A stretch of 64,000 nucleotides of DNA from Malachius bipustulatus (taxonomy: Eukaryota > Arthropoda > Insecta > Coleoptera > Melyridae): positions 10,610,268-10,674,267 of the forward strand of contig OU342639.1 in assembly GCA_910589415.1 (NCBI GenBank), written 5' to 3'. Shown piece by piece: positions 1 to 64,000 of the stretch. The position numbers and the translations under genes are program-made. Below the pieces are notes generated by a model, which ran no database searches, was not told where the DNA came from, and saw only the letters and a program-made list of their open reading frames with translations. Within the stretch, counting starts at the first letter, position 1, and every line of letters begins with the position of its first letter.

Positions 1-570
1 GAAATAGCATGTACTTAATAAAAGAAGTGATTCTACATAAAAAAATACTTTTTTCCTATATACCCAGACAGCTCTTATGCAGACTTTGTGCTCATTAATC
101 CCCTTGTTTTCACTGTAAAACAAAAGTTTTGAAAAAATTGAAGGGCGTAGATTTTAGGTACTTTGAGGATTTCAACCCCCTAACTGCTACGCCACTGGAA
201 TAAATTTTAATAAGCGCTTTAGAACGTCCCATGTTTTCGTTAGCCTTACGATGTTTCAAAGTATGTGTCGGAAAATGAAGGGCAAAAAAGCTTTGCTCAG
301 TCCTATCTCCGACAACAGCATGTGAAAAAAAAAGTGAATTAGTATTGAAAAGGTAGCAAATATCAATGATAAATAAGATACGTACAAAAGCTGAGTTCCA
401 TATTTTATACCGGTTCCCCAGATAGTACATCTTCAAAAAAATTAAAAAAATAATTTAACTTTGACCACTTGTATCTTGAAAACGGTACGTCCGGGCTTAT
501 AAGTTTACAGGAAAAAAAGAAGTCTGATTTTTTATGTAATCACCTATTTTTTAGATACATGCTATTTCCT
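1..570. repeat. Inverted-repeat element, left tip cut by window edge
   Basis: The first bases (GAAATAGCATGTA) recur in reverse complement at the right end (TACATGCTATTTC, about 557-569). Similarity between the arms continues inward for roughly 90 bp, through the ACATAAAAAA and CTTTTTTCCT stretches. This is the layout of a non-autonomous DNA transposon. Since base 1 already lies in the arm, the outer tip and its target duplication are out of view. The interior holds a minus-strand CAGTGGCGTAGC-type sequence near 187-200, possibly the end of another element. No protein is recognised. Confidence 0.55.
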
Positions 571-944
571 GGCATGTATAGTCTTAACACGCATGTCTAA
601 CAATACAACTTTTTTGAAATTTTAACTAGTTTAGTTCAAAAAATATACAAATAATAATAATAGAGTTTGTGTGTTGATTTCACAGATACCTCAAAAACTG
701 CACAATAATAATTAATATTAGCTTATAAATTAGTGTTCTCATTTTTAGAGAAAACAGCCTCAAGGCCCGTTTAAGGACCAAGTTAAGGAATCGTGGTGTT
801 TTATTATTGCGGTGTATTACTAATATAATTTTCTTTTTTTGCATAACTGTGATTCCCTATAGTTAACTTTCATAAGTTTTATTTTTATCAGATGACTTAA
901 GTCATCTAATATCTCATATGTTTGTTTTCTACATGAATGATTAC

Positions 945-1245
945 CTTGTAACAAAGGAGATTTTACGAGGATGAGAACTTGAGGTAAGATAGCATCGGTA
1001 GCCGCACTTAAAGCTTGCGGATGAAACTTAGCGATAGACTGAAGTAGGGTAAGAGTCCACTGAGCAATGTGAAGATCCGACTCGTCTAGCAATGGTGGTA
1101 GTTCCAAAATTACGCGCTGGACTAAATCGGGATATAACAATTTGTGATAGTTCTCAACAATGCAATTCAGTAATTGGAGTGTGCTAAGCTTCAATGCTCG
1201 CTGATTCTTTCTCAAGAATAAACCTAATATTGGGATTGCTTCATT
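945..1245 (-). CDS. Cand1: CAND1 coding exon 8 (last in window)
   Basis: The exon encodes [20 protein letters not shown] through LVKSPLLQ plus one base of a Gly codon, with acceptor TTTCAG and donor GTAATC. The family continues with about 480 more residues; none are found between 1 and 944, so the next exon is outside. Confidence 0.94.
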
Positions 1246-4200
1246 CTGAAATCATAACATGTTAATATAAGTAACTGTCCTCACAGAATAGAAAAGAAAA
1301 AGTTTTTCTTTAGTTACTGAAGTTAGGTTACTTCTATAACATTCTATTCACTAATTTCTCGATAGCATTCTCCAAAATAATCTTCCTCTAATAGCTTTCA
1401 AAACTGCACTGACTATGATGTTCTAGGCGGGCATTGTCACACGTGCAAGAGTCTTCTGTACGGCAAGACAGTTCTGTACGACCACATTCCAGATTCCACA
1501 ATAGACCAGAATCTTGACGAACAAGAACATAGTCCATAACCCAACTTCTATGTTTTGTGAAATAATAATAACGAAAATAACAAATATGCAACAATAGTGT
1601 TACGGGACAACACTGACGAAATATTCTTGATTTATTTGGAATTGGAACTGAGATTATGAAACATCTTCTGTTTTCATTTGAGTAAATTGTCTCCCTGTTA
1701 GAGTCTAGAATGTGGTCATATACATATAGAACATTCTGTATTTTAGAAAAAAAAGTGCTGTTTGCAACAATTCTCATTTACTAGACAGTTTGTTTACATG
1801 ACAGTGTTCATTGACGTTTCTAGACACCAGAATAACTAAAAAAATCTTCTTTTTCTCATAGCACTGGCTCTAGAATAGACCCAGGCTCGTGATGTGGATA
1901 GAACTACTTGACATATGCGAATGTCATTCTAGAAGTCACCTGCCACAACATGTATAAGAGCGACGATTCTGTCAATCAGAGTAGTTTTGGAAGCTGTTAG
2001 AGGAAGATCAATTGGAGAGTGCTGTCGGAAATCTAGTTAATAGTTGGTGCGGTTTTTGATGTTCTGGAAGTAAGATCAGTGGAGAGTTGAAGGAGCGACG
2101 AGTGACTTAAGATTGAAATTAAAAGTTATTTGTTATAAATAAAGTTAGTTTCATAGCAAATAGAAATCAATAAATATGAAAATCTTTCTGGCAGAACCGC
2201 TAACGATATTCAAAAGTAACTACCAATTGTTATGAATATAAAAAAAGAACTTACCAAAATTGATAAACGTAAGCCCAATGGAGATCCGGTGATTTTGATT
2301 AAAGCTTTAACGGCAGTAAGACGAGTTATTTCATTCTTCAATCTATCTAAAAACAATGGCAGACAAACAGGTAGTTCCTCTTCCAAATGATCGCCCAAGT
2401 TACAAATCACTTGACCCATAGTAGATATAGCCTTTTCCTTCACCTCTTGGTCAATATCGGCGGTTTTCAATCTTACTAAAGTGCATTCGTAAATTGGTTT
2501 GATAAAAGGAAGAAAATCAAATTTCGATTTAGTTTCTAGAGGTCTGATCACTTTAACCAACTCTTGCAACACGTTCAAAGCTTCTGCAGTGATTTTATAG
2601 AAGTTATCCTCGACGGCATAAATCAAAGGATATAGAATGGTTCTTATGTGACAGTGAAACACTTCTGGAGGATGTGTTGTCAACAAGCAGTACATAAACG
2701 ATAAAGAATCAATCTTCATATTGCTACTTGAATTCTTTTCTGCAAGTGAATACAAAATCCCGGGGATGAGATCAGCTATATGATCTACCAGAGCCCCTGG
2801 CAGAACATTGCAAAGTTCTTTTAGGAGTAAAAAACAGTCTTGGCGAGTTTTGACACTTTTCTCTCGCATTTGAGCTTGAGTACATTTAACTATGTAGGGA
2901 ACTTGCTGCTGCAATAAGGTTATCGGTAATTCCTCTTGCTCCATTGAGTTTGGATCTACTTCACAATTTACGCTAGATTTGGTTTGGCGCAGGAGCGCAA
3001 TGTAAGCATGGAAAATATCAGACTTTACATTTTCTTCTCGTTCTGGAAAAAAATTAGTCACCAATTATAGAAAGTTCGCATTATTCACTGTTGAACTCCA
3101 GTTGTTAAAACTGCGGTGTCGCTCAGTTTGATTATGAGCATGTATTTTCCAAGCATAAATAGCATTGGTACAGTACACAATTATTGGTCTTCAATGGTCC
3201 TAGTGAGGGTTTTTGGAGTTTAGAAATCTAATATAAATTATTTTCTAAACTTCCACCACCACGGAAACACCAGTAGACTTCATTTTAGCAACCTAAATAT
3301 AAAGGATAATTTTGGATTCAATTAATATACTCAAGGATGACTGTTCAATGTATCTCACTTGCGGTTTAGTGGACCACAGAGGTTAGAGGTTAGATTATGT
3401 TTTGTTATCTCTTTATAAAATAGATCTATCTAACGCACAAATCCTAAGAATATGACAAGAAATAAAAAGCACATAGCACATGTTTCTTCTTGCATTAGCA
3501 TTGTTAGTCAAAGCCAGAATTCATGGAATAATTTTATGTTTTGCAAGGAGGACCTTTGTGATAATAATTATTGTTTAGCGATCTATGAACTAAGTATACA
3601 AGCGTCTTAGTGAATCTAACTAACATCTTCGTTTTTTGGAGTGAACGCCTAAATGGGAGTGATAAGCTTAAATTCAAATCTAATAGTTTCAGAATAGGAT
3701 GAGCTCAAATATTCTCTTGAGTTTCAGGTAGAATTAATGTAAATTATGCAAACTTTCCGGAGATACAGAGGGGGGGGATTCAAACATTAAAGTTAGAGGT
3801 TCACGACAGAGAAGTTTACATCCCAAACGTCAGAGGATTTTTTTTTCAAATAGTTAGTGGGACCTTTTTTCACTGTCATTATTATCAAATAAAAAAAGGT
3901 CATTTGTTTCATTACCACCATCAATAATTAAGCTAAAGTTGTATCAGTTATTAGGATGGAAGCAATTAAAGCCGAAAGGCAGACACAGGAACAGTAGCCA
4001 TGCGTATAACACTTTTATTCTTTTTTTTTTTGTATTGTTATCACTGGGGAGATAATAATGGCACTACATTTCAGATGAAATGGTAGCAATTAGTCTATGT
4101 GCAGAATAAAATCAGAACAAAGTTGGTCTGAGAATGATTGCAAGATGTCATTATGGGGGACATATACAAGGGAATAAGACAAAACATAAATAAACTGACA

Positions 4201-7200
4201 CAAAATATATGAGCTGACACAGTCAGCACTTGAGTATAATAATTAATTAACAGCAACTATATACTGTCATCTGGTAACGGTTGTGACAAAAATTCAGGTC
4301 GTTAGGTTGTAATTTCCAATTAACAGAGACTACTAAAAGAAAATGTCAGCTGACTGATGGTTTGTGACCTTGTCTGCAATAAACCAAATTAATTAACATC
4401 TCCAATAAATAACAAAAATTATCATCATCAAGTCTGAAATTGTGAATACCTTAGCAGTGAAATTGACATTTTGTTACCTACAGGTTATAAAATAAGCCCT
4501 CAAAATTGTTCATTCCACCGAATAATTCAAGTTCAACCAACTCTAATAAGTCACTTTACCTTTAAAACGAGAAATCAGGGCTGGTGCTAGCACTTTATAA
4601 AACTCGGCTAAAAGTTCATGACGTGTGACTATAATAGACTCCAAGCACTTAGCAGCCGAACGCCTAACTTTCCAGCTCATATCATCATCATCACTGTACT
4701 CATCATTCTCCTCTTCTTCTTCGTCTTCCAGCTCGATTGTCTCCATGCATCCATCTTCTTCTCCATCATCATCATCGTAATTGTAATTAGGATCATAAGT
4801 CATCAGTCTCAAGCAAAGTTGTGTTATCTGTGAAGTGAAACAATCATTATGCTCAGACTGACAATTTTTAGGCAGATTATTTATGTAAGAAGGGAGTTTT
4901 AAATGCTAATAGAAAGAATAACCGGGATAAATTGAGCAACGGTAACGCAGCTGTAGACGAAAAGTTCAGATCTCCATAGACCACGACACAACAGCCCCGA
5001 ATCAATTAGGATTTCAACAGAAGTCGTAGGCCGTGAAAGCCTACACACATCAATGTTCTATTAGTTTATTGCATGTAAAATAAAAATTACTATTTTATCA
5101 ACAAAACTCGTGTTATGGTAAACAATACATACTAACAAGACGTACTCCACAACATGCAAAATGGATTCAATTCATTGTCTAAAAACCATATTGTCTTGAA
5201 AAAACCCCAACCTAAAATATCTTCTTTATCTTTAAACTTTTCCCTTTTTTTAGCTCTCCAAACTATTTAGCCAGTAACCTAAAATATAAATTCCCTCATT
5301 TGAGGAATTTATTTATAGTTGGGGAAGATTCCTTCATCCCCTTACTATTAATGACTAGTAATTTTTACTGATAGTCGTGTAGCTATTGACCAAATCATTA
5401 TCCAAATTAGAAACTTGTTACTTTGTTGTTACATTGCCTAGTTTCAAAAGTGTTAAAAATAAACATAAAATCATTGAAAATCTTTCAATCAATCATTCTA
5501 ACATGTGAGTAAATCAATCATACTCTATGGCAACCCTGCCATTCCTCTATCACCAGGTCCCCTTAAAAATACTTGTTCACAAAAAAAAAACGGATTTTTT
5601 ACATTCCCTGGTTTCCTTAGATCGCTGTTCTTTATATCGGTTTGTCTAGATTACTAACTTGAATCTTTACACTTTTCAAATTGTTTCCAACAAAACGGAT
5701 AACTTCAGAAATAAAAGATTTGAAGATTTTTTTTTCAATTTTCTTCAATTACATGACACCCCATAGAAGAATAACAGCAGGTATTATAAAGGCTCATTAA
5801 GTTAACGGGCAGATTTTTGTGTCCATTTCTGAAGAAGGTATCGAATTTAAGTGGAATTTTTTAAAAATTTATCCATTCTTGACATGAAAGTAATTACAAA
5901 AATGTTAATAAAAGTAATTTGACGTCGATATTAGCTTCAAAAACGAACACAGGAATCTGCCCGTTAGCCTAATGAGCCTTTATAATATTGGCTGTAAGTC
6001 AATTAAATTCAATAACTACATCTAGTACTTACCTCAGTAATATGTGGTGTAATTTCTTTTGGATACCTAGTAACAAAACTTTCAAAGGCTTGTAAACAAA
6101 ACTCCCTCAGCTCATCGTCATCAACAGAACTGCACTGAAGAACGATTGGTACAAATCTAGTAATATGTTCTCCAAACTTGTGGCCCGATTGACGGCTAGA
6201 AAATTGAAAATTTATTTAAATCTTCCATTTTTTTATAATAAATTCTCAATAAAATCAGAATGCATAAAATTTAACACTTACCATACAGCAGAAATGCACT
6301 GCACATAAGTACGAATCTGTGAATTATTTTGATCTGAACAAACACCATCATACAGGTGTTCAATTAGTTTATTATACAATACATTGTTGCATGACAACAC
6401 AAGGTTACTGCAAGCTCCAATAGTACGTTTGCGAACAGCTTGACGCTTCGAGCCAAGTTGTGGCAGTAACGCTTTCAAAATGGCAGCATGAAACGATGAC
6501 AAAACATTGCCGAAACGGTGCAATAAATCCGCTATTATATCTAACGCTTCTAATTGAACAGACACGTCTTCTTTCTAAAAACAATTATCCAAAAATAATT
6601 TTTATGTCCAAGTTAATAAAGAAGTAAATACAACATACCCTCTCTATAGCAGTAATAAGTCTTCCGGTTATTCGTCTACATATATTCCCTGACAGACCAC
6701 CAGGGGCTTGCGGTAGTTCTGCAATCACAGTTTTCAAACCAATACTTGATATATCTCTCAGCTGTTCTTTATCAGAAACCATGTTAGTGCAGAGAGACTC
6801 AACGATAGTCTCTACTTGGAATTCCTTCACTTTATTAACAAGAGGCCCCAAACTACAAACAAAATATTACAGTGTGAATGTGTATGTTCCATTTATCCGT
6901 TTATACAGTTTAGAGTAATCAAAGTTTATCACATGAAAAACTGATTATATACCTTGTGATGTTAGGTCATGAAGACATAATAGTAAAACAGTAATAATTA
7001 ATTAAAGGAGACAAGCCACATAAAAAGGTCAAAGTTCAGACTTTCTATGTTTGATTAAAAAAAGCAGTACCCAAATATACGCGGAAGCTATATAAACACC
7101 AATTGAAATCAGGGAGTTGATAAATTATTCCTAGACTTCTCCTATTTAGTGGGTTGAGCGAATTGAGATGTATGTTGTTCCTAGTGAGGAGATGACTCAT

Positions 7201-7816
7201 TAGGTATCCCGTAACCTCCGCACCTCTCCCTTGTGCGATGGACAAATGAGAGTCCTTCATGTATGACAAAACAACTGTCACTTTGAATTAGTCTTGTAAA
7301 TTGAATAAACCTATTTTTTCCAAGACTAAGGAGATGATCTAGTCATATTCTTATAAACAGAAACCCTCTCTTGTGTAAATTAATTCTTCTTTTAATATAT
7401 TGTAAATATTATCTCATTATCTGCGCTTCTTAGTGACATAAATTTTGCTGTTCCTCAGGCCAACCTGAGGGGTAGTATAATATGTTCTACCTGAAATTGG
7501 CTAGAACTAACTTATCTGCCAGATCACCTATAAGTGTTATGTGTTCAAACTTCAATGGCGTGTGTCAGTTTTGTGATTTGAACTTCTCAAGTTTGGGTGT
7601 TATCAAACAAGTTGCATTGGACAGATTCCATGGCATGGCACTTTGACTAGGTTATTTGTTTGTTATTTACCTTTATTGTTATCCTTCATAATTGCGTAAA
7701 TATTTATTTTGTTTTTTTTCTTTTGTTACTATAAGAAATTGTTATTTCAAGATACCATATTGTATCTATTTTCGTATGTAGTCCTGTAAATGGGTGTTCC
7801 TGTTGGGCTAATAAAG

Positions 7817-7861
<45 letters not shown>

Positions 7862-10800
7862 TATCCCGTGCGGCAGAGATATCCATCAAGCGTAACTCGG
7901 GTGGCGTATAGGGGAAGGTCTTACAACGAGCGATAGTGAGTAAGGTTATCAGCGGTGATAGAGCTCGTCGGATCTAAAACTCTAGACTGGCAGCTCAGGA
8001 AAGCCCTGCCGCGGATCACCTCCCCCGACATCGTTATCGTGTTGTGACTAAAGGTCTGCACTAGGGGCAACGGAGCCGGAGAATGTCAGCTCTCTCCGTT
8101 AACCGTATATCACTCTGTGTCGTGGGCATGTCTCGTGCACAGAGAAATATGGGGGTCTTGACTTAATTGTCCGGACTGCTTGGAGTGAACCAACCTGTTC
8201 TAGACACTCCTGGGACATCCATGGTGTGTAAAACAAATATGCTCTGACGAGGAGAGCCAAAACCTCGATCTCGTGGCAACAGAAGAAGCTGTGTGGAGAT
8301 CGGTTCTAATCCGACTCCAGGAAGCAGATCGATTCCTCTGGACCAGGAGGCGAAACAAATCTCCCCTGATAAAAATGAAGAATAATACCTGCCGTGACTT
8401 TACTGGATCCAATTCCTTTCAATCAGGATATTTTCCAGAAAGTTTTTATACTTTCAGGCGATTCGAAGGACCACCCTGTCTTTCAGGGAATGACGAGACG
8501 TGTGGAATATATTCGTTTTTATATGGCTTTATTTCAAAAAAAACTTCTAAACTCGTGAACATCAAAACCTAAATCTTAATTATTATTTTTCGTTACTATG
8601 GATCTTTGAAAAAAAATACTTGTCGCTTGATTTCTGTAACGCACTCTATTTTTATAATTATTATTTATTAGCTTCGAGTCTTAACAATACCAAAATGAAC
8701 AAAACTCAAAATGCCTTTTAAAAGGACAAATATTATAATTGAAAGCACAATTTTTGCATTTTATGTTAATATTTCTAATAAAAATCATAATGACAAACGG
8801 TAGGCAGGTATATAAGTAGGTACTTATGGCATTCCCTTACAGGCGTTCCTGGCCTAGTGGACAAACTCGTAGACTATTGTTCGAGAGCACCCTGGTTTAA
8901 ACGTAGGATGAATAGAAACTTTTTTCTTCCATATAAAATATTTCTAAATAATAAAATTAATTGAGACATTTAGTAATAGTGCAAAAAAACTATTGCCATA
9001 TCAACATACGAACAAGCAGAATTATCGATAAATTTATCCACTTGCATTCTCAATTCCTTCCTCGATAATATCAGATAGCAAAGTGTAGTAACGTATGGGT
9101 GGAATTGTCTGTTTAATAGCCGAGTTAAAACATCCTCAATAAGTCAAACTTCAGGACCACATCCACGACGCGAACTTAAAATGTCAACTAAATCACGACA
9201 ACTGACAACAATTTCCACCACGTGAACGGTTTGTTTATTTGGAACCATTTACACTTAGCCCCGCCCAGTGACGTCACACTGATGGCATCTATTACCAAAC
9301 CAACTACAGGCAAATGTACAATAAAACACTTGGAATTAAAAAAAAAATAAATAAAAACACATAAGTAAAACAATTTTGGAATGTTATACTGTCTTATCAA
9401 AGCGGAAATTGCGAGTTGTTTGACATGTAATTACCGTATTGCTCAGAATACAAGCCCTAGGTGATTTTCAAGACAAATTTCAATTGATGAGTATTGGCTC
9501 GAATCCAAACCGTTTGCATGAACTCAAATGTAAGCAGCATTAAAAGTGTAAGCTGATTTGTTTTGTTTACTGTAGGTACCTACTTTTTCTTGAAAATCAT
9601 AAAATATATCTTTGCCATCAAAAATAAAAATTAATACCTAATAATAATAATAATAATAATAATTGTTTAGTAAATATAAAATCAATGCAGGATAACCTAA
9701 CCTAGCTAATATAAAAAATTTATATGTAATACAGCTAGATCCCGAAACTTATATAGGTAGAAAAAATGGTATAACTGCTTTTTAGCTTTCCAAATGGTTC
9801 CCCTCACCAGCCCATTCCACTTTTTCCACTCGCGTCGCTCACAGCGTTGCTGCATTAAATCAGGTCTTTTGTCAGGGTAGGTTTTTTTCCTTTAAATGTC
9901 CCTAAAATAAAAAAAAACCTACCCTGACCAAAAACCTGATTTACCGAGCGTTCTCGTCTCAATAATAATTAATTGTAACATAACGAGAATGCCGGCCGGG
10001 CCTAGTTGCAATATTTTTATTTACAATACGTAATACGTAAACAGACGAGTTGCATTTTCCTTGGCCAGAGCAGCAGCTGTTTGGCCGAGATTGTCTGCAG
10101 AATGTGGTAAAACGAATAAGCATGTGGCAACGCTGAGAGGAGTCAGTCGGTCGCAAGCAGACAACATGTAATGGGGTTAATAGTGGGAAATTATGGAAAG
10201 CTAAAACGCAGTTATACCGAAAAAATACCACTACGGTCTCGAAAATAAGCCGCAAAGCGCATGTGGATTTGAGCACTCTCTCAGTAGCTGAAAAAACCGT
10301 TCGGCTTGTATTCAAAGAAATACGGTAGGTGTAAACACGACTCGAAATAGTTAGAAACTCAATTTTCGGTAATCCTGTACAATCTGTCGCTAAATTTTAC
10401 CCTACCATATAAATAAAAATAAATCCTCCAAATTCCGGTTCGGTAAGTCAGGTCTTTGGTCAGGGTAGGTTTTTTTTTCATTTCAAGGCCATTTTAAGGA
10501 AAAAAAAACCTACCCTGACCAAAGACCTGACTTAGGACACATTTATTTTTATTTATAGGTATGGTAGGGTAAAATTTAGCGACAGATTGTACAGGATTAC
10601 CCAATTTTCTTCTGGATGCATTCCTAAGTCACAATCAAGTCATAGGTCGGTTGCTCTGGAATATCATGACTCACCATTTCACAGCAAGGTTTTGTACTTC
10701 TCCGTTCTTGTCTTCCAATAATTTCAGCAGCATTCGCACTACCTTTCTTTCTGAATCATCATCGAGTTTTATGCTGTCCTTCTGAAGTTCAGTCATTAAA

Positions 10801-10960
10801 TCATTTGTAGCCATGAATCGGAAATCTTTATCCGAAGATTGCATCTAAAAATTGGGTCAATTCATGAGGGATACTAATAATAATGTTGATTGTCAATATA
10901 ATACAAAAATATAAATACCTTCTCCAGAAGATTAGCTATTTGATAGGAAACACTAGCCAT
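945..10960 (-). CDS. Cand1: CAND1, cullin-associated NEDD8-dissociated protein 1 (N-terminal 746 residues; 3' part outside window)
   Basis: CAND1 is an all-helical HEAT-repeat protein that wraps around un-neddylated cullin-RBX1 and exchanges substrate-receptor modules of SCF-type ubiquitin ligases; this is known from the family. Eight coding exons are read: 10919-10960, 10675-10844, 6639-6852, 6574-6282, 6195-6033, 4827-4560, 3042-2255 and 1245-945. All introns obey GT/AG and the phases join without a break, giving 746 codons plus one base. Visible family hallmarks are the start [43 protein letters not shown], the acidic stretch before [54 protein letters not shown] and SPLLQG. The start is the ATG at 10960, the expected family N-terminus. 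The last exon ends in a donor at 944. The family is about 1230 residues long, so about 480 residues must lie left of the window. Introns carry several MITEs and a LINE tail. I am near certain of identity; exon borders are inferred from splice consensus. Confidence 0.96.
1246..2254. other. CAND1 intron 7, unassigned sequence
   Basis: About 1.0 kb of AT-rich intron. An open frame at 1388-1777 on the minus strand resembles no protein I know. No terminal repeats or target duplications are evident. Confidence 0.5.
2255..3042 (-). CDS. Cand1: CAND1 coding exon 7
   Basis: This is the largest exon seen (788 bases). It runs from [18 protein letters not shown] through [18 protein letters not shown] to LRLSIL, with a TTTCCAG acceptor and GTAAGT donor. 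It completes the split codon left by exon 6 and ends in phase 0. Confidence 0.96.
3043..4559. other. CAND1 intron 6, unassigned sequence
   Basis: About 1.5 kb of intron without recognisable coding or transposon ends. It holds homopolymer runs (G at 3770-3777, T at 3839-3846 and 4020-4031). Confidence 0.5.
4560..4827 (-). CDS. Cand1: CAND1 coding exon 6 (acidic segment)
   Basis: The exon encodes [20 protein letters not shown], a run of Asp/Glu, then [15 protein letters not shown] through ALISRFK. The acidic stretch before MSWKVRR is a family feature. An open frame on the opposite strand here is only the antisense of GAT/GAA-rich codons. Confidence 0.95.
5775..5994. mobile_element. MITE family B, copy 1 (3-bp TAA target duplication)
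   Basis: The 220 bp element begins CAGCAGGTATTATAAAGG and ends with the inverted match CCTTTATAATATTGGCTG. Its arms contain GGCTCATTAAGTTAACGGG and CCCGTTAGCCTAATGAGCC. TAA flanks it on both sides (5772-5774 and 5995-5997). A 3-bp TAA duplication is the habit of PIF/Harbinger elements, but the superfamily is inferred from that alone. A second copy is at 15537-15755. Confidence 0.8.
6033..6195 (-). CDS. Cand1: CAND1 coding exon 5
   Basis: The exon encodes [20 protein letters not shown] through [10 protein letters not shown], matching the family block before the acidic insert. Its GTAAGT donor is only 38 bases from the edge of a MITE (5775-5994) sitting in the intron. Confidence 0.94.
6282..6574 (-). 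CDS. Cand1: CAND1 coding exon 4
   Basis: The exon encodes [20 protein letters not shown] through TYVQCISAV and ends in phase 2 at GTAAGTG. Introns on both sides are short (64 and 86 bases), so the exon 3-5 cluster is compact. Confidence 0.95.
6639..6852 (-). CDS. Cand1: CAND1 coding exon 3
   Basis: The exon encodes [20 protein letters not shown] through GRLITAIER. The donor is taken at the consensus GTATGT, which joins to [13 protein letters not shown] of the next exon and matches the family spacing. It is separated from exon 2 by a 3.8 kb intron filled with repeats. Confidence 0.95.
7290..7861 (+). repeat. Probable LINE 3' tail ending in an ATT microsatellite
   Basis: The segment ends ...GGGCTAATAAAGATTATT followed by a clean run of ATT units (about 7818-7861). 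Many insect LINEs end this way, with a polyadenylation-like AATAAA next to a simple repeat. No reverse-transcriptase frame is left, so the 5' limit is approximate. Confidence 0.45.
7862..8420. other. GC-richer block of unknown origin in CAND1 intron 2
   Basis: Directly after the ATT repeat the base composition jumps to roughly even GC and AT for about 550 bp, then falls back. There are overlapping short open frames on both strands (8273-8572 plus, 8200-8412 minus) with no family match. The sharp edge suggests a separate insertion, perhaps the 5' region of a retroelement. Confidence 0.4.
8840..8905 (+). repeat. tRNA-like sequence, possible SINE head
   Basis: The stretch contains TGGCCTAGTGG, a good polymerase III A box, and about 45 bases later CTGGTTTAAACG, a decayed B box (expected GGTTCGAATCC). 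No cloverleaf can be closed with confidence, so it looks like a tRNA-derived SINE remnant and not a working tRNA gene. Confidence 0.35.
9768..10218. mobile_element. hAT-like MITE family A, copy 1
   Basis: This 451 bp element has 24 bp terminal inverted repeats that begin GGTATAACTGC and TTTTAGCTTTCC and differ at one base. An exact 8 bp target duplication, GAAAAAAT, is at 9760-9767 and 10219-10226. Eight-base duplications are typical of hAT transposons. It contains the internal palindrome C (9859-9945). The open frame across its right part is not conserved in copy 2. Confidence 0.88.
9859..9946. repeat. Palindrome C, copy 1 (inside MITE A)
   Basis: Arms TAAATCAGGTC and GTCAGGGTAGGTTTTTTT are repeated in reverse at the right as AACCTACCCTGAC and CCTGATTTA, separated by a 25-base spacer containing TTTAAATGTCC. 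It can fold as a long hairpin. Confidence 0.8.
10368..10601. mobile_element. hAT-like MITE family D
   Basis: The 234 bp element begins GGTAATCCTGTACAATC and ends GATTGTACAGGATTACC, with arms of about 55 bp that also contain GCTAAATTTTACCCTACC. An exact 8 bp duplication CAATTTTC is at 10360-10367 and 10602-10609. Its centre is palindrome C (10444-10535), the same palindrome found in family A, although the two families share no ends beyond GGT. Confidence 0.88.
10444..10535. repeat. Palindrome C, copy 2 (inside MITE D)
   Basis: The copy reads TAAGTCAGGTCTTTGGTCAG and its inverted match CTGACCAAAGACCTGACTTA around a spacer with CAAGGCCATTTTAAGG. The arms match copies 1 and 3 closely, but the spacer does not. 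Confidence 0.85.
10675..10844 (-). CDS. Cand1: CAND1 coding exon 2
   Basis: The exon encodes [20 protein letters not shown] through EVQNLAVKC, the first HEAT repeats. The acceptor TTTTTAG and donor GTGAGT are clear. It ends in phase 2. A hAT-like MITE (10368-10601) lies 73 bases beyond its donor. Confidence 0.95.
10919..10960 (-). CDS. Cand1: CAND1 coding exon 1
   Basis: This 42-base exon encodes [14 protein letters not shown] and ends in phase 0 at a GTATTT donor. The coding start is preceded on the minus strand by an untranslated leader of about 40 bases, which begins after a TTGCAG acceptor near 11001. Confidence 0.93.
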
Positions 10961-11459
10961 TTTGTGATTGAAAAAATATGATAAAACTTTTTCTTATAAC
11001 CTGCAACAAAAGATTTTCATTAACATTATCTTAGATGTTAAAGGAATGATAATTATTGATAACCACAGCCAGATATAGATTAGGCAGGTAAGACCTTAGG
11101 TTAAAAATTTAAGAATAATTTCATTTGAATCATTGAATAATTTAATGCTTACTAAATCACTGAGAATCAAACAAATATTTAAATGTAAATTAGAACCCCT
11201 TAATTAATCACATTTCCAAGACAAAACACTGCTTCTAATAATAATTAATGTACACAACAAAATTTTCTTCAGTCTTCCTCTTCCTTCTGCCTTTCGCTCG
11301 TCGCCATGTTACTTTACTTACTTTACAACTTTACAGTTTACAGCGCCAGTAACGCCATGCAGTCTTCAGCCACAGAAGAACTAACAAACAATTTGACATT
11401 TGATTTGATTGGTCCTCTACATTGAACTCTATACGCTCGAGTCGTTCAAAATTTCTTTT

Positions 11460-13556
11460 GTAGGTAAGCGTTGAAATAATTGAAACGCCTCAAATTTCTT
11501 GAATTTCTCGTAATTACGGAAACAATACTTAAAATAAAATTTTGCGTATATTATGTATAATTTAAGCAGCGAAGAATATTCGATTATTTCATTAAGAATT
11601 GAGTTTGAGTTGTATAGAGTTCACTGTTCAGGGTTCGAGGTGGTTCGAGGTTGACAGAGACAGAACAAAAGAGAAATAATTGACAAGACGGCTTGCACTT
11701 AGAATTCCTAATAGCAGCTCTACTCTATATGTAGTGGTACATGCGCAAACACTTTCATAATTAAAATCAACTATTATTTCTTTTAATAATTATTATTATA
11801 TCTGATAAATGTCGAAGTTCACGTACATTTTACGTATTTATGATAAAATCAATACACCATAAATTAAAAAAGTCTTCCACATATGTACTACATTATAAAC
11901 AAGACTGGCTTATTAAATATTAAATATAATACGCATATTATATAGGATGTAACTTAATCATAATGACAATAATATGTGAGTATAAATTTTGAAAGTATTA
12001 TGTCTGGACCAATCATTTAAGCTTATGGCCTTAAACTTTTTTTTTATGTTTTCACCAAAAATCTGGGAATTGCTCTGATATACCTATTAAAATAAATTCT
12101 GGTACAGATTAGCCCATTCTAATGATCCAAACATTAGAAACCAAACATTTAAGCCAATGTTTTTTATTATAGTGGCGTAGCTATATATTATATTGCTAAG
12201 TTCCAAAACAATTTTTAGAAAAAATGTTAATCTCAAAAGTTGTTTTTCACTCTCTATATAGTCTTCTCGGATTTAATAAAATTTGTGATAATAATTATGA
12301 TCTCGCAAAGCGTAGAAAATATTATAGGTAATTTGACAACAATTATTACCTTGGTGATAAAAATAATAAAAATAAAAATAAATTTCAGGAGATCAAATTA
12401 GCTAAACGCAAGATCCCCAAAATATGTAAAAAAAATCTTTGGTAGGTTATTATTTTTCTAAAGATAACATAAAAAAATAAAACATATTATTATTTAGTTC
12501 CGAGACTGTGCTTTTGTAACATAATACTTTTATACGCAATAAAGTTATTTGAATAGACGTCCTTGATGATTTTGTAAAACTTGTGGAAGCGTGACTTGTT
12601 CCGCGTAGTAGGTCGGTGGGAATTTATAATTTGGTATGAAAAGCTAGCTGCAACTTAGGTGTCAACATTGTTTTACATCAATTACAGTATCCAAAGTATA
12701 CACAATCATGAATGCTAAGAAATTTATTATAATAATTTGCTCAAATAAATAGAACAAAATATGTAAATAAAAATTTAAATTTAAACATTGTTTTTTATGT
12801 TCGAGGAGCGCGTGCGCTCTTTGATATTTTGATTGCTAAGATGCCAACTGTACGATAATTTACTTAGACACAGAATATTATTCTGTTTTATTACCAGTTC
12901 ATTAAACATTCTATAGGGATTTCGAAGGCTGAAATAACCAATTTGACAACGTTGGAGATGTTCTACAGCGCGCTCATGTTTCTGCGCAACAGCAACATCA
13001 ACAAAATGTGCCTTGAAATATTCTGATTGGACTAGAATCTCACATGACCTATGACGAACAAAGAAAGATGAAATAGGATGACTCTCCTTTTTACAAGAAT
13101 TACAAGTCTCGGCGCTGTTGTCAAGTCAATGTCAACCCCTTGTTGTGATTGTGAAATTAAATGTGAATTTGATGGCCTAGTCTCGTCTAGTCTGAGACTG
13201 CGTTGTTGTTGTTATTTATTTGATCTCATGTGTTTCGTGTGTTCTTTTCGATGACAGATTACTGTGTTATTAATGACATTAATGTTCGTTTTAAGTTTTG
13301 ATCGAGAACACGAGAAGCGTAAACTGTAAACATTCTCCACCAGAAAACACAAACAGTACGCTGGTAAGCTCCGTGCTACTAAATACAAATAAATAGTAAA
13401 TACTGCGGACCGATTTTGTGTGACCAGTCACGTACGCCGTTAAAAAAAAAACGAACTTCTACTTAGTCCCTTGCTGAATAATCACAATATAATTATTGCA
13501 AGTAAACTAAAGATTTTAAAAGTTAAACTACATAAATCTCAGCTGAAAGATCAAGA
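11460..13556. other. Intergenic region between divergent CAND1 and BNIP3
   Basis: About 2 kb separates the two divergent genes. It is AT-rich to about 12.9 kb and then richer in CG dinucleotides (12.9-13.5 kb), where the BNIP3 promoter and leader are expected. A CAGTGGCGTAGC-like motif is at 12170-12181. No other gene is seen. Confidence 0.5.
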
Positions 13557-13596
13557 ATGACATCCTCGAAGTCCAGCATAGAAGATCTTTTAGGAG
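13557..13596 (+). CDS. BNIP3: BNIP3 coding exon 1
   Basis: The exon encodes MTSSKSSIEDLLG plus the first base of Asp14 and stops at a GGAG/GTGAGT donor. The first in-frame ATG was chosen; the upstream leader has stops in frame. Confidence 0.82.
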
Positions 13597-16500
13597 GTGA
13601 GTGCGTTGTTTACTTTTTCATCTGGTAGTTCTGGTACGTCATGTTTGTATTTACCTATTAATTCAAAATATGGACATTCATATGTTCCGTGTACAGCTTT
13701 TAAATTTCCAGGGTATACCTAATACTTATTGATGAGATCATGATAGTCTTTAATTTCTCTCCATAAAAACGAATAATGAAATACCTAAATCGGATTTTTA
13801 ATTAGTTACGATCCCATACTTATATCCATTTATGATGTTGACAAAGTAGGTAGGTAGGTTGGTAGCTGTAGCTGATGCAAGCAAATAATGTGCAATTCTT
13901 TCTTTGTTTCATTAATCATTCATGAGATACTTGCATGCTCATCCTGCATGCTGCTATTTATTAGGTAGGTACTTAAAATTAGCTTTTGTGAGTTACTATT
14001 AGGTACCTACTGTGGAATATATAGGTAATTATATTATTATCCCGAGGTTAAAGAACTTTCAATTTGCTGTCCATTAAGTAAGTGAATATCTCCAGTCAGT
14101 ATCAATAAAATTATGCATATTTACTGAGACTGAGATGTGAGATCAGACTAAACAATAATAAATATAAACGTTTTATTTTAATCTGGAAAAGATTTTCAAG
14201 TGCTAAGGAAATCAAGTTTTGTTTTTTCTATCTCTGGCGGGTAGTTGACTTTATAAACATTTAGTTATATCTAATTATTGTGCAAATGGGAAAATTGAGG
14301 TGTTGTTTTTAATTTTGTAAATTCAAATAGTCTCCCGCTTACCTACATGTCTTGGCAATCAGAAGCTGTTTATAAAGTGTCCTTTCAATAAATTAATCAA
14401 ATAGGAAATAGGTACATTTAGCCATGGGCAAGATATTTCTCGTTATCTGCTGATGTTTTTGTTTTCGCCTGCTATGCTATAATTAAACATTGTTTACTTG
14501 GTTTTACATTATTAATTGTTTTGGTGCATTCTTTTCATATATGAATCAAAAGTAATAATAGGATACTTTAGGGCAGGTCATTAGATCCATATACCTAGAT
14601 GTCCCGAAATGCTACTTGAAAAAATAATGCCAAAAGCTTCTCTATAAACATTTTTTTTTTCAAAAACTCATAAACAAGGAAGTTATTATAGGCCTTCAAA
14701 TCAAAGTTGATTTTACAGTTTTTTTTTAGTGTAGATACGGATTTTATTTTTATTCAAATTTGGCACACTTACCACTGAATGTTTCTTTGCAGGCTTGGTC
14801 CAAATTAGACTTGAATCCCTCAAAGACAAAGGGGTTCAACTGTCCTTGACCTTCAAAACAGGGTTCACAACTATTTTCTTTTTTCTGATTTAATGACAGT
14901 TAATTGACAGACAGTTGATCGGGGACCCGACTTTGACTAAAAATTTCGACACTTTCGAACATCGAAGAAGAGTAGCTGACCTGAGTCTGTTTTACAGATA
15001 TTTTTATTTTATGGGAAGTGTTCAGAAGACATCTAGAACGACGCTTCTTAGCTTCTAACTCTAACCCACCCAGCACCCCTATTGGTCCCGAAAAAATTGA
15101 TGGAACTTAGGAGACGCGGATGTAAATATTTACCAAAAAGTAATGACAGTTCGCTATATGTGACAGTACGTCGCAAATGCTTCTTTTTCCAGATACGGGG
15201 TGTTATAGGTTTACTTAAAAACTGACGATTTATTTATTTGCTCTGAAACCGGTCGAGATATGCAAATGAAATTTGGTAGGTTTTAAGAGGAAGTTATTGC
15301 ACATTTTTTGCCATGCAATTAAGAATTTTATGTTCATTAGTATTCTGGTAATGATCTCAATTTTTTTTAAAGAAGAAAAATGGTATGTCACTTGAGATTT
15401 TTTGGTAAAACTGCTGTTTAGTTTTGTAAAACACCCCTCACATGCCCATTCCACTTTTTCCACTCGCGTCGCTCACAGCGTTGTCGTAAACAACTCGTTA
15501 CAAATAATATTTTAAAACACTTACTTGCTGCATTAACAGTGAGTATTATAAAGGCTCATTAAGTTAACGGGCAGATTGCCAGTACCATTTTAAAGCTAAT
15601 AATCGACATCAAATAACTTTTATTAACATTTTTGTAATCACTTTCATGTCAAGAATCACTAAATTGCTATATTTTCCACCTATGGACGATACATTTTCTA
15701 GAAACGGCCCCAGAAATATGCCCGTTAACTTAATGAGCCTTTACAATACCCGCTGTAAGTCAGGTGTCTTTGGTCATGGTAGGGTTTTTCTCTTTTAAAT
15801 GTCCGTAAAATGAAAAAAAAAACCTACCCTGACCAAAGACCTGACTTACCGAGCGTTATCGTCTCAATAATAATTAATTTTAATTATAACGAGAATGCCG
15901 GCTGGGCCTAGTAGTAATATTTTTATTTACAATACGTAAGTAGGTACACATAAACAGACGAGTTGCATTTTCCTTGGCCAGAGCTAGCAGCAGCTGTTTG
16001 TCCGAGAATGTCTGCAGAACGTAGTAGAACGAATAGCATGTGGCAACGCTGAGAGGAGTCAGCCGGTCGCGAGCAGACAACATGTAGTGGGGGTAATAGA
16101 GGGGTGTTTTGGAAAGCTAAACAGCAGTATTACCCCCTGTATAGAACCGCTTTGGAATAGTATTTCAAGCGAAGTGCTTCCCGAGGAATACAATCTGCAA
16201 TCTGCAACGATTCAAATTTAGAGTGAATCGGCATCTCCGCTCATGCACCGCTCCCAGAGCTTCATAGGGATTTCCCAGCAGTTACAATTACAATTACAAT
16301 TACAAATTTCTTTATTGTACTTGAATTACAACAGTCATTGCTCAGTACAACAACGTCATTACAGAAATTATAAAAACAAACATAAAGACAAACAGTAAAA
16401 ATTTAAAACACACAGCATGTCAACATAACGCCGGGAACAGTGAGGGTCGAGACGCGGAGAGACACCAAAGAAATCAGTTCTCGATCGAGGCATAGTTCCA

Positions 16501-19500
16501 TCTCTATGATAAGGATGGATCAAGGCTTTGAGTTTTAGGTGTTTTAATATCAGACTGCAGGTAGGGATGGGGGGTGGAAGGACAGTATATCAGAGGTAGT
16601 GTAGGGTTCCAATTCCGTGAGATGTTTCCGGAGATACGCACTGTACGCTGAGAACCCAACAGTTGCAGGATCTATTTTGAAGTGGTTCAGGTATTTGATA
16701 GATGCGTACGTGAATGTCCTTTCTGAAGACGACAGATGGTGTGTAGGAGGTTTAAACAAATTGAACCTGGTACTGTAGTGATGGGTGAATCGGTAAGGTA
16801 AAAGTCTATCCTGATTTTTGTGGATCAGTTTGAGCAGAGAGAAGACATACAAAGCAGGCACGGTAAGAAGTCCAAGCCGCCTGAAATGGCTTCTGCATGA
16901 CTGCTGCATTGACAAGCCTGTCAGGACCCTAATCGCTCTCTTTTGAAGAAGAAAAACCCTTCGCAGAGATCTCTCAGACCCACCCCAGACGGCCAGCCCA
17001 TAATTCACGTGGCTGATGAAATGCCCATAATAAGCAAAGAGAAGAACCTCAGGGGACACCGTGTGCTGAAGGCGTCTAAGAAGGAAGCAGACACTAGCAA
17101 GACGACGGCACAAATGATCTGTGTGAGCCGACCAGTTTAGGTTCTGGTCGATGAGGAAGCCCAAAAACTTCACCACGCCCTTCGGCTCGATCAAGGCACC
17201 ATCGGTGGGTATGGAGGGTAAAGGTGGAAGACGTGATCGGCTAGAGTGAAAATCAATCAGCTCCGTTTTGTCTAAGTTGAGTTTTAGTTCATTGGCCCTG
17301 AGCCATAAACTTGCTCTTTTCAACGGGAGTTGAATGGTATCTATCAGACTAGGAAGATACCTAGTTTGCCTGGTTTTATCCTAATAAGAATTGTTGTATC
17401 ATCACCATAGTTAACACAGAGTGAATTTGGGGAGGTAATTTTGGGGCCCAGATCGTTAATGAAGATAAGAAAAAGAAGTGGACCGAGAACACTACCCTGT
17501 GGCACCCCAGAGGAGACTGGAGCAAAAGGTGATCGCACAGGTCGGCCATCAGACCCAGTAATCTGAACCGCCTGTGTTCTTCCCTGTAGGCAAGCTGGTA
17601 AACCAAGAAAGGGGCAATCCACGAACTCCGACATTCTCCAGTTTCCGAAGGAGGCACTCGTGGCACACACTGTCGAAGGCATTGGAGAGATCCAAAAGCC
17701 AGCCCACAGTGCGCATCCCCTCCTCCAAACCCTGAGATATGAAGTCCGTAAGCTCCACAAGAGCCGTATGGGTAGATCTGTTTTTAAGAAAACCATGCTG
17801 GGAGCGGGAAAGGATCTTTGTTTTGTCTAGAAAGTCAATAAGACGAGATGAGACAAGGGATTCAAGAATTTTATCAAATACCGATAGTAGACTAATTGGT
17901 CGGTAGTTTTCAGGGTTTTTGACGTCGCCCTTTTTAAAAATAGGCTTAACTAACGCTGCTTTGAGATCTTCGGGGAATACACCAGTCTGAAAGGAGCTGT
18001 TGTAAATTTCTGATAATGGCTGAGCAAGCTCAGCAGTGCAATACCTGGCAACAAAGGAGGGAATCTCGTCCAAGCCCGAAGACTTCTTACTTTTAAACCT
18101 GGAAACTATTTCTATAATTTCCCGAGGTGACGTCGGAAAAAATACGAAGGAAGAAGAGGCGTGTGTTGACATGTTGGATCCGTGGGTGTGACTATATGTG
18201 GGAGAGTCATTTGAAAGAAAGACGGAATTGAGCATCTCTGTCATTTCTTCAGGATCAGTCGTCACCTTGTTTCGGTACTCAAGTTCTAAGATTTTATGAG
18301 AAGTGTTTATTGACTTGCATTGGTTGTTTATGAGGGTCCATCCTGCTTTGATGGGATTTTCAGATTCACTGATAAAGACGTCGTTACAGCGCTTGGTCTC
18401 CTGCCTCACCAGGTACCCAAACCGTCGCTTTAGGCTGCACAGCTGAGTTCTGAACAGCTGGTTGGACGTGTTTATTAAAGGATTTAGGAGATTAATCGTG
18501 TCGTATAGTTGACGAATTTCAGAGGTGAGCCACTTGGGACTGGAGAGTCTAGGCCCATGAACTCTACATCTCCTACAGTGCATGTGCCTTTTCAATAAAT
18601 AAATAATTAAGTAATGATTCAACAATTGAAAAACATGAGAACATTTTCGAAAAAGGTGCTCTTGTTCGATAAAACGATCTCTTTGGCTTTATGTTTCAAG
18701 TAAAGTTTGGAGCAAGGATGCAAAGCAATGTTCAGCAATAAGTGGGCCAGTTTTGAAAAAAAAATTGTACACTAAAAAAATTAAAAAAATCAATTTTGAA
18801 GGCCCATGACTTTCTTATTTGTGAGTTTTAGAAAGAAGTTTATAGATACTTTTGGCAATATTTTATCAAGTAGAATCACCACTTTAATTTTTTCGCACAA
18901 TTTCCGGATATTTGTTTTATTGTTCAACGATTCACAGCTGGATTGTTACTGCAAACACCATGTTTTAATTCATAGTAAATTTGAATATATTTTTACAACA
19001 TTACGACATACTAGGGATTTATTACTATTCGCTGACAAGATACAGGCTGTTTTGTTAAAAAAACAAAATAAATCGAAATGTGAGGAGAATTCTTATCAAT
19101 TAAAATAACTTCAAGGCGAATGATGCGAATCAAACTAAAAAATTAAGTTATTCCTTATTTTTATCTTGAAAACCCTTATCCAACAAAAAACTTATCCGAA
19201 TCGGAATGATTATCTTAAAATTTATCGTTACCAAGAGATTTAAGGTGAAAAATACAATGAAATGTCAGTAAGAGGATAATTCATTATTGGCAAAAAAAGT
19301 GTGGGTTGCTTTAAAAAAAATATGATGACGTCACAGCACAGCTCAAAAATGTGATTTGATACAAAAATTATTTTTATGTTGATAAATGCTAATCTGAGAT
19401 TGCAAACTTCTGCTTGTTAGTGCCCCTAAATCCTTTAAATAATGCTTTAAAATGATCTGCGGATCATTTCTTGTTGGACATTTACTTCTCTGAAATGTTT

Positions 19501-22500
19501 GAATGTTTCTTGGACGAGTTTTCCAAGATCCCCACTCTAGACAAGGCCCCACCACAATTATTCGCAATTTGGTCCAATAATAATCAGGCAAGATCTGGAC
19601 TTGCCTGTTTCTCGAGCTAAATTGGTTGAACGGGCAAGTCCCTTTCATCATATTGTTACGGGTCTCACAATAATAAATCACCACCACTAAAGTCTGCAAA
19701 TTCCTTTATTGTCTTATTGACTTAACACAAGTTATATAACCTCTAATTCTAAATAATCAAACACACACAGCTGTTCTCTTATCTCCACTCACAGATACTA
19801 CACCACTTGTCTATTCTTTATAATCCGCTATACTGATACTGCCATTACTGGCTTCCTTACTATACTTCACTTCACTGCTGCTCTGTCTATACTTCAGCTT
19901 TCACTAGTCACTTCCAAGATACTACTTCCAGCCACACGCAGGTTCTTATATAGTCCCCCGACGCACCATCGAAACAGTAGGCACATTCTCGTAGACTGTG
20001 ATCGAAGAACTCGTAGAACTCACAACGGCTGTCAACGCGTCATTCCAGAGACCTGCGTCGAACTGTCAAGAACGTGTCATTGACTAACCCATTATAAAAA
20101 AAATAAACGTAAACATACAAAATGGTGAAACTGGAATTTCAAGAAACTAATAGAATTTTTCCAGAGTGGTCTCTTTATAATATTTTCACTAATATGCCAC
20201 GGACTTTCCTGATTCTTGCACCAAGAAACGCCCAACGTCGATCTTTATGAATAGAGATGTTTAACTCATTTTATGTAAAAAAAAATGGACTTGTCTGGTT
20301 CTTGCACCAAGGGCTTCAATGGCTCCCCCATTTTTGAGAACAAGAACTTTTTAATCCCTACAAAGTTATAAGTATGTCCAACCAAATGAAACGTAAACCA
20401 TCATTTTTTTTTTCAAAATGGCGGGCACATGACACCCATGGCATTCTTTGTTTGATTATCCACAGAATTAAAATTGAACCTTTACTCGGAGTAGGTCAGA
20501 ATCGGTCTACTCTTGAGATTCTCTTCACAGGCAAACTGCCACAATACTTATACGGCTCCCTTTCCATAGAAGAGTCGCTCCATAGGAGACCAATCATCCA
20601 AAGAAAATCAAACGACAAAGTCAAATAGTAGAAACCAAAAGGCCTTTAAAAATGTAACGAAAATCCTCCTTTAAATTGTATACGTAGGTACTTTGAATAA
20701 TGTACCTTCCTTCTTATTTCTCACAACATAGAACGCATCCTGAGGTACGCCGTTTTAAATTACTATTATCCTAAAACTGGCTAGCTTGAAAACTTAGAGA
20801 CACCGACCCCGATGATTCTTCTTTCAAAATCTCAAAACGAACAATACCTCATACGGAAACGATTATTCGCATCTTTTTTCTAGCTTGACATTCCACCTTT
20901 CATCAATTGCCTGTCTCTGCCTGACTAATCTTCGCCCCTGGACTAGAAAACCGACCCCTTGTTCGCTCAAAAGCAGAGGGAAAATAATATAAATTTACCC
21001 CAACTATGTTTGAAAATAATTTAATCTTTTTATGAAAGTGGTAGTAGTTGTATAGGTAGTTAAATTTGAAATTTGTCCTGAAATTTATACTACAAGGTCC
21101 TATTTAATTTGTTTTATTTATTGTTTTATTTTATGAGCACACAGCTATCTGTAATAAATTATCAATATACCAAGGTAATTAATGTTAGTTGGTAAACTAT
21201 AGCTGTTGTTTATAAACTAACTTGGAAAATTCAAGGATGTATAGGATTTGAATTGAAGATAGTCTTTTTAAACATGTGAAAATCACAATTTTTTTTTGAA
21301 AGCAGTGTACATAGAACGGCTCAACTGTCCTTTGCTTGAGTTTTCCTGTACTTTGGTAGGTATAGAATTTTTTTTTTATGTAATTTTTAATCACCAATTA
21401 AAATATTACATGAAAAGCTAAGGGATCTACATCTTGACCTTGAGCTATTCTTGATGTATACCTACATCTGCTTTCAAATTTGAGAAAAATTTGCTAACCA
21501 AAGCCCAAACCCAACAAGCTGATATTACACTGTATAAACGTTAATAGGCTTTTCTATCACGTTTCTTTTGATTTATGAATTAATGTGAGTGAGTTAATGA
21601 GTGAATTGAGATTATTATTATGGAATGAATGAAACACATGAAAAACGGTCTATCTTCCAACCTTTATTCTCTCGTTTTTCTGGTTAGTTTCGTTTTGCTC
21701 CCACCTGTTTAGTTACAGGTTGCCAAGTGGTGCAATTGATCTTGAAATATAGATAGATACATACAGAAAATTTCTATGATAATACAATACATATACATAT
21801 TTGAAGAACAGTTTGCCAAAAAAGATGCGGTCACATCCGCGGCTCCTACAGTTTCACTATGGTACCTACATAGGGGTGGAGAACATACCTATAGTAACAC
21901 CAGGAAGGTATTTATTTGCTGTGCAAATGAAAGGGAAGGCCACAAAACTGCTTTAAAAACCAATTTTGAGAGTGCAAAGAAAGTACAGTCCTGACACAAG
22001 CGCGAAGTAAATAGCACTAGTCTCAATGTAATTAAAGATGTATCCACTTACAACACAATGCGAGCGCTTCCAAATGTATACAGTCCCGTATTCGCATCAT
22101 ATCCGCTTTTTCATATCGTGAAAAGACCACAGGAATTGATGCAATGACTTTTTGAATATAAATGCAAAATAAATGCAAAATTCAAAATAAAAACCGTGCT
22201 ACTGTTAATCTTGAAGATTTTCCTTGCCCTGAAAGTGAAAAAAAAAAATAGAAATTCGATCGTAGTGCCAAAGAGGTCTTAGTTGTGACCTTAATATTAG
22301 TTTGCAATGGCTGTTGTTAGTTTCTTACCCACCCAGAACCCCTATTTCGCTCATCGGTCCCGAAAAAATTGATGAAACTTAGGAGCCGCGGATGTATATA
22401 ATTACCAAAGATGCCTCTCAAGCACAGCTAACTCTAGCTGACCAGATTCCAATGACTCCTCCTAGTAAAACCCGGAGCACTTCAAAACCCACAAAGCCCG

Positions 22501-25500
22501 CTAGCATACCAGAGAACGCTCATGAATCTTGTTTTTTTTTTAAAACAGCTACGATAATAGCAACCCATACTTAGAGAGCCAAAAATTCACTAAGCACATT
22601 AAGTCAACATACTCTGAGTCACTAAACAACCTCACACTTGAAGAGCTTTCTATCGTCCTGTCCACCTGCAAAAATTCTGCTGTGGACCCGGACGACATCC
22701 CCTTTATCTTCCTCAAGAATCTTCCACGAGCCAGTCTTAATAAACTACTGGAACTGTACAATAAAATATGAACATATTAAAAATTCTCAACACTGTGGCG
22801 ACAGCCTATCATACTACCTTTCAAACAAGGCGATTGCATTTCAACTGATCCGAAATCATACTGACCAATCTTTCTGACTTGCACGATGTGCAAGCTCGTA
22901 GAAAAAAATGATACACAAACGCCTAGTTTGGTATTTTGAACGATATAGGCTCCTGGATCAAGCCCAGTCTGGATGCCGACCCCATCGCAGAACGACAGAT
23001 AACCTCGTAGCATTTCAAGCAGACATAGCCGACGTTTTCACGGGAAAACAAGATGTTGTAGCTGTAATCTTCGATATAGAGAGTGCATTCTATGCTACCT
23101 GGAGATTCGTCATCAAGAACCTAGAAGAAATAAACCTGTCAGGAAATATGCTATTTTACATAGCAAAGTTCCTGATGAACAGATCGTCCAAAGTGCTTGC
23201 GAATGGGAAAGAGTCTCATTCTTTTATACTCGAGAGCGGGGTCCCTCAAGGCTCAGTAGTGAGTACTACCTTGTTTATCTTAGCAGTTGATATTCGCTCC
23301 ACCAAGGCCACCACTTAAACATTTACTGTATGCAGATGACATTACTCTTTATTGTTCTGTGAAAAATACTTCGACTACTTGCGATCTACTCCAACACTGC
23401 ATAGACCATGTAACTCATTCGTCACAAAAACCAAAGTTATAGAATTTAGTAGAATAAGTAAAGTCAGCCGTCCCTTCTATTACACTAAATGGTACCCGTC
23501 TGCAAGTGACGGACAACATTAAACTACTTGGATTGATCTTCGATAGCATACTACCTTGGAAAACATCACATACAATATCTCCAGCGCAGCTGCCTAGCTC
23601 GTCTGAACATCCTTAAAGTACTATCACATCATCAGTGGGGAGCAGAAGAGCAAGTCCTTCTCGGAATATAAAGAGCTCTGATATGCTCAAAATTGGATTA
23701 TGGCAGTCTGGTCTACTCCTCTGCTAGCAAGACCAATCTGAAGAGTCTATCGAAGATCGAGTCTCTTTACGTTGAAGCACACGAACAGCCATTTTTGCTT
23801 CGCCGAGAACAGGTCCTCTTGTCCTATTCAGTCAGAGTATCTGCTAACCCTAATAATCCCGTCCACAGTATACTCACCACCGATATATCGCCCAATAACC
23901 CTCCAAAAAAGCTACTATCTGTGCTGTTAGGAGATTGTGACGGTCTTGGCAACAAGGCGCGTGACTGACAGCACAAGTACAGTAATGGCGACTGTGAGAT
24001 GCTCCTAAAAGTTGTTCAATAAAACTTATTATTTATCACTTGTGAATTGTGTTACGTTTCTTTATTCCTCTACAGAGTAATCTCTAAGACTATTATTATC
24101 AATAATAGTACATGGTGGCAGCGGTGGGATACAAATGATGATCGAAATCGAAAGGTACGCTAACGCCTTGCTGTTATGTAATATGACGCAGTAGACGCGT
24201 CATTTCTAAATAAGTGAATTTTTATTTAAAATTACTATTAACCGTTCGTAAATTGAAGTTTAAAAATGCCGGATGAGGAGATAGCGGGTCCAAGTAACCC
24301 CATTATAAATGTACCGGTTCAGTTTTCCCCGCCTGATAAATTTAGTTTCGTGAATCCAGTTTCATGGCCCCAATGGAGGAAGCGCTTCGAACGTTATATG
24401 TCAGTCTCTGGACAAATCACGAAATCAAACGAAGAAAAGATCAACAGTTTAATGTACATTATGGGAGAAGAATCAGAAGAGATACTACTTCAATTTTCAC
24501 AAATACCGGTAACATACGAAGAAACTTTGGAAAGTTTTGAGAGACATTTTATCCCCAGGAGAAACGTCATATTCGAGAGATTCAAATTTAATTCGAGAGT
24601 TCAAGCACCGGGTGAGTCCATTGAAGCATACATTACCAGTTTACATAGCTTAGTTGAAAACTGCGATTATGGAACGTTGAAAGAACAGTTAATCAGAGAT
24701 CGAATTGTTGTCGGTATGAGAGACGTTAAAACCAGCGAAAGATTACAATTAAAAGAAGATCTCACTCTACAAGAATGCGTTACTATTGCGAAACAGGCTG
24801 AATTGCAAGCTAGTCAGAGTCGGGAGATACAGGAGAGACAAGATGGGAGGAGCAACTATGCTTCAGAGGTTACAGCAGCTGTGATCCAAGCTGGTCAAAG
24901 TCAAGGTCGTAGGAGATACTTCCAGCAAAGTAGTTCCAGTGCTGCTGGATCAGCCAATGCTGCACCAACTGCAGATAAATTGTCATATTATCAGAAAAGT
25001 CGCAGTGATGAAGAAAATAATGGGCACAATAATAGACCAGTAGATAATAAGTGCAGCTTTTGCGGATACCAATGGCACTTTCGTGAACGTTGTCCAGCAA
25101 ATAGGTCTGTTTGTAATAACTGTAAGAAACGGGGACACTGGGCAGCAGTCTGCAGGAATACAAAGGTCAGATCCATGTATTGCGATAATAGTTATAGTGA
25201 AGAAGGACAGGATAGATCAAGCGACTATACCGAGAAAGTAGATAGAACAGGAAATAATAATTACTTAGGTTCCATAGAGTTACTCCATGTAGCTGCATAT
25301 ACAAACGCTAAGGAATGGTTAGTGAATATTTATATAACTGAGTTGGGAAAAGAAGTAAGCTTCCTAGTTGATACGGGCGCAGATATTACTTGCTTGCCAA
25401 ATACTTTCTTGAATTCCTATTTGTTAGAAAAGTTACGTCCTTGTACAAAAATTGTAACCGGTCCGTCTGGCGTCAAATTGGATATAGCAGGGACGGTACA

Positions 25501-28500
25501 AGTAAAGTTAAACAAAGGTAATATGGCGGTTGAGACAGAAGTATATGTTATTAAAGGATTAATTAAGCCAATAATAGGTAGGGCATCCATAGTTAAATTG
25601 AAACTTTTGTATTATCACAATAATAATTCTTTATGTGTAGTAGATTCAGACAATCATATAGATAGTGTGGACGGTATTCAACAGAGATTTCCTAGGATTT
25701 TTAGTGACATAGGTACGTTCAGGACTGAGATGGAAATAAAAATTAGAGAAGGGGTCCAACCTTATATTCAGAGTACACCGCGAGTTGTACCTATACCCTT
25801 ATTGAATCCACTGAAAGAAGAATTGGATAGATTACAGAAACTCGACATTATAGAAGTAGTAGACTATTATACTCCCTGGGTCAGTCCTATAGTAGTGGTA
25901 CAAAAACAATCAAAAGTCCGACTCTGTGTTGACTATACTCATTTAAATAAAGCTGTGTTAAGATCATATTTTCCTATAGGCAAAATTGAAAATATTTTAG
26001 CACAGATAAAAGGTTCTAAATGGTTTTCGAAATTAGACTGTACTTCAGGGTTTTACCAGATTAAGCTCAGTAAGGATTCTCAGCATTTGACTACATTTAT
26101 TACTCCCTACGGAAGATTCTTATTTAAACGCCTACCCTTTGGGATTACTTGCGCCCCAGAATATTTTTCAATTCTTTTAAATAAAGCACTGATGGGTATT
26201 AAGGGGGTAATTAGTCATATAGACGATATTTTAATTCATGCTCCCACCAAAATCGAACACGATAAAATTCTGAATGAAGTACTAAAGAAAATTGACCTCG
26301 AGGGCATAACATTAAACAAACTAAAATGCATAATAGGGGTGCAGGAACTTAAGTTTCTGGGTCACCATATTTCCACAGAGGGAATCGCAGTAGATCCAGA
26401 AAGAATTTCTAGTATAAAAAAATTTCCTAAACCAACCAATAAAAAGGAACTCTTACAATTCTTAGGAATGATAAATTTCTCTAGCCGATTTATAGCTAAT
26501 AAATCAGAGATTCTTGAACCATTGACTTCATTATTGAAAAAAAACGTGTCATATAGTTGGGATAGTTCTCAAGAAGAGGCATTCAATAAAATCAAAGAAG
26601 TATTACAGTGCAGCCCATGTCTAGCCTATTTTGACCAGTCAAAAAAGATATCCATTTCAGCTGATTCATCATCTTATGGATTGGGAGCATGTTTAATTCA
26701 ATCTAAGAATGGTCATAAAGAAGTAGTAGCATATGCTTCTAGACTATTGTCTCCAACAGAAAAAAGATACGCCCAGATAGAGAAAGAAGCTTTAGCGTTG
26801 ACGTGGGCAGCTGACAAGTTTCAGGAATATGTAACGGGATTGGTCTTCTTTTTAGAAACCGATCACAAACCGCTCATTCAAATTTTACAAAGTAAACCAA
26901 TCGACGAATTGACACCTCGGTTGCAGCGTTTTAGAATTCGTCTAATGAGGTATCAATATCTAGTCGAATATATTCCAGGAAAACTGCTAGTGGTAGCTGA
27001 TGCTTTATCACGAAATTTTTCAAAAAATTCAGTGGTACCCGAAGATGACGAATTAGCTCAAGATGTAGAAGCTCACGTAAACTTAATAATCAGAAATGTA
27101 CCAGTCAAATCATATTTCATAGAAGAAATAATTGTCGAACAAGAGAAAGATGAAATTTGTAAATTACTAAAAGAATATATCTTCGAAGGTTGGCCTAATA
27201 AAAACAAACTAGATGAGAGCCTTTTACCTTATTTTAACTATAGACACGAAATATCGTTTAGTGAAGGAATTTTGTTGAGAGGATCTAGAATAATAATACC
27301 CAAATCTTTACAATTTCGCTGTTTAGAATTTCTACATCAAGGACATTTAGGTGTGGTCAAGTGTAGGGAACGAGCAAAAGCATCAGTTTGGTGGCTCGGT
27401 CTCTCCACTCAACTAGAAAATGTGGTTAGAAATTGTCCGCAATGTGTAGAACATAGAACTAACCCAAAAGAAACATTTATTAAAGATGATTTTCCTGAAA
27501 GACCGTGGCAGAAAATTGCAATCGACTTATTTAAAACAGATTCGTGGTATTTGATAGTTACCGATTACTTTTCCAGATTTTTTGAAATTTTTAAACTTGT
27601 CAAAATGACTGAATCAATAATCATAAGTAAACTAAAAGAACTCTTTTCTAGATACGGTATAGCGGAGATAGTAAGATCGGATAACGGGCCACAGTTCCAA
27701 GCGGAATTCAAGCAGTTTGCTAGAGAATATGATTTCAGGCATATAACCAGTAGTCCCTATTTTGCACAATCAAACGGATGCGTAGAAGCTGCGGTAAAGA
27801 CAGCCAAAACCCTGATTAAGAAAAACAAAGACATTTATTTGGCTTTATTAGCATATCGCACCACCCCATTACAGTGCGGGTTTAGTCCAGCTGAGTTACT
27901 AATGAATAGAAAATTGAGGTCACCCTTACCAATGATTTCTAAAAAACTTAATGAGACTGTAGATACGCGAGCTGTTTTTCAAAGAGAGAGTAAAGCTAAG
28001 AATAAGTCTGCAATCCAATTTGATAAAAGACACCGGTCTAGAGAGTTAAGTAATCTAAATGTAGGAGATGGTGTTTGGGTGGTTGATGTGAGAGAGTACG
28101 GGAAAATTATTGCAGTATTACCGGAACCTAGGTCTTATGTAGTGGAAACTCCTAGGGGTACCTACCGTAGGAACAGATGGCATTTGATTCCCACACCTTA
28201 TCATATTCCTCGACAAGTAATTACCCCGACACCGTCTGAACCTCCGACTTCTAGATCCGAGACACGGAGTTTCAGTGCACCTAATGCTCCCGATGACATT
28301 AGTCAGAGGGAAGAACGTATTGTTACCTTTTCTGACGTTGTTCATAATGAAGTAGGAATTAATGAGACTCCTTGTGCTCATAGTACTCCTATAGCATGTA
28401 AAAGTAGACCTGTTAGAAATAGAAAGAAACCTGTATATCTAGAAGATTATGTATTAGATTATTAGACTAAAAAGGGGAGGATGTGCTGTTAGGAGATTGT

Positions 28501-31082
28501 GACGGTCTTGGCAACAAGGCGCGTGACTGACAGCACAAGTACAGTAATGGCGACTGTGAGATGCTCCTAAAAGTTGTTCAATAAAACTTATTATTTATCA
28601 CTTGTGAATTGTGTTACGTTTCTTTATTCCTCTACAGAGTAATCTCTAAGACTATTATTATCAATAATAGTACACTATCAATACCAAAAACCCTGAAACC
28701 ATTATTAGGAGACAATAACCTTGACAAAACCATTCCTAACCCCATTTCTATCATACCACTTTCCATCAATACCTCTCTGTTCCGACTCAAAAAGCACAAA
28801 ACTTCTAACACCAGTCTCAAACAAGTCTTCTTAGAACTTCTTAGAACTTAGAAAGTGGAGTTTGCTGCTCTGTCACCACGTCAGACATCATCATATCAGG
28901 ACATTAGGTCTCCTCTCACTGCAGCATACATTCAGCGGAGCTGTACGTGATTCATTTGGCACTCGAAAGCATAACGGGAGTAAATCAAAAAGTCGGTATA
29001 TGCACAGACTCAGTATCATCATTCCTCGTAGCAAGCAATATGTACACGCAAAACCCGCTGTCCCAACGAGTACATAAACTTGCCGCCCAAAGTATTTCTC
29101 TGAGAATCGCCTGGGCACCATCCCACGTCGGGCATCATCGGCAACAAAAAAGCTGATTGAGCCGCTCGTGAAGCTTCAATTTCTGACCTGCCCATCAACG
29201 AGATTCAACTCCATACGAATCTAAACAACGGTTTATGCTCCACCCTGTACATATATGTAAATAATAATAAATTTAACACGTTGACTGCCATGGTGTTTTT
29301 GCCTATATTTCCCATGGCGCCAAGGTGTTTTGAGTAAAATTTTCCCCTGGGGCCATTTGGTGCCATTGATAGAACTCTATGTTATTGGTTGAAATAAAAG
29401 TCAATTTTTCAAAAATTTTCAAAAATGGCGTAATGAAACATAAAAAAATGACTCGGTCTTATAGACCGAGTTGGCGGTCTATGTATAGTTTTCACCCTCA
29501 AAAGCACCATGCAAATGATGTAAAAATGAAAACTTGCAACTGGACGTGCCAAACGTTCCCTGTGGCCGACTCGGTCTAAATGCATGAGCAGGTCCGTAAG
29601 AAAACACGTTCGTGGCGCTGTGGGATCAACTTTGTGACACGGTCTTATAGACCGAGACGGCGCGAGCGACTCACTACGACATTGGTCTCATAGACCGTGA
29701 TGGCGTGGTGCGATATAGGATCCTCGGTCTTATAGACCAGGCTGGCAGTCAACGTGTTAAATCTGAAATAATAAACTTAAAGTTCGTTTCAACAGGAGTA
29801 AGTATAGCAGTGATAGAAGTAGGTATAAAATAAATAAAAGTCCATTTTAAATAACAAAAGAAACTCAACTTTCAAGGATGTCACTTATATCAAATATGTC
29901 ATAATGTAACTTGATCAAAATCGTGACACAAAAAAATTTAAAATACATTTTAAAAATTGAAAATTTTTTTCCTGATTTTGAGAAGTAATTTCTGTAGTTG
30001 AAGTTGAAAAGAAATTTTCTCAGTCACTAAATGTTTCCTGAAAGCTTGTTAGAGTTTTTCACTTTTTAGCGCCATCCCATTCGAAGTGACTACTTTTGAG
30101 CTACTACTGCAACTGCCGTCTTTAATTTTACGCCCTAGGATGCCAATGAGTTTTAACTTTACCAGCGATAACCGACAATATAATGAACTTGTTCGCATAA
30201 TGATCCTATCTATAATTTTTCAATTTTGCATAAAAAGTTTTGTGTCGTGTGTATAGTTTGGCCCGAGAACTTCTTCGCCTCCCATGGAATTATTGTCTAT
30301 GCCTCAGGTATACTAATCGTGGCCTCGGCGACAATAATTCTTTCGGGGTGCGAAGTTGTTAGTTACAAAAAACTATTCCCATCTTACTCCAACTAGACGG
30401 TAATCTATATTATAATTTTTACAGATTCTTGGGTGGATATACGAGGTACTTGCTCTCAGGGCACAGTGACCCCAGTATCTAGAGCGTCACCTCACTCCTT
30501 CATAATGTCCGATGAATACCTGCTGTTACTGTCCGAGGCTCAAAGGGAGTCCAATCAATCATCAGCTAAGATGTCTTTAGCCAGCTCTCGAAAGAATTCT
30601 CCCAGAAGCAGCCCAAAGTCACCACCAAACAGCCCAGTGCACGGTACTCCAATTGATGTCGATTGGAGTTTATATTACCTCAACAGGGAGGGAAAATATG
30701 ATGATGATAAGGAAGATATCAGCAGTGTGGTGGTAAGTGTAATGCAGGGATCAGGGAGGGATTATGATTATATCGACATTCACAGATTTTATTAAATGTG
30801 TTTTTATTATAGGAGCCATACGAATCGCCGTTAGTGAAGGAGTTCAGCATGGATTACAGCAGCCGCCCTCAGCAAGTGCCGCCCAAGTACTTTGTTTTCC
30901 GAAGTCCGAAGACAGAAGTGCTCAGCATCCGGCATGCACGCATGGGCGATACCAGTTTCTTTTCAAAAAAGGGTCTCTACGCACTCTTTATCAGCAACAT
31001 AATATCAGTCCTGATCGGCACTGGGATCGGGATCTGGCTGACTAGGCATGGAGTCATCTGTTCGGCTGTAAAAGTGCGCTAG
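13557..31082 (+). CDS. BNIP3: BNIP3-family mitophagy receptor, complete, three coding exons
   Basis: Exons 13557-13596, 30425-30732 and 30813-31082 join in phase to 205 residues. BNIP3/NIX proteins sit in the outer mitochondrial membrane and recruit LC3/GABARAP to start mitophagy; their transmembrane helix dimerises. Seen here: an N-terminal LIR motif S15-W16-V17-D18-I19, the counterpart of human SWVEL. A Ser/Pro-rich linker follows (about 45-85, SSRKNSPRSSPKSPPNSP). Then come the conserved block MDYSSRPQQVPPKYFVF (129-145), which includes the weak BH3 region, and a membrane segment 171-193 with polar S177-N178 followed by the glycine motif IGTGIG (184-189). The C-terminal tail of 12 residues is basic. 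The LIR codons straddle the exon 1/2 border region (Gly13/Asp14 codon split). Intron 1 is 16.8 kb and full of transposons; intron 2 is 80 bp. A further small in-phase exon inside intron 1 cannot be excluded. Confidence 0.94.
13597..14590. other. BNIP3 intron 1, left part, unassigned
   Basis: AT-rich intron with many TAGGTA/TACCTA motifs, no recognised element and no coding frame. Confidence 0.5.
15055..15134 (+). mobile_element. MITE family E, one-end fragment
   Basis: The fragment carries CCCACCCAGCACCCCTATT, GGTCCCGAAAAAATTGATG and a decayed end GACGCGGATGTAAATATTTACC. It matches the 3' end of the full copy at 21829-22406, but the rest of the element is missing. Confidence 0.7.
15537..15755. 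mobile_element. MITE family B, copy 2, inserted in MITE A
   Basis: The element begins CAGTGAGTATTATAAAGG and ends CCTTTACAATACCCGCTG, flanked by TAA at 15534-15536 and 15756-15758. Copy 1 of MITE A shows the uninterrupted site GCTGCATTAAATCAGG, which confirms the boundaries and the 3-bp duplication. Confidence 0.88.
15756..15847. repeat. Palindrome C, copy 3
   Basis: The arms are TAAGTCAGGTGTCTTTGG and CCAAAGACCTGACTTA around a spacer with TTAAATGTCCGTAAAA. The copy sits in MITE A copy 2 at the position equivalent to copy 1. Confidence 0.82.
16141..16280 (+). pseudogene. LINE ORF2 C-terminal fragment
   Basis: The plus frame reads LWNSISSEVLPEEYNLQSAT and, after a frame slip, NRHLRSCTAPRAS. 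This is the usual C-terminal signature of insect non-LTR retrotransposon ORF2 (LWNSLP...YNLQSFK...). It is broken and very short. Confidence 0.6.
16281..18600 (-). pseudogene. Non-LTR retrotransposon (Jockey/CR1-type RT), 5' truncated, frameshifted
   Basis: Reverse transcriptase is read in pieces. At 18600-17660 are the linker and fingers/palm with NYRPISLLSVFDKILE, RSQHGFLKNRSTHTAL and DLSNAFDSVCHECLLRKL. At 17666-17400 are GVPQGSVLGPLLFLIFINDL and NYGDDTTIL (catalytic YADD changed to YGDD). At 17323-16550 is the thumb and C-terminal part (NELKLNLDKTELIDF, VKFLGFLIDQNLNW, SHVNYGLAVWG). The frame changes near 17660 and again near 17330, so no full protein is possible. The endonuclease is missing. 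The 3' end is a short TTGTAA repeat (16283-16310 on the plus strand), as in CR1/Jockey-type elements that end in simple repeats. It lies antisense to BNIP3 in intron 1. Confidence 0.88.
18880..19653. other. Intron sequence, unassigned
   Basis: AT-rich with no recognised coding signature; short open frames on both strands lack family resemblance. Confidence 0.45.
19654..20079 (-). mobile_element. Probable solo LTR (minus orientation)
   Basis: On the minus strand the segment starts TGACACGTTCTTGACAG and ends CCCGTAACA. It contains CTATATAAGAACC (TATA box) and ACAATAAAGG (polyadenylation signal) in LTR order. Length about 426 bp. No internal retroelement sequence or clear target duplication is found, so the limits rest on the TG...CA ends. 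Confidence 0.55.
20080..21820. other. Intron sequence, unassigned
   Basis: No recognised gene. A phrase around TTCTTGCACCAAG appears twice (20213-20227 and 20295-20312), suggesting an old short repeat. The rest is AT-rich. Confidence 0.45.
21829..22406. mobile_element. MITE family E, copy 1 (8-bp duplication)
   Basis: The 578 bp element has ends GGTCACATCCGCGGCTCC and GGAGCCGCGGATGTATATAA...TTACC. An exact duplication AAAGATGC is at 21821-21828 and 22407-22414. Inside it carries CACCCCTATGTAGG-like and CCCACCCAGAACCCC blocks shared with the copies at 37702 and 58303. The 8-bp duplication suggests hAT. Confidence 0.88.
23920..24112 (+). repeat. 5' LTR of Gypsy element
   Basis: It starts TGTGCTGTTAGG and ends AATAGTACA. 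A polyadenylation-type CAATAAAACTT lies at about 24017. It is identical to the right LTR. Confidence 0.96.
24266..28465 (+). CDS. Gag-Pol polyprotein of Ty3/Gypsy retrotransposon, single intact frame
   Basis: The 1399-residue frame carries the usual order. Gag occupies about 1-250, followed by two CCHC knuckles (from C263 and from C283). Protease has DTGAD at 369-373. Reverse transcriptase has D591 in FSKLDC and the active-site pair in SHIDDILIH (D653, D654; His replaces the usual Tyr of YxDD). RNase H has D800 in SADSSSYG. Integrase has the zinc site H1024...C1057 and D1087, D1139, E1174; the last gap is 34 residues where 35 is standard. A GPY/F-like basic tail follows and there is no envelope gene. 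Gag and Pol are fused without a frameshift. The arrangement resembles the Mag group. It should make the enzymes for its own transposition, but activity is inferred only from intactness. Confidence 0.95.
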   Translation: MPDEEIAGPSNPIINVPVQFSPPDKFSFVNPVSWPQWRKRFERYMSVSGQITKSNEEKINSLMYIMGEESEEILLQFSQIPVTYEETLESFERHFIPRRNVIFERFKFNSRVQAPGESIEAYITSLHSLVENCDYGTLKEQLIRDRIVVGMRDVKTSERLQLKEDLTLQECVTIAKQAELQASQSREIQERQDGRSNYASEVTAAVIQAGQSQGRRRYFQQSSSSAAGSANAAPTADKLSYYQKSRSDEENNGHNNRPVDNKCSFCGYQWHFRERCPANRSVCNNCKKRGHWAAVCRNTKVRSMYCDNSYSEEGQDRSSDYTEKVDRTGNNNYLGSIELLHVAAYTNAKEWLVNIYITELGKEVSFLVDTGADITCLPNTFLNSYLLEKLRPCTKIVTGPSGVKLDIAGTVQVKLNKGNMAVETEVYVIKGLIKPIIGRASIVKLKLLYYHNNNSLCVVDSDNHIDSVDGIQQRFPRIFSDIGTFRTEMEIKIREGVQPYIQSTPRVVPIPLLNPLKEELDRLQKLDIIEVVDYYTPWVSPIVVVQKQSKVRLCVDYTHLNKAVLRSYFPIGKIENILAQIKGSKWFSKLDCTSGFYQIKLSKDSQHLTTFITPYGRFLFKRLPFGITCAPEYFSILLNKALMGIKGVISHIDDILIHAPTKIEHDKILNEVLKKIDLEGITLNKLKCIIGVQELKFLGHHISTEGIAVDPERISSIKKFPKPTNKKELLQFLGMINFSSRFIANKSEILEPLTSLLKKNVSYSWDSSQEEAFNKIKEVLQCSPCLAYFDQSKKISISADSSSYGLGACLIQSKNGHKEVVAYASRLLSPTEKRYAQIEKEALALTWAADKFQEYVTGLVFFLETDHKPLIQILQSKPIDELTPRLQRFRIRLMRYQYLVEYIPGKLLVVADALSRNFSKNSVVPEDDELAQDVEAHVNLIIRNVPVKSYFIEEIIVEQEKDEICKLLKEYIFEGWPNKNKLDESLLPYFNYRHEISFSEGILLRGSRIIIPKSLQFRCLEFLHQGHLGVVKCRERAKASVWWLGLSTQLENVVRNCPQCVEHRTNPKETFIKDDFPERPWQKIAIDLFKTDSWYLIVTDYFSRFFEIFKLVKMTESIIISKLKELFSRYGIAEIVRSDNGPQFQAEFKQFAREYDFRHITSSPYFAQSNGCVEAAVKTAKTLIKKNKDIYLALLAYRTTPLQCGFSPAELLMNRKLRSPLPMISKKLNETVDTRAVFQRESKAKNKSAIQFDKRHRSRELSNLNVGDGVWVVDVREYGKIIAVLPEPRSYVVETPRGTYRRNRWHLIPTPYHIPRQVITPTPSEPPTSRSETRSFSAPNAPDDISQREERIVTFSDVVHNEVGINETPCAHSTPIACKSRPVRNRKKPVYLEDYVLDY
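28482..28674 (+). repeat. 3' LTR of Gypsy element
   Basis: This is the same 193 bases as the left LTR. It follows the purine tract within 20 bases of the gag-pol stop and is followed directly by the CTATC duplication. Confidence 0.96.
29277..29756. mobile_element. piggyBac-like MITE with TTAA duplication
   Basis: The 480 bp element is flanked by TTAA (29273-29276 and 29757-29760). Its ends are CACGTTGACTGCCA and TGGCAGTCAACGTG. TTAA targets define piggyBac. There is no transposase. Inside, the palindrome CGGTCTTATAGACCG or a variant occurs at least four times (near 29456, 29640, 29684, 29733), with a half site near 29571. Confidence 0.88.
29761..30424. other. End of BNIP3 intron 1, unassigned
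   Basis: About 660 bp of AT-rich intron leading to the acceptor of exon 2. No element ends are recognised. Confidence 0.5.
30425..30732 (+). CDS. BNIP3: BNIP3 coding exon 2
   Basis: The exon opens after TTTTTACAG with DSWVDIRG, the LC3-interacting motif, and runs through YLLLLSEAQRESNQSSAK and the Ser/Pro linker to DDKEDISSVV. The donor is GTAAGT. Confidence 0.95.
30813..31082 (+). CDS. BNIP3: BNIP3 coding exon 3
   Basis: The exon follows a TTATTATAG acceptor and encodes EPYESPLVKEF, the SSRP/PPK block, the membrane helix and the end CSAVKVR with stop TAG at 31080-31082. Confidence 0.96.
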   Translation, partial: EPYESPLVKEFSMDYSSRPQQVPPKYFVFRSPKTEVLSIRHARMGDTSFFSKKGLYALFISNIISVLIGTGIGIWLTRHGVICSAVKVR

Positions 31083-31874
31083 AGGATCATCTCTGCCGCA
31101 TGCGTGTTCCAACCATTGTGAGGGGGGTAATAATCTGATCTTATAGGGCTTTGTGATTATTTCTTGTCGTGAATACAATGGCTTGTGAACGCTGCCTTGA
31201 GAAAGAGACTAAATTTTGTACTGTTTCCTAACTTTGTTAATTTTTGTTTAAAATCATTGCTTAAATATGTATGTATTCTGATCAAAGAAAGGAATCGATT
31301 AATACTTGTATATTTTATATAACTATTACTGTTTTATTTTAATATATTATATTAGAATAGGCTACTTTAAATTTAAAAATATGTTTAATATTGTTTGTAT
31401 TTTTTCATTTAAATACATATTATTCTTTCACCATAATTGGTGAAGATACTGGCAGTATTTCTTATATATTATTATTCAAAATTTTTGATAACCTTCAAAA
31501 GGTGTTTGTGGTATAATAGTTCTTCTCTGTGATACATACCTGATTTTGTAGTAAAGGAACTGTTGGAGAATTTTACTGTGAATCACTCGTAGTGGCAAAC
31601 TAAACTTCTGGAAAGGTAAAAAAAATTGTTACAGCAGAATTAATTTTATTGCCACTACTTGTTTGGCCAGCTTGTAAAATACGAATTTCAAATGTGACTG
31701 TGAACTTCAGCTACATGCCAGATACATACTGCCCTGCTAAGCAAGAACGCTTTATCTACAACATTTGAGCTTTTTATGATTGTCCCTTGTCCATGCTGTC
31801 AGCAAAGATGTTAGTCTTATTTTATTTGCCAAAAAAATGAAAACTTCATTTCTGATTTTTTTAAGTTGATTCTG
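31083..31874. other. BNIP3 3' untranslated and downstream sequence
   Basis: The sequence after the stop is AT-rich. I see no standard AATAAA in the first 400 bases, so the end of the mRNA cannot be placed. Confidence 0.4.
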
Positions 31875-32458
31875 CAGGGTGATCCCGAAACGGCGAACAC
31901 GGACAGCATCCACTGTGGATTAAAGATTCTAAGTTCATTTACTTTTTTTCTCCAGTATTGCACCTTTAAGAAACTATGACCACTTTTGTGGAAAAAAAGT
32001 CACAACACTGCACTGGATACCCTTCTTCAGGCAGAAAAATAATGTGCAAGCCTACCATACCCTGTAAGATGTTATCATGGAAACATATGAAATGGCAAGT
32101 CCAACAAAGCTTGAAACAACTATTGTTGCTTGGATACATATTCGATAATATTATTCAAACTCTATTTAATTGCATTAATGAGCTCGAATTTGAACGATGA
32201 TGCCACATTAAAAAATTTTGTTGAACACAGAGAATAGGTAAACTTTGAATGCCTATAATTCCGTTTCCGATAATAAAAAAAATAAAAAGCAAACACTATC
32301 ATAATAGTTACCTCTAATCATGTGCTTTGTCGGTGTAGGTTGTTTAAATTTGACTGCCATTTCGATTTAAATTATAAGGAAGGTTTTAAATTTACAGTCT
32401 TTCTGAACATCCTCTACAACACCCTGTATACCGTGTCCGCCATTTCGAGATCACCCTG
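31875..32458. mobile_element. Palindromic MITE with CAGGGTGATC ends
   Basis: The left end CAGGGTGATCCCGAAACGG is matched in reverse by the right end CCATTTCGAGATCACCCTG over about 27 bases. The right flank is TA, the left flank TG, a likely decayed TA duplication. Near the right arm another CCCTGTATA end is embedded. Confidence 0.65.
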
Positions 32459-33120
32459 TATATGAGTAACATTAAATTACCTCTTGTTACTTCAATTAGT
32501 TAGGATAAATTTCCTTTTGTTAAGTATCGCCAAAAGATTTAATAAAATCAAGTTACACTAACATGCTGAAAGCCACAAACACAACACGATAAAAAAGTGG
32601 CCTCAGTTTTACATGAACAAGTGGACTTGACAGTTGTGTTTTGTCCCAGATTTATTTGAACACAACTGTTATTTAAGTTGCTTAAAAATGCAGATAGTTT
32701 CTCATGTGAGTGTGGCCCTCTGTACACGGAGGTTGTGGTACCCCAAATTTGACGAGTGCACAAGAAGGTCGACCGACTTATAACTTACAAATCTCTATTG
32801 GTTTATACTTCCAAAAGCCCGAGTGAAGTTAATTAATATCAGACAAAAACCATACCTGTAGCAGATGAGAAATTTTGTGTTGTTTTTTTTTTTTTGTATT
32901 GTTGATGTGTAGGTGTTTTAGATCGAGTGTTAGTCAGACTTAGAGAAAAGAATTTCAGACAGAAGCAATTATTGTTCTTTATTAACGTATTTTTGGGATC
33001 GCCCCTACATAATGAAAATCACCGCAGAGTGCAGACCTTCAAATTTCATTGGATTCTGACTTGCATACCACACGAAAAAGTGGTTGTGTACACTGTACAG
33101 TGGGTCTACTTTAAGGATCA
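32459..33120. other. Gene-free sequence, unassigned
   Basis: No coding match is recognised in this stretch; a T-run is at 32882-32895. Confidence 0.4.
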
Positions 33121-33216
33121 CTTGAAGAAAGACTGCGACTGGTGACAACCATTGCAGAAAATCAGTGTGGGTTCGTACCTGGAAAATTAACGACTGATGC
33201 CATTCGCACCAGCCGA
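33121..33216 (+). pseudogene. LINE reverse-transcriptase fragment
   Basis: The plus frame reads ERLRLVTTIAENQCGFVPGK followed by LTTDAIRT. This is the RT block usually written ISENQFGFMPGRSTTDAI in insect LINEs. Only about 30 residues remain. Confidence 0.65.
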
Positions 33217-35340
33217 GGCTTGAGCACATGGTAGGTATTACGGGAAAACCAATTTATACTCTAATTCTTATAAAAATGAGAAAAGTTTGGTGATACTTGA
33301 CGTTTTAGATAAAAGAAATAGGGAATTAATCAGTGGCGTGCGGATCAAAAAGTTCTAGGGTGAAAAGTGACAGGTACTAAAATCAGAAACTCCCTGTATA
33401 GGTATGCTAACGTTTGTAAGACTATATCAGTTCATCAGTCTTAACAATAGTGGTAGGATCATTAAAACTGCAATTTTTAATAATTAATTCTAAGCAAAAT
33501 ATCTTTTTACATTAGTATTACTTACAATAGTAATAATAGTACACACAAAAGGACTCCGCGGTTTCAAACTTATTATGAAATATCTAATTAGACATCAAAT
33601 TTTTGCAGTCATGTAGGTATAGTCCAATTATTATAGAAAGGCGAATAAGTTCTTACTGCGCAAAAGGTTTGTTACTGTCTTCGGAGTGAATACTCGTTTA
33701 ACGTCCAATATCAGCAAAATGTTAGTCTCGGTGTCCAGGTGTCCATGTTACAAAAACAGCCAACCAGATAAGGCTGATAAGAGTATCTCTGCCGTTTATC
33801 GAACATGTAAATGCTTAGTGGCGGTGAACTAAGCTCGTTAAAAGATGCGCAGTTCACCCTAGCCTTTTTTCAATATTGTCAACCATAATGGGATGATATG
33901 AAATATAAAGGATGTTTCAGAACTCCCCCTACAAATTTCTAGGATATGTTCCTGGTTCTAAATAAAAGGAAAAGTTCAAATTATGAAGATTGGGCTAAAA
34001 TGCTCCATAAGGTAGCTGGGTCTCATTAAAAGTGGCCCCCAAAATATGGTTTTTATTTAATATCTGCCCTGACGCTACAACAATGAAACTTGTGTGCCAT
34101 GACCTTTAGGACTTATTAATCAGGGGTGGCGCAACTAGAGAGGATGATGTCCATTTCCGCCATATGTATTTTTTTAATCATAAAACTTTCTGGCATTTTC
34201 TTTCTACAGTGTCACACACATAAAGTACGCATCATATGAGGAAAAATTTTCCTTCTCAGTTTAGGAAAATTTTGACTTCGCTTATAGTTTGTGCTTTAAA
34301 AATAATTACAAATGACACATGACATTATAAGGATCTCTTCTGTACCTGATCATATTAATAAAAAAAAAACAAGGAATGGACGTGTCTGTCAAATTTTTGT
34401 CAGATCCGATAACTAATTTCACCACGAACTTCCAAGGAGCCATGGGAAGGGGATGGGCGAACCACCAGCATCCATTGATATAAAATTTTATCAGCCATCT
34501 ATATAATTTTTTATGATTTACTTGCAATCGCATTTTGTACAAGAAAGGGGAAATTCATTAAGGTTGGTGACACACTGGTCTGTGTCTCTATAAACACACT
34601 GGTTAGATTCTCGATAGCATATTAGAAAAGCAATAAAGGAGCATCGGTAAACGTTTCCCAATCTGAAGTGGTAACGTCTTTGTATTCGTCAGGAAAAATG
34701 AAGTGGTTCGCCGAGAGCAGTTGGTGCTCTCAACCACCTACTTTTATTTTTTATACTGCTAGAGAGAGGTTCGCGAACCGCTCGACTCGTCGCATATGTA
34801 CACGCACCTTTTTCAGATTCCCATGAGTTGACTTAGTTTAGCTACTTTCAAGAAATATACAGAAAATATTATTTTCTTAATATTTTTATCATAGATGTCG
34901 CAGCTTACACAAAAAATTAACATAATATTTCTACTTCTACGGGGGAATACATTAGTACCTACTGGATTTACTGCGTAAAAACTGTTTATACAATATAAGT
35001 GCGTACTTCCTGCTGTGCGTTGTAAGAGAATTTATTGAATAAAATATAAGTTAGTCTTGCGACGCGCGCGATTGTAGATGAGGTGCTGTACCATGTTATG
35101 AAGTTGTAGGAAAACTTTTTGTGTTATTGAACTTCATTTGAAATATTTTAAAAGACAATTTCCTAGCTGCAAGCTGCAAGCAAGTATTACCTACGTAAGG
35201 ATGTTTGTAGGTAAGCCATCTTTTACACCCATGATTTAGAAAATTTATTGTCGTCCATTTCTTCTTTTTGTTTGATTTTTGACCACTTCTAGGAAACTTA
35301 ACATTTTTATGTCTTTATTTATGCTTTTTATTGATTTTTC
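33217..35340. other. Gene-free sequence with decayed repeats
   Basis: A CAGTGGCGTGCGGATC-type end is at 33333. A one-armed AAAGGATGTTTCAGAACTCC segment near 33908 resembles the opening of the TA-flanked palindromic MITEs. No genes are recognised. Confidence 0.4.
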
Positions 35341-35749
35341 GGTCATTACGGAGATGAGCGGCATTGGTATAGGGCGATTTGGCTTATACTATCGGATAGC
35401 TTGTGTCTCTAGGAGTATCAAACCATTGAATTTTTGCGCCGGCAAGTAATAGTCGAGAAATAAGGCCTTAAAGTTTCATCCTTGCCCTAATACGCGTATA
35501 TTCGTACATATACGCTCGAACAGGAAGCTCGCACTCCGTCGGACACACGACTATGAGTGCGTGCTTCCCGTTCGAGCGTATATGTACAAACACACGTTAG
35601 GTCAAGGATGACACTTTAAGGCCTTATTTCTCGACTATTACTTGCCGCCGCAAAAATTCAATGGTACCTTGATACTCCTAGAGACACAAGCTATCGGATA
35701 GTATAAGCCATTTCGCCCTATACCCATGCCGCTCATCTCCATAATTACC
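35341..35749. mobile_element. MITE family F, copy 1, near-complete hairpin
   Basis: Ends GGTCATTACGGAGATGAGC and GCTCATCTCCATAATTACC. Almost the whole 409 bp is self-complementary: GGTATAGGGCGA, TACTATCGGATAGC, AAGTAATAGTCGAGAAATAA and CGTTCGAGCG or its counterpart occur in both arms. No 8-bp duplication is visible. Confidence 0.82.
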
Positions 35750-36175
35750 TCTTGAATACTTATGTATTGGTTGAGTTGAGTAGATCATAATTAAGTCTCC
35801 ATGGGAACTCGTGTTTTCGAGATATTCACCTTTGAGGATGGATATCCCCCCCCCCCCTCCTAATAGTTTTAATAGTTTTAGGGAGAAATGGTAAATGAAT
35901 CATTTTTTACGTTTGAAAAGTTGCTTCTGTTGCTGTAGTTACTCTACCCTCTATCTGTTATATAAATCAGCTACTTTGCTATAAGAAATGTTTTGTTTAA
36001 ATCGTCTGGTGTCGAAGCAGAAAAGTAAATGAACATTTTCAGTGCCTCATTTTCTGATACAAAATTATATTCTACATATTTTGGGGTTAGATAAAAAATT
36101 GTTTGCTCGCGGCGACTGTTGTCGGCTTTATTAGTTATACAAATATACAACGTCGTGGTGATAAAGTTTGGAACA

Positions 36176-36222
36176 ATATTCATAATAATAATAATAATTT
36201 TATAATAATAACAATGATAATA
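36176..36222. repeat. AAT-rich microsatellite
   Basis: Imperfect run of ATA/AAT units between two copies of MITE F. Confidence 0.6.
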
Positions 36223-36344
36223 ATGATTATATTTTTCACTTTGACAAGTTATGACGTAAAGTTTTTTATTATGACTTATCTGTTTGTCAAATATGACGTC
36301 ATCGCTTTTTTTTAAATGACAACTGCAATTTTGGTAAATATGTA

Positions 36345-36756
36345 GGTACATTATAGCGGCATGAGTATAGGGCGAGATGGCTTATACTATCGGATAGCTT
36401 GTGTCTCTAGGAGTATCAAGGTACCATTGAATTTTTGCGGCGGCAAGTAATAGTCGAGAAATAAGGCCTCAAAGTTTCATCCTTGCCCTAATACGCGTAT
36501 TCGAACATTATGCGCTCGAACAGGAAGCACGCTCTCCATCGTCGTGTGTCCGACGGAGAAGCGAGCTTCCTGTTCGAGCGCATAATGTTCGAAAACACGT
36601 ATTAGGGCAAGGATGACACTTTAAGGCCTTATATCTCGACTATTACTTGCCGCCGCAAAAATTCAATGGTACCTTGATACTCCTAGAGACACAAGCTATC
36701 CGATATAGTATAAGCCATTTCGCCCTATACCCATGCCGCTCATTTCAATAATCACC
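36345..36756. mobile_element. MITE family F, copy 2
   Basis: This is the same hairpin as 35341-35749, from the AGCGGCATGAGTATAGGGCG arm to the mirrored arm ending TTTCAATAATCACC. The centre differs: ATTATGCGCTCGAACAGGAAG and its inverse replace the ATATACGCTCGAAC of copy 1. The substitution is mirrored in both arms. Confidence 0.82.
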
Positions 36757-37109
36757 CATAATAATAAAATATAACATAATATATTCCCCATATTCCCCTA
36801 TATTAATCCATCAATTAGGTACACACCTTTAAGCTTTAAGTCTCTGTGATTGATACAATAATAAAACATTAGTCGAGACACAAGTTTTTTTTTTGAGACA
36901 GAAATCATATAATATGAGTTGTAATATTAAAATTAATGTATTTTCCAGTTGAAACTGATAAATAAATAACAAAATAATCTCTTGAAATCATAGTTGATTC
37001 CGGGCTGTTTTTCCGTGGTCCGTGGAGTGAAAGCGTCGCTTGCTGATGATGTCTACCGCAGCTGTAGACAAAACTTCTTAAAAAGTGTTGAAAAAGTTGA
37101 CAAGTTTTT

Positions 37110-37163
37110 ACACACACTACGCCCTAGGACGATTAAATATACGCACTAGCGCATAGTCTGTGT
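37110..37163. repeat. Hairpin a, orphan copy outside the array
   Basis: Arms ACACACACTACGCCCTAG and CTAGCGCATAGTCTGTGT pair at 15 of 18 positions around the array loop sequence ACGATTAAATATACG. The stem sequence differs from the array copies, whose outer stem is ACATTTAG. Flanks GGAAACAATG and TTTCGATGTTTCCTGTGAAT (37274-37293) also recur in the array, so this is a diverged monomer. Confidence 0.8.
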
Positions 37164-37701
37164 GGAAACAATGTCGCCCCTCTCTTGATTTTGATATTCC
37201 TTCTACGATTTTGATAATTCTTCTACATTAAAACTGTTCAAACTTTTTGTACTTTCGCAGTAGCGGACATGTTTTCGATGTTTCCTGTGAATAAAGTTTC
37301 AAAATATTCGACAAAAAAAAAAAACATGGTTTACACAATTGAGGTTTAAATTTCCAAAACGGCATGAAATAGGTACAAATAAAAATTATTTATTATACAG
37401 GGTGTTTCTTAATTAATAACATGCTAAAATTTCAGGATGAACGTATGTCCGCAACGGCTTAAATTTTTTTCTACAGGGTGTTGTACCTATGTGTTAATAG
37501 AATGTAAAACCACATATTTTAATTGGCATATTTTTCATATTGCTCCAACAGTGACGTCCCTGCAAACATGTCCTCTGACACTTTTTACAAAAAATTTGAT
37601 GCGCCATGCACTGATGGTATTTTGCCTTGAGGATTTTTTTCTGATTAGGCTGATCAATTCTACATGATTTATTAAAACAATTAAATTAAAATTACTTATA
37701 A

Positions 37702-38275
37702 GGTAATTGTATACATCCGCGGCTCCTACGTTTCATCAATTTTTTCGGGACCGAGGAGCGAAACAGGGGTGCTGGGTGGGTAAGAAGCTAAAAACAACCA
37801 TTGCAAACTAATATCAAGGTCACCACTAAGGCCTCTTTGGCACTACGGTCGAATTTCTATTTTTTTTTTCACTTTCAGGGCAAGGAATATCTTCGAGATT
37901 AATAATAGCACAGTTTTTATTTTGAATTTTGCATTTATTTTGCATTTATATTCCAAAATACGCGACATCGCTCGCTATTATATTCCGACTACGTTTGCAT
38001 GCATTGTATGTTGCGTATGTTACCAGACCGGCTCTGGTGTTGATATTACGAGTTTCCGCCGTCCACTCGACACTCTGACCTTGCATGTTTATTGTGATTT
38101 TCGCTGTTCTAAACAGGCCCGCACTCAGGAAGACCTTCTTTTGATGCCCTTTTGTTCGCTTATCTTTCATTTGCAAAGCAAATTAATACCTTCCTGGTGT
38201 TACTATAGGTATGTCCTTCACCCCTATATAGGTGCCATAGTGAAACTGTAGGAGCCGCGGATGTATATAATGACC
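37702..38275. mobile_element. MITE family E, copy 2
   Basis: Ends GGTAATTGTATACATCCGC and GCGGATGTATATAATGACC. The body is shared with 58303-59965 (GGGTGCTGGGTGGGTAAG, GCAAGGAA). There is no obvious 8-bp duplication. It supplies the uninterrupted end that proves where a palindromic element entered copy 3. Confidence 0.82.
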
Positions 38276-38574
38276 CATATTTTTTCTAATTGAAACATGT
38301 GGTTTTATGTCCTATTGAGACATGCCAAAATTAAGACATGCCAAAATTTAAAAAAAAAACTATCTAAACTATCTTTGTAGATAATAAAAAATAACTCTTG
38401 AAAAAAATTAACCTCTTGTAGAAAAAAAAAATAATCCGCTGCTGTTATACAGGGTTGCTCATTTAGTGCATCAAAGTAGCTTTACTACTAGAATTTCAAA
38501 TAATAATAATAAAAAGCAAATTCCGTTAGATCATGTACGACTCGCCCTATTTTCTAAAAATATTTTTGTATATA

Positions 38575-39183
38575 CAGGGTGTTTCGTAACACGAGGATGA
38601 ACCTGACATACATTTTTTTAAATGGGACACCCCATATATTATTGCATTTTCAGATTGTCTGGGAAAATGTAATAACAATGGCATGTGTATAGTTGCAGTA
38701 TAAATTGAGTAGGCTATGAGTTATAAACAAGTGAAAATCGCAATTTTTGAAGCTTAAGGCCCTGTACAACGAAAACGGCTCAAGATAGAGAAAAACGGCT
38801 TACATGTCCCTATTTTAACTTTTCATGAGGTATCTCATTATGCAGTTGAAATGTTTATACAGAGTGATGAAAAATCTGATAATTTTCACCACCCTGTAAA
38901 AAGATTTCATCCACATCATGGGATAGTACATGAAAAGTTAAAATAGGAACATGTAAGCCGATTTCTGATATCTTGAGCTGTTTTCTTGATGGTAAATGAC
39001 TTTAAAGTTGAACAATTGTGATTTTCACTTGTTTATAACTCATAGCCTACTCAATTTATACTGGCAACTATAAATACCATTGTTATTACATTTTCCCAGA
39101 CAATCTGAAAATGCAATAATATATGGGGTGTCCCATTTAAAAAAATGTATGTCAGGTTCATCCTCGTGTTACGAAACACCCTG
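38575..39183. mobile_element. Palindromic MITE P2 (inside P1)
   Basis: The 609 bp element has ends CAGGGTGTTTCGTAACACG and CGTGTTACGAAACACCCTG, flanked by TA on both sides. It includes a core (GGGACACCCCATATATTATT, GATTGTCTGGGAAAATGTAA) shared with P5 and P6. The TA duplication suggests Tc1/mariner mobilisation. Confidence 0.87.
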
Positions 39184-39187
39184 TATA

Positions 39188-39726
39188 CAAGGTGTCCAGG
39201 TATGAGTGTAAGAGCTACACGTGGCGACCTTCCTTGGACTATTTTGAGTAAAAAATCTTAATACAATAATGCTCTAAACGTCTTCACGGTGCCACACGAG
39301 GTCATCAAAGTTAGAAATTCTGGGTCACAAATATGCATATTATTGAACTTCTGTTTCCTTTTGCAGTTACGGTTAACATTTTTAAAGACTTTTGCAAAGT
39401 CTTATTGCACTGAATTTTCGTAACAGTGCAATTATTAACTTTTTTAACATTTCTAAAAAAAAAATAGGAAATGTTAAAAAAGTTAATAATTGCACTGTTA
39501 CGAAAATTAAATGAAATAAGACTTTGCAAAAGTCTTTGAAAATGTTAACCGTAACTGCAAAAGGAAACAGAAGTTCAATAATATGCATATATATTTGTGA
39601 CCCAGAATTTCGAACTTTGATGACCTCGTGTGGCACCGTGAAGAGGTTTAGAGTAAGATTTTTTACTCAAAATAGTCCAAGGAAGGTCGCCACGTGTAGC
39701 TCTTACACTCATACCTGGACACCCTG
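39188..39726. mobile_element. Palindromic MITE P3 (inside P1, next to P2)
   Basis: The 539 bp element has ends CAAGGTGTCCAGGTATGAG and CTCATACCTGGACACCCTG, with TA at 39186-39187 and 39727-39728. Nearly the whole element pairs with itself around AAAAAAAAATAGGAAATG near 39455-39475. Confidence 0.87.
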
Positions 39727-40338
39727 TAATAAAAAAATATTTTTAGGAAATAGGGCGAGTCGTATACGGTCGAACGGAATATGCATTTTATTATTATTAT
39801 TTGAAATTCTAGTAGTAAAGCTACTTTGATGCACTAATGAGCAATCCTGTATATAATGTATATTAACAATTTTTCTTCTTAAACTGACACCTCGAAGTTA
39901 TAGCACGTTCTTAAGAAACATGCTAAATATACTGTAAACATGCGTACCTATATACTCTAAACATTTCTGATTACCCACACATATCGGCAGAAAAGCAAAA
40001 AAAAAAACAGGTGGGAAAAGGATGCAAAAAATTAAAATGGAAGATGGGAAACGACATATGTGATTAAGATGATATACTAATTTAGTTTTTATTTCTAACT
40101 ATGTACATATAGATGAATAACCAATTATTCTTCTATAAAACGCCAATTTCCGCACCACCCAAAAGGTATATATAGCACACAGGGCGCGTTTTTTTTAGAT
40201 TTTTTTTTCAATAACGGCCACCCCTGGGCCTAAGCCCTAAAAAGACTCAAAAATATATTCTTGGAGTAAAATAAATTCGGTTCCTTTAATATAATCTTCG
40301 TTTCCTGGCAAGATGGGTGAAAAGGTTCAAAAGTTTAT

Positions 40339-40396
40339 ACATTTAGCGCCGGCCATCTAGGTACGATTAAATATACGCAGACACCCGGGATAAATG
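40339..40396. repeat. Hairpin b
   Basis: ACATTTAGCGCCGG opens and CCCGGGATAAATG closes the stem around CGATTAAATATACG; inner pairing is weak in this copy. Confidence 0.7.
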
Positions 40397-41140
40397 ATAT
40401 GAAAACAATCTACTTCAGTAGCGTAGCTTGAGATTTGGGGCCAAAAACATTTGGCGGGGCGGCTCTCTTAAAGTTTTCTTCATTGGTGGTTCGTGGATTA
40501 GGTGCAGAACAAGTCGAAATAAATCAAAAGTTGCATATTATACCTACATAATAAATTGGGTGAACAACCTCCAGGGTGTTTGGGGGATACTCCATACCAA
40601 CAACAACAAAGGGGGGTTAGGGCGTCTACCCCCGGAAAATTTTTCAGAAAAGAGATAAGAGATACAGGTTCGGTTTAATTTAAGAAAAGATGCGCACAAA
40701 ATGTGGCCATGTCGGAAATATCCTGAAAAAACTGAAAAACTTTCTTATTTTTGCCATATCTTTTTTTTATTTTTTAATCATTGGAATAAGTCAAAATTCA
40801 GCTCAACAATTCAAAAAATTAAGAATTAAAATTCTTCGAATCAAACTAAAACTAAAAGAATCAAACTAAAACTAAAAGAATCAAACTAAAAATCAAACTG
40901 AAATTCATCTGAATAAAAAAGAAGAATTCAGAAGGAAAATCTTCTTGAATATTACAGAAGAGCGCTAATTTCCACACCACCCAAGAGGTATAGCGCGTGG
41001 CGCGTTTTTTTTAACGTGGTCTCCCCTGAGAGGCCTAATCCACGGAGAAACTTTATGATATACGCTTACAGTAAAATAAATTATATTATTTGGTAATCTT
41101 CGTTTCGTGCAAGATTTTACGAAAATGTTCGAACGATTTT

Positions 41141-41195
41141 ACATTTAGCGCCAGGTGAGTACGATTAAATATACGCAGACACATGGACTAAATGT
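41141..41195. repeat. Hairpin c
   Basis: ACATTTAGCGCCAGGTGAGT and CAGACACATGGACTAAATGT surround the loop CGATTAAATATACG. Confidence 0.75.
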
Positions 41196-41867
41196 GAGAA
41201 CAATCAACTTCTTTTCTTGTTTACCTCTTTAACTTCTCAACTTCTTCTCACTGTTCTCGATATCTGGAAAGAAATGTAAAGTGAATCTAACGAAGTGAAT
41301 CTAAGTACCTAACAGAATCTAAAGCATCACTTCCCATAAAAACGCATTTTTCCCACTCTCTCACCAATCAAATGGATAAATTTTATAGGAATTTTTCACA
41401 CGCTACAAAAATTCGAAAATCAGAGTCTTTTGAGAGAAAATTAAATTAAAACATTTGGCAACAGTGCCATGTGGTAATGAATCACAATCCTTGAGAGAGG
41501 AATTGAGAATAACGAAGAGTGGGCCGGATAATATTGAGTCACCCAATGTGGTATAGATAGATAGATAGAAGCTGACATAGAACAATCTTCATTTGCATGC
41601 ACTTTTACATTTTAATTTTGGATTCTTCCATAACGAGGAAACTATAACTAATCCATGGAGAAACTCAAAAATATCCATTCCTCGCTTGCGCCATGGGGAT
41701 CAATAATAAAAATAAACTAGAGAATCTCTAATGAACTAAGAAAGGGTTACATAATAATTATGTTCTCAGATTCGCTAATGACTTCCCGATTAGTCATACG
41801 CAGAAATAATAATAAATAAATAATCTTCGTTTCCTGGCAAGATCGGTGAAAAGGTTCGAAAGTTTAT

Positions 41868-41922
41868 TCATTTAGCATTTGCTCTCTACGATTAAATATA
41901 CGTAGACAACAAAACTAAATGT
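41868..41922. repeat. Hairpin d
   Basis: TCATTTAGCATTTGCTCTCT and AGACAACAAAACTAAATGT surround the standard loop; GTAGA pairs with TCTCT-side bases next to the loop. Confidence 0.7.
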
Positions 41923-42733
41923 GAAAACAATCGACTTGACGCTTTTCTTCTCGCACAGTTATCGGTATCTGGAAAAGAATGACTGAAAGAAAAGTAAAAC
42001 TTACAGAATCTAAAATAATTGAAATGCGAATGGCGAAGCCTGTTCACATTAATTTCCTTAGAATGTTTTCAGTCGCTACAAGAAGTCGAAAATCAGAGAA
42101 ATCTCTTTTAACATAAAACTTGGCAACAGAGATGAAACATTTGGCAACAGTGTAATGTGATAATGAGTCAAAATTATAGGGAGAGGAATTGAGAGTAACG
42201 AAGATTTTGAGAGTCACCCAATGAGGGAACAAAAGAAGATGTATGTTGCAAGATGAGATTACACAATTTTCATTCGAACTTTTACATTTTATTAGATTTT
42301 TCCATAGCGTGGTCTGATTTCCCCCGACAGACCCTATCAGGTAAAAACTCCGAAGGTTTACCAATACTCGCATTGTCGGAGGGATAATACATTGTCCATC
42401 TTCAAGAGAGGTGACAAGGAAACTACTTACAATTGTGGGCTACCCTGCTTGTATCGAGAAAATTGGCTTAAAAAAAGCAGTTTCAAAGTAAAAAAAAAAA
42501 TGTTATTTGGTAGGAGGTTTTCGAGATCTGGCCATGGAAAATTACAAGTTGTTGGCGCGATGTCAACACATTTTTTGAAAATCAGTGAAATTCCATCCAC
42601 GTTAAAAAATATTTTTGGAGAGGTTGGGATGAATTTGTTGATCGATAAAAAGTTAAAAAATTGAATTTCATCGATTCAGACCCAAAAGGTATGAATTTGG
42701 ATAAAAACGAAGTCTTCTAGAATATTACAGAAG

Positions 42734-43612
42734 AGCGCTAAATTCCACACCACCCAAGAGGTATAGCGCGTGGCGCGGTTTTTTTAACGTGGTCTCCCCT
42801 GAGAGGCCTAATCCACTGAGAAACTTTGTGATATACGCTAACAGTAAAATAAATTATATTATTTGATAATCTTCGTTTCGTGCGATTTTTGAGGAAAATG
42901 TTCGAACGTTTTTACATTTAGTCCGTGTGCCTACGATTAAATATACGCAGACACCCGGACTAAATATTAAAAACAAACAACTTGGTGCTTTCATTCTGTT
43001 TTCTCACTTTCCACGAGCTCTGAAAAGTGTAGGTAATTGCGATTTTAAGTATACCCACCGAACCAACACAAATAATTGTAAATGAGAATTTTTGAGAATA
43101 TTTACAATAGTTTCTTAAAAAATAGTTGCACTTAACACTAAGAAGCACTTAAGACTAAGAATAAAAAATCAGAACGTATGAGCTTCACTCGTTCGTCCAT
43201 CTTCTGTTTACTTTCTTCTCAAAGTAAGCAAATTTCTCACCAAATATATCAAGTGGCGCTCTGTATTACGATTATAAAGCACGTAATTGCAAAGCTCACT
43301 TGCTGTATCTAATGAAATAAACATTTTGAAACTTATTTCCTCTCTTCGTAGTAATCCTTCATTGTAGTGAAGTTTCGTGCGATTCGAAAAAAAATCATTC
43401 CGTAAACGCGGTGGAGGTACTAAAATGTCCAAGAATAAAAGAAATGCAATTGAAAATTTATTCAAGATACTGTCACTTTCATTCATATCTGCAAAGAAGG
43501 ATAAAAACTGTTGGAAAAAAACGAGAAAAACAAAAATTATAGAGCCATGTGATTTAAAAGATTCAAATTTAGATTTTTTCAAATACATGTATAGCTTTTC
43601 TAGAATATAGAA
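42734..43612 (+). repeat. Half-size unit (cap, hairpin, module 1), copy 1
   Basis: 879 bp from cap to the next, diverged cap. It matches the 884 bp unit at 45920-46803. Confidence 0.78.
42914..42966. repeat. Hairpin e
   Basis: ACATTTAGTCCGTGTGCC and GACACCCGGACTAAAT pair through TAGTCCG/CGGACTA and GTGT/ACAC. Confidence 0.8.
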
Positions 43613-43647
43613 AAGGGGTAATTTCCACACAGCCCAAGAGGTATATA

Positions 43648-44278
43648 CAGGATGATTGATTGAAACGCCACATTAGAGAAAGTTCGACTTCCAAGAAATG
43701 ATCTAGGAATCTGAAATTTGGAACTTAGCAACACACCTAATAACGAGTCAAAATGAAATATTACCAAGATGGGAGAACACTTAAAAATGCCGAAAGCAAT
43801 TATCAACTTTGTTTTTTTAAATGGGACACCCCATATATTTTTGCATTTTCAGATTGTCTGAGAAAATGTAATAACAATGGTGCTTATAGTTGTATTTTAA
43901 ATTGAGTAGGCCATGAGTTAATATAAACAAGTGAAAATCGTGATATTCCAACTTTAAAGACATTTACCACGAAAACGGCTCCAGATATCAGAAAACGGCT
44001 TACATGTCTCTATATTAACTTTTCATCCGGTATCCTACTGTATAGTGGAAATGTTTATACAGGGTGATGAAAAATCTGTCAATTTTCACCACCTTGTATA
44101 AACATTTCAACTGCATAATTGGATGCCTTATAAAAAGTTAAGATAGGGACATGTAAGCCGTTTTCTAATATCTGGAGCCGTTTTCGTGGTAAATGTCTTT
44201 AAAAGTTCCAATTTTCAGATTCCTAGATCATTTGGAAGTCGAACTTTTTCTAATGTGGCGTTTCAATCAATCACCCTG
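43648..44278. mobile_element. Palindromic MITE P5, inserted in a cap module
   Basis: The 631 bp element has ends CAGGATGATTGATTGAAACG and TTTCAATCAATCACCCTG, with TA at 43646-43647 and 44279-44280. It shares the core GGGACACCCCATATATTTTT with P2. It interrupts the cap at GGTATA. Confidence 0.86.
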
Positions 44279-44423
44279 TATATTTCACCCCCCCCCTTTT
44301 TTTTTTAACGTGGTATCCCGTGACGGAGAAACTCTATAATATGCGGTTGCAGTAAAATAAATTCTGTTATTAAGGAATCTTCGTCCCCTGGAAAGATTTG
44401 ACGAAAATGTTCGAAAGTTTTAT

Positions 44424-44479
44424 ACATTTAACCCCGCCAGATAACGATCAAGTAAACGTAATCCGCCAGGGCTAAATGT
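44424..44479. repeat. Hairpin f, variant loop
   Basis: ACATTTAACCCCGCCAGAT and ATCCGCCAGGGCTAAATGT surround CGATCAAGTAAACG. Stem and loop both differ from the common type; hairpin l differs from it by one base. Confidence 0.8.
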
Positions 44480-45919
44480 GAAAACAATCAACTTGACGCT
44501 TTCATTCTGTTTTCTCACTGCCCATGAGATCTGAAAAGTGTAATTATAAATTTAATCGTGCCGACCGAGCCAACACAAATAATAAATGTAATGTGAATTT
44601 CTGAGACTGTTTACAATAATTTCTTAAAAGATAGTTGCACTTAAGACTGTAAGAATAAAAAATCAGAACGTAGGTACCTATAAGCTTCTCTCGTTCGTCC
44701 ATCTTCTTTAAAGTAAGCAGATTTTCTCACCAAATATATCAAGCGCCGTTCTGTAATACGATTATAAATCACGTAATTACAGAACTCCACTTGCTGTATC
44801 TAATGAAACAAACTGCTTTAAACTTTGTTTCTCTTCATATGTAGTTAATCGCCTTCATGATTTCGATGTTTCCTGTGAATGCGGTTATAAAATAATCGGA
44901 AAAAATCTATCTTTCAGTAGACAAGGTTAAGGTTGACGAAAAAAATGCAAGAAAGCAAAAAAGTGAAGAGACGTGATTTAGAGGTTTTAGATTTCACGGC
45001 TCATACTTCCAGAATCTTTCACAAATATCTAGTTCGACATATAAATTCCTCTGACAACTATGCACATTGCCGTTTATAAAACAATTTCTTCACTTAAAAC
45101 AAACAATATTATTATAAAAAATCGGTGGAAAAACTCTTCTCATTTTGTCCGTTTTCGTTCTGTTGTCTTCCTCCGAAAATGAGTTTTCCTTTAAGAAACA
45201 ACAATGGAAAGTGTTCCACAAAATAAAACAGACTCACACAAAAGTTAACAAGTCAAAATTTACAGTTTTTAAGACCGTTGAAGCCGCAAAATAGAAATAG
45301 GCGAAGACTCGATTGCTTATAGTAGAAGAGGCTCTATGTTTCAGACATATCAACACGAAACATTCAAATGATTTGGAGGAATATATAAAAGCAAAGAAAC
45401 AGACGAAAAAAGACATGAAAAAGAAAAAGTGAAAGATAGGAACAGACTCTTGGGAATATAGAACAGTATCTACGACGAATACAAGAAGTTCTGAAACATA
45501 GATGAAGAAAAGGTATATCTAATGAAAAATTGTCGGAGGGATGATACATTGTCCCATCTTCAAGAGAGGTGATAAGGAAACTACTTAAAATTGTGGGTTT
45601 CCCTGCCAGTATCGAGAAATATTGATTCAAAAAAAGCAGTTCAAAATGAAAGCAAAGAAAAAACTGTTATTTGGTAGGAGGTTTTCGAGATCTGGCCATG
45701 AAATTACGACAAGTTAGCACGATGTCAACCCATTTTCACACTGTCAACATTTTTTAGAAAATCAGTGAAATTACATCCACGTTAGAAAAGATTTTTGAAG
45801 AGGTTGGGATGAATTTGTTGATCGAAAAAAAATAAAAAATTGAATTTCATCGACTCAGGCTAAGAGGAAGGAATCTGGATAAAAAAGAAAGGAGGAAATC
45901 TTCTAGAAAATTACAGAAG

Positions 45920-46803
45920 AGCGCTAATTTCCACACCACCCAAGAGGTATAGCGCGTGGCGCGTTTTTTTTAACGTGGTCTCCCCTGAGAGGCCTAATCC
46001 ACTGAGAAACTTTATGATATGCGCTAAAAGTAAACTAAATTATATTATTTGATAATCTTCGTTTCGTGCAAGATTTGACGAAAATGTTCGAACGTTTTTA
46101 CATTAAGTCCGTGTGCCTACGATTAAATATACGCAGACACCCCGACTAAATATGAAACCAATCAACTTGGTGCTTTCATTCTGTTTTCTCACTGTCCCCG
46201 AGATCTGAAAAGTGTAATTGCGAGTTTAAGTATACCCCCACCGAACCAACACAAATAATTGTAAATGAGAATTTCTGAGAATGTTTACAATAGTTTCTTA
46301 AAAAATAGTTGCACTTAACACTAATAAGCACTTAAGACTAAGAATAAATACTCAGAACGTATGAGCTTCTATCGTTCGTCCATCTTCTTTTTACTTTCTT
46401 TTCAAAGTAAGCAGATTTCTCACCAAATACAGCAACTGATGCCAGGCAATACGATTATAAACCACGTAATTGCACAGCTTCACTTGCTGTACCTAATGAA
46501 ACAAACACTCTTAAACTTATTTCCTCTCTTCGTATATAGGAATCCTTCATAGCAGCATTGATGTTTTCTGCGATTCGAAAAAAAATCATTCCGTAAACGC
46601 GGTGGAGGTACAAAAATGTCCAAGAAGAGATGAAATGCAAATGAAAATTTATTCAAAATACAGCCACTTTCATTCATATCTGCAGAGAAGGATAAAAACA
46701 GTTGGAAAAACCGAGAAAAACAAACATTATAGAGCCATGTGATTTAGAAGATTCAAATTTAGATTTTTTCCAATACATGTATAGCTTTTCTAGAATATAG
46801 AAA
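45920..46803 (+). repeat. Half-size unit (cap, hairpin, module 1), copy 2
   Basis: 884 bp with the same order as 42734-43612, including GTAAACGCGGTGGAGGTAC in module 1. Confidence 0.78.
46100..46152. repeat. Hairpin g
   Basis: ACATTAAGTCCGTGTGCC and GACACCCCGACTAAATAT around the standard loop; sister of hairpin e in the same module context. Confidence 0.78.
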
Positions 46804-46975
46804 AGGGGTGATTTCCACACAATCCAAGAGGTATAGATGTTGCCCCCCCCCTCCTTTTTAACGTGGTATCCCGTGACGGAGAAACTCAATAATATGCGCT
46901 TGCAGTAAAATAAATTCTGTTATTTAGTAATCTTCGTCTCCTGGCAAGATTTGACGAAAATGTTCGAACGTTTTT

Positions 46976-47030
46976 ACATTTAGCGCCGGGTTAATACGAT
47001 TAAATATACGCACTAACTCGGACTAAACGT
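46976..47030. repeat. Hairpin h
   Basis: ACATTTAGCGCCGGGTTAA and CTAACTCGGACTAAACGT: inner stem GGGTTA/TAACTC replaces the GTGTG/ACAC of e and g while pairing is kept. Confidence 0.8.
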
Positions 47031-47662
47031 GAAAACAATCAACTCTTAGACTTTGATAATTTTTCTCTTCTCACTGTTCTCGATAGCTGGAAAGAAATGG
47101 AAAGTGAGACTTACAGAATCTAAAATAATGAATTTTATTACAGTGCGAATTCCGAAGCCTGTTTACATTAAGTTCTTTAAAATGTTTACACTCATTACAA
47201 AAATTCCAAAATCTTAGCTCTTTTAAATGAAAACTACATATAATAAAACATTTGGCAACAGTGTCATGTGGTAATGAATCACAATTCTTGTGAGAGGAAT
47301 TGAGAATAACGAAGACTGGGCCGGATGATATTGAGAGTCACCCAATGTGGTATATGGATAGATAGATAGAAGATAACATAGAACAATCTTCATTTGCATG
47401 CACTTCTACATTTCAGATTGTTCCATAACGTGGAAACTATAACTAATCCATGGAGAAACTCAAAAATATCCATTCCTCGCTTGCGCCATGGAGATCATTA
47501 TATAACAATAAACTAAAGAATCTCTAATGAACTAAGAAAGGGCAACATAATAATTATGTTCTCAGATTCACTAATGACTTCACGTAGTTACACGCAGAAT
47601 TAATGCTAAAGTTAATAATCTTCGTTTCCTGGCAAGGTCGGTGAAAAAGTTCAAAATTTTTC

Positions 47663-47716
47663 ACATTTAGTCGGGATCTCTGCGTATATTTAATCGCAGA
47701 GAGCCCTACTAAATGT
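47663..47716. repeat. Hairpin i, inverted copy
   Basis: ACATTTAGTCGGGATCTCTG and CAGAGAGCCCTACTAAATGT enclose CGTATATTTAATCG, the reverse complement of the usual loop. The whole hairpin is the reverse complement of hairpin p, yet both flanks have normal orientation. Confidence 0.85.
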
Positions 47717-48596
47717 GAAAACAATCAACTTGGTGCTTTTATTCTGTTTTCTCACTGTCCACGATGTCTTCTAGATCTAGAAAATTACAGAAGTGCGCTA
47801 ATTTCCACACCACCCAAGAGGTATAGCGCGTGGCGCGTTTTTTTTAACGTGGTCTCCCCTGAGAGGCCTAAATCCACGATGAAATTCAAAGGTAACCTAT
47901 ATACCACCTGAATACGTAAAGGATAAATTTACTTACATATGATTCTTTTCCTCTCAAAAATGATGAAAAGGGTTACATTTGTTCGCAGATCCACTAATGA
48001 CTTCACGATTAGTTAAACGGTGAAATCAAAAGCCGATCTCAAAACAATGTCTCCCTCGCCTCTGGATACTTACTGATAAGTTTCTTCTTGTCTGTTACAG
48101 TCTCGAGATCTGAAAATTAGGAGGCTTAAATACTTAAATGTACTTACCGAATCAACGCAAATAATATTATAATAATAATAATAATATTTCACAGAATTGT
48201 GAAATTTTACAGTAATTAAAAAAAAATACTTTCACTTAAGACTAAGAATAAAAAAATGAGAGGGTATAAACTTCTATTTTCCGTTCATCTTCTTTTTCCT
48301 TTCTTTTCAGAACCAAGTTTGTTACCAACAAAAAAAAGTGCGTACGATTACAAATCACGTTTCACCGAGCCTCACTTGTTGTAGGTATCTAAATCCAGAA
48401 AAACAATATTGGAATAAGATGGGAAGAGACATATGCCTGTTCTGTTTGTCGTAGTCTCCCTCGACAGCACCAAACCTAAATGAAGATTAAATTCAGGAGA
48501 AACTCGAATGATATGTGCGCATGCAGTAAAATAAATTCTCTTGCTCAGTAATCTTCGTTTTCTGACAAGATTTGACGAAAATGTTCGAACGTTTTT

Positions 48597-48651
48597 ACAT
48601 TTAGCGCCGGATTATTACGATTAAATATACGCACTAACTCGGACTAAATGT
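48597..48651. repeat. Hairpin j
   Basis: ACATTTAGCGCCGGATTATT and CACTAACTCGGACTAAATGT around the standard loop; close to hairpin h. Confidence 0.77.
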
Positions 48652-48962
48652 GAAAACAATCAACTCTTAGACTTTGATAATTCTATTCTCTCTTCTCGCT
48701 GTTCTCGATATCTGGAAAGAAATGGAAAGTGAAACTTACTAACAGAATCTAAATTAATAAATTTAATTGCAACGTTTTCACTGGCTACAAAAATTCAAAA
48801 ATCACAGGGGTCATTTGAAAGAAAATTTTAAAACATTGTCAATGCATTGTCACCCTGTCAACATTAAGTGTATTTTTTTTAATAAAAAACGCAGTATTGA
48901 ATACGACATCACTCTTCGAAAATCACCCAAACTCATGAAATGTTCACCGATCCTGACCCCCA

Positions 48963-48989
48963 GATCATGACCCCCAGGGGGTCATGATC
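48963..48989. repeat. Perfect short palindrome
   Basis: GATCATGACCCCC and GGGGGTCATGATC are separated by one A: 13 paired bases on each side. A direct echo, GATCCTGACCCCCAGATC, precedes it. Confidence 0.8.
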
Positions 48990-49025
48990 GGTGGACGTTT
49001 CATTATTTATACATTTACATATATA

Positions 49026-49475
49026 CCGGGTGTCCCATTAGTACAGGATTGTTCTCTGGCAGCTTTACTTTTGAAGTTAGAAAAAAAAAGATGTGACAGA
49101 AAAGTTGTGTGGTTTGAAGAGAATCTACAACCTTAAATAATTTTCAGCTAGACACGGTGGCCCAATATCGCTGTACGCCTTACAACTTTGTTATTAGTAG
49201 GACACCCTATATATTATTACATTTTTAGATTGTCTGAGAACATTCAGTGATAATGGTTTTCACAGTTTGAATTTAAACTGAACTGTAGTCAGAGTTATAA
49301 ACAAGTGAAAATTGCCATTTTTCATTTTCAAAGCAGCTTATACAATGAAAACGGCTCAAGACAGCAGAAAACGGGTTACATGTCCCTTTCTTAATTTTTC
49401 ACCTGGTATCCCATCGTGCGGATGAAATTATTATAGAGGGTGATGAAAATTATCAGGTTTTTCATCACTTGTCAA
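49026..49475. mobile_element. Decayed palindromic MITE P6
   Basis: It begins CCGGGTGTCCCATTAGTAC after TATA and contains the P2/P5 core (ACACCCTATATATTATTAC, GATTGTCTGAGAA). The right arm is lost. Confidence 0.6.
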
Positions 49476-49674
49476 ATATACATCCCTCGCTTGCGTCAGG
49501 GCGATCAATAATAAAAATAAACTACATAATCTCTAATGAAATAAAAAAGGGTTACATAATAATTATGTTCTGAGATTCGCTACAATGACTTTCCGATTAG
49601 TTATACGCAGAAGTAATAATAAGTAAATAATCTTCGTTTCCTGGCAAGATCGGTGAAAAGGTTCGAAAGTTTAT

Positions 49675-49729
49675 ACATTTAGCACCGGCTCTCTACGATT
49701 AAATATACGAAGACAACCGGACTAAATGT
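49675..49729. repeat. Hairpin k
   Basis: ACATTTAGCACCGGCTCTCT and AGACAACCGGACTAAATGT around the standard loop; CCGG pairs with CCGG. Nearly identical to hairpin q. Confidence 0.8.
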
Positions 49730-50728
49730 GAAAACAATCAACTTGGCGCTTTTCTTCTCGCACAGTTATCGATATCTGGAAGAGAATGACTGAAAGAAAA
49801 GTAAAACTTACAGAATCTAAAATATTTGAAATGCGAATGGCGAAGCCTGTTCACATTAATTTCCTTAAAATGTTTTCAGTCACTACAAAAAGTCGAAAAT
49901 CAGAGAAATCTATTTTAAAAGAAAACTTGGCAACAGATGAAACATTTGGCAACAGTGTCATGTGATAATGAGTCATAATTACAAGGACAGGAATTGAGAG
50001 TAACTAAGATTTTGAGAGTCACCCAATGAGGGAACTACTAAGAAGATGTGTTACAAGATGAGATTACACAATTTTCATTAGAACTTCTACATTTTAGATT
50101 TTTCCATAGCGTGGTATGCCCTCTCTCTGACAGACCCAATCAGGGAAAATCTCGAAAGATTCGCCAATACTCGCATTGTCGGAGGGATGATACATTGTCC
50201 ATCTTCAAGAGAGGTGACAAGGAAACTACTTAAAATTGTGGGTTACCCTGCCAGTATCGAGAAATATTGACTCAAAAAAAGCAGTTCAAAATGAAAACAA
50301 ATTTTCGAGTTCTGGCCATGAAAATTACGACAAGTTTGCGTCATGTCAACCCATTTTCACACTGTCAACATTTTTTTGAAAATCAGTGAAATTACATCCA
50401 CGTTAGAACAGATTTTTGTTTTTGAATAGGTTGGGATGAATTTATTTATCGATAAAAAATTAAAAATTAAATTTCATCGATTCAGACTCAGAAGGTATGA
50501 ATTTGGATAAAAACGAAGATAGGAAGTCTTCTAGAATATTACAGAAGAGCGCTAATTTCCACACCACCCAAGAGGTATAGCGCGTGGCGCGTTTTTTTTA
50601 ACGTGGTCTCCCCTGAGAGGCCTAATCCACGGAGAAACTTTATGATATACGCTTGCCGTAAATTTAATTACAATATTTAGTAATGTTCGTTTCCGGACAA
50701 GATTGGACGAAAATGTTCGAAAGTTTCT

Positions 50729-50784
50729 ACATTTAACCCCGACAGATAACGATCAAGTAAACGTAATCCGCCAGGGCTAAATGT
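50729..50784. repeat. Hairpin l, variant loop
   Basis: ACATTTAACCCCGACAGAT and ATCCGCCAGGGCTAAATGT surround CGATCAAGTAAACG, as in hairpin f, but it is followed by module 3 and not module 1. Confidence 0.8.
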
Positions 50785-51426
50785 GAAAACAATCAACTTG
50801 ACGCTTTCATTCTGTTTTCTCACTCTTCTCGATATCTGGAAAGAAATGGAAAATGAAACTTACTTACAGAATCTAAAATAACGAATTTTATTACAATGCA
50901 AATTCCGAAGCCTGTTTACATTAATTTCTTTAAAATGTTTACACTCATTACAAAATTTCAAAAAGTCTTACCTCTTTTAAATGAAAACTACTTACAATAA
51001 AACATATGGCAACAGTGCCATGTGGTAATGAATCACAATTCTTGGGAGAGGAATTGAGAGTAACGTAGAGTGGGCCGGATAATATTGAGAGTCACCCAAT
51101 GTGGTATAGATAGAGAGATAGAAGATGACATAGAACAATCTTCACTTGCATGAACTTCTACATTTTAATTTTAGATTCCTCCATATAATGAGGAAACTAA
51201 CTAATCCATGGAGAAACTCAAAAATATCCGTTCCTCGCTTGCACCAGGGAAATCAATATTGAACATAAACTAAACAATCTCTTACATTAATCTCCCTCTT
51301 TTCTGAAAAGTGATGAAAAGAGTTACATAATCAGATTCACTAGTGACTTCACGATTAGTTATAATTAATACTAAAGTAATAATCTTCGTTTCCTGTCAAG
51401 ATCGGTGAAAAGGTACGAAAGTTTAT

Positions 51427-51481
51427 ACATTTAGCACGACTGTGCACGATCAAGTGTACGTCCACAGCAAGAGCTAAATGT
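51427..51481. repeat. Hairpin m, second variant loop
   Basis: ACATTTAGCACGACTGTG and CACAGCAAGAGCTAAATG surround a CGATCAAGTGTACG loop. CTGTG/CACAG is a stem found in no other copy. Confidence 0.8.
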
Positions 51482-52450
51482 GAAAACAATCAAACTTATG
51501 CTTTTCTTCTAGCACAGTTATCGATATCTGGAAAAGAATGAATTAAAGAAAAGTAAAACTTACCAGAATCTAAAATAATTGAAATGCGAATGGCGAAGCC
51601 TGTTCACATTAATTTCCTTAAAATGTTTTCAGTTGCTACAAAAAGTCGAAAGTCAGAGGAATCTCTTTTAAAAGAAAACTTGGCAACAGATGAAACATTT
51701 GGCAACAGTGTAATGTGATACTGAGTCATACTTACAAGGACAGGAATTGAGAGTAACGAAGATTTTGAGAGTCACCCAATGAGGGAACTAAGAAGGGGTG
51801 TGTTCCAAGATGAGATTACACAATTGTCATTCGAACTTCTACATTTTAGTTTTCTCCATAGCGTGGTATGATTTCCCTCGACAGAACCAATCAGGGAATT
51901 TCTCGAAAGATTCACCAATACTCGCATTGTCGGAGGGATGATACATTGTCCATCTTCAAGAGAAATGACAAGGAAACTACTTACTTAAAATTGTGGGCTA
52001 CACTGCTAGTATCGAGAAATATTGGCTAAAAAAAAAACAGTTCAAAATGAGAAGAAAAAAAACTATTATTTGGTAGGAGGTTTTCGAGATCTGGCCATGA
52101 AAAATTACGACAACTTGATGCGATGTCAACGCATTGTCACACTATCAACTAGTTTTGAAAATCAGTGAAATTCCTTCCACGCTAGAAAAGTTTTTTTGAA
52201 GAGGTGGGATGAACATATTGATCGATAAAAAATTTAAAAAATGAATTTAATAGATTCAGACTCAGAGAAGGTATGAATTTGGATAAAAAAGAAGAGAGGA
52301 AATCTTCTAGAAAATTACAGAAGAGCGCTAATTTCCACACCACCCAAGAGGTATAGCGCGTGACGCGTTTTTTTAACGTGGTCTCCCCTGAGAGGCCTAA
52401 TCCACTGAGAAACTTTGTGATATACGCTAACAGTAAAATAAATTATATTA

Positions 52451-52754
52451 TGTTGTAGACTAATTTGTTGAGGCACAGGGAAACATCGTATTTATACAAC
52501 TATTTTATTCAACTCTAATCTCATAACACTTCGTAGTTTAATACTATTAGAATATATATGAATATATTGAGTAGCAACCCCATTCCCTCACTGTTCTCCT
52601 CGCTCGCGTTGGACACCGTCCGAGCTCGTTCGACGTCTTCCCTCCACGGCTGCTTGCAGACGGTCGGTGGTTCCCCGCTGAAACTCATCGACAGACCACC
52701 GTACTGCCGACGGCGGAAGCAGCCAAGGACAGCTACCGTAGAGGTGGTCCCACA
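52451..52754 (-). repeat. LTR (element 3' copy)
   Basis: TGTTGTAGAC...CCCACA, sharing CTCGCGTTGGACACCGTC and ACGGCTGCTTGCAGACGG with the right LTR. Confidence 0.85.
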
Positions 52755-53007
52755 GTCGACCATCCTGATAAAAAGGCCGTCCTCGGACTTGAAGACGTCG
52801 GAAGGGTAAGCGTCGCACCAGACTGAAGACTATAACAACTGAAAATCAGGGTAATTAATACTTTGATCTTTTGACAGAGTATTCAGAGTAAACCAGGATC
52901 ACACGAGTGATCGAGAAGATAGATACAGATCAGATTTCAGACTTCTAACGTCACAACAGTGATCTTCTGACAAAGCAGACAGGTTAGAAGTAATAATGGT
53001 ACTTACA

Positions 53008-53196
53008 TTACAAGGGTTGGCTTTCAGGATCATTTAAAACAATCCATGGTTTCAGGTTATCTACGGCGATAACTGTTTCAGAGGTTCGAGAACCACGAAA
53101 ATCTGTGTGTACCAGATAACGATCATTTGGAAGAACTTTCTTCACCAGAAACGGGCCCTTGAACTTGTTGTAGTTTTGTGGAATGGCCCGTTGCAA
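53008..53196 (-). pseudogene. Integrase C-terminal remnant of Gypsy element
   Basis: Minus frame reads NKFKGPFLVKKVLPNDRYLV and later VDNLKPW, the GPF/Y-type integrase tail. The integrase catalytic core and RNase H, which should lie between this and the RT remnant, are missing. Confidence 0.8.
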
Positions 53197-53380
53197 GTTT
53201 AGCTGTCCGGGGGACCATAACTAAATCGTTTTCTGGTAGGTTTTGATTTTTCGCTTTGATTAAATAGGCGTTGGGAGCGAGTTTGTGAATTTAAGAGATT
53301 TTTGTTTTGGCGTAAATCGGTGAGGTTTTCATACTCAAGATCAGTAGGGAGACAGAGCTTACAGAATTTTTGCATAGTTG

Positions 53381-54345
53381 TTAATTAATTTTTGACATAA
53401 ACTCGAGAATTACAGGAATTGATAAAGTTGCTTTTTTTTGTCTTATTTGCATCAGGTTGGATTCTATCGTTGGAACTGTCATGACCAAGATATATGACAG
53501 CTTAGGGGAAAAGACGATACACTTAGTTATTTGCAAGGTCAAATTGTATTCCCTTAACAATTGCAAAACTTTTTCCAGTTTTAAGGAGACCCCACTTTGA
53601 GAAGACGACGATGGAATCAAGATATCGTCCAAATAGGGCATGATGTACTTTTTAAATTGTCCGCTTATTGGTATATACTGTTGGACAATGAATGTATAAA
53701 TAAAATAAAAATGACGTGGGGTCACGTAATTCAGATAGAATTTTTGGCAGCATCTGCTGAAAAACAGCAGGAGCATTATACAGACCGAAAATCATACGTA
53801 AAAACTCGTATTTGCCATCCGGAGTAATAAACGCTGTCTTTGCTATTGAATACGCGAGGCCATGGGTACTTGAAAACAACCTGAGTATAAGTGTAAGGTA
53901 ATAAATCTGTTATCATTTAAATTAGAGTTTATCAAGTTGGTCGATACGAGGAAGTGGGAATTTATATTTAACAGTGATTCTATTTAGTTTTCTATAATAA
54001 CATAAACGGAAGTCGCCTCTTTTCTGGGGAACGAGAATATAGGACTAGTTGAGAGGCACGAATTATTTTCACAGAAGAGCTAGCAACAGTAGTTCTATAA
54101 TAGTTTTTATCTATTATTTCTTGCGCTTCAAGACTTTGGCTGGGCCGATATAAAGTATTATAAACAACTGGAACCGACGATACCACATTTATTTCCATGC
54201 GGGCAGCGGATGTGTTGCCCATTTCTCTTAAAGTGGTACCTACACAATTACGATTTGCATTTAATAACTTTAAAACAGCTGGTTTCTGAAAAGGGTAATT
54301 TACTTGGTTATTAGTGATGGGAGGGCGATTCTTTCCATTTTTCAA
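53381..54345 (-). pseudogene. Reverse-transcriptase remnant of Gypsy element
   Basis: Minus-strand frames give, in order, VVYNTLYRPSQSLEAQEIID (RT N-terminal part, 54345-53992), TAFITPDGKYEFLRMIFGL and NAPAVFQQMLPKIL (53879-53770), and MPYLDDILIPSSS (YLDD active site, about 53640). Several frameshifts separate them. Confidence 0.85.
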
Positions 54346-54359
54346 AATGTAATGTGGGG

Positions 54360-57033
54360 TTTTAAAATAAAATTATTCCCTAAAAGGATATCAGCAGGAC
54401 ACATAATAATTATGATCAGGTACCAGTTACCACTACATATTAATTAGATCCTAGATCCGCAGTTGTATTATTGCTGCATGATATTTACTTTACTGATATT
54501 TTGTACATCGATACCAAATATGTAATAATGAAAGAGATTGAATCTGATTTACGTTCTTTTACAATTCTGACAACGTAGTCAAATCATTACGTCCATTAGT
54601 CTTATCATGAAGAAATATTACCTTCACAACTTCACAGTACCTAAGTATTTAAATTACATTCGTCTTCATCACTTAGTAAAATCATTAGGACTCCATTGTT
54701 TACATCCTAATTAATCATTAGTTAATTACAAAATCAAAATAATTGCATAAAACCCATCTTTCAAATCTGAATTTTTATTATTTAGTTTTTTTTACAAAGA
54801 AAAAGCTATAGGTAGGTACTTATAATATAATTTTTCAAAACAAAATTTTTTTTTTTATACTTTATTACAATTCTTAATTCACGGGGCGCGTTATTATTTA
54901 CCACTTTTAAGCATAAGTTATTTCCTGGAAAAATTTCATTGACATGTAAATTGACACTCGGGCATTCGCATCCTTACACATTATTTCCAAACCAACTAAT
55001 TAATATTAATTATTATGATATTCAATATTCCGTGAACCTCCGTTCTTTATTTTATGCTGTGCGGGTAGAAGACTGACTGACTGAAGAAGAGAAATTTGCG
55101 CCTTGCGCGCCAACTTCAGAACTTGTGAACAGAAAATGTGAGACTTTAAAAGAGATAAACTATTAAAATTCAGGGCCTCTTGTTAGGGGCTCTTTGCCTC
55201 TCTCTCACTTGCAATTATTGCACTAGGTTTATATTACCTATTATTTTTAAATAAGTATTAGGTCGATTCTACCAAAGACGGACGTCGAATTTACATATTT
55301 CAATAATATCGCCTCAACTTCATATAGTAATAATTCCCAAATTCGTTGCTAAAATTTACGTAATATCTACTCTCACTTTGATCTTCGTCACGTAAAGTCG
55401 AGGTAAACTTCACGCAATTTAGGTTAGGTGATTTAGATTAGTATACCGTAGAATTGTGTATTACTCATGTTTCGGTTTATTTGGGGGGGGGAGTTACTTA
55501 TTGTGTTTTGTTTTGTAAGTTATTTAATTATCTACTGTATTCATTGGACTTTTTGCCCTTAAGGAGCATTTTTGATTGTTTACCATAGACTTGTTTTCAG
55601 GCAATTATCTTGTAGTTTAAATATTAAAAGAAAAGTTAAGTATAGTAGCGGAAGCTAGACTTCGCCTTTGTATTGAATTGTCTATTGCAATATTAAGTTA
55701 AAATAAAGACACTTTTGTATTAAATTTCATTAAACTATCCAGAGCGGTATAACAGATATTATGAAAAAATTATTTATTTTTAAAAACTTTACCACCCTGT
55801 ATCTCAAAAGTTAAGACTCCTAGGACATATGTTCCTATGAAGTTTTCTTCTTAAAATGGACCCAAAAATCACCCCCTTAAATATTGACATTCAATTAGAA
55901 AACACCCTGTATATCTAAATAATATAGGTACCTAATAAATTACGTCGAATCGCCGCAAATTAAGCCTAAACTGCTACTTGGGTTCAATTCTACTTCAGCT
56001 TACTTCATGCTTTATTCATGCTTCATTTGTATTTTTGTATTTTGTATTTTTGAGGGTGATTAAGTTACTGCGACCTAAAAGATCTATTGTATCCCCTCTA
56101 CTGTGCTTCGCCTGATGTGGAATCCCTTTAGTGAAGCACCCTCTCCAAGTCCGTTTCCTTGAGAAACTTCAGGATTTTGAGAGGATCAAGGTCGGGTAAA
56201 TTCCCTGCCTCTAGCTGGTGGTGGCCCAGAACATTACTTCTTTTGAGTTCAATTCTACTTCAGCTAACTTCATGCTTCATTCATGCTTCATGCTTTTGCT
56301 TTACTTTTACCTATCGAATTCAAAATAAGTCATTTGGACTTTGGAGAGCTCCCCAACTTTAGTCAGGCTTCTTTTCATCCACTCATCATGCAACTCTCAA
56401 CTCACTAGCTAAAAATAGCTGCTTACCTTTAGGAATAATCTCAGAATAATCTTTATTATCTTCTCACAACTCTATATTCAACATGGCAATAGCTGCTTAC
56501 CTTTGGGAATAATCTTCACATCAACTTCGAAAGTTGCAAACTATAATTTTGGTTAATTTTTGTATGCTTTTTCTCATAAAGGACCACTGTTTCACCCCTC
56601 GTTGTGATTTTTCCTTAGCAAACCTGTAATATGCTTCCTCATTTACATACCTGATCTACTTGCTTACCGACACACCAGCTGGATATCAATCCAATACGTT
56701 AATACTTAATACTCAGTGTTTTCTTGCAAGATTTCTTGAGCTTCCTTTTTCCGACAGCTCGTCCAAGTCTTGATCATGTTAAATTTATTTCATCGGACAT
56801 TTGCCAAAATTTACTTTATTTGGTGATTATTGAAATGAGCGGCATGGGTATAGGGCGAAACGGCCTACACCATCGGACAGCCCTTTATTTTTCTTCACTT
56901 TCACCACGAAAAGGCGTTTTTGTGGACATGGTTATACATCAACTGTGATTTGTCTGTATTATAAACACATCGGTACTTCACAGTATTACACCTCAAAATT
57001 CGTTAGTTTTAGGTTCGGACCACTTCTGACAAC
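54360..57033. other. Internal region of the dead LTR element, unassigned
   Basis: No gag or protease is recognisable. AT-rich, with a palindromic-MITE fragment near 55790-55915 (ACCACCCTGTATCTC ... ACACCCTGTATATC) and a partial MITE F from 56822. Confidence 0.5.
56822..56882 (+). mobile_element. MITE family F, one-arm fragment
   Basis: GGTGATTATTGAAATGAGC followed by GGGTATAGGGCGAAACGG matches one arm of 36345-36756, then similarity stops. Confidence 0.7.
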
Positions 57034-57347
57034 TGTTTGTACAAAATTTGTAGAGGCACAGGGAAACACCGTATTTATACAACTATTTTATTCAACTCTA
57101 ATCTCATAACACTTCGTAGTTTAATACTATTAGAATATATAAGAATATATTGAGTAGCAACCCGGAGCGTTCCCATTCCCTCACTGTTCTCTTCGCTCGC
57201 GTTGGACACCGTCCGAGCTCGTTCGACGTCTCCCCTCCACGGCTGCTTGCAGACGGTCGGTGGTTCCCCGCTGAAACTCACCGACAGACCACCGTACTGC
57301 CGACGGCGGAACCAGCCAAGGACAGCTACCGTAGAGGTGATCTCACA
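57034..57347 (-). repeat. LTR (element 5' copy)
   Basis: TGTTTGTACA...TCTCACA. On the minus strand it is followed inward by GTTGTCAGAAGTGGTCC, the place of a primer-binding site. Confidence 0.82.
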
Positions 57348-57403
57348 ATTATTTGGTAATCTTCGTTTCGTGCAAGATTTGACGAAAATGTTCGAACGTT
57401 TTT

Positions 57404-57458
57404 ACATTTAGTACCGTGTTCCTACGATTAAATATACGCAGACACCCGGACTAAATGT
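57404..57458. repeat. Hairpin n
   Basis: ACATTTAGTACCGTGTTCCT and CAGACACCCGGACTAAATGT around the standard loop. It sits just beyond the inserted LTR element. Confidence 0.78.
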
Positions 57459-58132
57459 GAAAACAATCAACTTGGTATGCTTTCATTCTGTTTTCACACT
57501 TTCCACGAGATCTGAAAAGTGTAATTGCGATTTTAAGTATACCCACCGAACCAACACAAATAATTGTAATGAGAATTTCTGAGAATGTTTACAATTGTTT
57601 CTTAAAAAAGAGTTGCACTTAACACTAATAAGCACTTAAGACTAAGAATAAAAAATCAGAACGTATGGGCTTCTCTCGTTCGTCCATCTTCTTTTTACTT
57701 TCTTTTCAAAGTAAGCAGATTTCTCACCAAATACAGCAACTGATGCCAGGCAATACGATTATAAATCACGTAATTGCACAGCTCACTTGCTGAATCTAAT
57801 GAAACAAACACTTTTAAACTTATTTCCTCTCTTCGTATAGTAATCCTTCATTGTAGTGATGTTTCGTGCGATTCGAAGAAAAATCATTTCGTAAACGCGG
57901 TGGAGGTACAAAAATATCCAAGAAAAGATGAAATGCAAATGAAAATTTATCCAAAATACTGTAACTTTCATTCATATCTGCAGAGAAGGATAAAAACAGT
58001 TGGAAAAAAACCGAGAAAAACAAAAATTATAGAGCTATGTGATTTAGAAGATTCAAATGCAGTAAAATAAATTCTGTTATTTAGTCATCTTCGTCTCCTG
58101 GCAAGATTTGACGAAAATGTTCGAACGTTTTC

Positions 58133-58188
58133 ACATTTAATGCCGAATTCAGTACGATTAAATATACGCACTACCCCGGACTAAATGT
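58133..58188. repeat. Hairpin o
   Basis: ACATTTAATGCCGAATTCAG and CACTACCCCGGACTAAATGT around the standard loop; inner pairing is partial. Confidence 0.7.
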
Positions 58189-58302
58189 AAAAACAATCAA
58201 CTCTTACACTTTGATAATTTTATTCTCTCTTCACTGTTCTCGATATCTGGAAAGAAATGGAAAGCGAAACTTACTTACAGAATCTAAAATAATGATGAAT
58301 TT

Positions 58303-59965
58303 GGTAATTGTATACATCCGCGGCTCCTAAGTTTCATCAATTTTTTCGGGACCGAGGAGTGAAATAGGGGTGCTGGGTGGGTAAGAAGCTAAAAACAGCC
58401 ATTGCAAACTAATATTAAGGTCACAACTAAGGCCTCTTTGGCACTACGGTCGAATTTCTATTTTTTTTTTCACTTTCAGGGCAAGGAAAATCTTCGAAAA
58501 TAACAGTAGCACAATTTTTTTTTTGAATTTTGCATTTATTTTGCATTTATAATCCGAAAATCATTCCATCAATCCCTCTGGACTGAACACGATAATGTGA
58601 AAGCGGATATATCGCCCAGTCCGCCTCTGTAAGTCTCGAACACAGAATAGAATACTTGGCAATTATCCTGAAGTGGTGTATCCGGGATCGCGGCATCTAA
58701 TCGGTGCCTCTTGTCAGGACCGCACTCCCTCCGCACTCTCAAAACCGGTTTTTTACGCCGTTTTGTGGCTTTCCCTTTCATTTGCAAAGCAAATGAATAC
58801 CTTCCTGGTGTTACTATAGGTATGTTCTCCACCCCTATATAGGTGCCATAGTGAAACTGTAGGAGCCGCGGATGTATACAGGGTGTATCTAAATAACACC
58901 GAAAAAAATTAAGGGGTGATTCTGTGATGAAAATTAAGGGGGGTATTTGGTATAGAATTTTTCGAAAAAACTCTCCCCGAAAAAGTTACACCCCTCCGAA
59001 GAATTAAGAAAAAATGGTTTTTATTTTTTATTTTCCCTGTATATTAAGCTAAAGACACGAAAATTGGTAAATATTAATTGTCAATGAAACTACATATTTT
59101 GAATTTTTTTCAACCTTGATGTATGCTTAGAAGGGATTGAAATAGTCAACCCCTAAGATGTTTTATCATACAAATTTTTTTTTTTAGATTAAAAATTTTC
59201 TCTAAAATAACACGACTGAATAGCTCAATGAATCTACAAACTTTTTTATCTTCACAAGTTGTTTCGAAAACTTAAGCATTTACGAGAAAAAAAATAAATG
59301 ATATGCATTTTCACAAAGATGAGCTAACGCGATGCCTTAAGGTCTAGTGGTCTGTGCTTTGCAGTGACATTCATAAAAACAATAATACTGATAGCATTAT
59401 ATTATTGTATTGTTGACCTTCGACAGTTTCTTTTTTCATTCTTTGCTTACTATTGTTTTAGTTGTAAGAATCTTTGCCTAATTTTTTGGTTGGCTATTGT
59501 TCAATAAAACACTATTTATAACATGAGCTTGCAATACGTTTATTTTTTTTTCTCTTAAGTGCGCAAGTTTCAGAAAAAACTTATGGAGATAAAAAAGTTT
59601 GTAGATTAATTGAGCTATTCAGCCGTGTTTTTTTTTAAAGAAAAATTTCAATCTAAAAAAAATTGTAAGGTAAAATATCTTAGGGGTTGACTATTTCAAT
59701 CCCTTCTAAGCATACTTCAGGGTTGAAAAAAATTCAAAATATGTAGTTTCATTGACAATTAATATTTATCAATTTTCGTGTCTTTAGCTTAATATACAGG
59801 GAAAATAAAAAATAAAAACATTTTTTTTAATTCTTCGGAGAGGTGTAACTTTTTCGGGGAGAGTTTTTTCAAAAAATTCTATACCAAATACCCCCCTTAA
59901 TTTTCATCACAGAATCACCCCTTAATTTTTTTCGCTGTTATTTAGATACACCCTGTATAATGACC
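58303..59965. mobile_element. MITE family E, copy 3, split by a large palindrome
   Basis: Ends GGTAATTGTATACATCCGC and GCGGATGTATA plus TAATGACC. An exact 8-bp duplication ATGAATTT is at 58295-58302 and 59966-59973. Removing it restores the module 3 sequence AATAATGAATTTTATTACAG. Confidence 0.9.
58879..59955. mobile_element. Large palindromic MITE P8, inside MITE E
   Basis: The 1077 bp element has arms of over 300 bp (CAGGGTGTATCTAAATAAC / GTTATTTAGATACACCCTG). TA duplication is at 58877-58878 and 59956-59957, confirmed against the uninterrupted end at 38260-38275. The centre (about 59300-59560) is not paired. Confidence 0.9.
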
Positions 59966-60433
59966 ATGAATTTTATTACAGTGCGAATTCCGAAGCCTGT
60001 TTACTGTTTACATTAACTTCTTCAAAATGTTTACACTCATTACAAAAATTAAAAAGTCTTAGCTCTTTTAAATGAAAACTACATGTAATAAAACATTTGG
60101 CGAGAAATTAAAATTTTTGGAGAGGAATTGAGAATAACGAAAAGTGGGCCGGATAAGATTGAGAGTCACCCAATGTGGTATAGATAGATAGATAGAAGCT
60201 GACATAGAACAATCTTCACTTGCATGCACTGTCAAATATACATCCGTCGCTTGCACCAGGGAGATCAATAATAAAAATAAACTAAATAATCTCTAATGAA
60301 CTAAGAAAGGGTAACATAATAATTATGTTCTCAGATTCACTAATGACTTCACGATTAGTTACACGCAGAATTAATGCTAAAGTTAATAATCTTCGTTTCC
60401 TGGCAAGGTCGGTGAAAAAGTTCAAAATTTTTC

Positions 60434-60487
60434 ACATTTAGTAGGTCTCTCTACGATTAAATATACGCAGAGATCCGGACTAAATGT
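60434..60487. repeat. Hairpin p
   Basis: ACATTTAGTAGGTCTCTCT and AGAGATCCGGACTAAATGT around CGATTAAATATACG. It is the closest relative of the inverted hairpin i, in the same flanks (AAAGTTCAAAATTTTTCAC and GAAAACAATCAACTTGG). Confidence 0.83.
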
Positions 60488-60844
60488 GAAAACAATCAAC
60501 TTGGTGCTTTTATTCTGTTTTCTCACTGTTCACGATATCTGAAAAGTGTAATTGCGATTTTAAGTGTACCCGCACCGAACCAACACAAATAATTGTAATG
60601 TGAATTTCTAAGAATGTTTACAATAGTTCCTAAAAAAATAGTTGTACGAGTGAAAGGTACATCTTTGTCTAATATTGGCTAAAAAACCGTTCAAAATGAA
60701 AACAAAAAAAAACATTTTTTTTAGGAGATTTTAAAAATCTGACAGTGAAAAACCACGACAAGGCGCGGTGTCAGCGCATTGTAACACTGTCACACTGTCA
60801 CACCCAGGATAGACTATAAATCTTTTGAAAAGGTGGGATCAACT

Positions 60845-62816
60845 CAGCGCCGGCCCGAGAAAATTTGGCGCCCTAGGCGAATGAATTTAATGGCGCCTCT
60901 TTGACTCTTTGAAATAAAATTTTCGCAACAAAACAAAAACGCTACTGACATTGAAAATAAATACTTTATCATGTAACAAATTACTTAAAATTCTCCATTT
61001 TTTATTATAAATCATACGTAAATCACATTATAATGACATAATGTACAACCTACAATAATAATTAACATACGAGGTACATTATGATGTACTCCATAGAATT
61101 TACATTTTCATGTTCCTTGCCTTATCAATAATTTTTGCAAATGTAGAAACAATGTCCTTTATTTACAATTTCCCTGCTATTTCCTGTTCTATTCACAAGT
61201 GTTGATAATCCAACTAACTCTCAGTGACTTCCTAAGTCACAAAAACTTTTTGTTTCTAACATTATAGCGACATTGAAAATTAATATTTTAATAAGTTAAC
61301 AAAATTAACAAACAAAATACTTTCATTGCATTCTGCTCACGGGATCCGTGATCTAAACTGTGCTGTGTCTTGGTAGATACATTGTACTGAAGAGTCCCAA
61401 ACAGGACGAAACACGTGTCTACAATTTCCGCCTCTGCTCACAGCACAACATCAATGGATGGCATGTTGTCTGACAACATGTCATTAATCTATTGTCTAAA
61501 ATACTTAAAGTTTTTCAATATTAAAAAAAAATTACATTATGTATATTTAATTACATATACAGGGTGTGAAATTTTTGTGCTACCCCATCATTGGAATCTC
61601 GTAAACGGTAAGAGATACAGGGTCGCTTTTATTAGAGAAAAGTGTCTCAATTTCATGCTTATTAAGAATCTGAAATAAAGTTTAGAAAAATTTCAGATGT
61701 TGCTGAAATATGCTGAAAACACTGAAAAATAACGAGTTTTCATTTCAGCTATCTTTTTATTATTGATACTTAATCGAATTTTTTTTGTAGGGTTACATAA
61801 GTCATCAAAAGCTATTCATTTGAAGTGACATTAAAAAAATTTTAAATCGACTAGATCCCGAAGTTTTCATAGACAACTTTTGTTTTTCTCATGGCCACCA
61901 TATTATTTTTTTATTTAGTTCGGTATAAAACAAATCTCAGAATCCAAAAAACATTTTTTCATTCAAAATTTTTTATTCTAAATTTTTCTTTCCTTTTTTC
62001 ACCGAAGTACGTCAGTATGAAGTAATATTACTTTCCTTATGTGTTTTTATTTTTTAATTTTTGTATGGTAAAAATGTTGTCAAAAAGAGAATAAAATTTA
62101 AATTTTTTTTTAAAACAATTGTTGACTATGAAAACTCTGTGATCTAGTCGGCTTGGAAAATTTTCGAAATATCAAATTGACAACTCTTGATGACTTTATG
62201 TAAGTCTACTAATTTTTTATTAATTTTAAAAAAATAAAACAAGATATGGCTGAAATAAGGAATTTGGATTTTTTAGTTTTGTCAGGATATTTTAGCAACG
62301 CCTGAAGTTTTCCCAAATTTTATTTCAGATTCTTAATAGGCATGAAATTGGACCTTTTCTCTAATTTAAGCGATCCTGTATCTCTTACTGTTTACGAGAT
62401 CCTAATGATAGATAGTACAAAAATTTCCCACCCTGTATACAATAACAATTTCTTTGAATTCTGAATTAAAATATTTTATATCTTTTGTTCAAATTGTTAT
62501 GATCTAACTAAACCATTACCGATTGTTTGTTAATATTCTGTAAAGTAATATTCTGTTGAAATGAAAGTAAATATAATTCTTTAGGTAGGTACTAAAACTT
62601 ATAGAATAAAGTTTCAAAGGATCAAGATCAAACAAATTAAATTAAATAAGTCGAAATTCCACAATCAAAGAATTTGTTAATTTTGTGTACAATTTTTGTA
62701 ATTTTTAAAACATTTTCGGGTTCTGTTTAATGAATGATGAACACGCAAATGCCGCCCCCCAAATTCTAGCGCCCTAGGCGGTCGCCTAGTTCGCCTATAT
62801 GGACGGGCCGGCCCTG
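60845..62816. mobile_element. hAT-like element with CAGGGCCGGCCC ends, carrying P7
   Basis: Ends CAGCGCCGGCCCG and CGGGCCGGCCCTG; GGCGCCCTAGGCG recurs inverted inside the right end. Flanks GATCAACT and CATCAACT match at 7 of 8 bases. No transposase is seen. P7 (61560-62435) lies inside. Confidence 0.82.
61560..62435. mobile_element. Palindromic MITE P7
   Basis: Ends CAGGGTGTGAAATTTTTGTG and AAAAATTTCCCACCCTG with TA on both sides. Arms run inward through TAAGAGATACAGGGTCGC and TTTTGATGACTTATGTA-type blocks. Confidence 0.85.
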
Positions 62817-63577
62817 CATCAACTATTGATCGATAAAAAACTGAGAATTAAAATTTCATCGATTCAGACTCAGAAAGTACGAATTTGGATAAAAAAGAAA
62901 GAAGAAAATCTTCTAGAAAATTACAGAAGTGCGCTAATTTCCACACCACCCAAGAGGTATAGCGCGTGGCGCGTTTTTTTTAACGTGGTCTCCCCTGAGA
63001 GGCCTAAATCCACGATGAAGTTCAAAGGTAACCTATATACCACCTGTATACATAAAGGATAAATTTACTTACATATGATCTTTTCCTCTCAAAAATGATT
63101 AAAAGGGTTACATTTGTTCTCAGATCCACTAATGACTTCACGATTAGTTAAACGGTGAAATCAAAAGCCGATCTCAAAACAATGTCTCCCTCGCCTCTGG
63201 ATACTTACTGATAAGTTTCTTCTTGTCTGTTACAGTCTCGAGATCTGAAAATTAGGAGGCTTAAATGTACTTACCGAATCAACGCAAATAATAATTCGAA
63301 TTGTGAAATTTTACAGTAATTTCTAAAAAAATACAATCACTTAAGACTAAGAATAAAAAAATGAGAGGGTATAAACTTCTATTTTCCGTTCACCTACTTT
63401 TTCCTTTCTTTTTAGAACTAAGTTTCTTACCAACAAAAAAAGTGCGTACGATTACAAATCACGTTTCACCGAGCCTCACTTGTTGTAGGTATCTAAATCC
63501 AGAAAAACAATATTGGAATAACTTGCTCAGTGATCTTCGTCTCCTGGCAAGATCGGTGAAAAGGTTCGAAAGTTTAT

Positions 63578-63632
63578 ACATTTAGCACCGGCTCTCTACG
63601 ATTAAATATACGCAGACAACCGGACTAAATGT
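63578..63632. repeat. Hairpin q
   Basis: ACATTTAGCACCGGCTCTCT and AGACAACCGGACTAAATGT around the standard loop; the same as hairpin k apart from one base beside the loop. Confidence 0.8.
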
Positions 63633-64000
63633 GAAAACAATCAACTTGACGCTTTTCTTCTCGCACAGTTATCCATATCTGGAAAAGAATGGATGAAAGA
63701 AAAGTAAAACTTACAGAATCTAAAATAATTTAAATGCGAATGGCGAAGCCTGTTCACATTAATTTCCTTAACATGTTTCCAGTCACTACAAAAAGTCGAA
63801 AATCAGATAAATATCTTTTAAAAGAAAACTTGGCAACAGATGAAACATTTGGCAACAGTGTAAGCTGATAATGAGTCATAATTACAAAGACAGGAATTGA
63901 GAGTAACTAAGATTTTGAGAGTCACCCAATGAGGGAACTACTAAGAAGATGTGTTACAAGATGAGATTACACAATTGTCATTAGAACTTTTACATTTTAG

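Follow-up and report, generated by a model that had tools for sequence, protein, structure and literature searches.

Hairpins with a shared apical loop and rewritten stems form a single-locus array on the X chromosome of the beetle Malachius bipustulatus

Background

Clustered paralogous hairpins of several families, with fast duplication and divergence, are described in another beetle, Tribolium castaneum (mir-3851 and mir-3836). These clusters retain the 3p seeds AGUACG, AGUACA and CACUGG, backed by small-RNA reads, and lie mostly in subtelomeric regions or on unmapped scaffolds (PMC4691753, excerpt). The mammalian MIR-506 family is a rapidly evolving, X-linked hairpin cluster, derived from MER91C transposons, which has been shown to be expressed and to act in male fertility (PMC11031087, excerpt). 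In pre-mir-144, a single hairpin, the loop sequence is conserved and controls dicing (PMC9303283, excerpt). Repeated stem-loops, few in number and with U-rich roX boxes, are also found in the X-acting noncoding RNAs roX1 and roX2 (PMC6451107, excerpt).

Here we describe a single X-chromosomal locus of Malachius bipustulatus at which roughly a hundred RNA-type hairpins are gathered. It lies beside a CAND1-like gene, at X:10.64-10.82 Mb. Its left part lies in the window, the stretch of 64,000 nucleotides that was analysed (contig OU342639.1, positions 10,610,268 to 10,674,267). By description the array resembles the MIR-506 cluster. Unlike the Tribolium clusters it is internal on the chromosome, and in contrast to pre-mir-144 one loop motif is found over several stem families in approximately 98 hairpins. 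The hairpins examined contained no roX boxes. Judged against the published descriptions, the array is comparable to the mir-3851/3836 and MIR-506 clusters, but its shared loop is unusual.

Copy number and hairpin families

In 244 kb, a loop-plus-stem scan placed 98 hairpins in two blocks that point outwards, and one elsewhere. Within the blocks orientation was all but uniform (97 of 98 hairpins on one strand per block). The window contains 24 of the 98, the scan missing one modelled copy there (46085..46169). The exact family-A loop has 48 matches in the 544-Mb genome. Because 46 of these are within the X locus, this loop is not dispersed; the two remaining matches (L001 and L002) showed no stem on inspection, and a dispersed transposon or MITE was thereby ruled out for family A.

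In the window the exact loop CGATTAAATATACG was found 14 times (13 on the plus strand, 1 on the minus strand). With up to 3 mismatches there were 26 matches, compared to 9.4±3.3 in shuffled sequence, and none of 100 shuffles reached 26. The covariance model recovered 16 hairpins at 64-103 bits plus an orphan at 48.7 bits, confirming the 17-copy family proposed in an earlier note on this DNA. The array described there is real, but the note had missed the better-folding strand, families E, C and F, the truncated D copies and the rest of the locus. The orphan (37095-37179) falls outside the coordinates it gave (40339..63632).

Families A, B, C, E and F and the orphan have different stems of about 30 pairs, near the size of a pri-miRNA, under the common apical loop CGU…URAUCG. 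With this loop motif the window holds, in addition, four E, two C and two F copies. The real motif scored 99 in the loop motif check, against 0-6 for five control motifs; TA[AG][TC] (87) overlaps the real motif and hence is not a control. The D copies are truncated and form no stable hairpin. The features of the window are as follows.

37095..37179, minus: orphan hairpin O (a of the earlier note); covariance model R1 48.7 bits; MFE -35.4, z -5.66
40324..40416, minus: family A, weakest copy; 64.5 bits; z -2.27
41126..41211, minus: family A; 86.3 bits
41853..41938, minus: family A, differs from 49660-49745 at three adjacent pairs, in both arms; 88.2 bits
42899..42984, minus: family A; 89.5 bits; z -8.81
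43233..43317, minus: family E; loop-plus-stem scan
44408..44495, minus: family B, loop UUUACUUGAU; 79.9 bits
44723..44808, minus: family E; z -7.27 for the slightly longer 44720-44810
46085..46169, minus: family A; 83 bits; z -4.41; missed by the loop-plus-stem scan
46416..46501, minus: family E; loop-plus-stem scan
46961..47046, minus: family A; 99.4 bits
47647..47731, plus: family A, sole inverted copy of block A; 73.5 bits on plus, 74.1 on minus; MFE -37.9 and -39.9, the strands folding about equally
47972..48055, minus: family C, loop UUUAACUAAU; only 16.9 bits with the A/B model; MFE -36.3, z -6.84
48298..48404, minus: weak family F, E-like, loop UGAUUUGUAAU; folded stretch, ends approximate; MFE -19.4, reverse -10.5
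48582..48667, minus: family A; 99.7 bits
49566..49638, minus: D copy, apparently a C-type 3' half joined to A-copy flank; MFE only -10.0
49660..49745, minus: family A; 97.4 bits
50714..50800, minus: family B; 86.5 bits; z -8.93
51412..51497, minus: family B, loop UACACUUGAU; 75.7 bits
57389..57474, minus: family A; 102.8 bits
57720..57804, minus: family E; z -6.13 for 57720-57807
58118..58204, minus: family A; 93.2 bits
60419..60503, minus: family A; 88.1 bits
63107..63190, minus: family C; 22.6 bits with the A/B model; loop-plus-stem scan
63402..63508, minus: weak family F; folded stretch, ends approximate; MFE -19.5, reverse -14.4
63563..63648, minus: family A; 101.2 bits
41731-41857, 47527-47651 and 60296-60422: further D copies, flanks included

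Conservation of the loop and of pairing

Alignment A1 consisted of 52 A/B rows, of which 43 were A. The mean pairwise identity of CG-loop-CG was 0.933 over all rows and 0.997 in the A rows. For the upper arms, the A1 values were 0.61 and 0.49, for the lower stem 0.94 and for the adjacent bases 0.83 and 0.80.

The claim of the earlier note that pairing is kept while the stem is rewritten under a fixed loop was upheld for A/B. Paired cells amounted to 89.6%, versus 82.7±0.5 in shuffles, and doubly changed cells numbered 108, versus 48.0±4.9; sliding the partner by 1-3 columns gave at most 39. Two of the five shuffle measures were weaker (pairs with a double change, 9/500 shuffles; pair types, 38/500). 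On the flank tree 28 compensatory branches were counted where 3.2±2.9 were expected, and on the hairpin tree 10 where 1.1±1.3 were expected. Compensatory changes among the A/B copies of the locus thus exceed relatedness-preserving nulls, showing covariation beyond kinship. Used by itself, RNAalifold gave just 15 pairs for A1, and family E had double changes in only 4 pairs versus 3.0±0.7 (143/500 shuffles).

The comparison of stem and flank rates, which the note had called for, was made in 50 pairs of copies with flanks >0 to 6% apart and upper arms 14-19% apart. Loop differences were 0/700, and the upper arms diverged by 13.6 and 18.8% versus 7.4 and 6.4% for the far flanks. Diversifying selection as the source of this excess was considered and dropped, and no positive selection is claimed, because copies swap hairpin cassettes: between 69413 and 206918 there is 1 difference in the upper arms and 29.5% divergence in the flanks.

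Strand of the hairpins

For 91 of the 98 locus copies the minus-type strand had the lower MFE: 47/54 for A with the orphan, 11/11 for B, 9/9 for C, 17/17 for E and 7/7 for F. The 7 copies without a better fold on the RNA strand were all among these 54 (orphan counted with A). Of 20 sites in the window (17 A/B/orphan, 1 C and 2 E), 19 folded better on the minus strand, with a mean z of -6.5 versus -4.3 on the other strand (averaged by hand). Covariance model scores were 64-105 bits, versus 33-53 where the opposite strand was listed. Among distinct copies, G-U versus A-C counts were 110:37 in A, 17:7 in B and 15:1 in C; the orphan had 2:2, and A1 columns 16-82 lean the opposite way (6 G-U, 25 A-C). 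The event-based strand test gave only a trend (28:16, p = 0.10; 20:12, p = 0.22). The minus strand of the window is thus supported as the functional one, the plus strand being rejected on the grounds of energy, covariance score and G-U content, while the event-based test does not reject it.

Possible nature of the array

We read the array as most likely a multicopy microRNA cluster, X-linked and specific to its lineage. The hairpins are inferred to be transcribed and processed, with a guide arm and targets. Long transcripts would run leftwards through block A and rightwards through the distant block B, each unit folding into a stem of ~30-35 pairs with a 10-12-nt apical loop, to be cut by Microprocessor ~11 pairs from the base and by Dicer near the loop. 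Pairing and arm length would be under selection, and the middle of the arms would therefore drift by compensatory change, the fixed parts representing processing signals and guide 5' ends. In family A the lower stem ACAUUUAG/CUAAAUGU is fixed; the predicted 5p guide starts with ACAUUUAG (seed CAUUUAG). The apical CGU...URAUCG could be recognised within the loop by a factor acting in processing or regulation, or could form the 5' end of a 3p guide (seed AAUCGU).

The hairpins have a mean of 30-33 pairs by label and loops of 10-12 nt, family F being weak, with fold z values of -2.3 to -9.4 at the 20 window sites. A pri-miRNA is described as having a ~35-bp stem and an 8-38-nt loop, with a ~11-bp Drosha rule (PMC8865264, excerpt). 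The RNA 5' arm of A/B measures 14 nt in 42 of the 52 rows and 15 nt in 9, one row not being parsed, and the 3' arm 14-16 nt in 48 rows (3 misparsed, 1 at 19). Identity in the CATTTAG block is 0.94, versus 0.61 elsewhere in the 5' arm of A/B; E and C differ there. The 5p guide fits the canonical geometry and the constant length of the 5' arm. The 3p guide (UAAUCGU...) fits the conservation across families, but would leave a very short pre-miRNA in A; the shared URAUCG start lies inside the loop.

The spacing of the units, 0.3 to several kb, counts against a microRNA cluster. In the window no miRNA family of Rfam reached its gathering threshold, mir-548 scoring highest at 30.2 bits versus a threshold of 90, but such a match is not required of a lineage-specific miRNA. 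Under canonical geometry no seed on the arms was common to all families. AGUACG, AGUACA and CACUGG were absent from the RNA strand of 52 A/B, 17 E and 16 C+D copies. Among seven Tribolium/insect seed hexamers only ATCACA was found on that strand, in 1 of the 52 A/B copies, and AGTACG was on the reverse strand of 9 of the 52. A full-text literature search with hairpin words gave no insect small-RNA paper by title among the matches listed, and a query on lineage-specific insect clusters found nothing. Hairpins from a general fold scan are largely ordinary background and are not evidence on their own. ORFs of ~70-160 aa recur in the units, some overlapping E hairpins, and may be coding; the two repeat ORFs compared with Pfam had no match.

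Among miRNAs it is unusual for the loop to be better conserved than the arms, a further point against a microRNA cluster. The apical loop could itself be the selected product, with ~98 X-linked hairpins presenting CGU...URAUCG on interchangeable, rewritten stems, either giving an X-acting RNA multivalent binding sites (e.g. for dosage compensation or for silencing a conflict linked to the X) or providing a processing code specific to the cluster. We regard this as unlikely.

Distinctly unlikely is an X-linked, roX-like structural long noncoding RNA, in which the hairpins would be protein-binding modules of one or two transcripts, the loop the ligand and the stem a scaffold. It would agree with the restriction of the family-A loop to one locus, on the X, and with many redundant stem-loops in which the loop is fixed, the stems are free and the motif is common to several stem families; roX2 exon 3 has eight stem-loops and acts on the X (PMC6451107, excerpt). 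However, a roX-like RNA does not need a uniform, pri-miRNA-like stem size or a fixed 5' arm length. Six D loops contain the box GTTATACG when read on the plus strand, but the D copies form no stable hairpin. The roX box consensus, GTTNTACG, was on neither strand of the 52 A/B, 17 E and 16 C+D copies, a set that does not include these six D loops.

An element acting at the DNA level (cruciform, replication origin, transposon end or recombination site), in which template switching or a single-strand-binding protein would maintain the pairing, is improbable. In its favour, the copies are palindromic, near-identical units differ by multi-nucleotide changes in both arms, cassettes have moved from one copy to another (69413 and 206918) and the event-based strand asymmetry is not significant. 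The strand preference in energy, covariance score and G-U content nevertheless argues against it, as do the single strand per block and the 46 of 48 exact loops at one locus. In Pfam, seven window ORFs gave retroelement domains, no replication or recombination protein and no Rep. The likeness to rolling-circle origins and attC sites drawn in the earlier note finds no support, the two loops outside the locus being stemless and the best-folding form being the RNA of the opposite strand. Cruciform template switching, also raised there, may have contributed mutations: in 41889 versus 49696 three adjacent pairs are changed on both arms, with flanks 4% apart. Arm copying alone, however, fails to predict the excess of G-U over A-C on one strand, the strand uniformity of 97/98, or hairpin length changes, which are confined to one arm.

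Least probable is a degenerating palindromic repeat without present function, multiplied through local tandem duplication and gene conversion and paired by ancestry and arm-to-arm conversion; broken D copies, the weak F family and evident conversion between copies speak for it, but the absence of loop differences in the 50 close pairs and the excess of compensatory changes over relatedness-preserving nulls speak against it.

Conclusions

Covariation in A/B, a fixed loop, a loop motif common to several stem families and an array at one locus are established here. Given the strand, predicted products and families, a single small-RNA library would suffice for a direct test of the microRNA reading. 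Its confirmation would make the locus a very large microRNA-type cluster for an insect, situated on an X chromosome, as well as a natural experiment in which dozens of stems share one fixed loop. Such an array would reveal where a pri-miRNA is constrained and whether an apical loop can serve as a processing code independent of family.

Organisation of the hairpin locus

The window spans 10610268-10674267 of its contig. The hairpin locus, which has a CAND1-like exon on its left, very probably lies on the X chromosome of the beetle. Cytochrome b encoded on the 15,716-bp contig C52 shares 99% identity with its counterpart in another malachite beetle, Clanoptilus assimilis. The X of the published Malachius bipustulatus assembly is given as 34.00 Mb (PMC9992895).

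Window 2213-3064, minus strand: CAND1-like exon (Pfam TPR_CAND1), a possible anchor for an orthologous locus
10.647-10.736 Mb, 86 of 87 hairpins on the minus strand: block A (loop scan)
10.811-10.817 Mb, 11 of 11 hairpins on the plus strand: block B (loop scan)

The loop scan (CGT-N4..9-[TC][AG]ATCG enclosed by 20 or more pairs) covered the surrounding 244 kb and found 99 hairpins, 87 in block A, 11 in block B and 1 elsewhere; one or more modelled copies, 46085-46169 among them, escaped it. When strongly paired stems were sought around any CG-N9..13-CG, 105 places came up, 104 of them within the two blocks, and 101 of the 105 belonged to the same hairpin family, on either strand. In the whole genome (544,256,285 nt) the exact loop of family A (see below) occurred 48 times, 46 of these at the locus, and the two outside it (L001 and L002) had no stem by inspection. 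Self-comparison showed further repeated blocks between and beside the hairpin blocks, at 10.744-10.767 Mb and 10.824-10.830 Mb.

The hairpins were divided by stem into families A to F (not to be confused with blocks A and B) and a lone orphan (37095-37179). An alignment (A1) was made of 52 distinct-sequence rows from the 57 family A and B copies caught by the strict loop pattern, without the orphan and the copies having longer loops. The covariance model made from it (R1) detected 16 A/B hairpins and the orphan in the window, in agreement with the 17 hairpins of the earlier note. In the 244 kb, R1 found 64 sites of at least 64 bits (one inverted site being scored on both strands), plus the orphan at 48.7 bits.

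Stems differ among families, and the apical block CGU...URAUCG is common to A, B, C, E, F and the orphan, with rare variants in one E copy (UAAACG) and one A copy (CAAUCG). The A/B arm 5' of the loop is 14 nt long in 42 of the 52 rows and 15 nt in 9 (1 unparsed); the other arm is of variable length. Family C has 9 full copies, family F has 7 copies with weak hairpins, and family E has 17-18 copies, the best local hairpin having 35 pairs (MFE -45.8). Family D resembles a 3' half of C joined to an A flank.

Conservation of pairing

The earlier claim that pairing is kept while the stem sequence changes was upheld by shuffling of A1 and by compensatory branches. In the 28-pair structure, hand-written from single folds, 89.6% of the cells were paired (shuffled 82.7±0.5), 108 cells had changed on both sides (shuffled 48.0±4.9; no more than 39 when the partner column was slid) and covariation scored 0.233 (shuffled 0.122±0.007), values reached by 0 of 500 shuffles in each case. 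Pairs with a double change (12 versus 9.2±1.0) and further pair types (37 versus 34.0±1.8) were reached by 9 and 38 of 500 shuffles, respectively. RNAalifold, unaided, predicted 15 pairs, 5 of which had double changes. Fitch reconstruction gave 28 compensatory branches on the flank tree (null 3.2±2.9) and 10 on the hairpin tree (null 1.1±1.3), where the null, in which 3' columns were re-dealt among the 19 variable pairs, never reached these counts (0/500 each). For family E, 17 of the 18 copies were aligned (13 distinct; one copy with an insertion left out). Doubly changed cells numbered 13 versus 6.0±1.6 (0/500), and pairs with double changes only 4 versus 3.0±0.7 (143/500).

Strand preference

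MFE was lower on the strand opposite to that of the earlier note (the putative RNA strand, minus in the window) in 91 of 98 copies of the whole locus: 47/54 of family A and the orphan, 11/11 of B, 9/9 of C, 17/17 of E and 7/7 of F. The same held for 9 of 13 broken D copies. A comparison by hand of 20 sites in the window (the 17 of A, B and orphan, with 1 of the 2 C and 2 of the 4 E hairpins) put MFE lower on the RNA strand in 19 and z in 18, with 1 tie and 1 reversed for z; mean z was -6.5 versus -4.3. Apart from the inverted copy, R1 scores were 64-105 bits on the RNA strand and, where a score for the opposite strand was listed, 33-53 there.

With G-U and A-C appositions aligned at equal scores, their ratio on the RNA strand was 110:37 in family A (41 distinct copies), 17:7 in B (7), 15:1 in C (5), 32:19 in D (9) and 2:2 in the orphan. 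When single changes away from a Watson-Crick pair were counted on trees, the G-U excess shrank to 28:16 (p = 0.10) and 20:12 (p = 0.22) with two columns omitted, and to 32:22 and 23:15 when these were restored.

Substitution rates

The earlier note had proposed comparing stem and flank; the upper arms differed more between copies than the far flanks did, and the loop least. In the closest class (50 pairs among the 57 copies, mid-flank difference above 0 to 6%), CG-loop-CG had 0/700 differences. Divergence was 3.0 and 6.4% in the lower stem and 13.6 and 18.8% in the upper arms, versus 7.4 and 6.4% in the far flanks. At 6-15% flank divergence these values were 21 and 27% (upper arms), 15 and 22% (far flanks) and 4% (loop), and above 15% they were 33-38%, 25-33% and 7-9%. 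Copies 69413 and 206918 have upper arms within 1 base of each other, yet their flanks are 29.5% diverged, indicating cassette exchange. Such exchange may account for part of the arm excess, and positive selection is therefore not claimed.

Coding potential and other features

Stop-to-stop ORFs of about 70-160 aa repeat across units on both strands, some overlying E hairpins. The two recurrent-ORF regions tested (42047-42373 and 43211-43630) matched no Pfam family, and family E copies differ in length by 1 nt, which argues against a single conserved frame in E. Other features of the window were:

9856-9943, 10446-10532 and 15759-15845, either strand: three long, MITE-like palindromes with common sequence GTCAGGGTAGG... 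(MFE about -37 to -58)
24266-28462, plus strand: Gypsy-type retrotransposon open ORF, 1399 aa (RVP, RVT, RNase H and integrase domains)
36503-36590: 38-pair hairpin (MFE -70.1), immediately left of the array
61381-61425, plus strand: Type I hammerhead ribozyme (Rfam 58.7 bits; gathering score 34)

Visual inspection also showed hammerhead-like cores in hairpins around 10.83 Mb. In the mitochondrial contig (L047), COX1 (3296-4901, minus strand) is broken into overlapping frames (3296-4486 and 4437-4901), perhaps by sequencing error.

Possible identity of the locus

At gathering score, Rfam matched nothing in the window but the one, unrelated, hammerhead, and none of the titles and abstract openings listed by literature searches, which covered open-access full texts, described this locus. 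As an alternative to the microRNA reading below, the loop may be the ligand bound in an X-acting RNA. Among known kinds, a multicopy microRNA cluster fits best as a predicted candidate, because the hairpins are near pri-miRNA size (by the standard of PMC8865264), lie on one strand per block and keep their pairing. The stable loop is an odd feature for a microRNA. That of pre-mir-144 is conserved too and acts in dicing (PMC9303283), whereas in the beetle array a single loop would work with stems of several families. The candidate array would be of the same kind as the multicopy microRNA clusters described in Tribolium (PMC4691753), and the mammalian MIR-506 (PMC11031087) would be its X-linked parallel.
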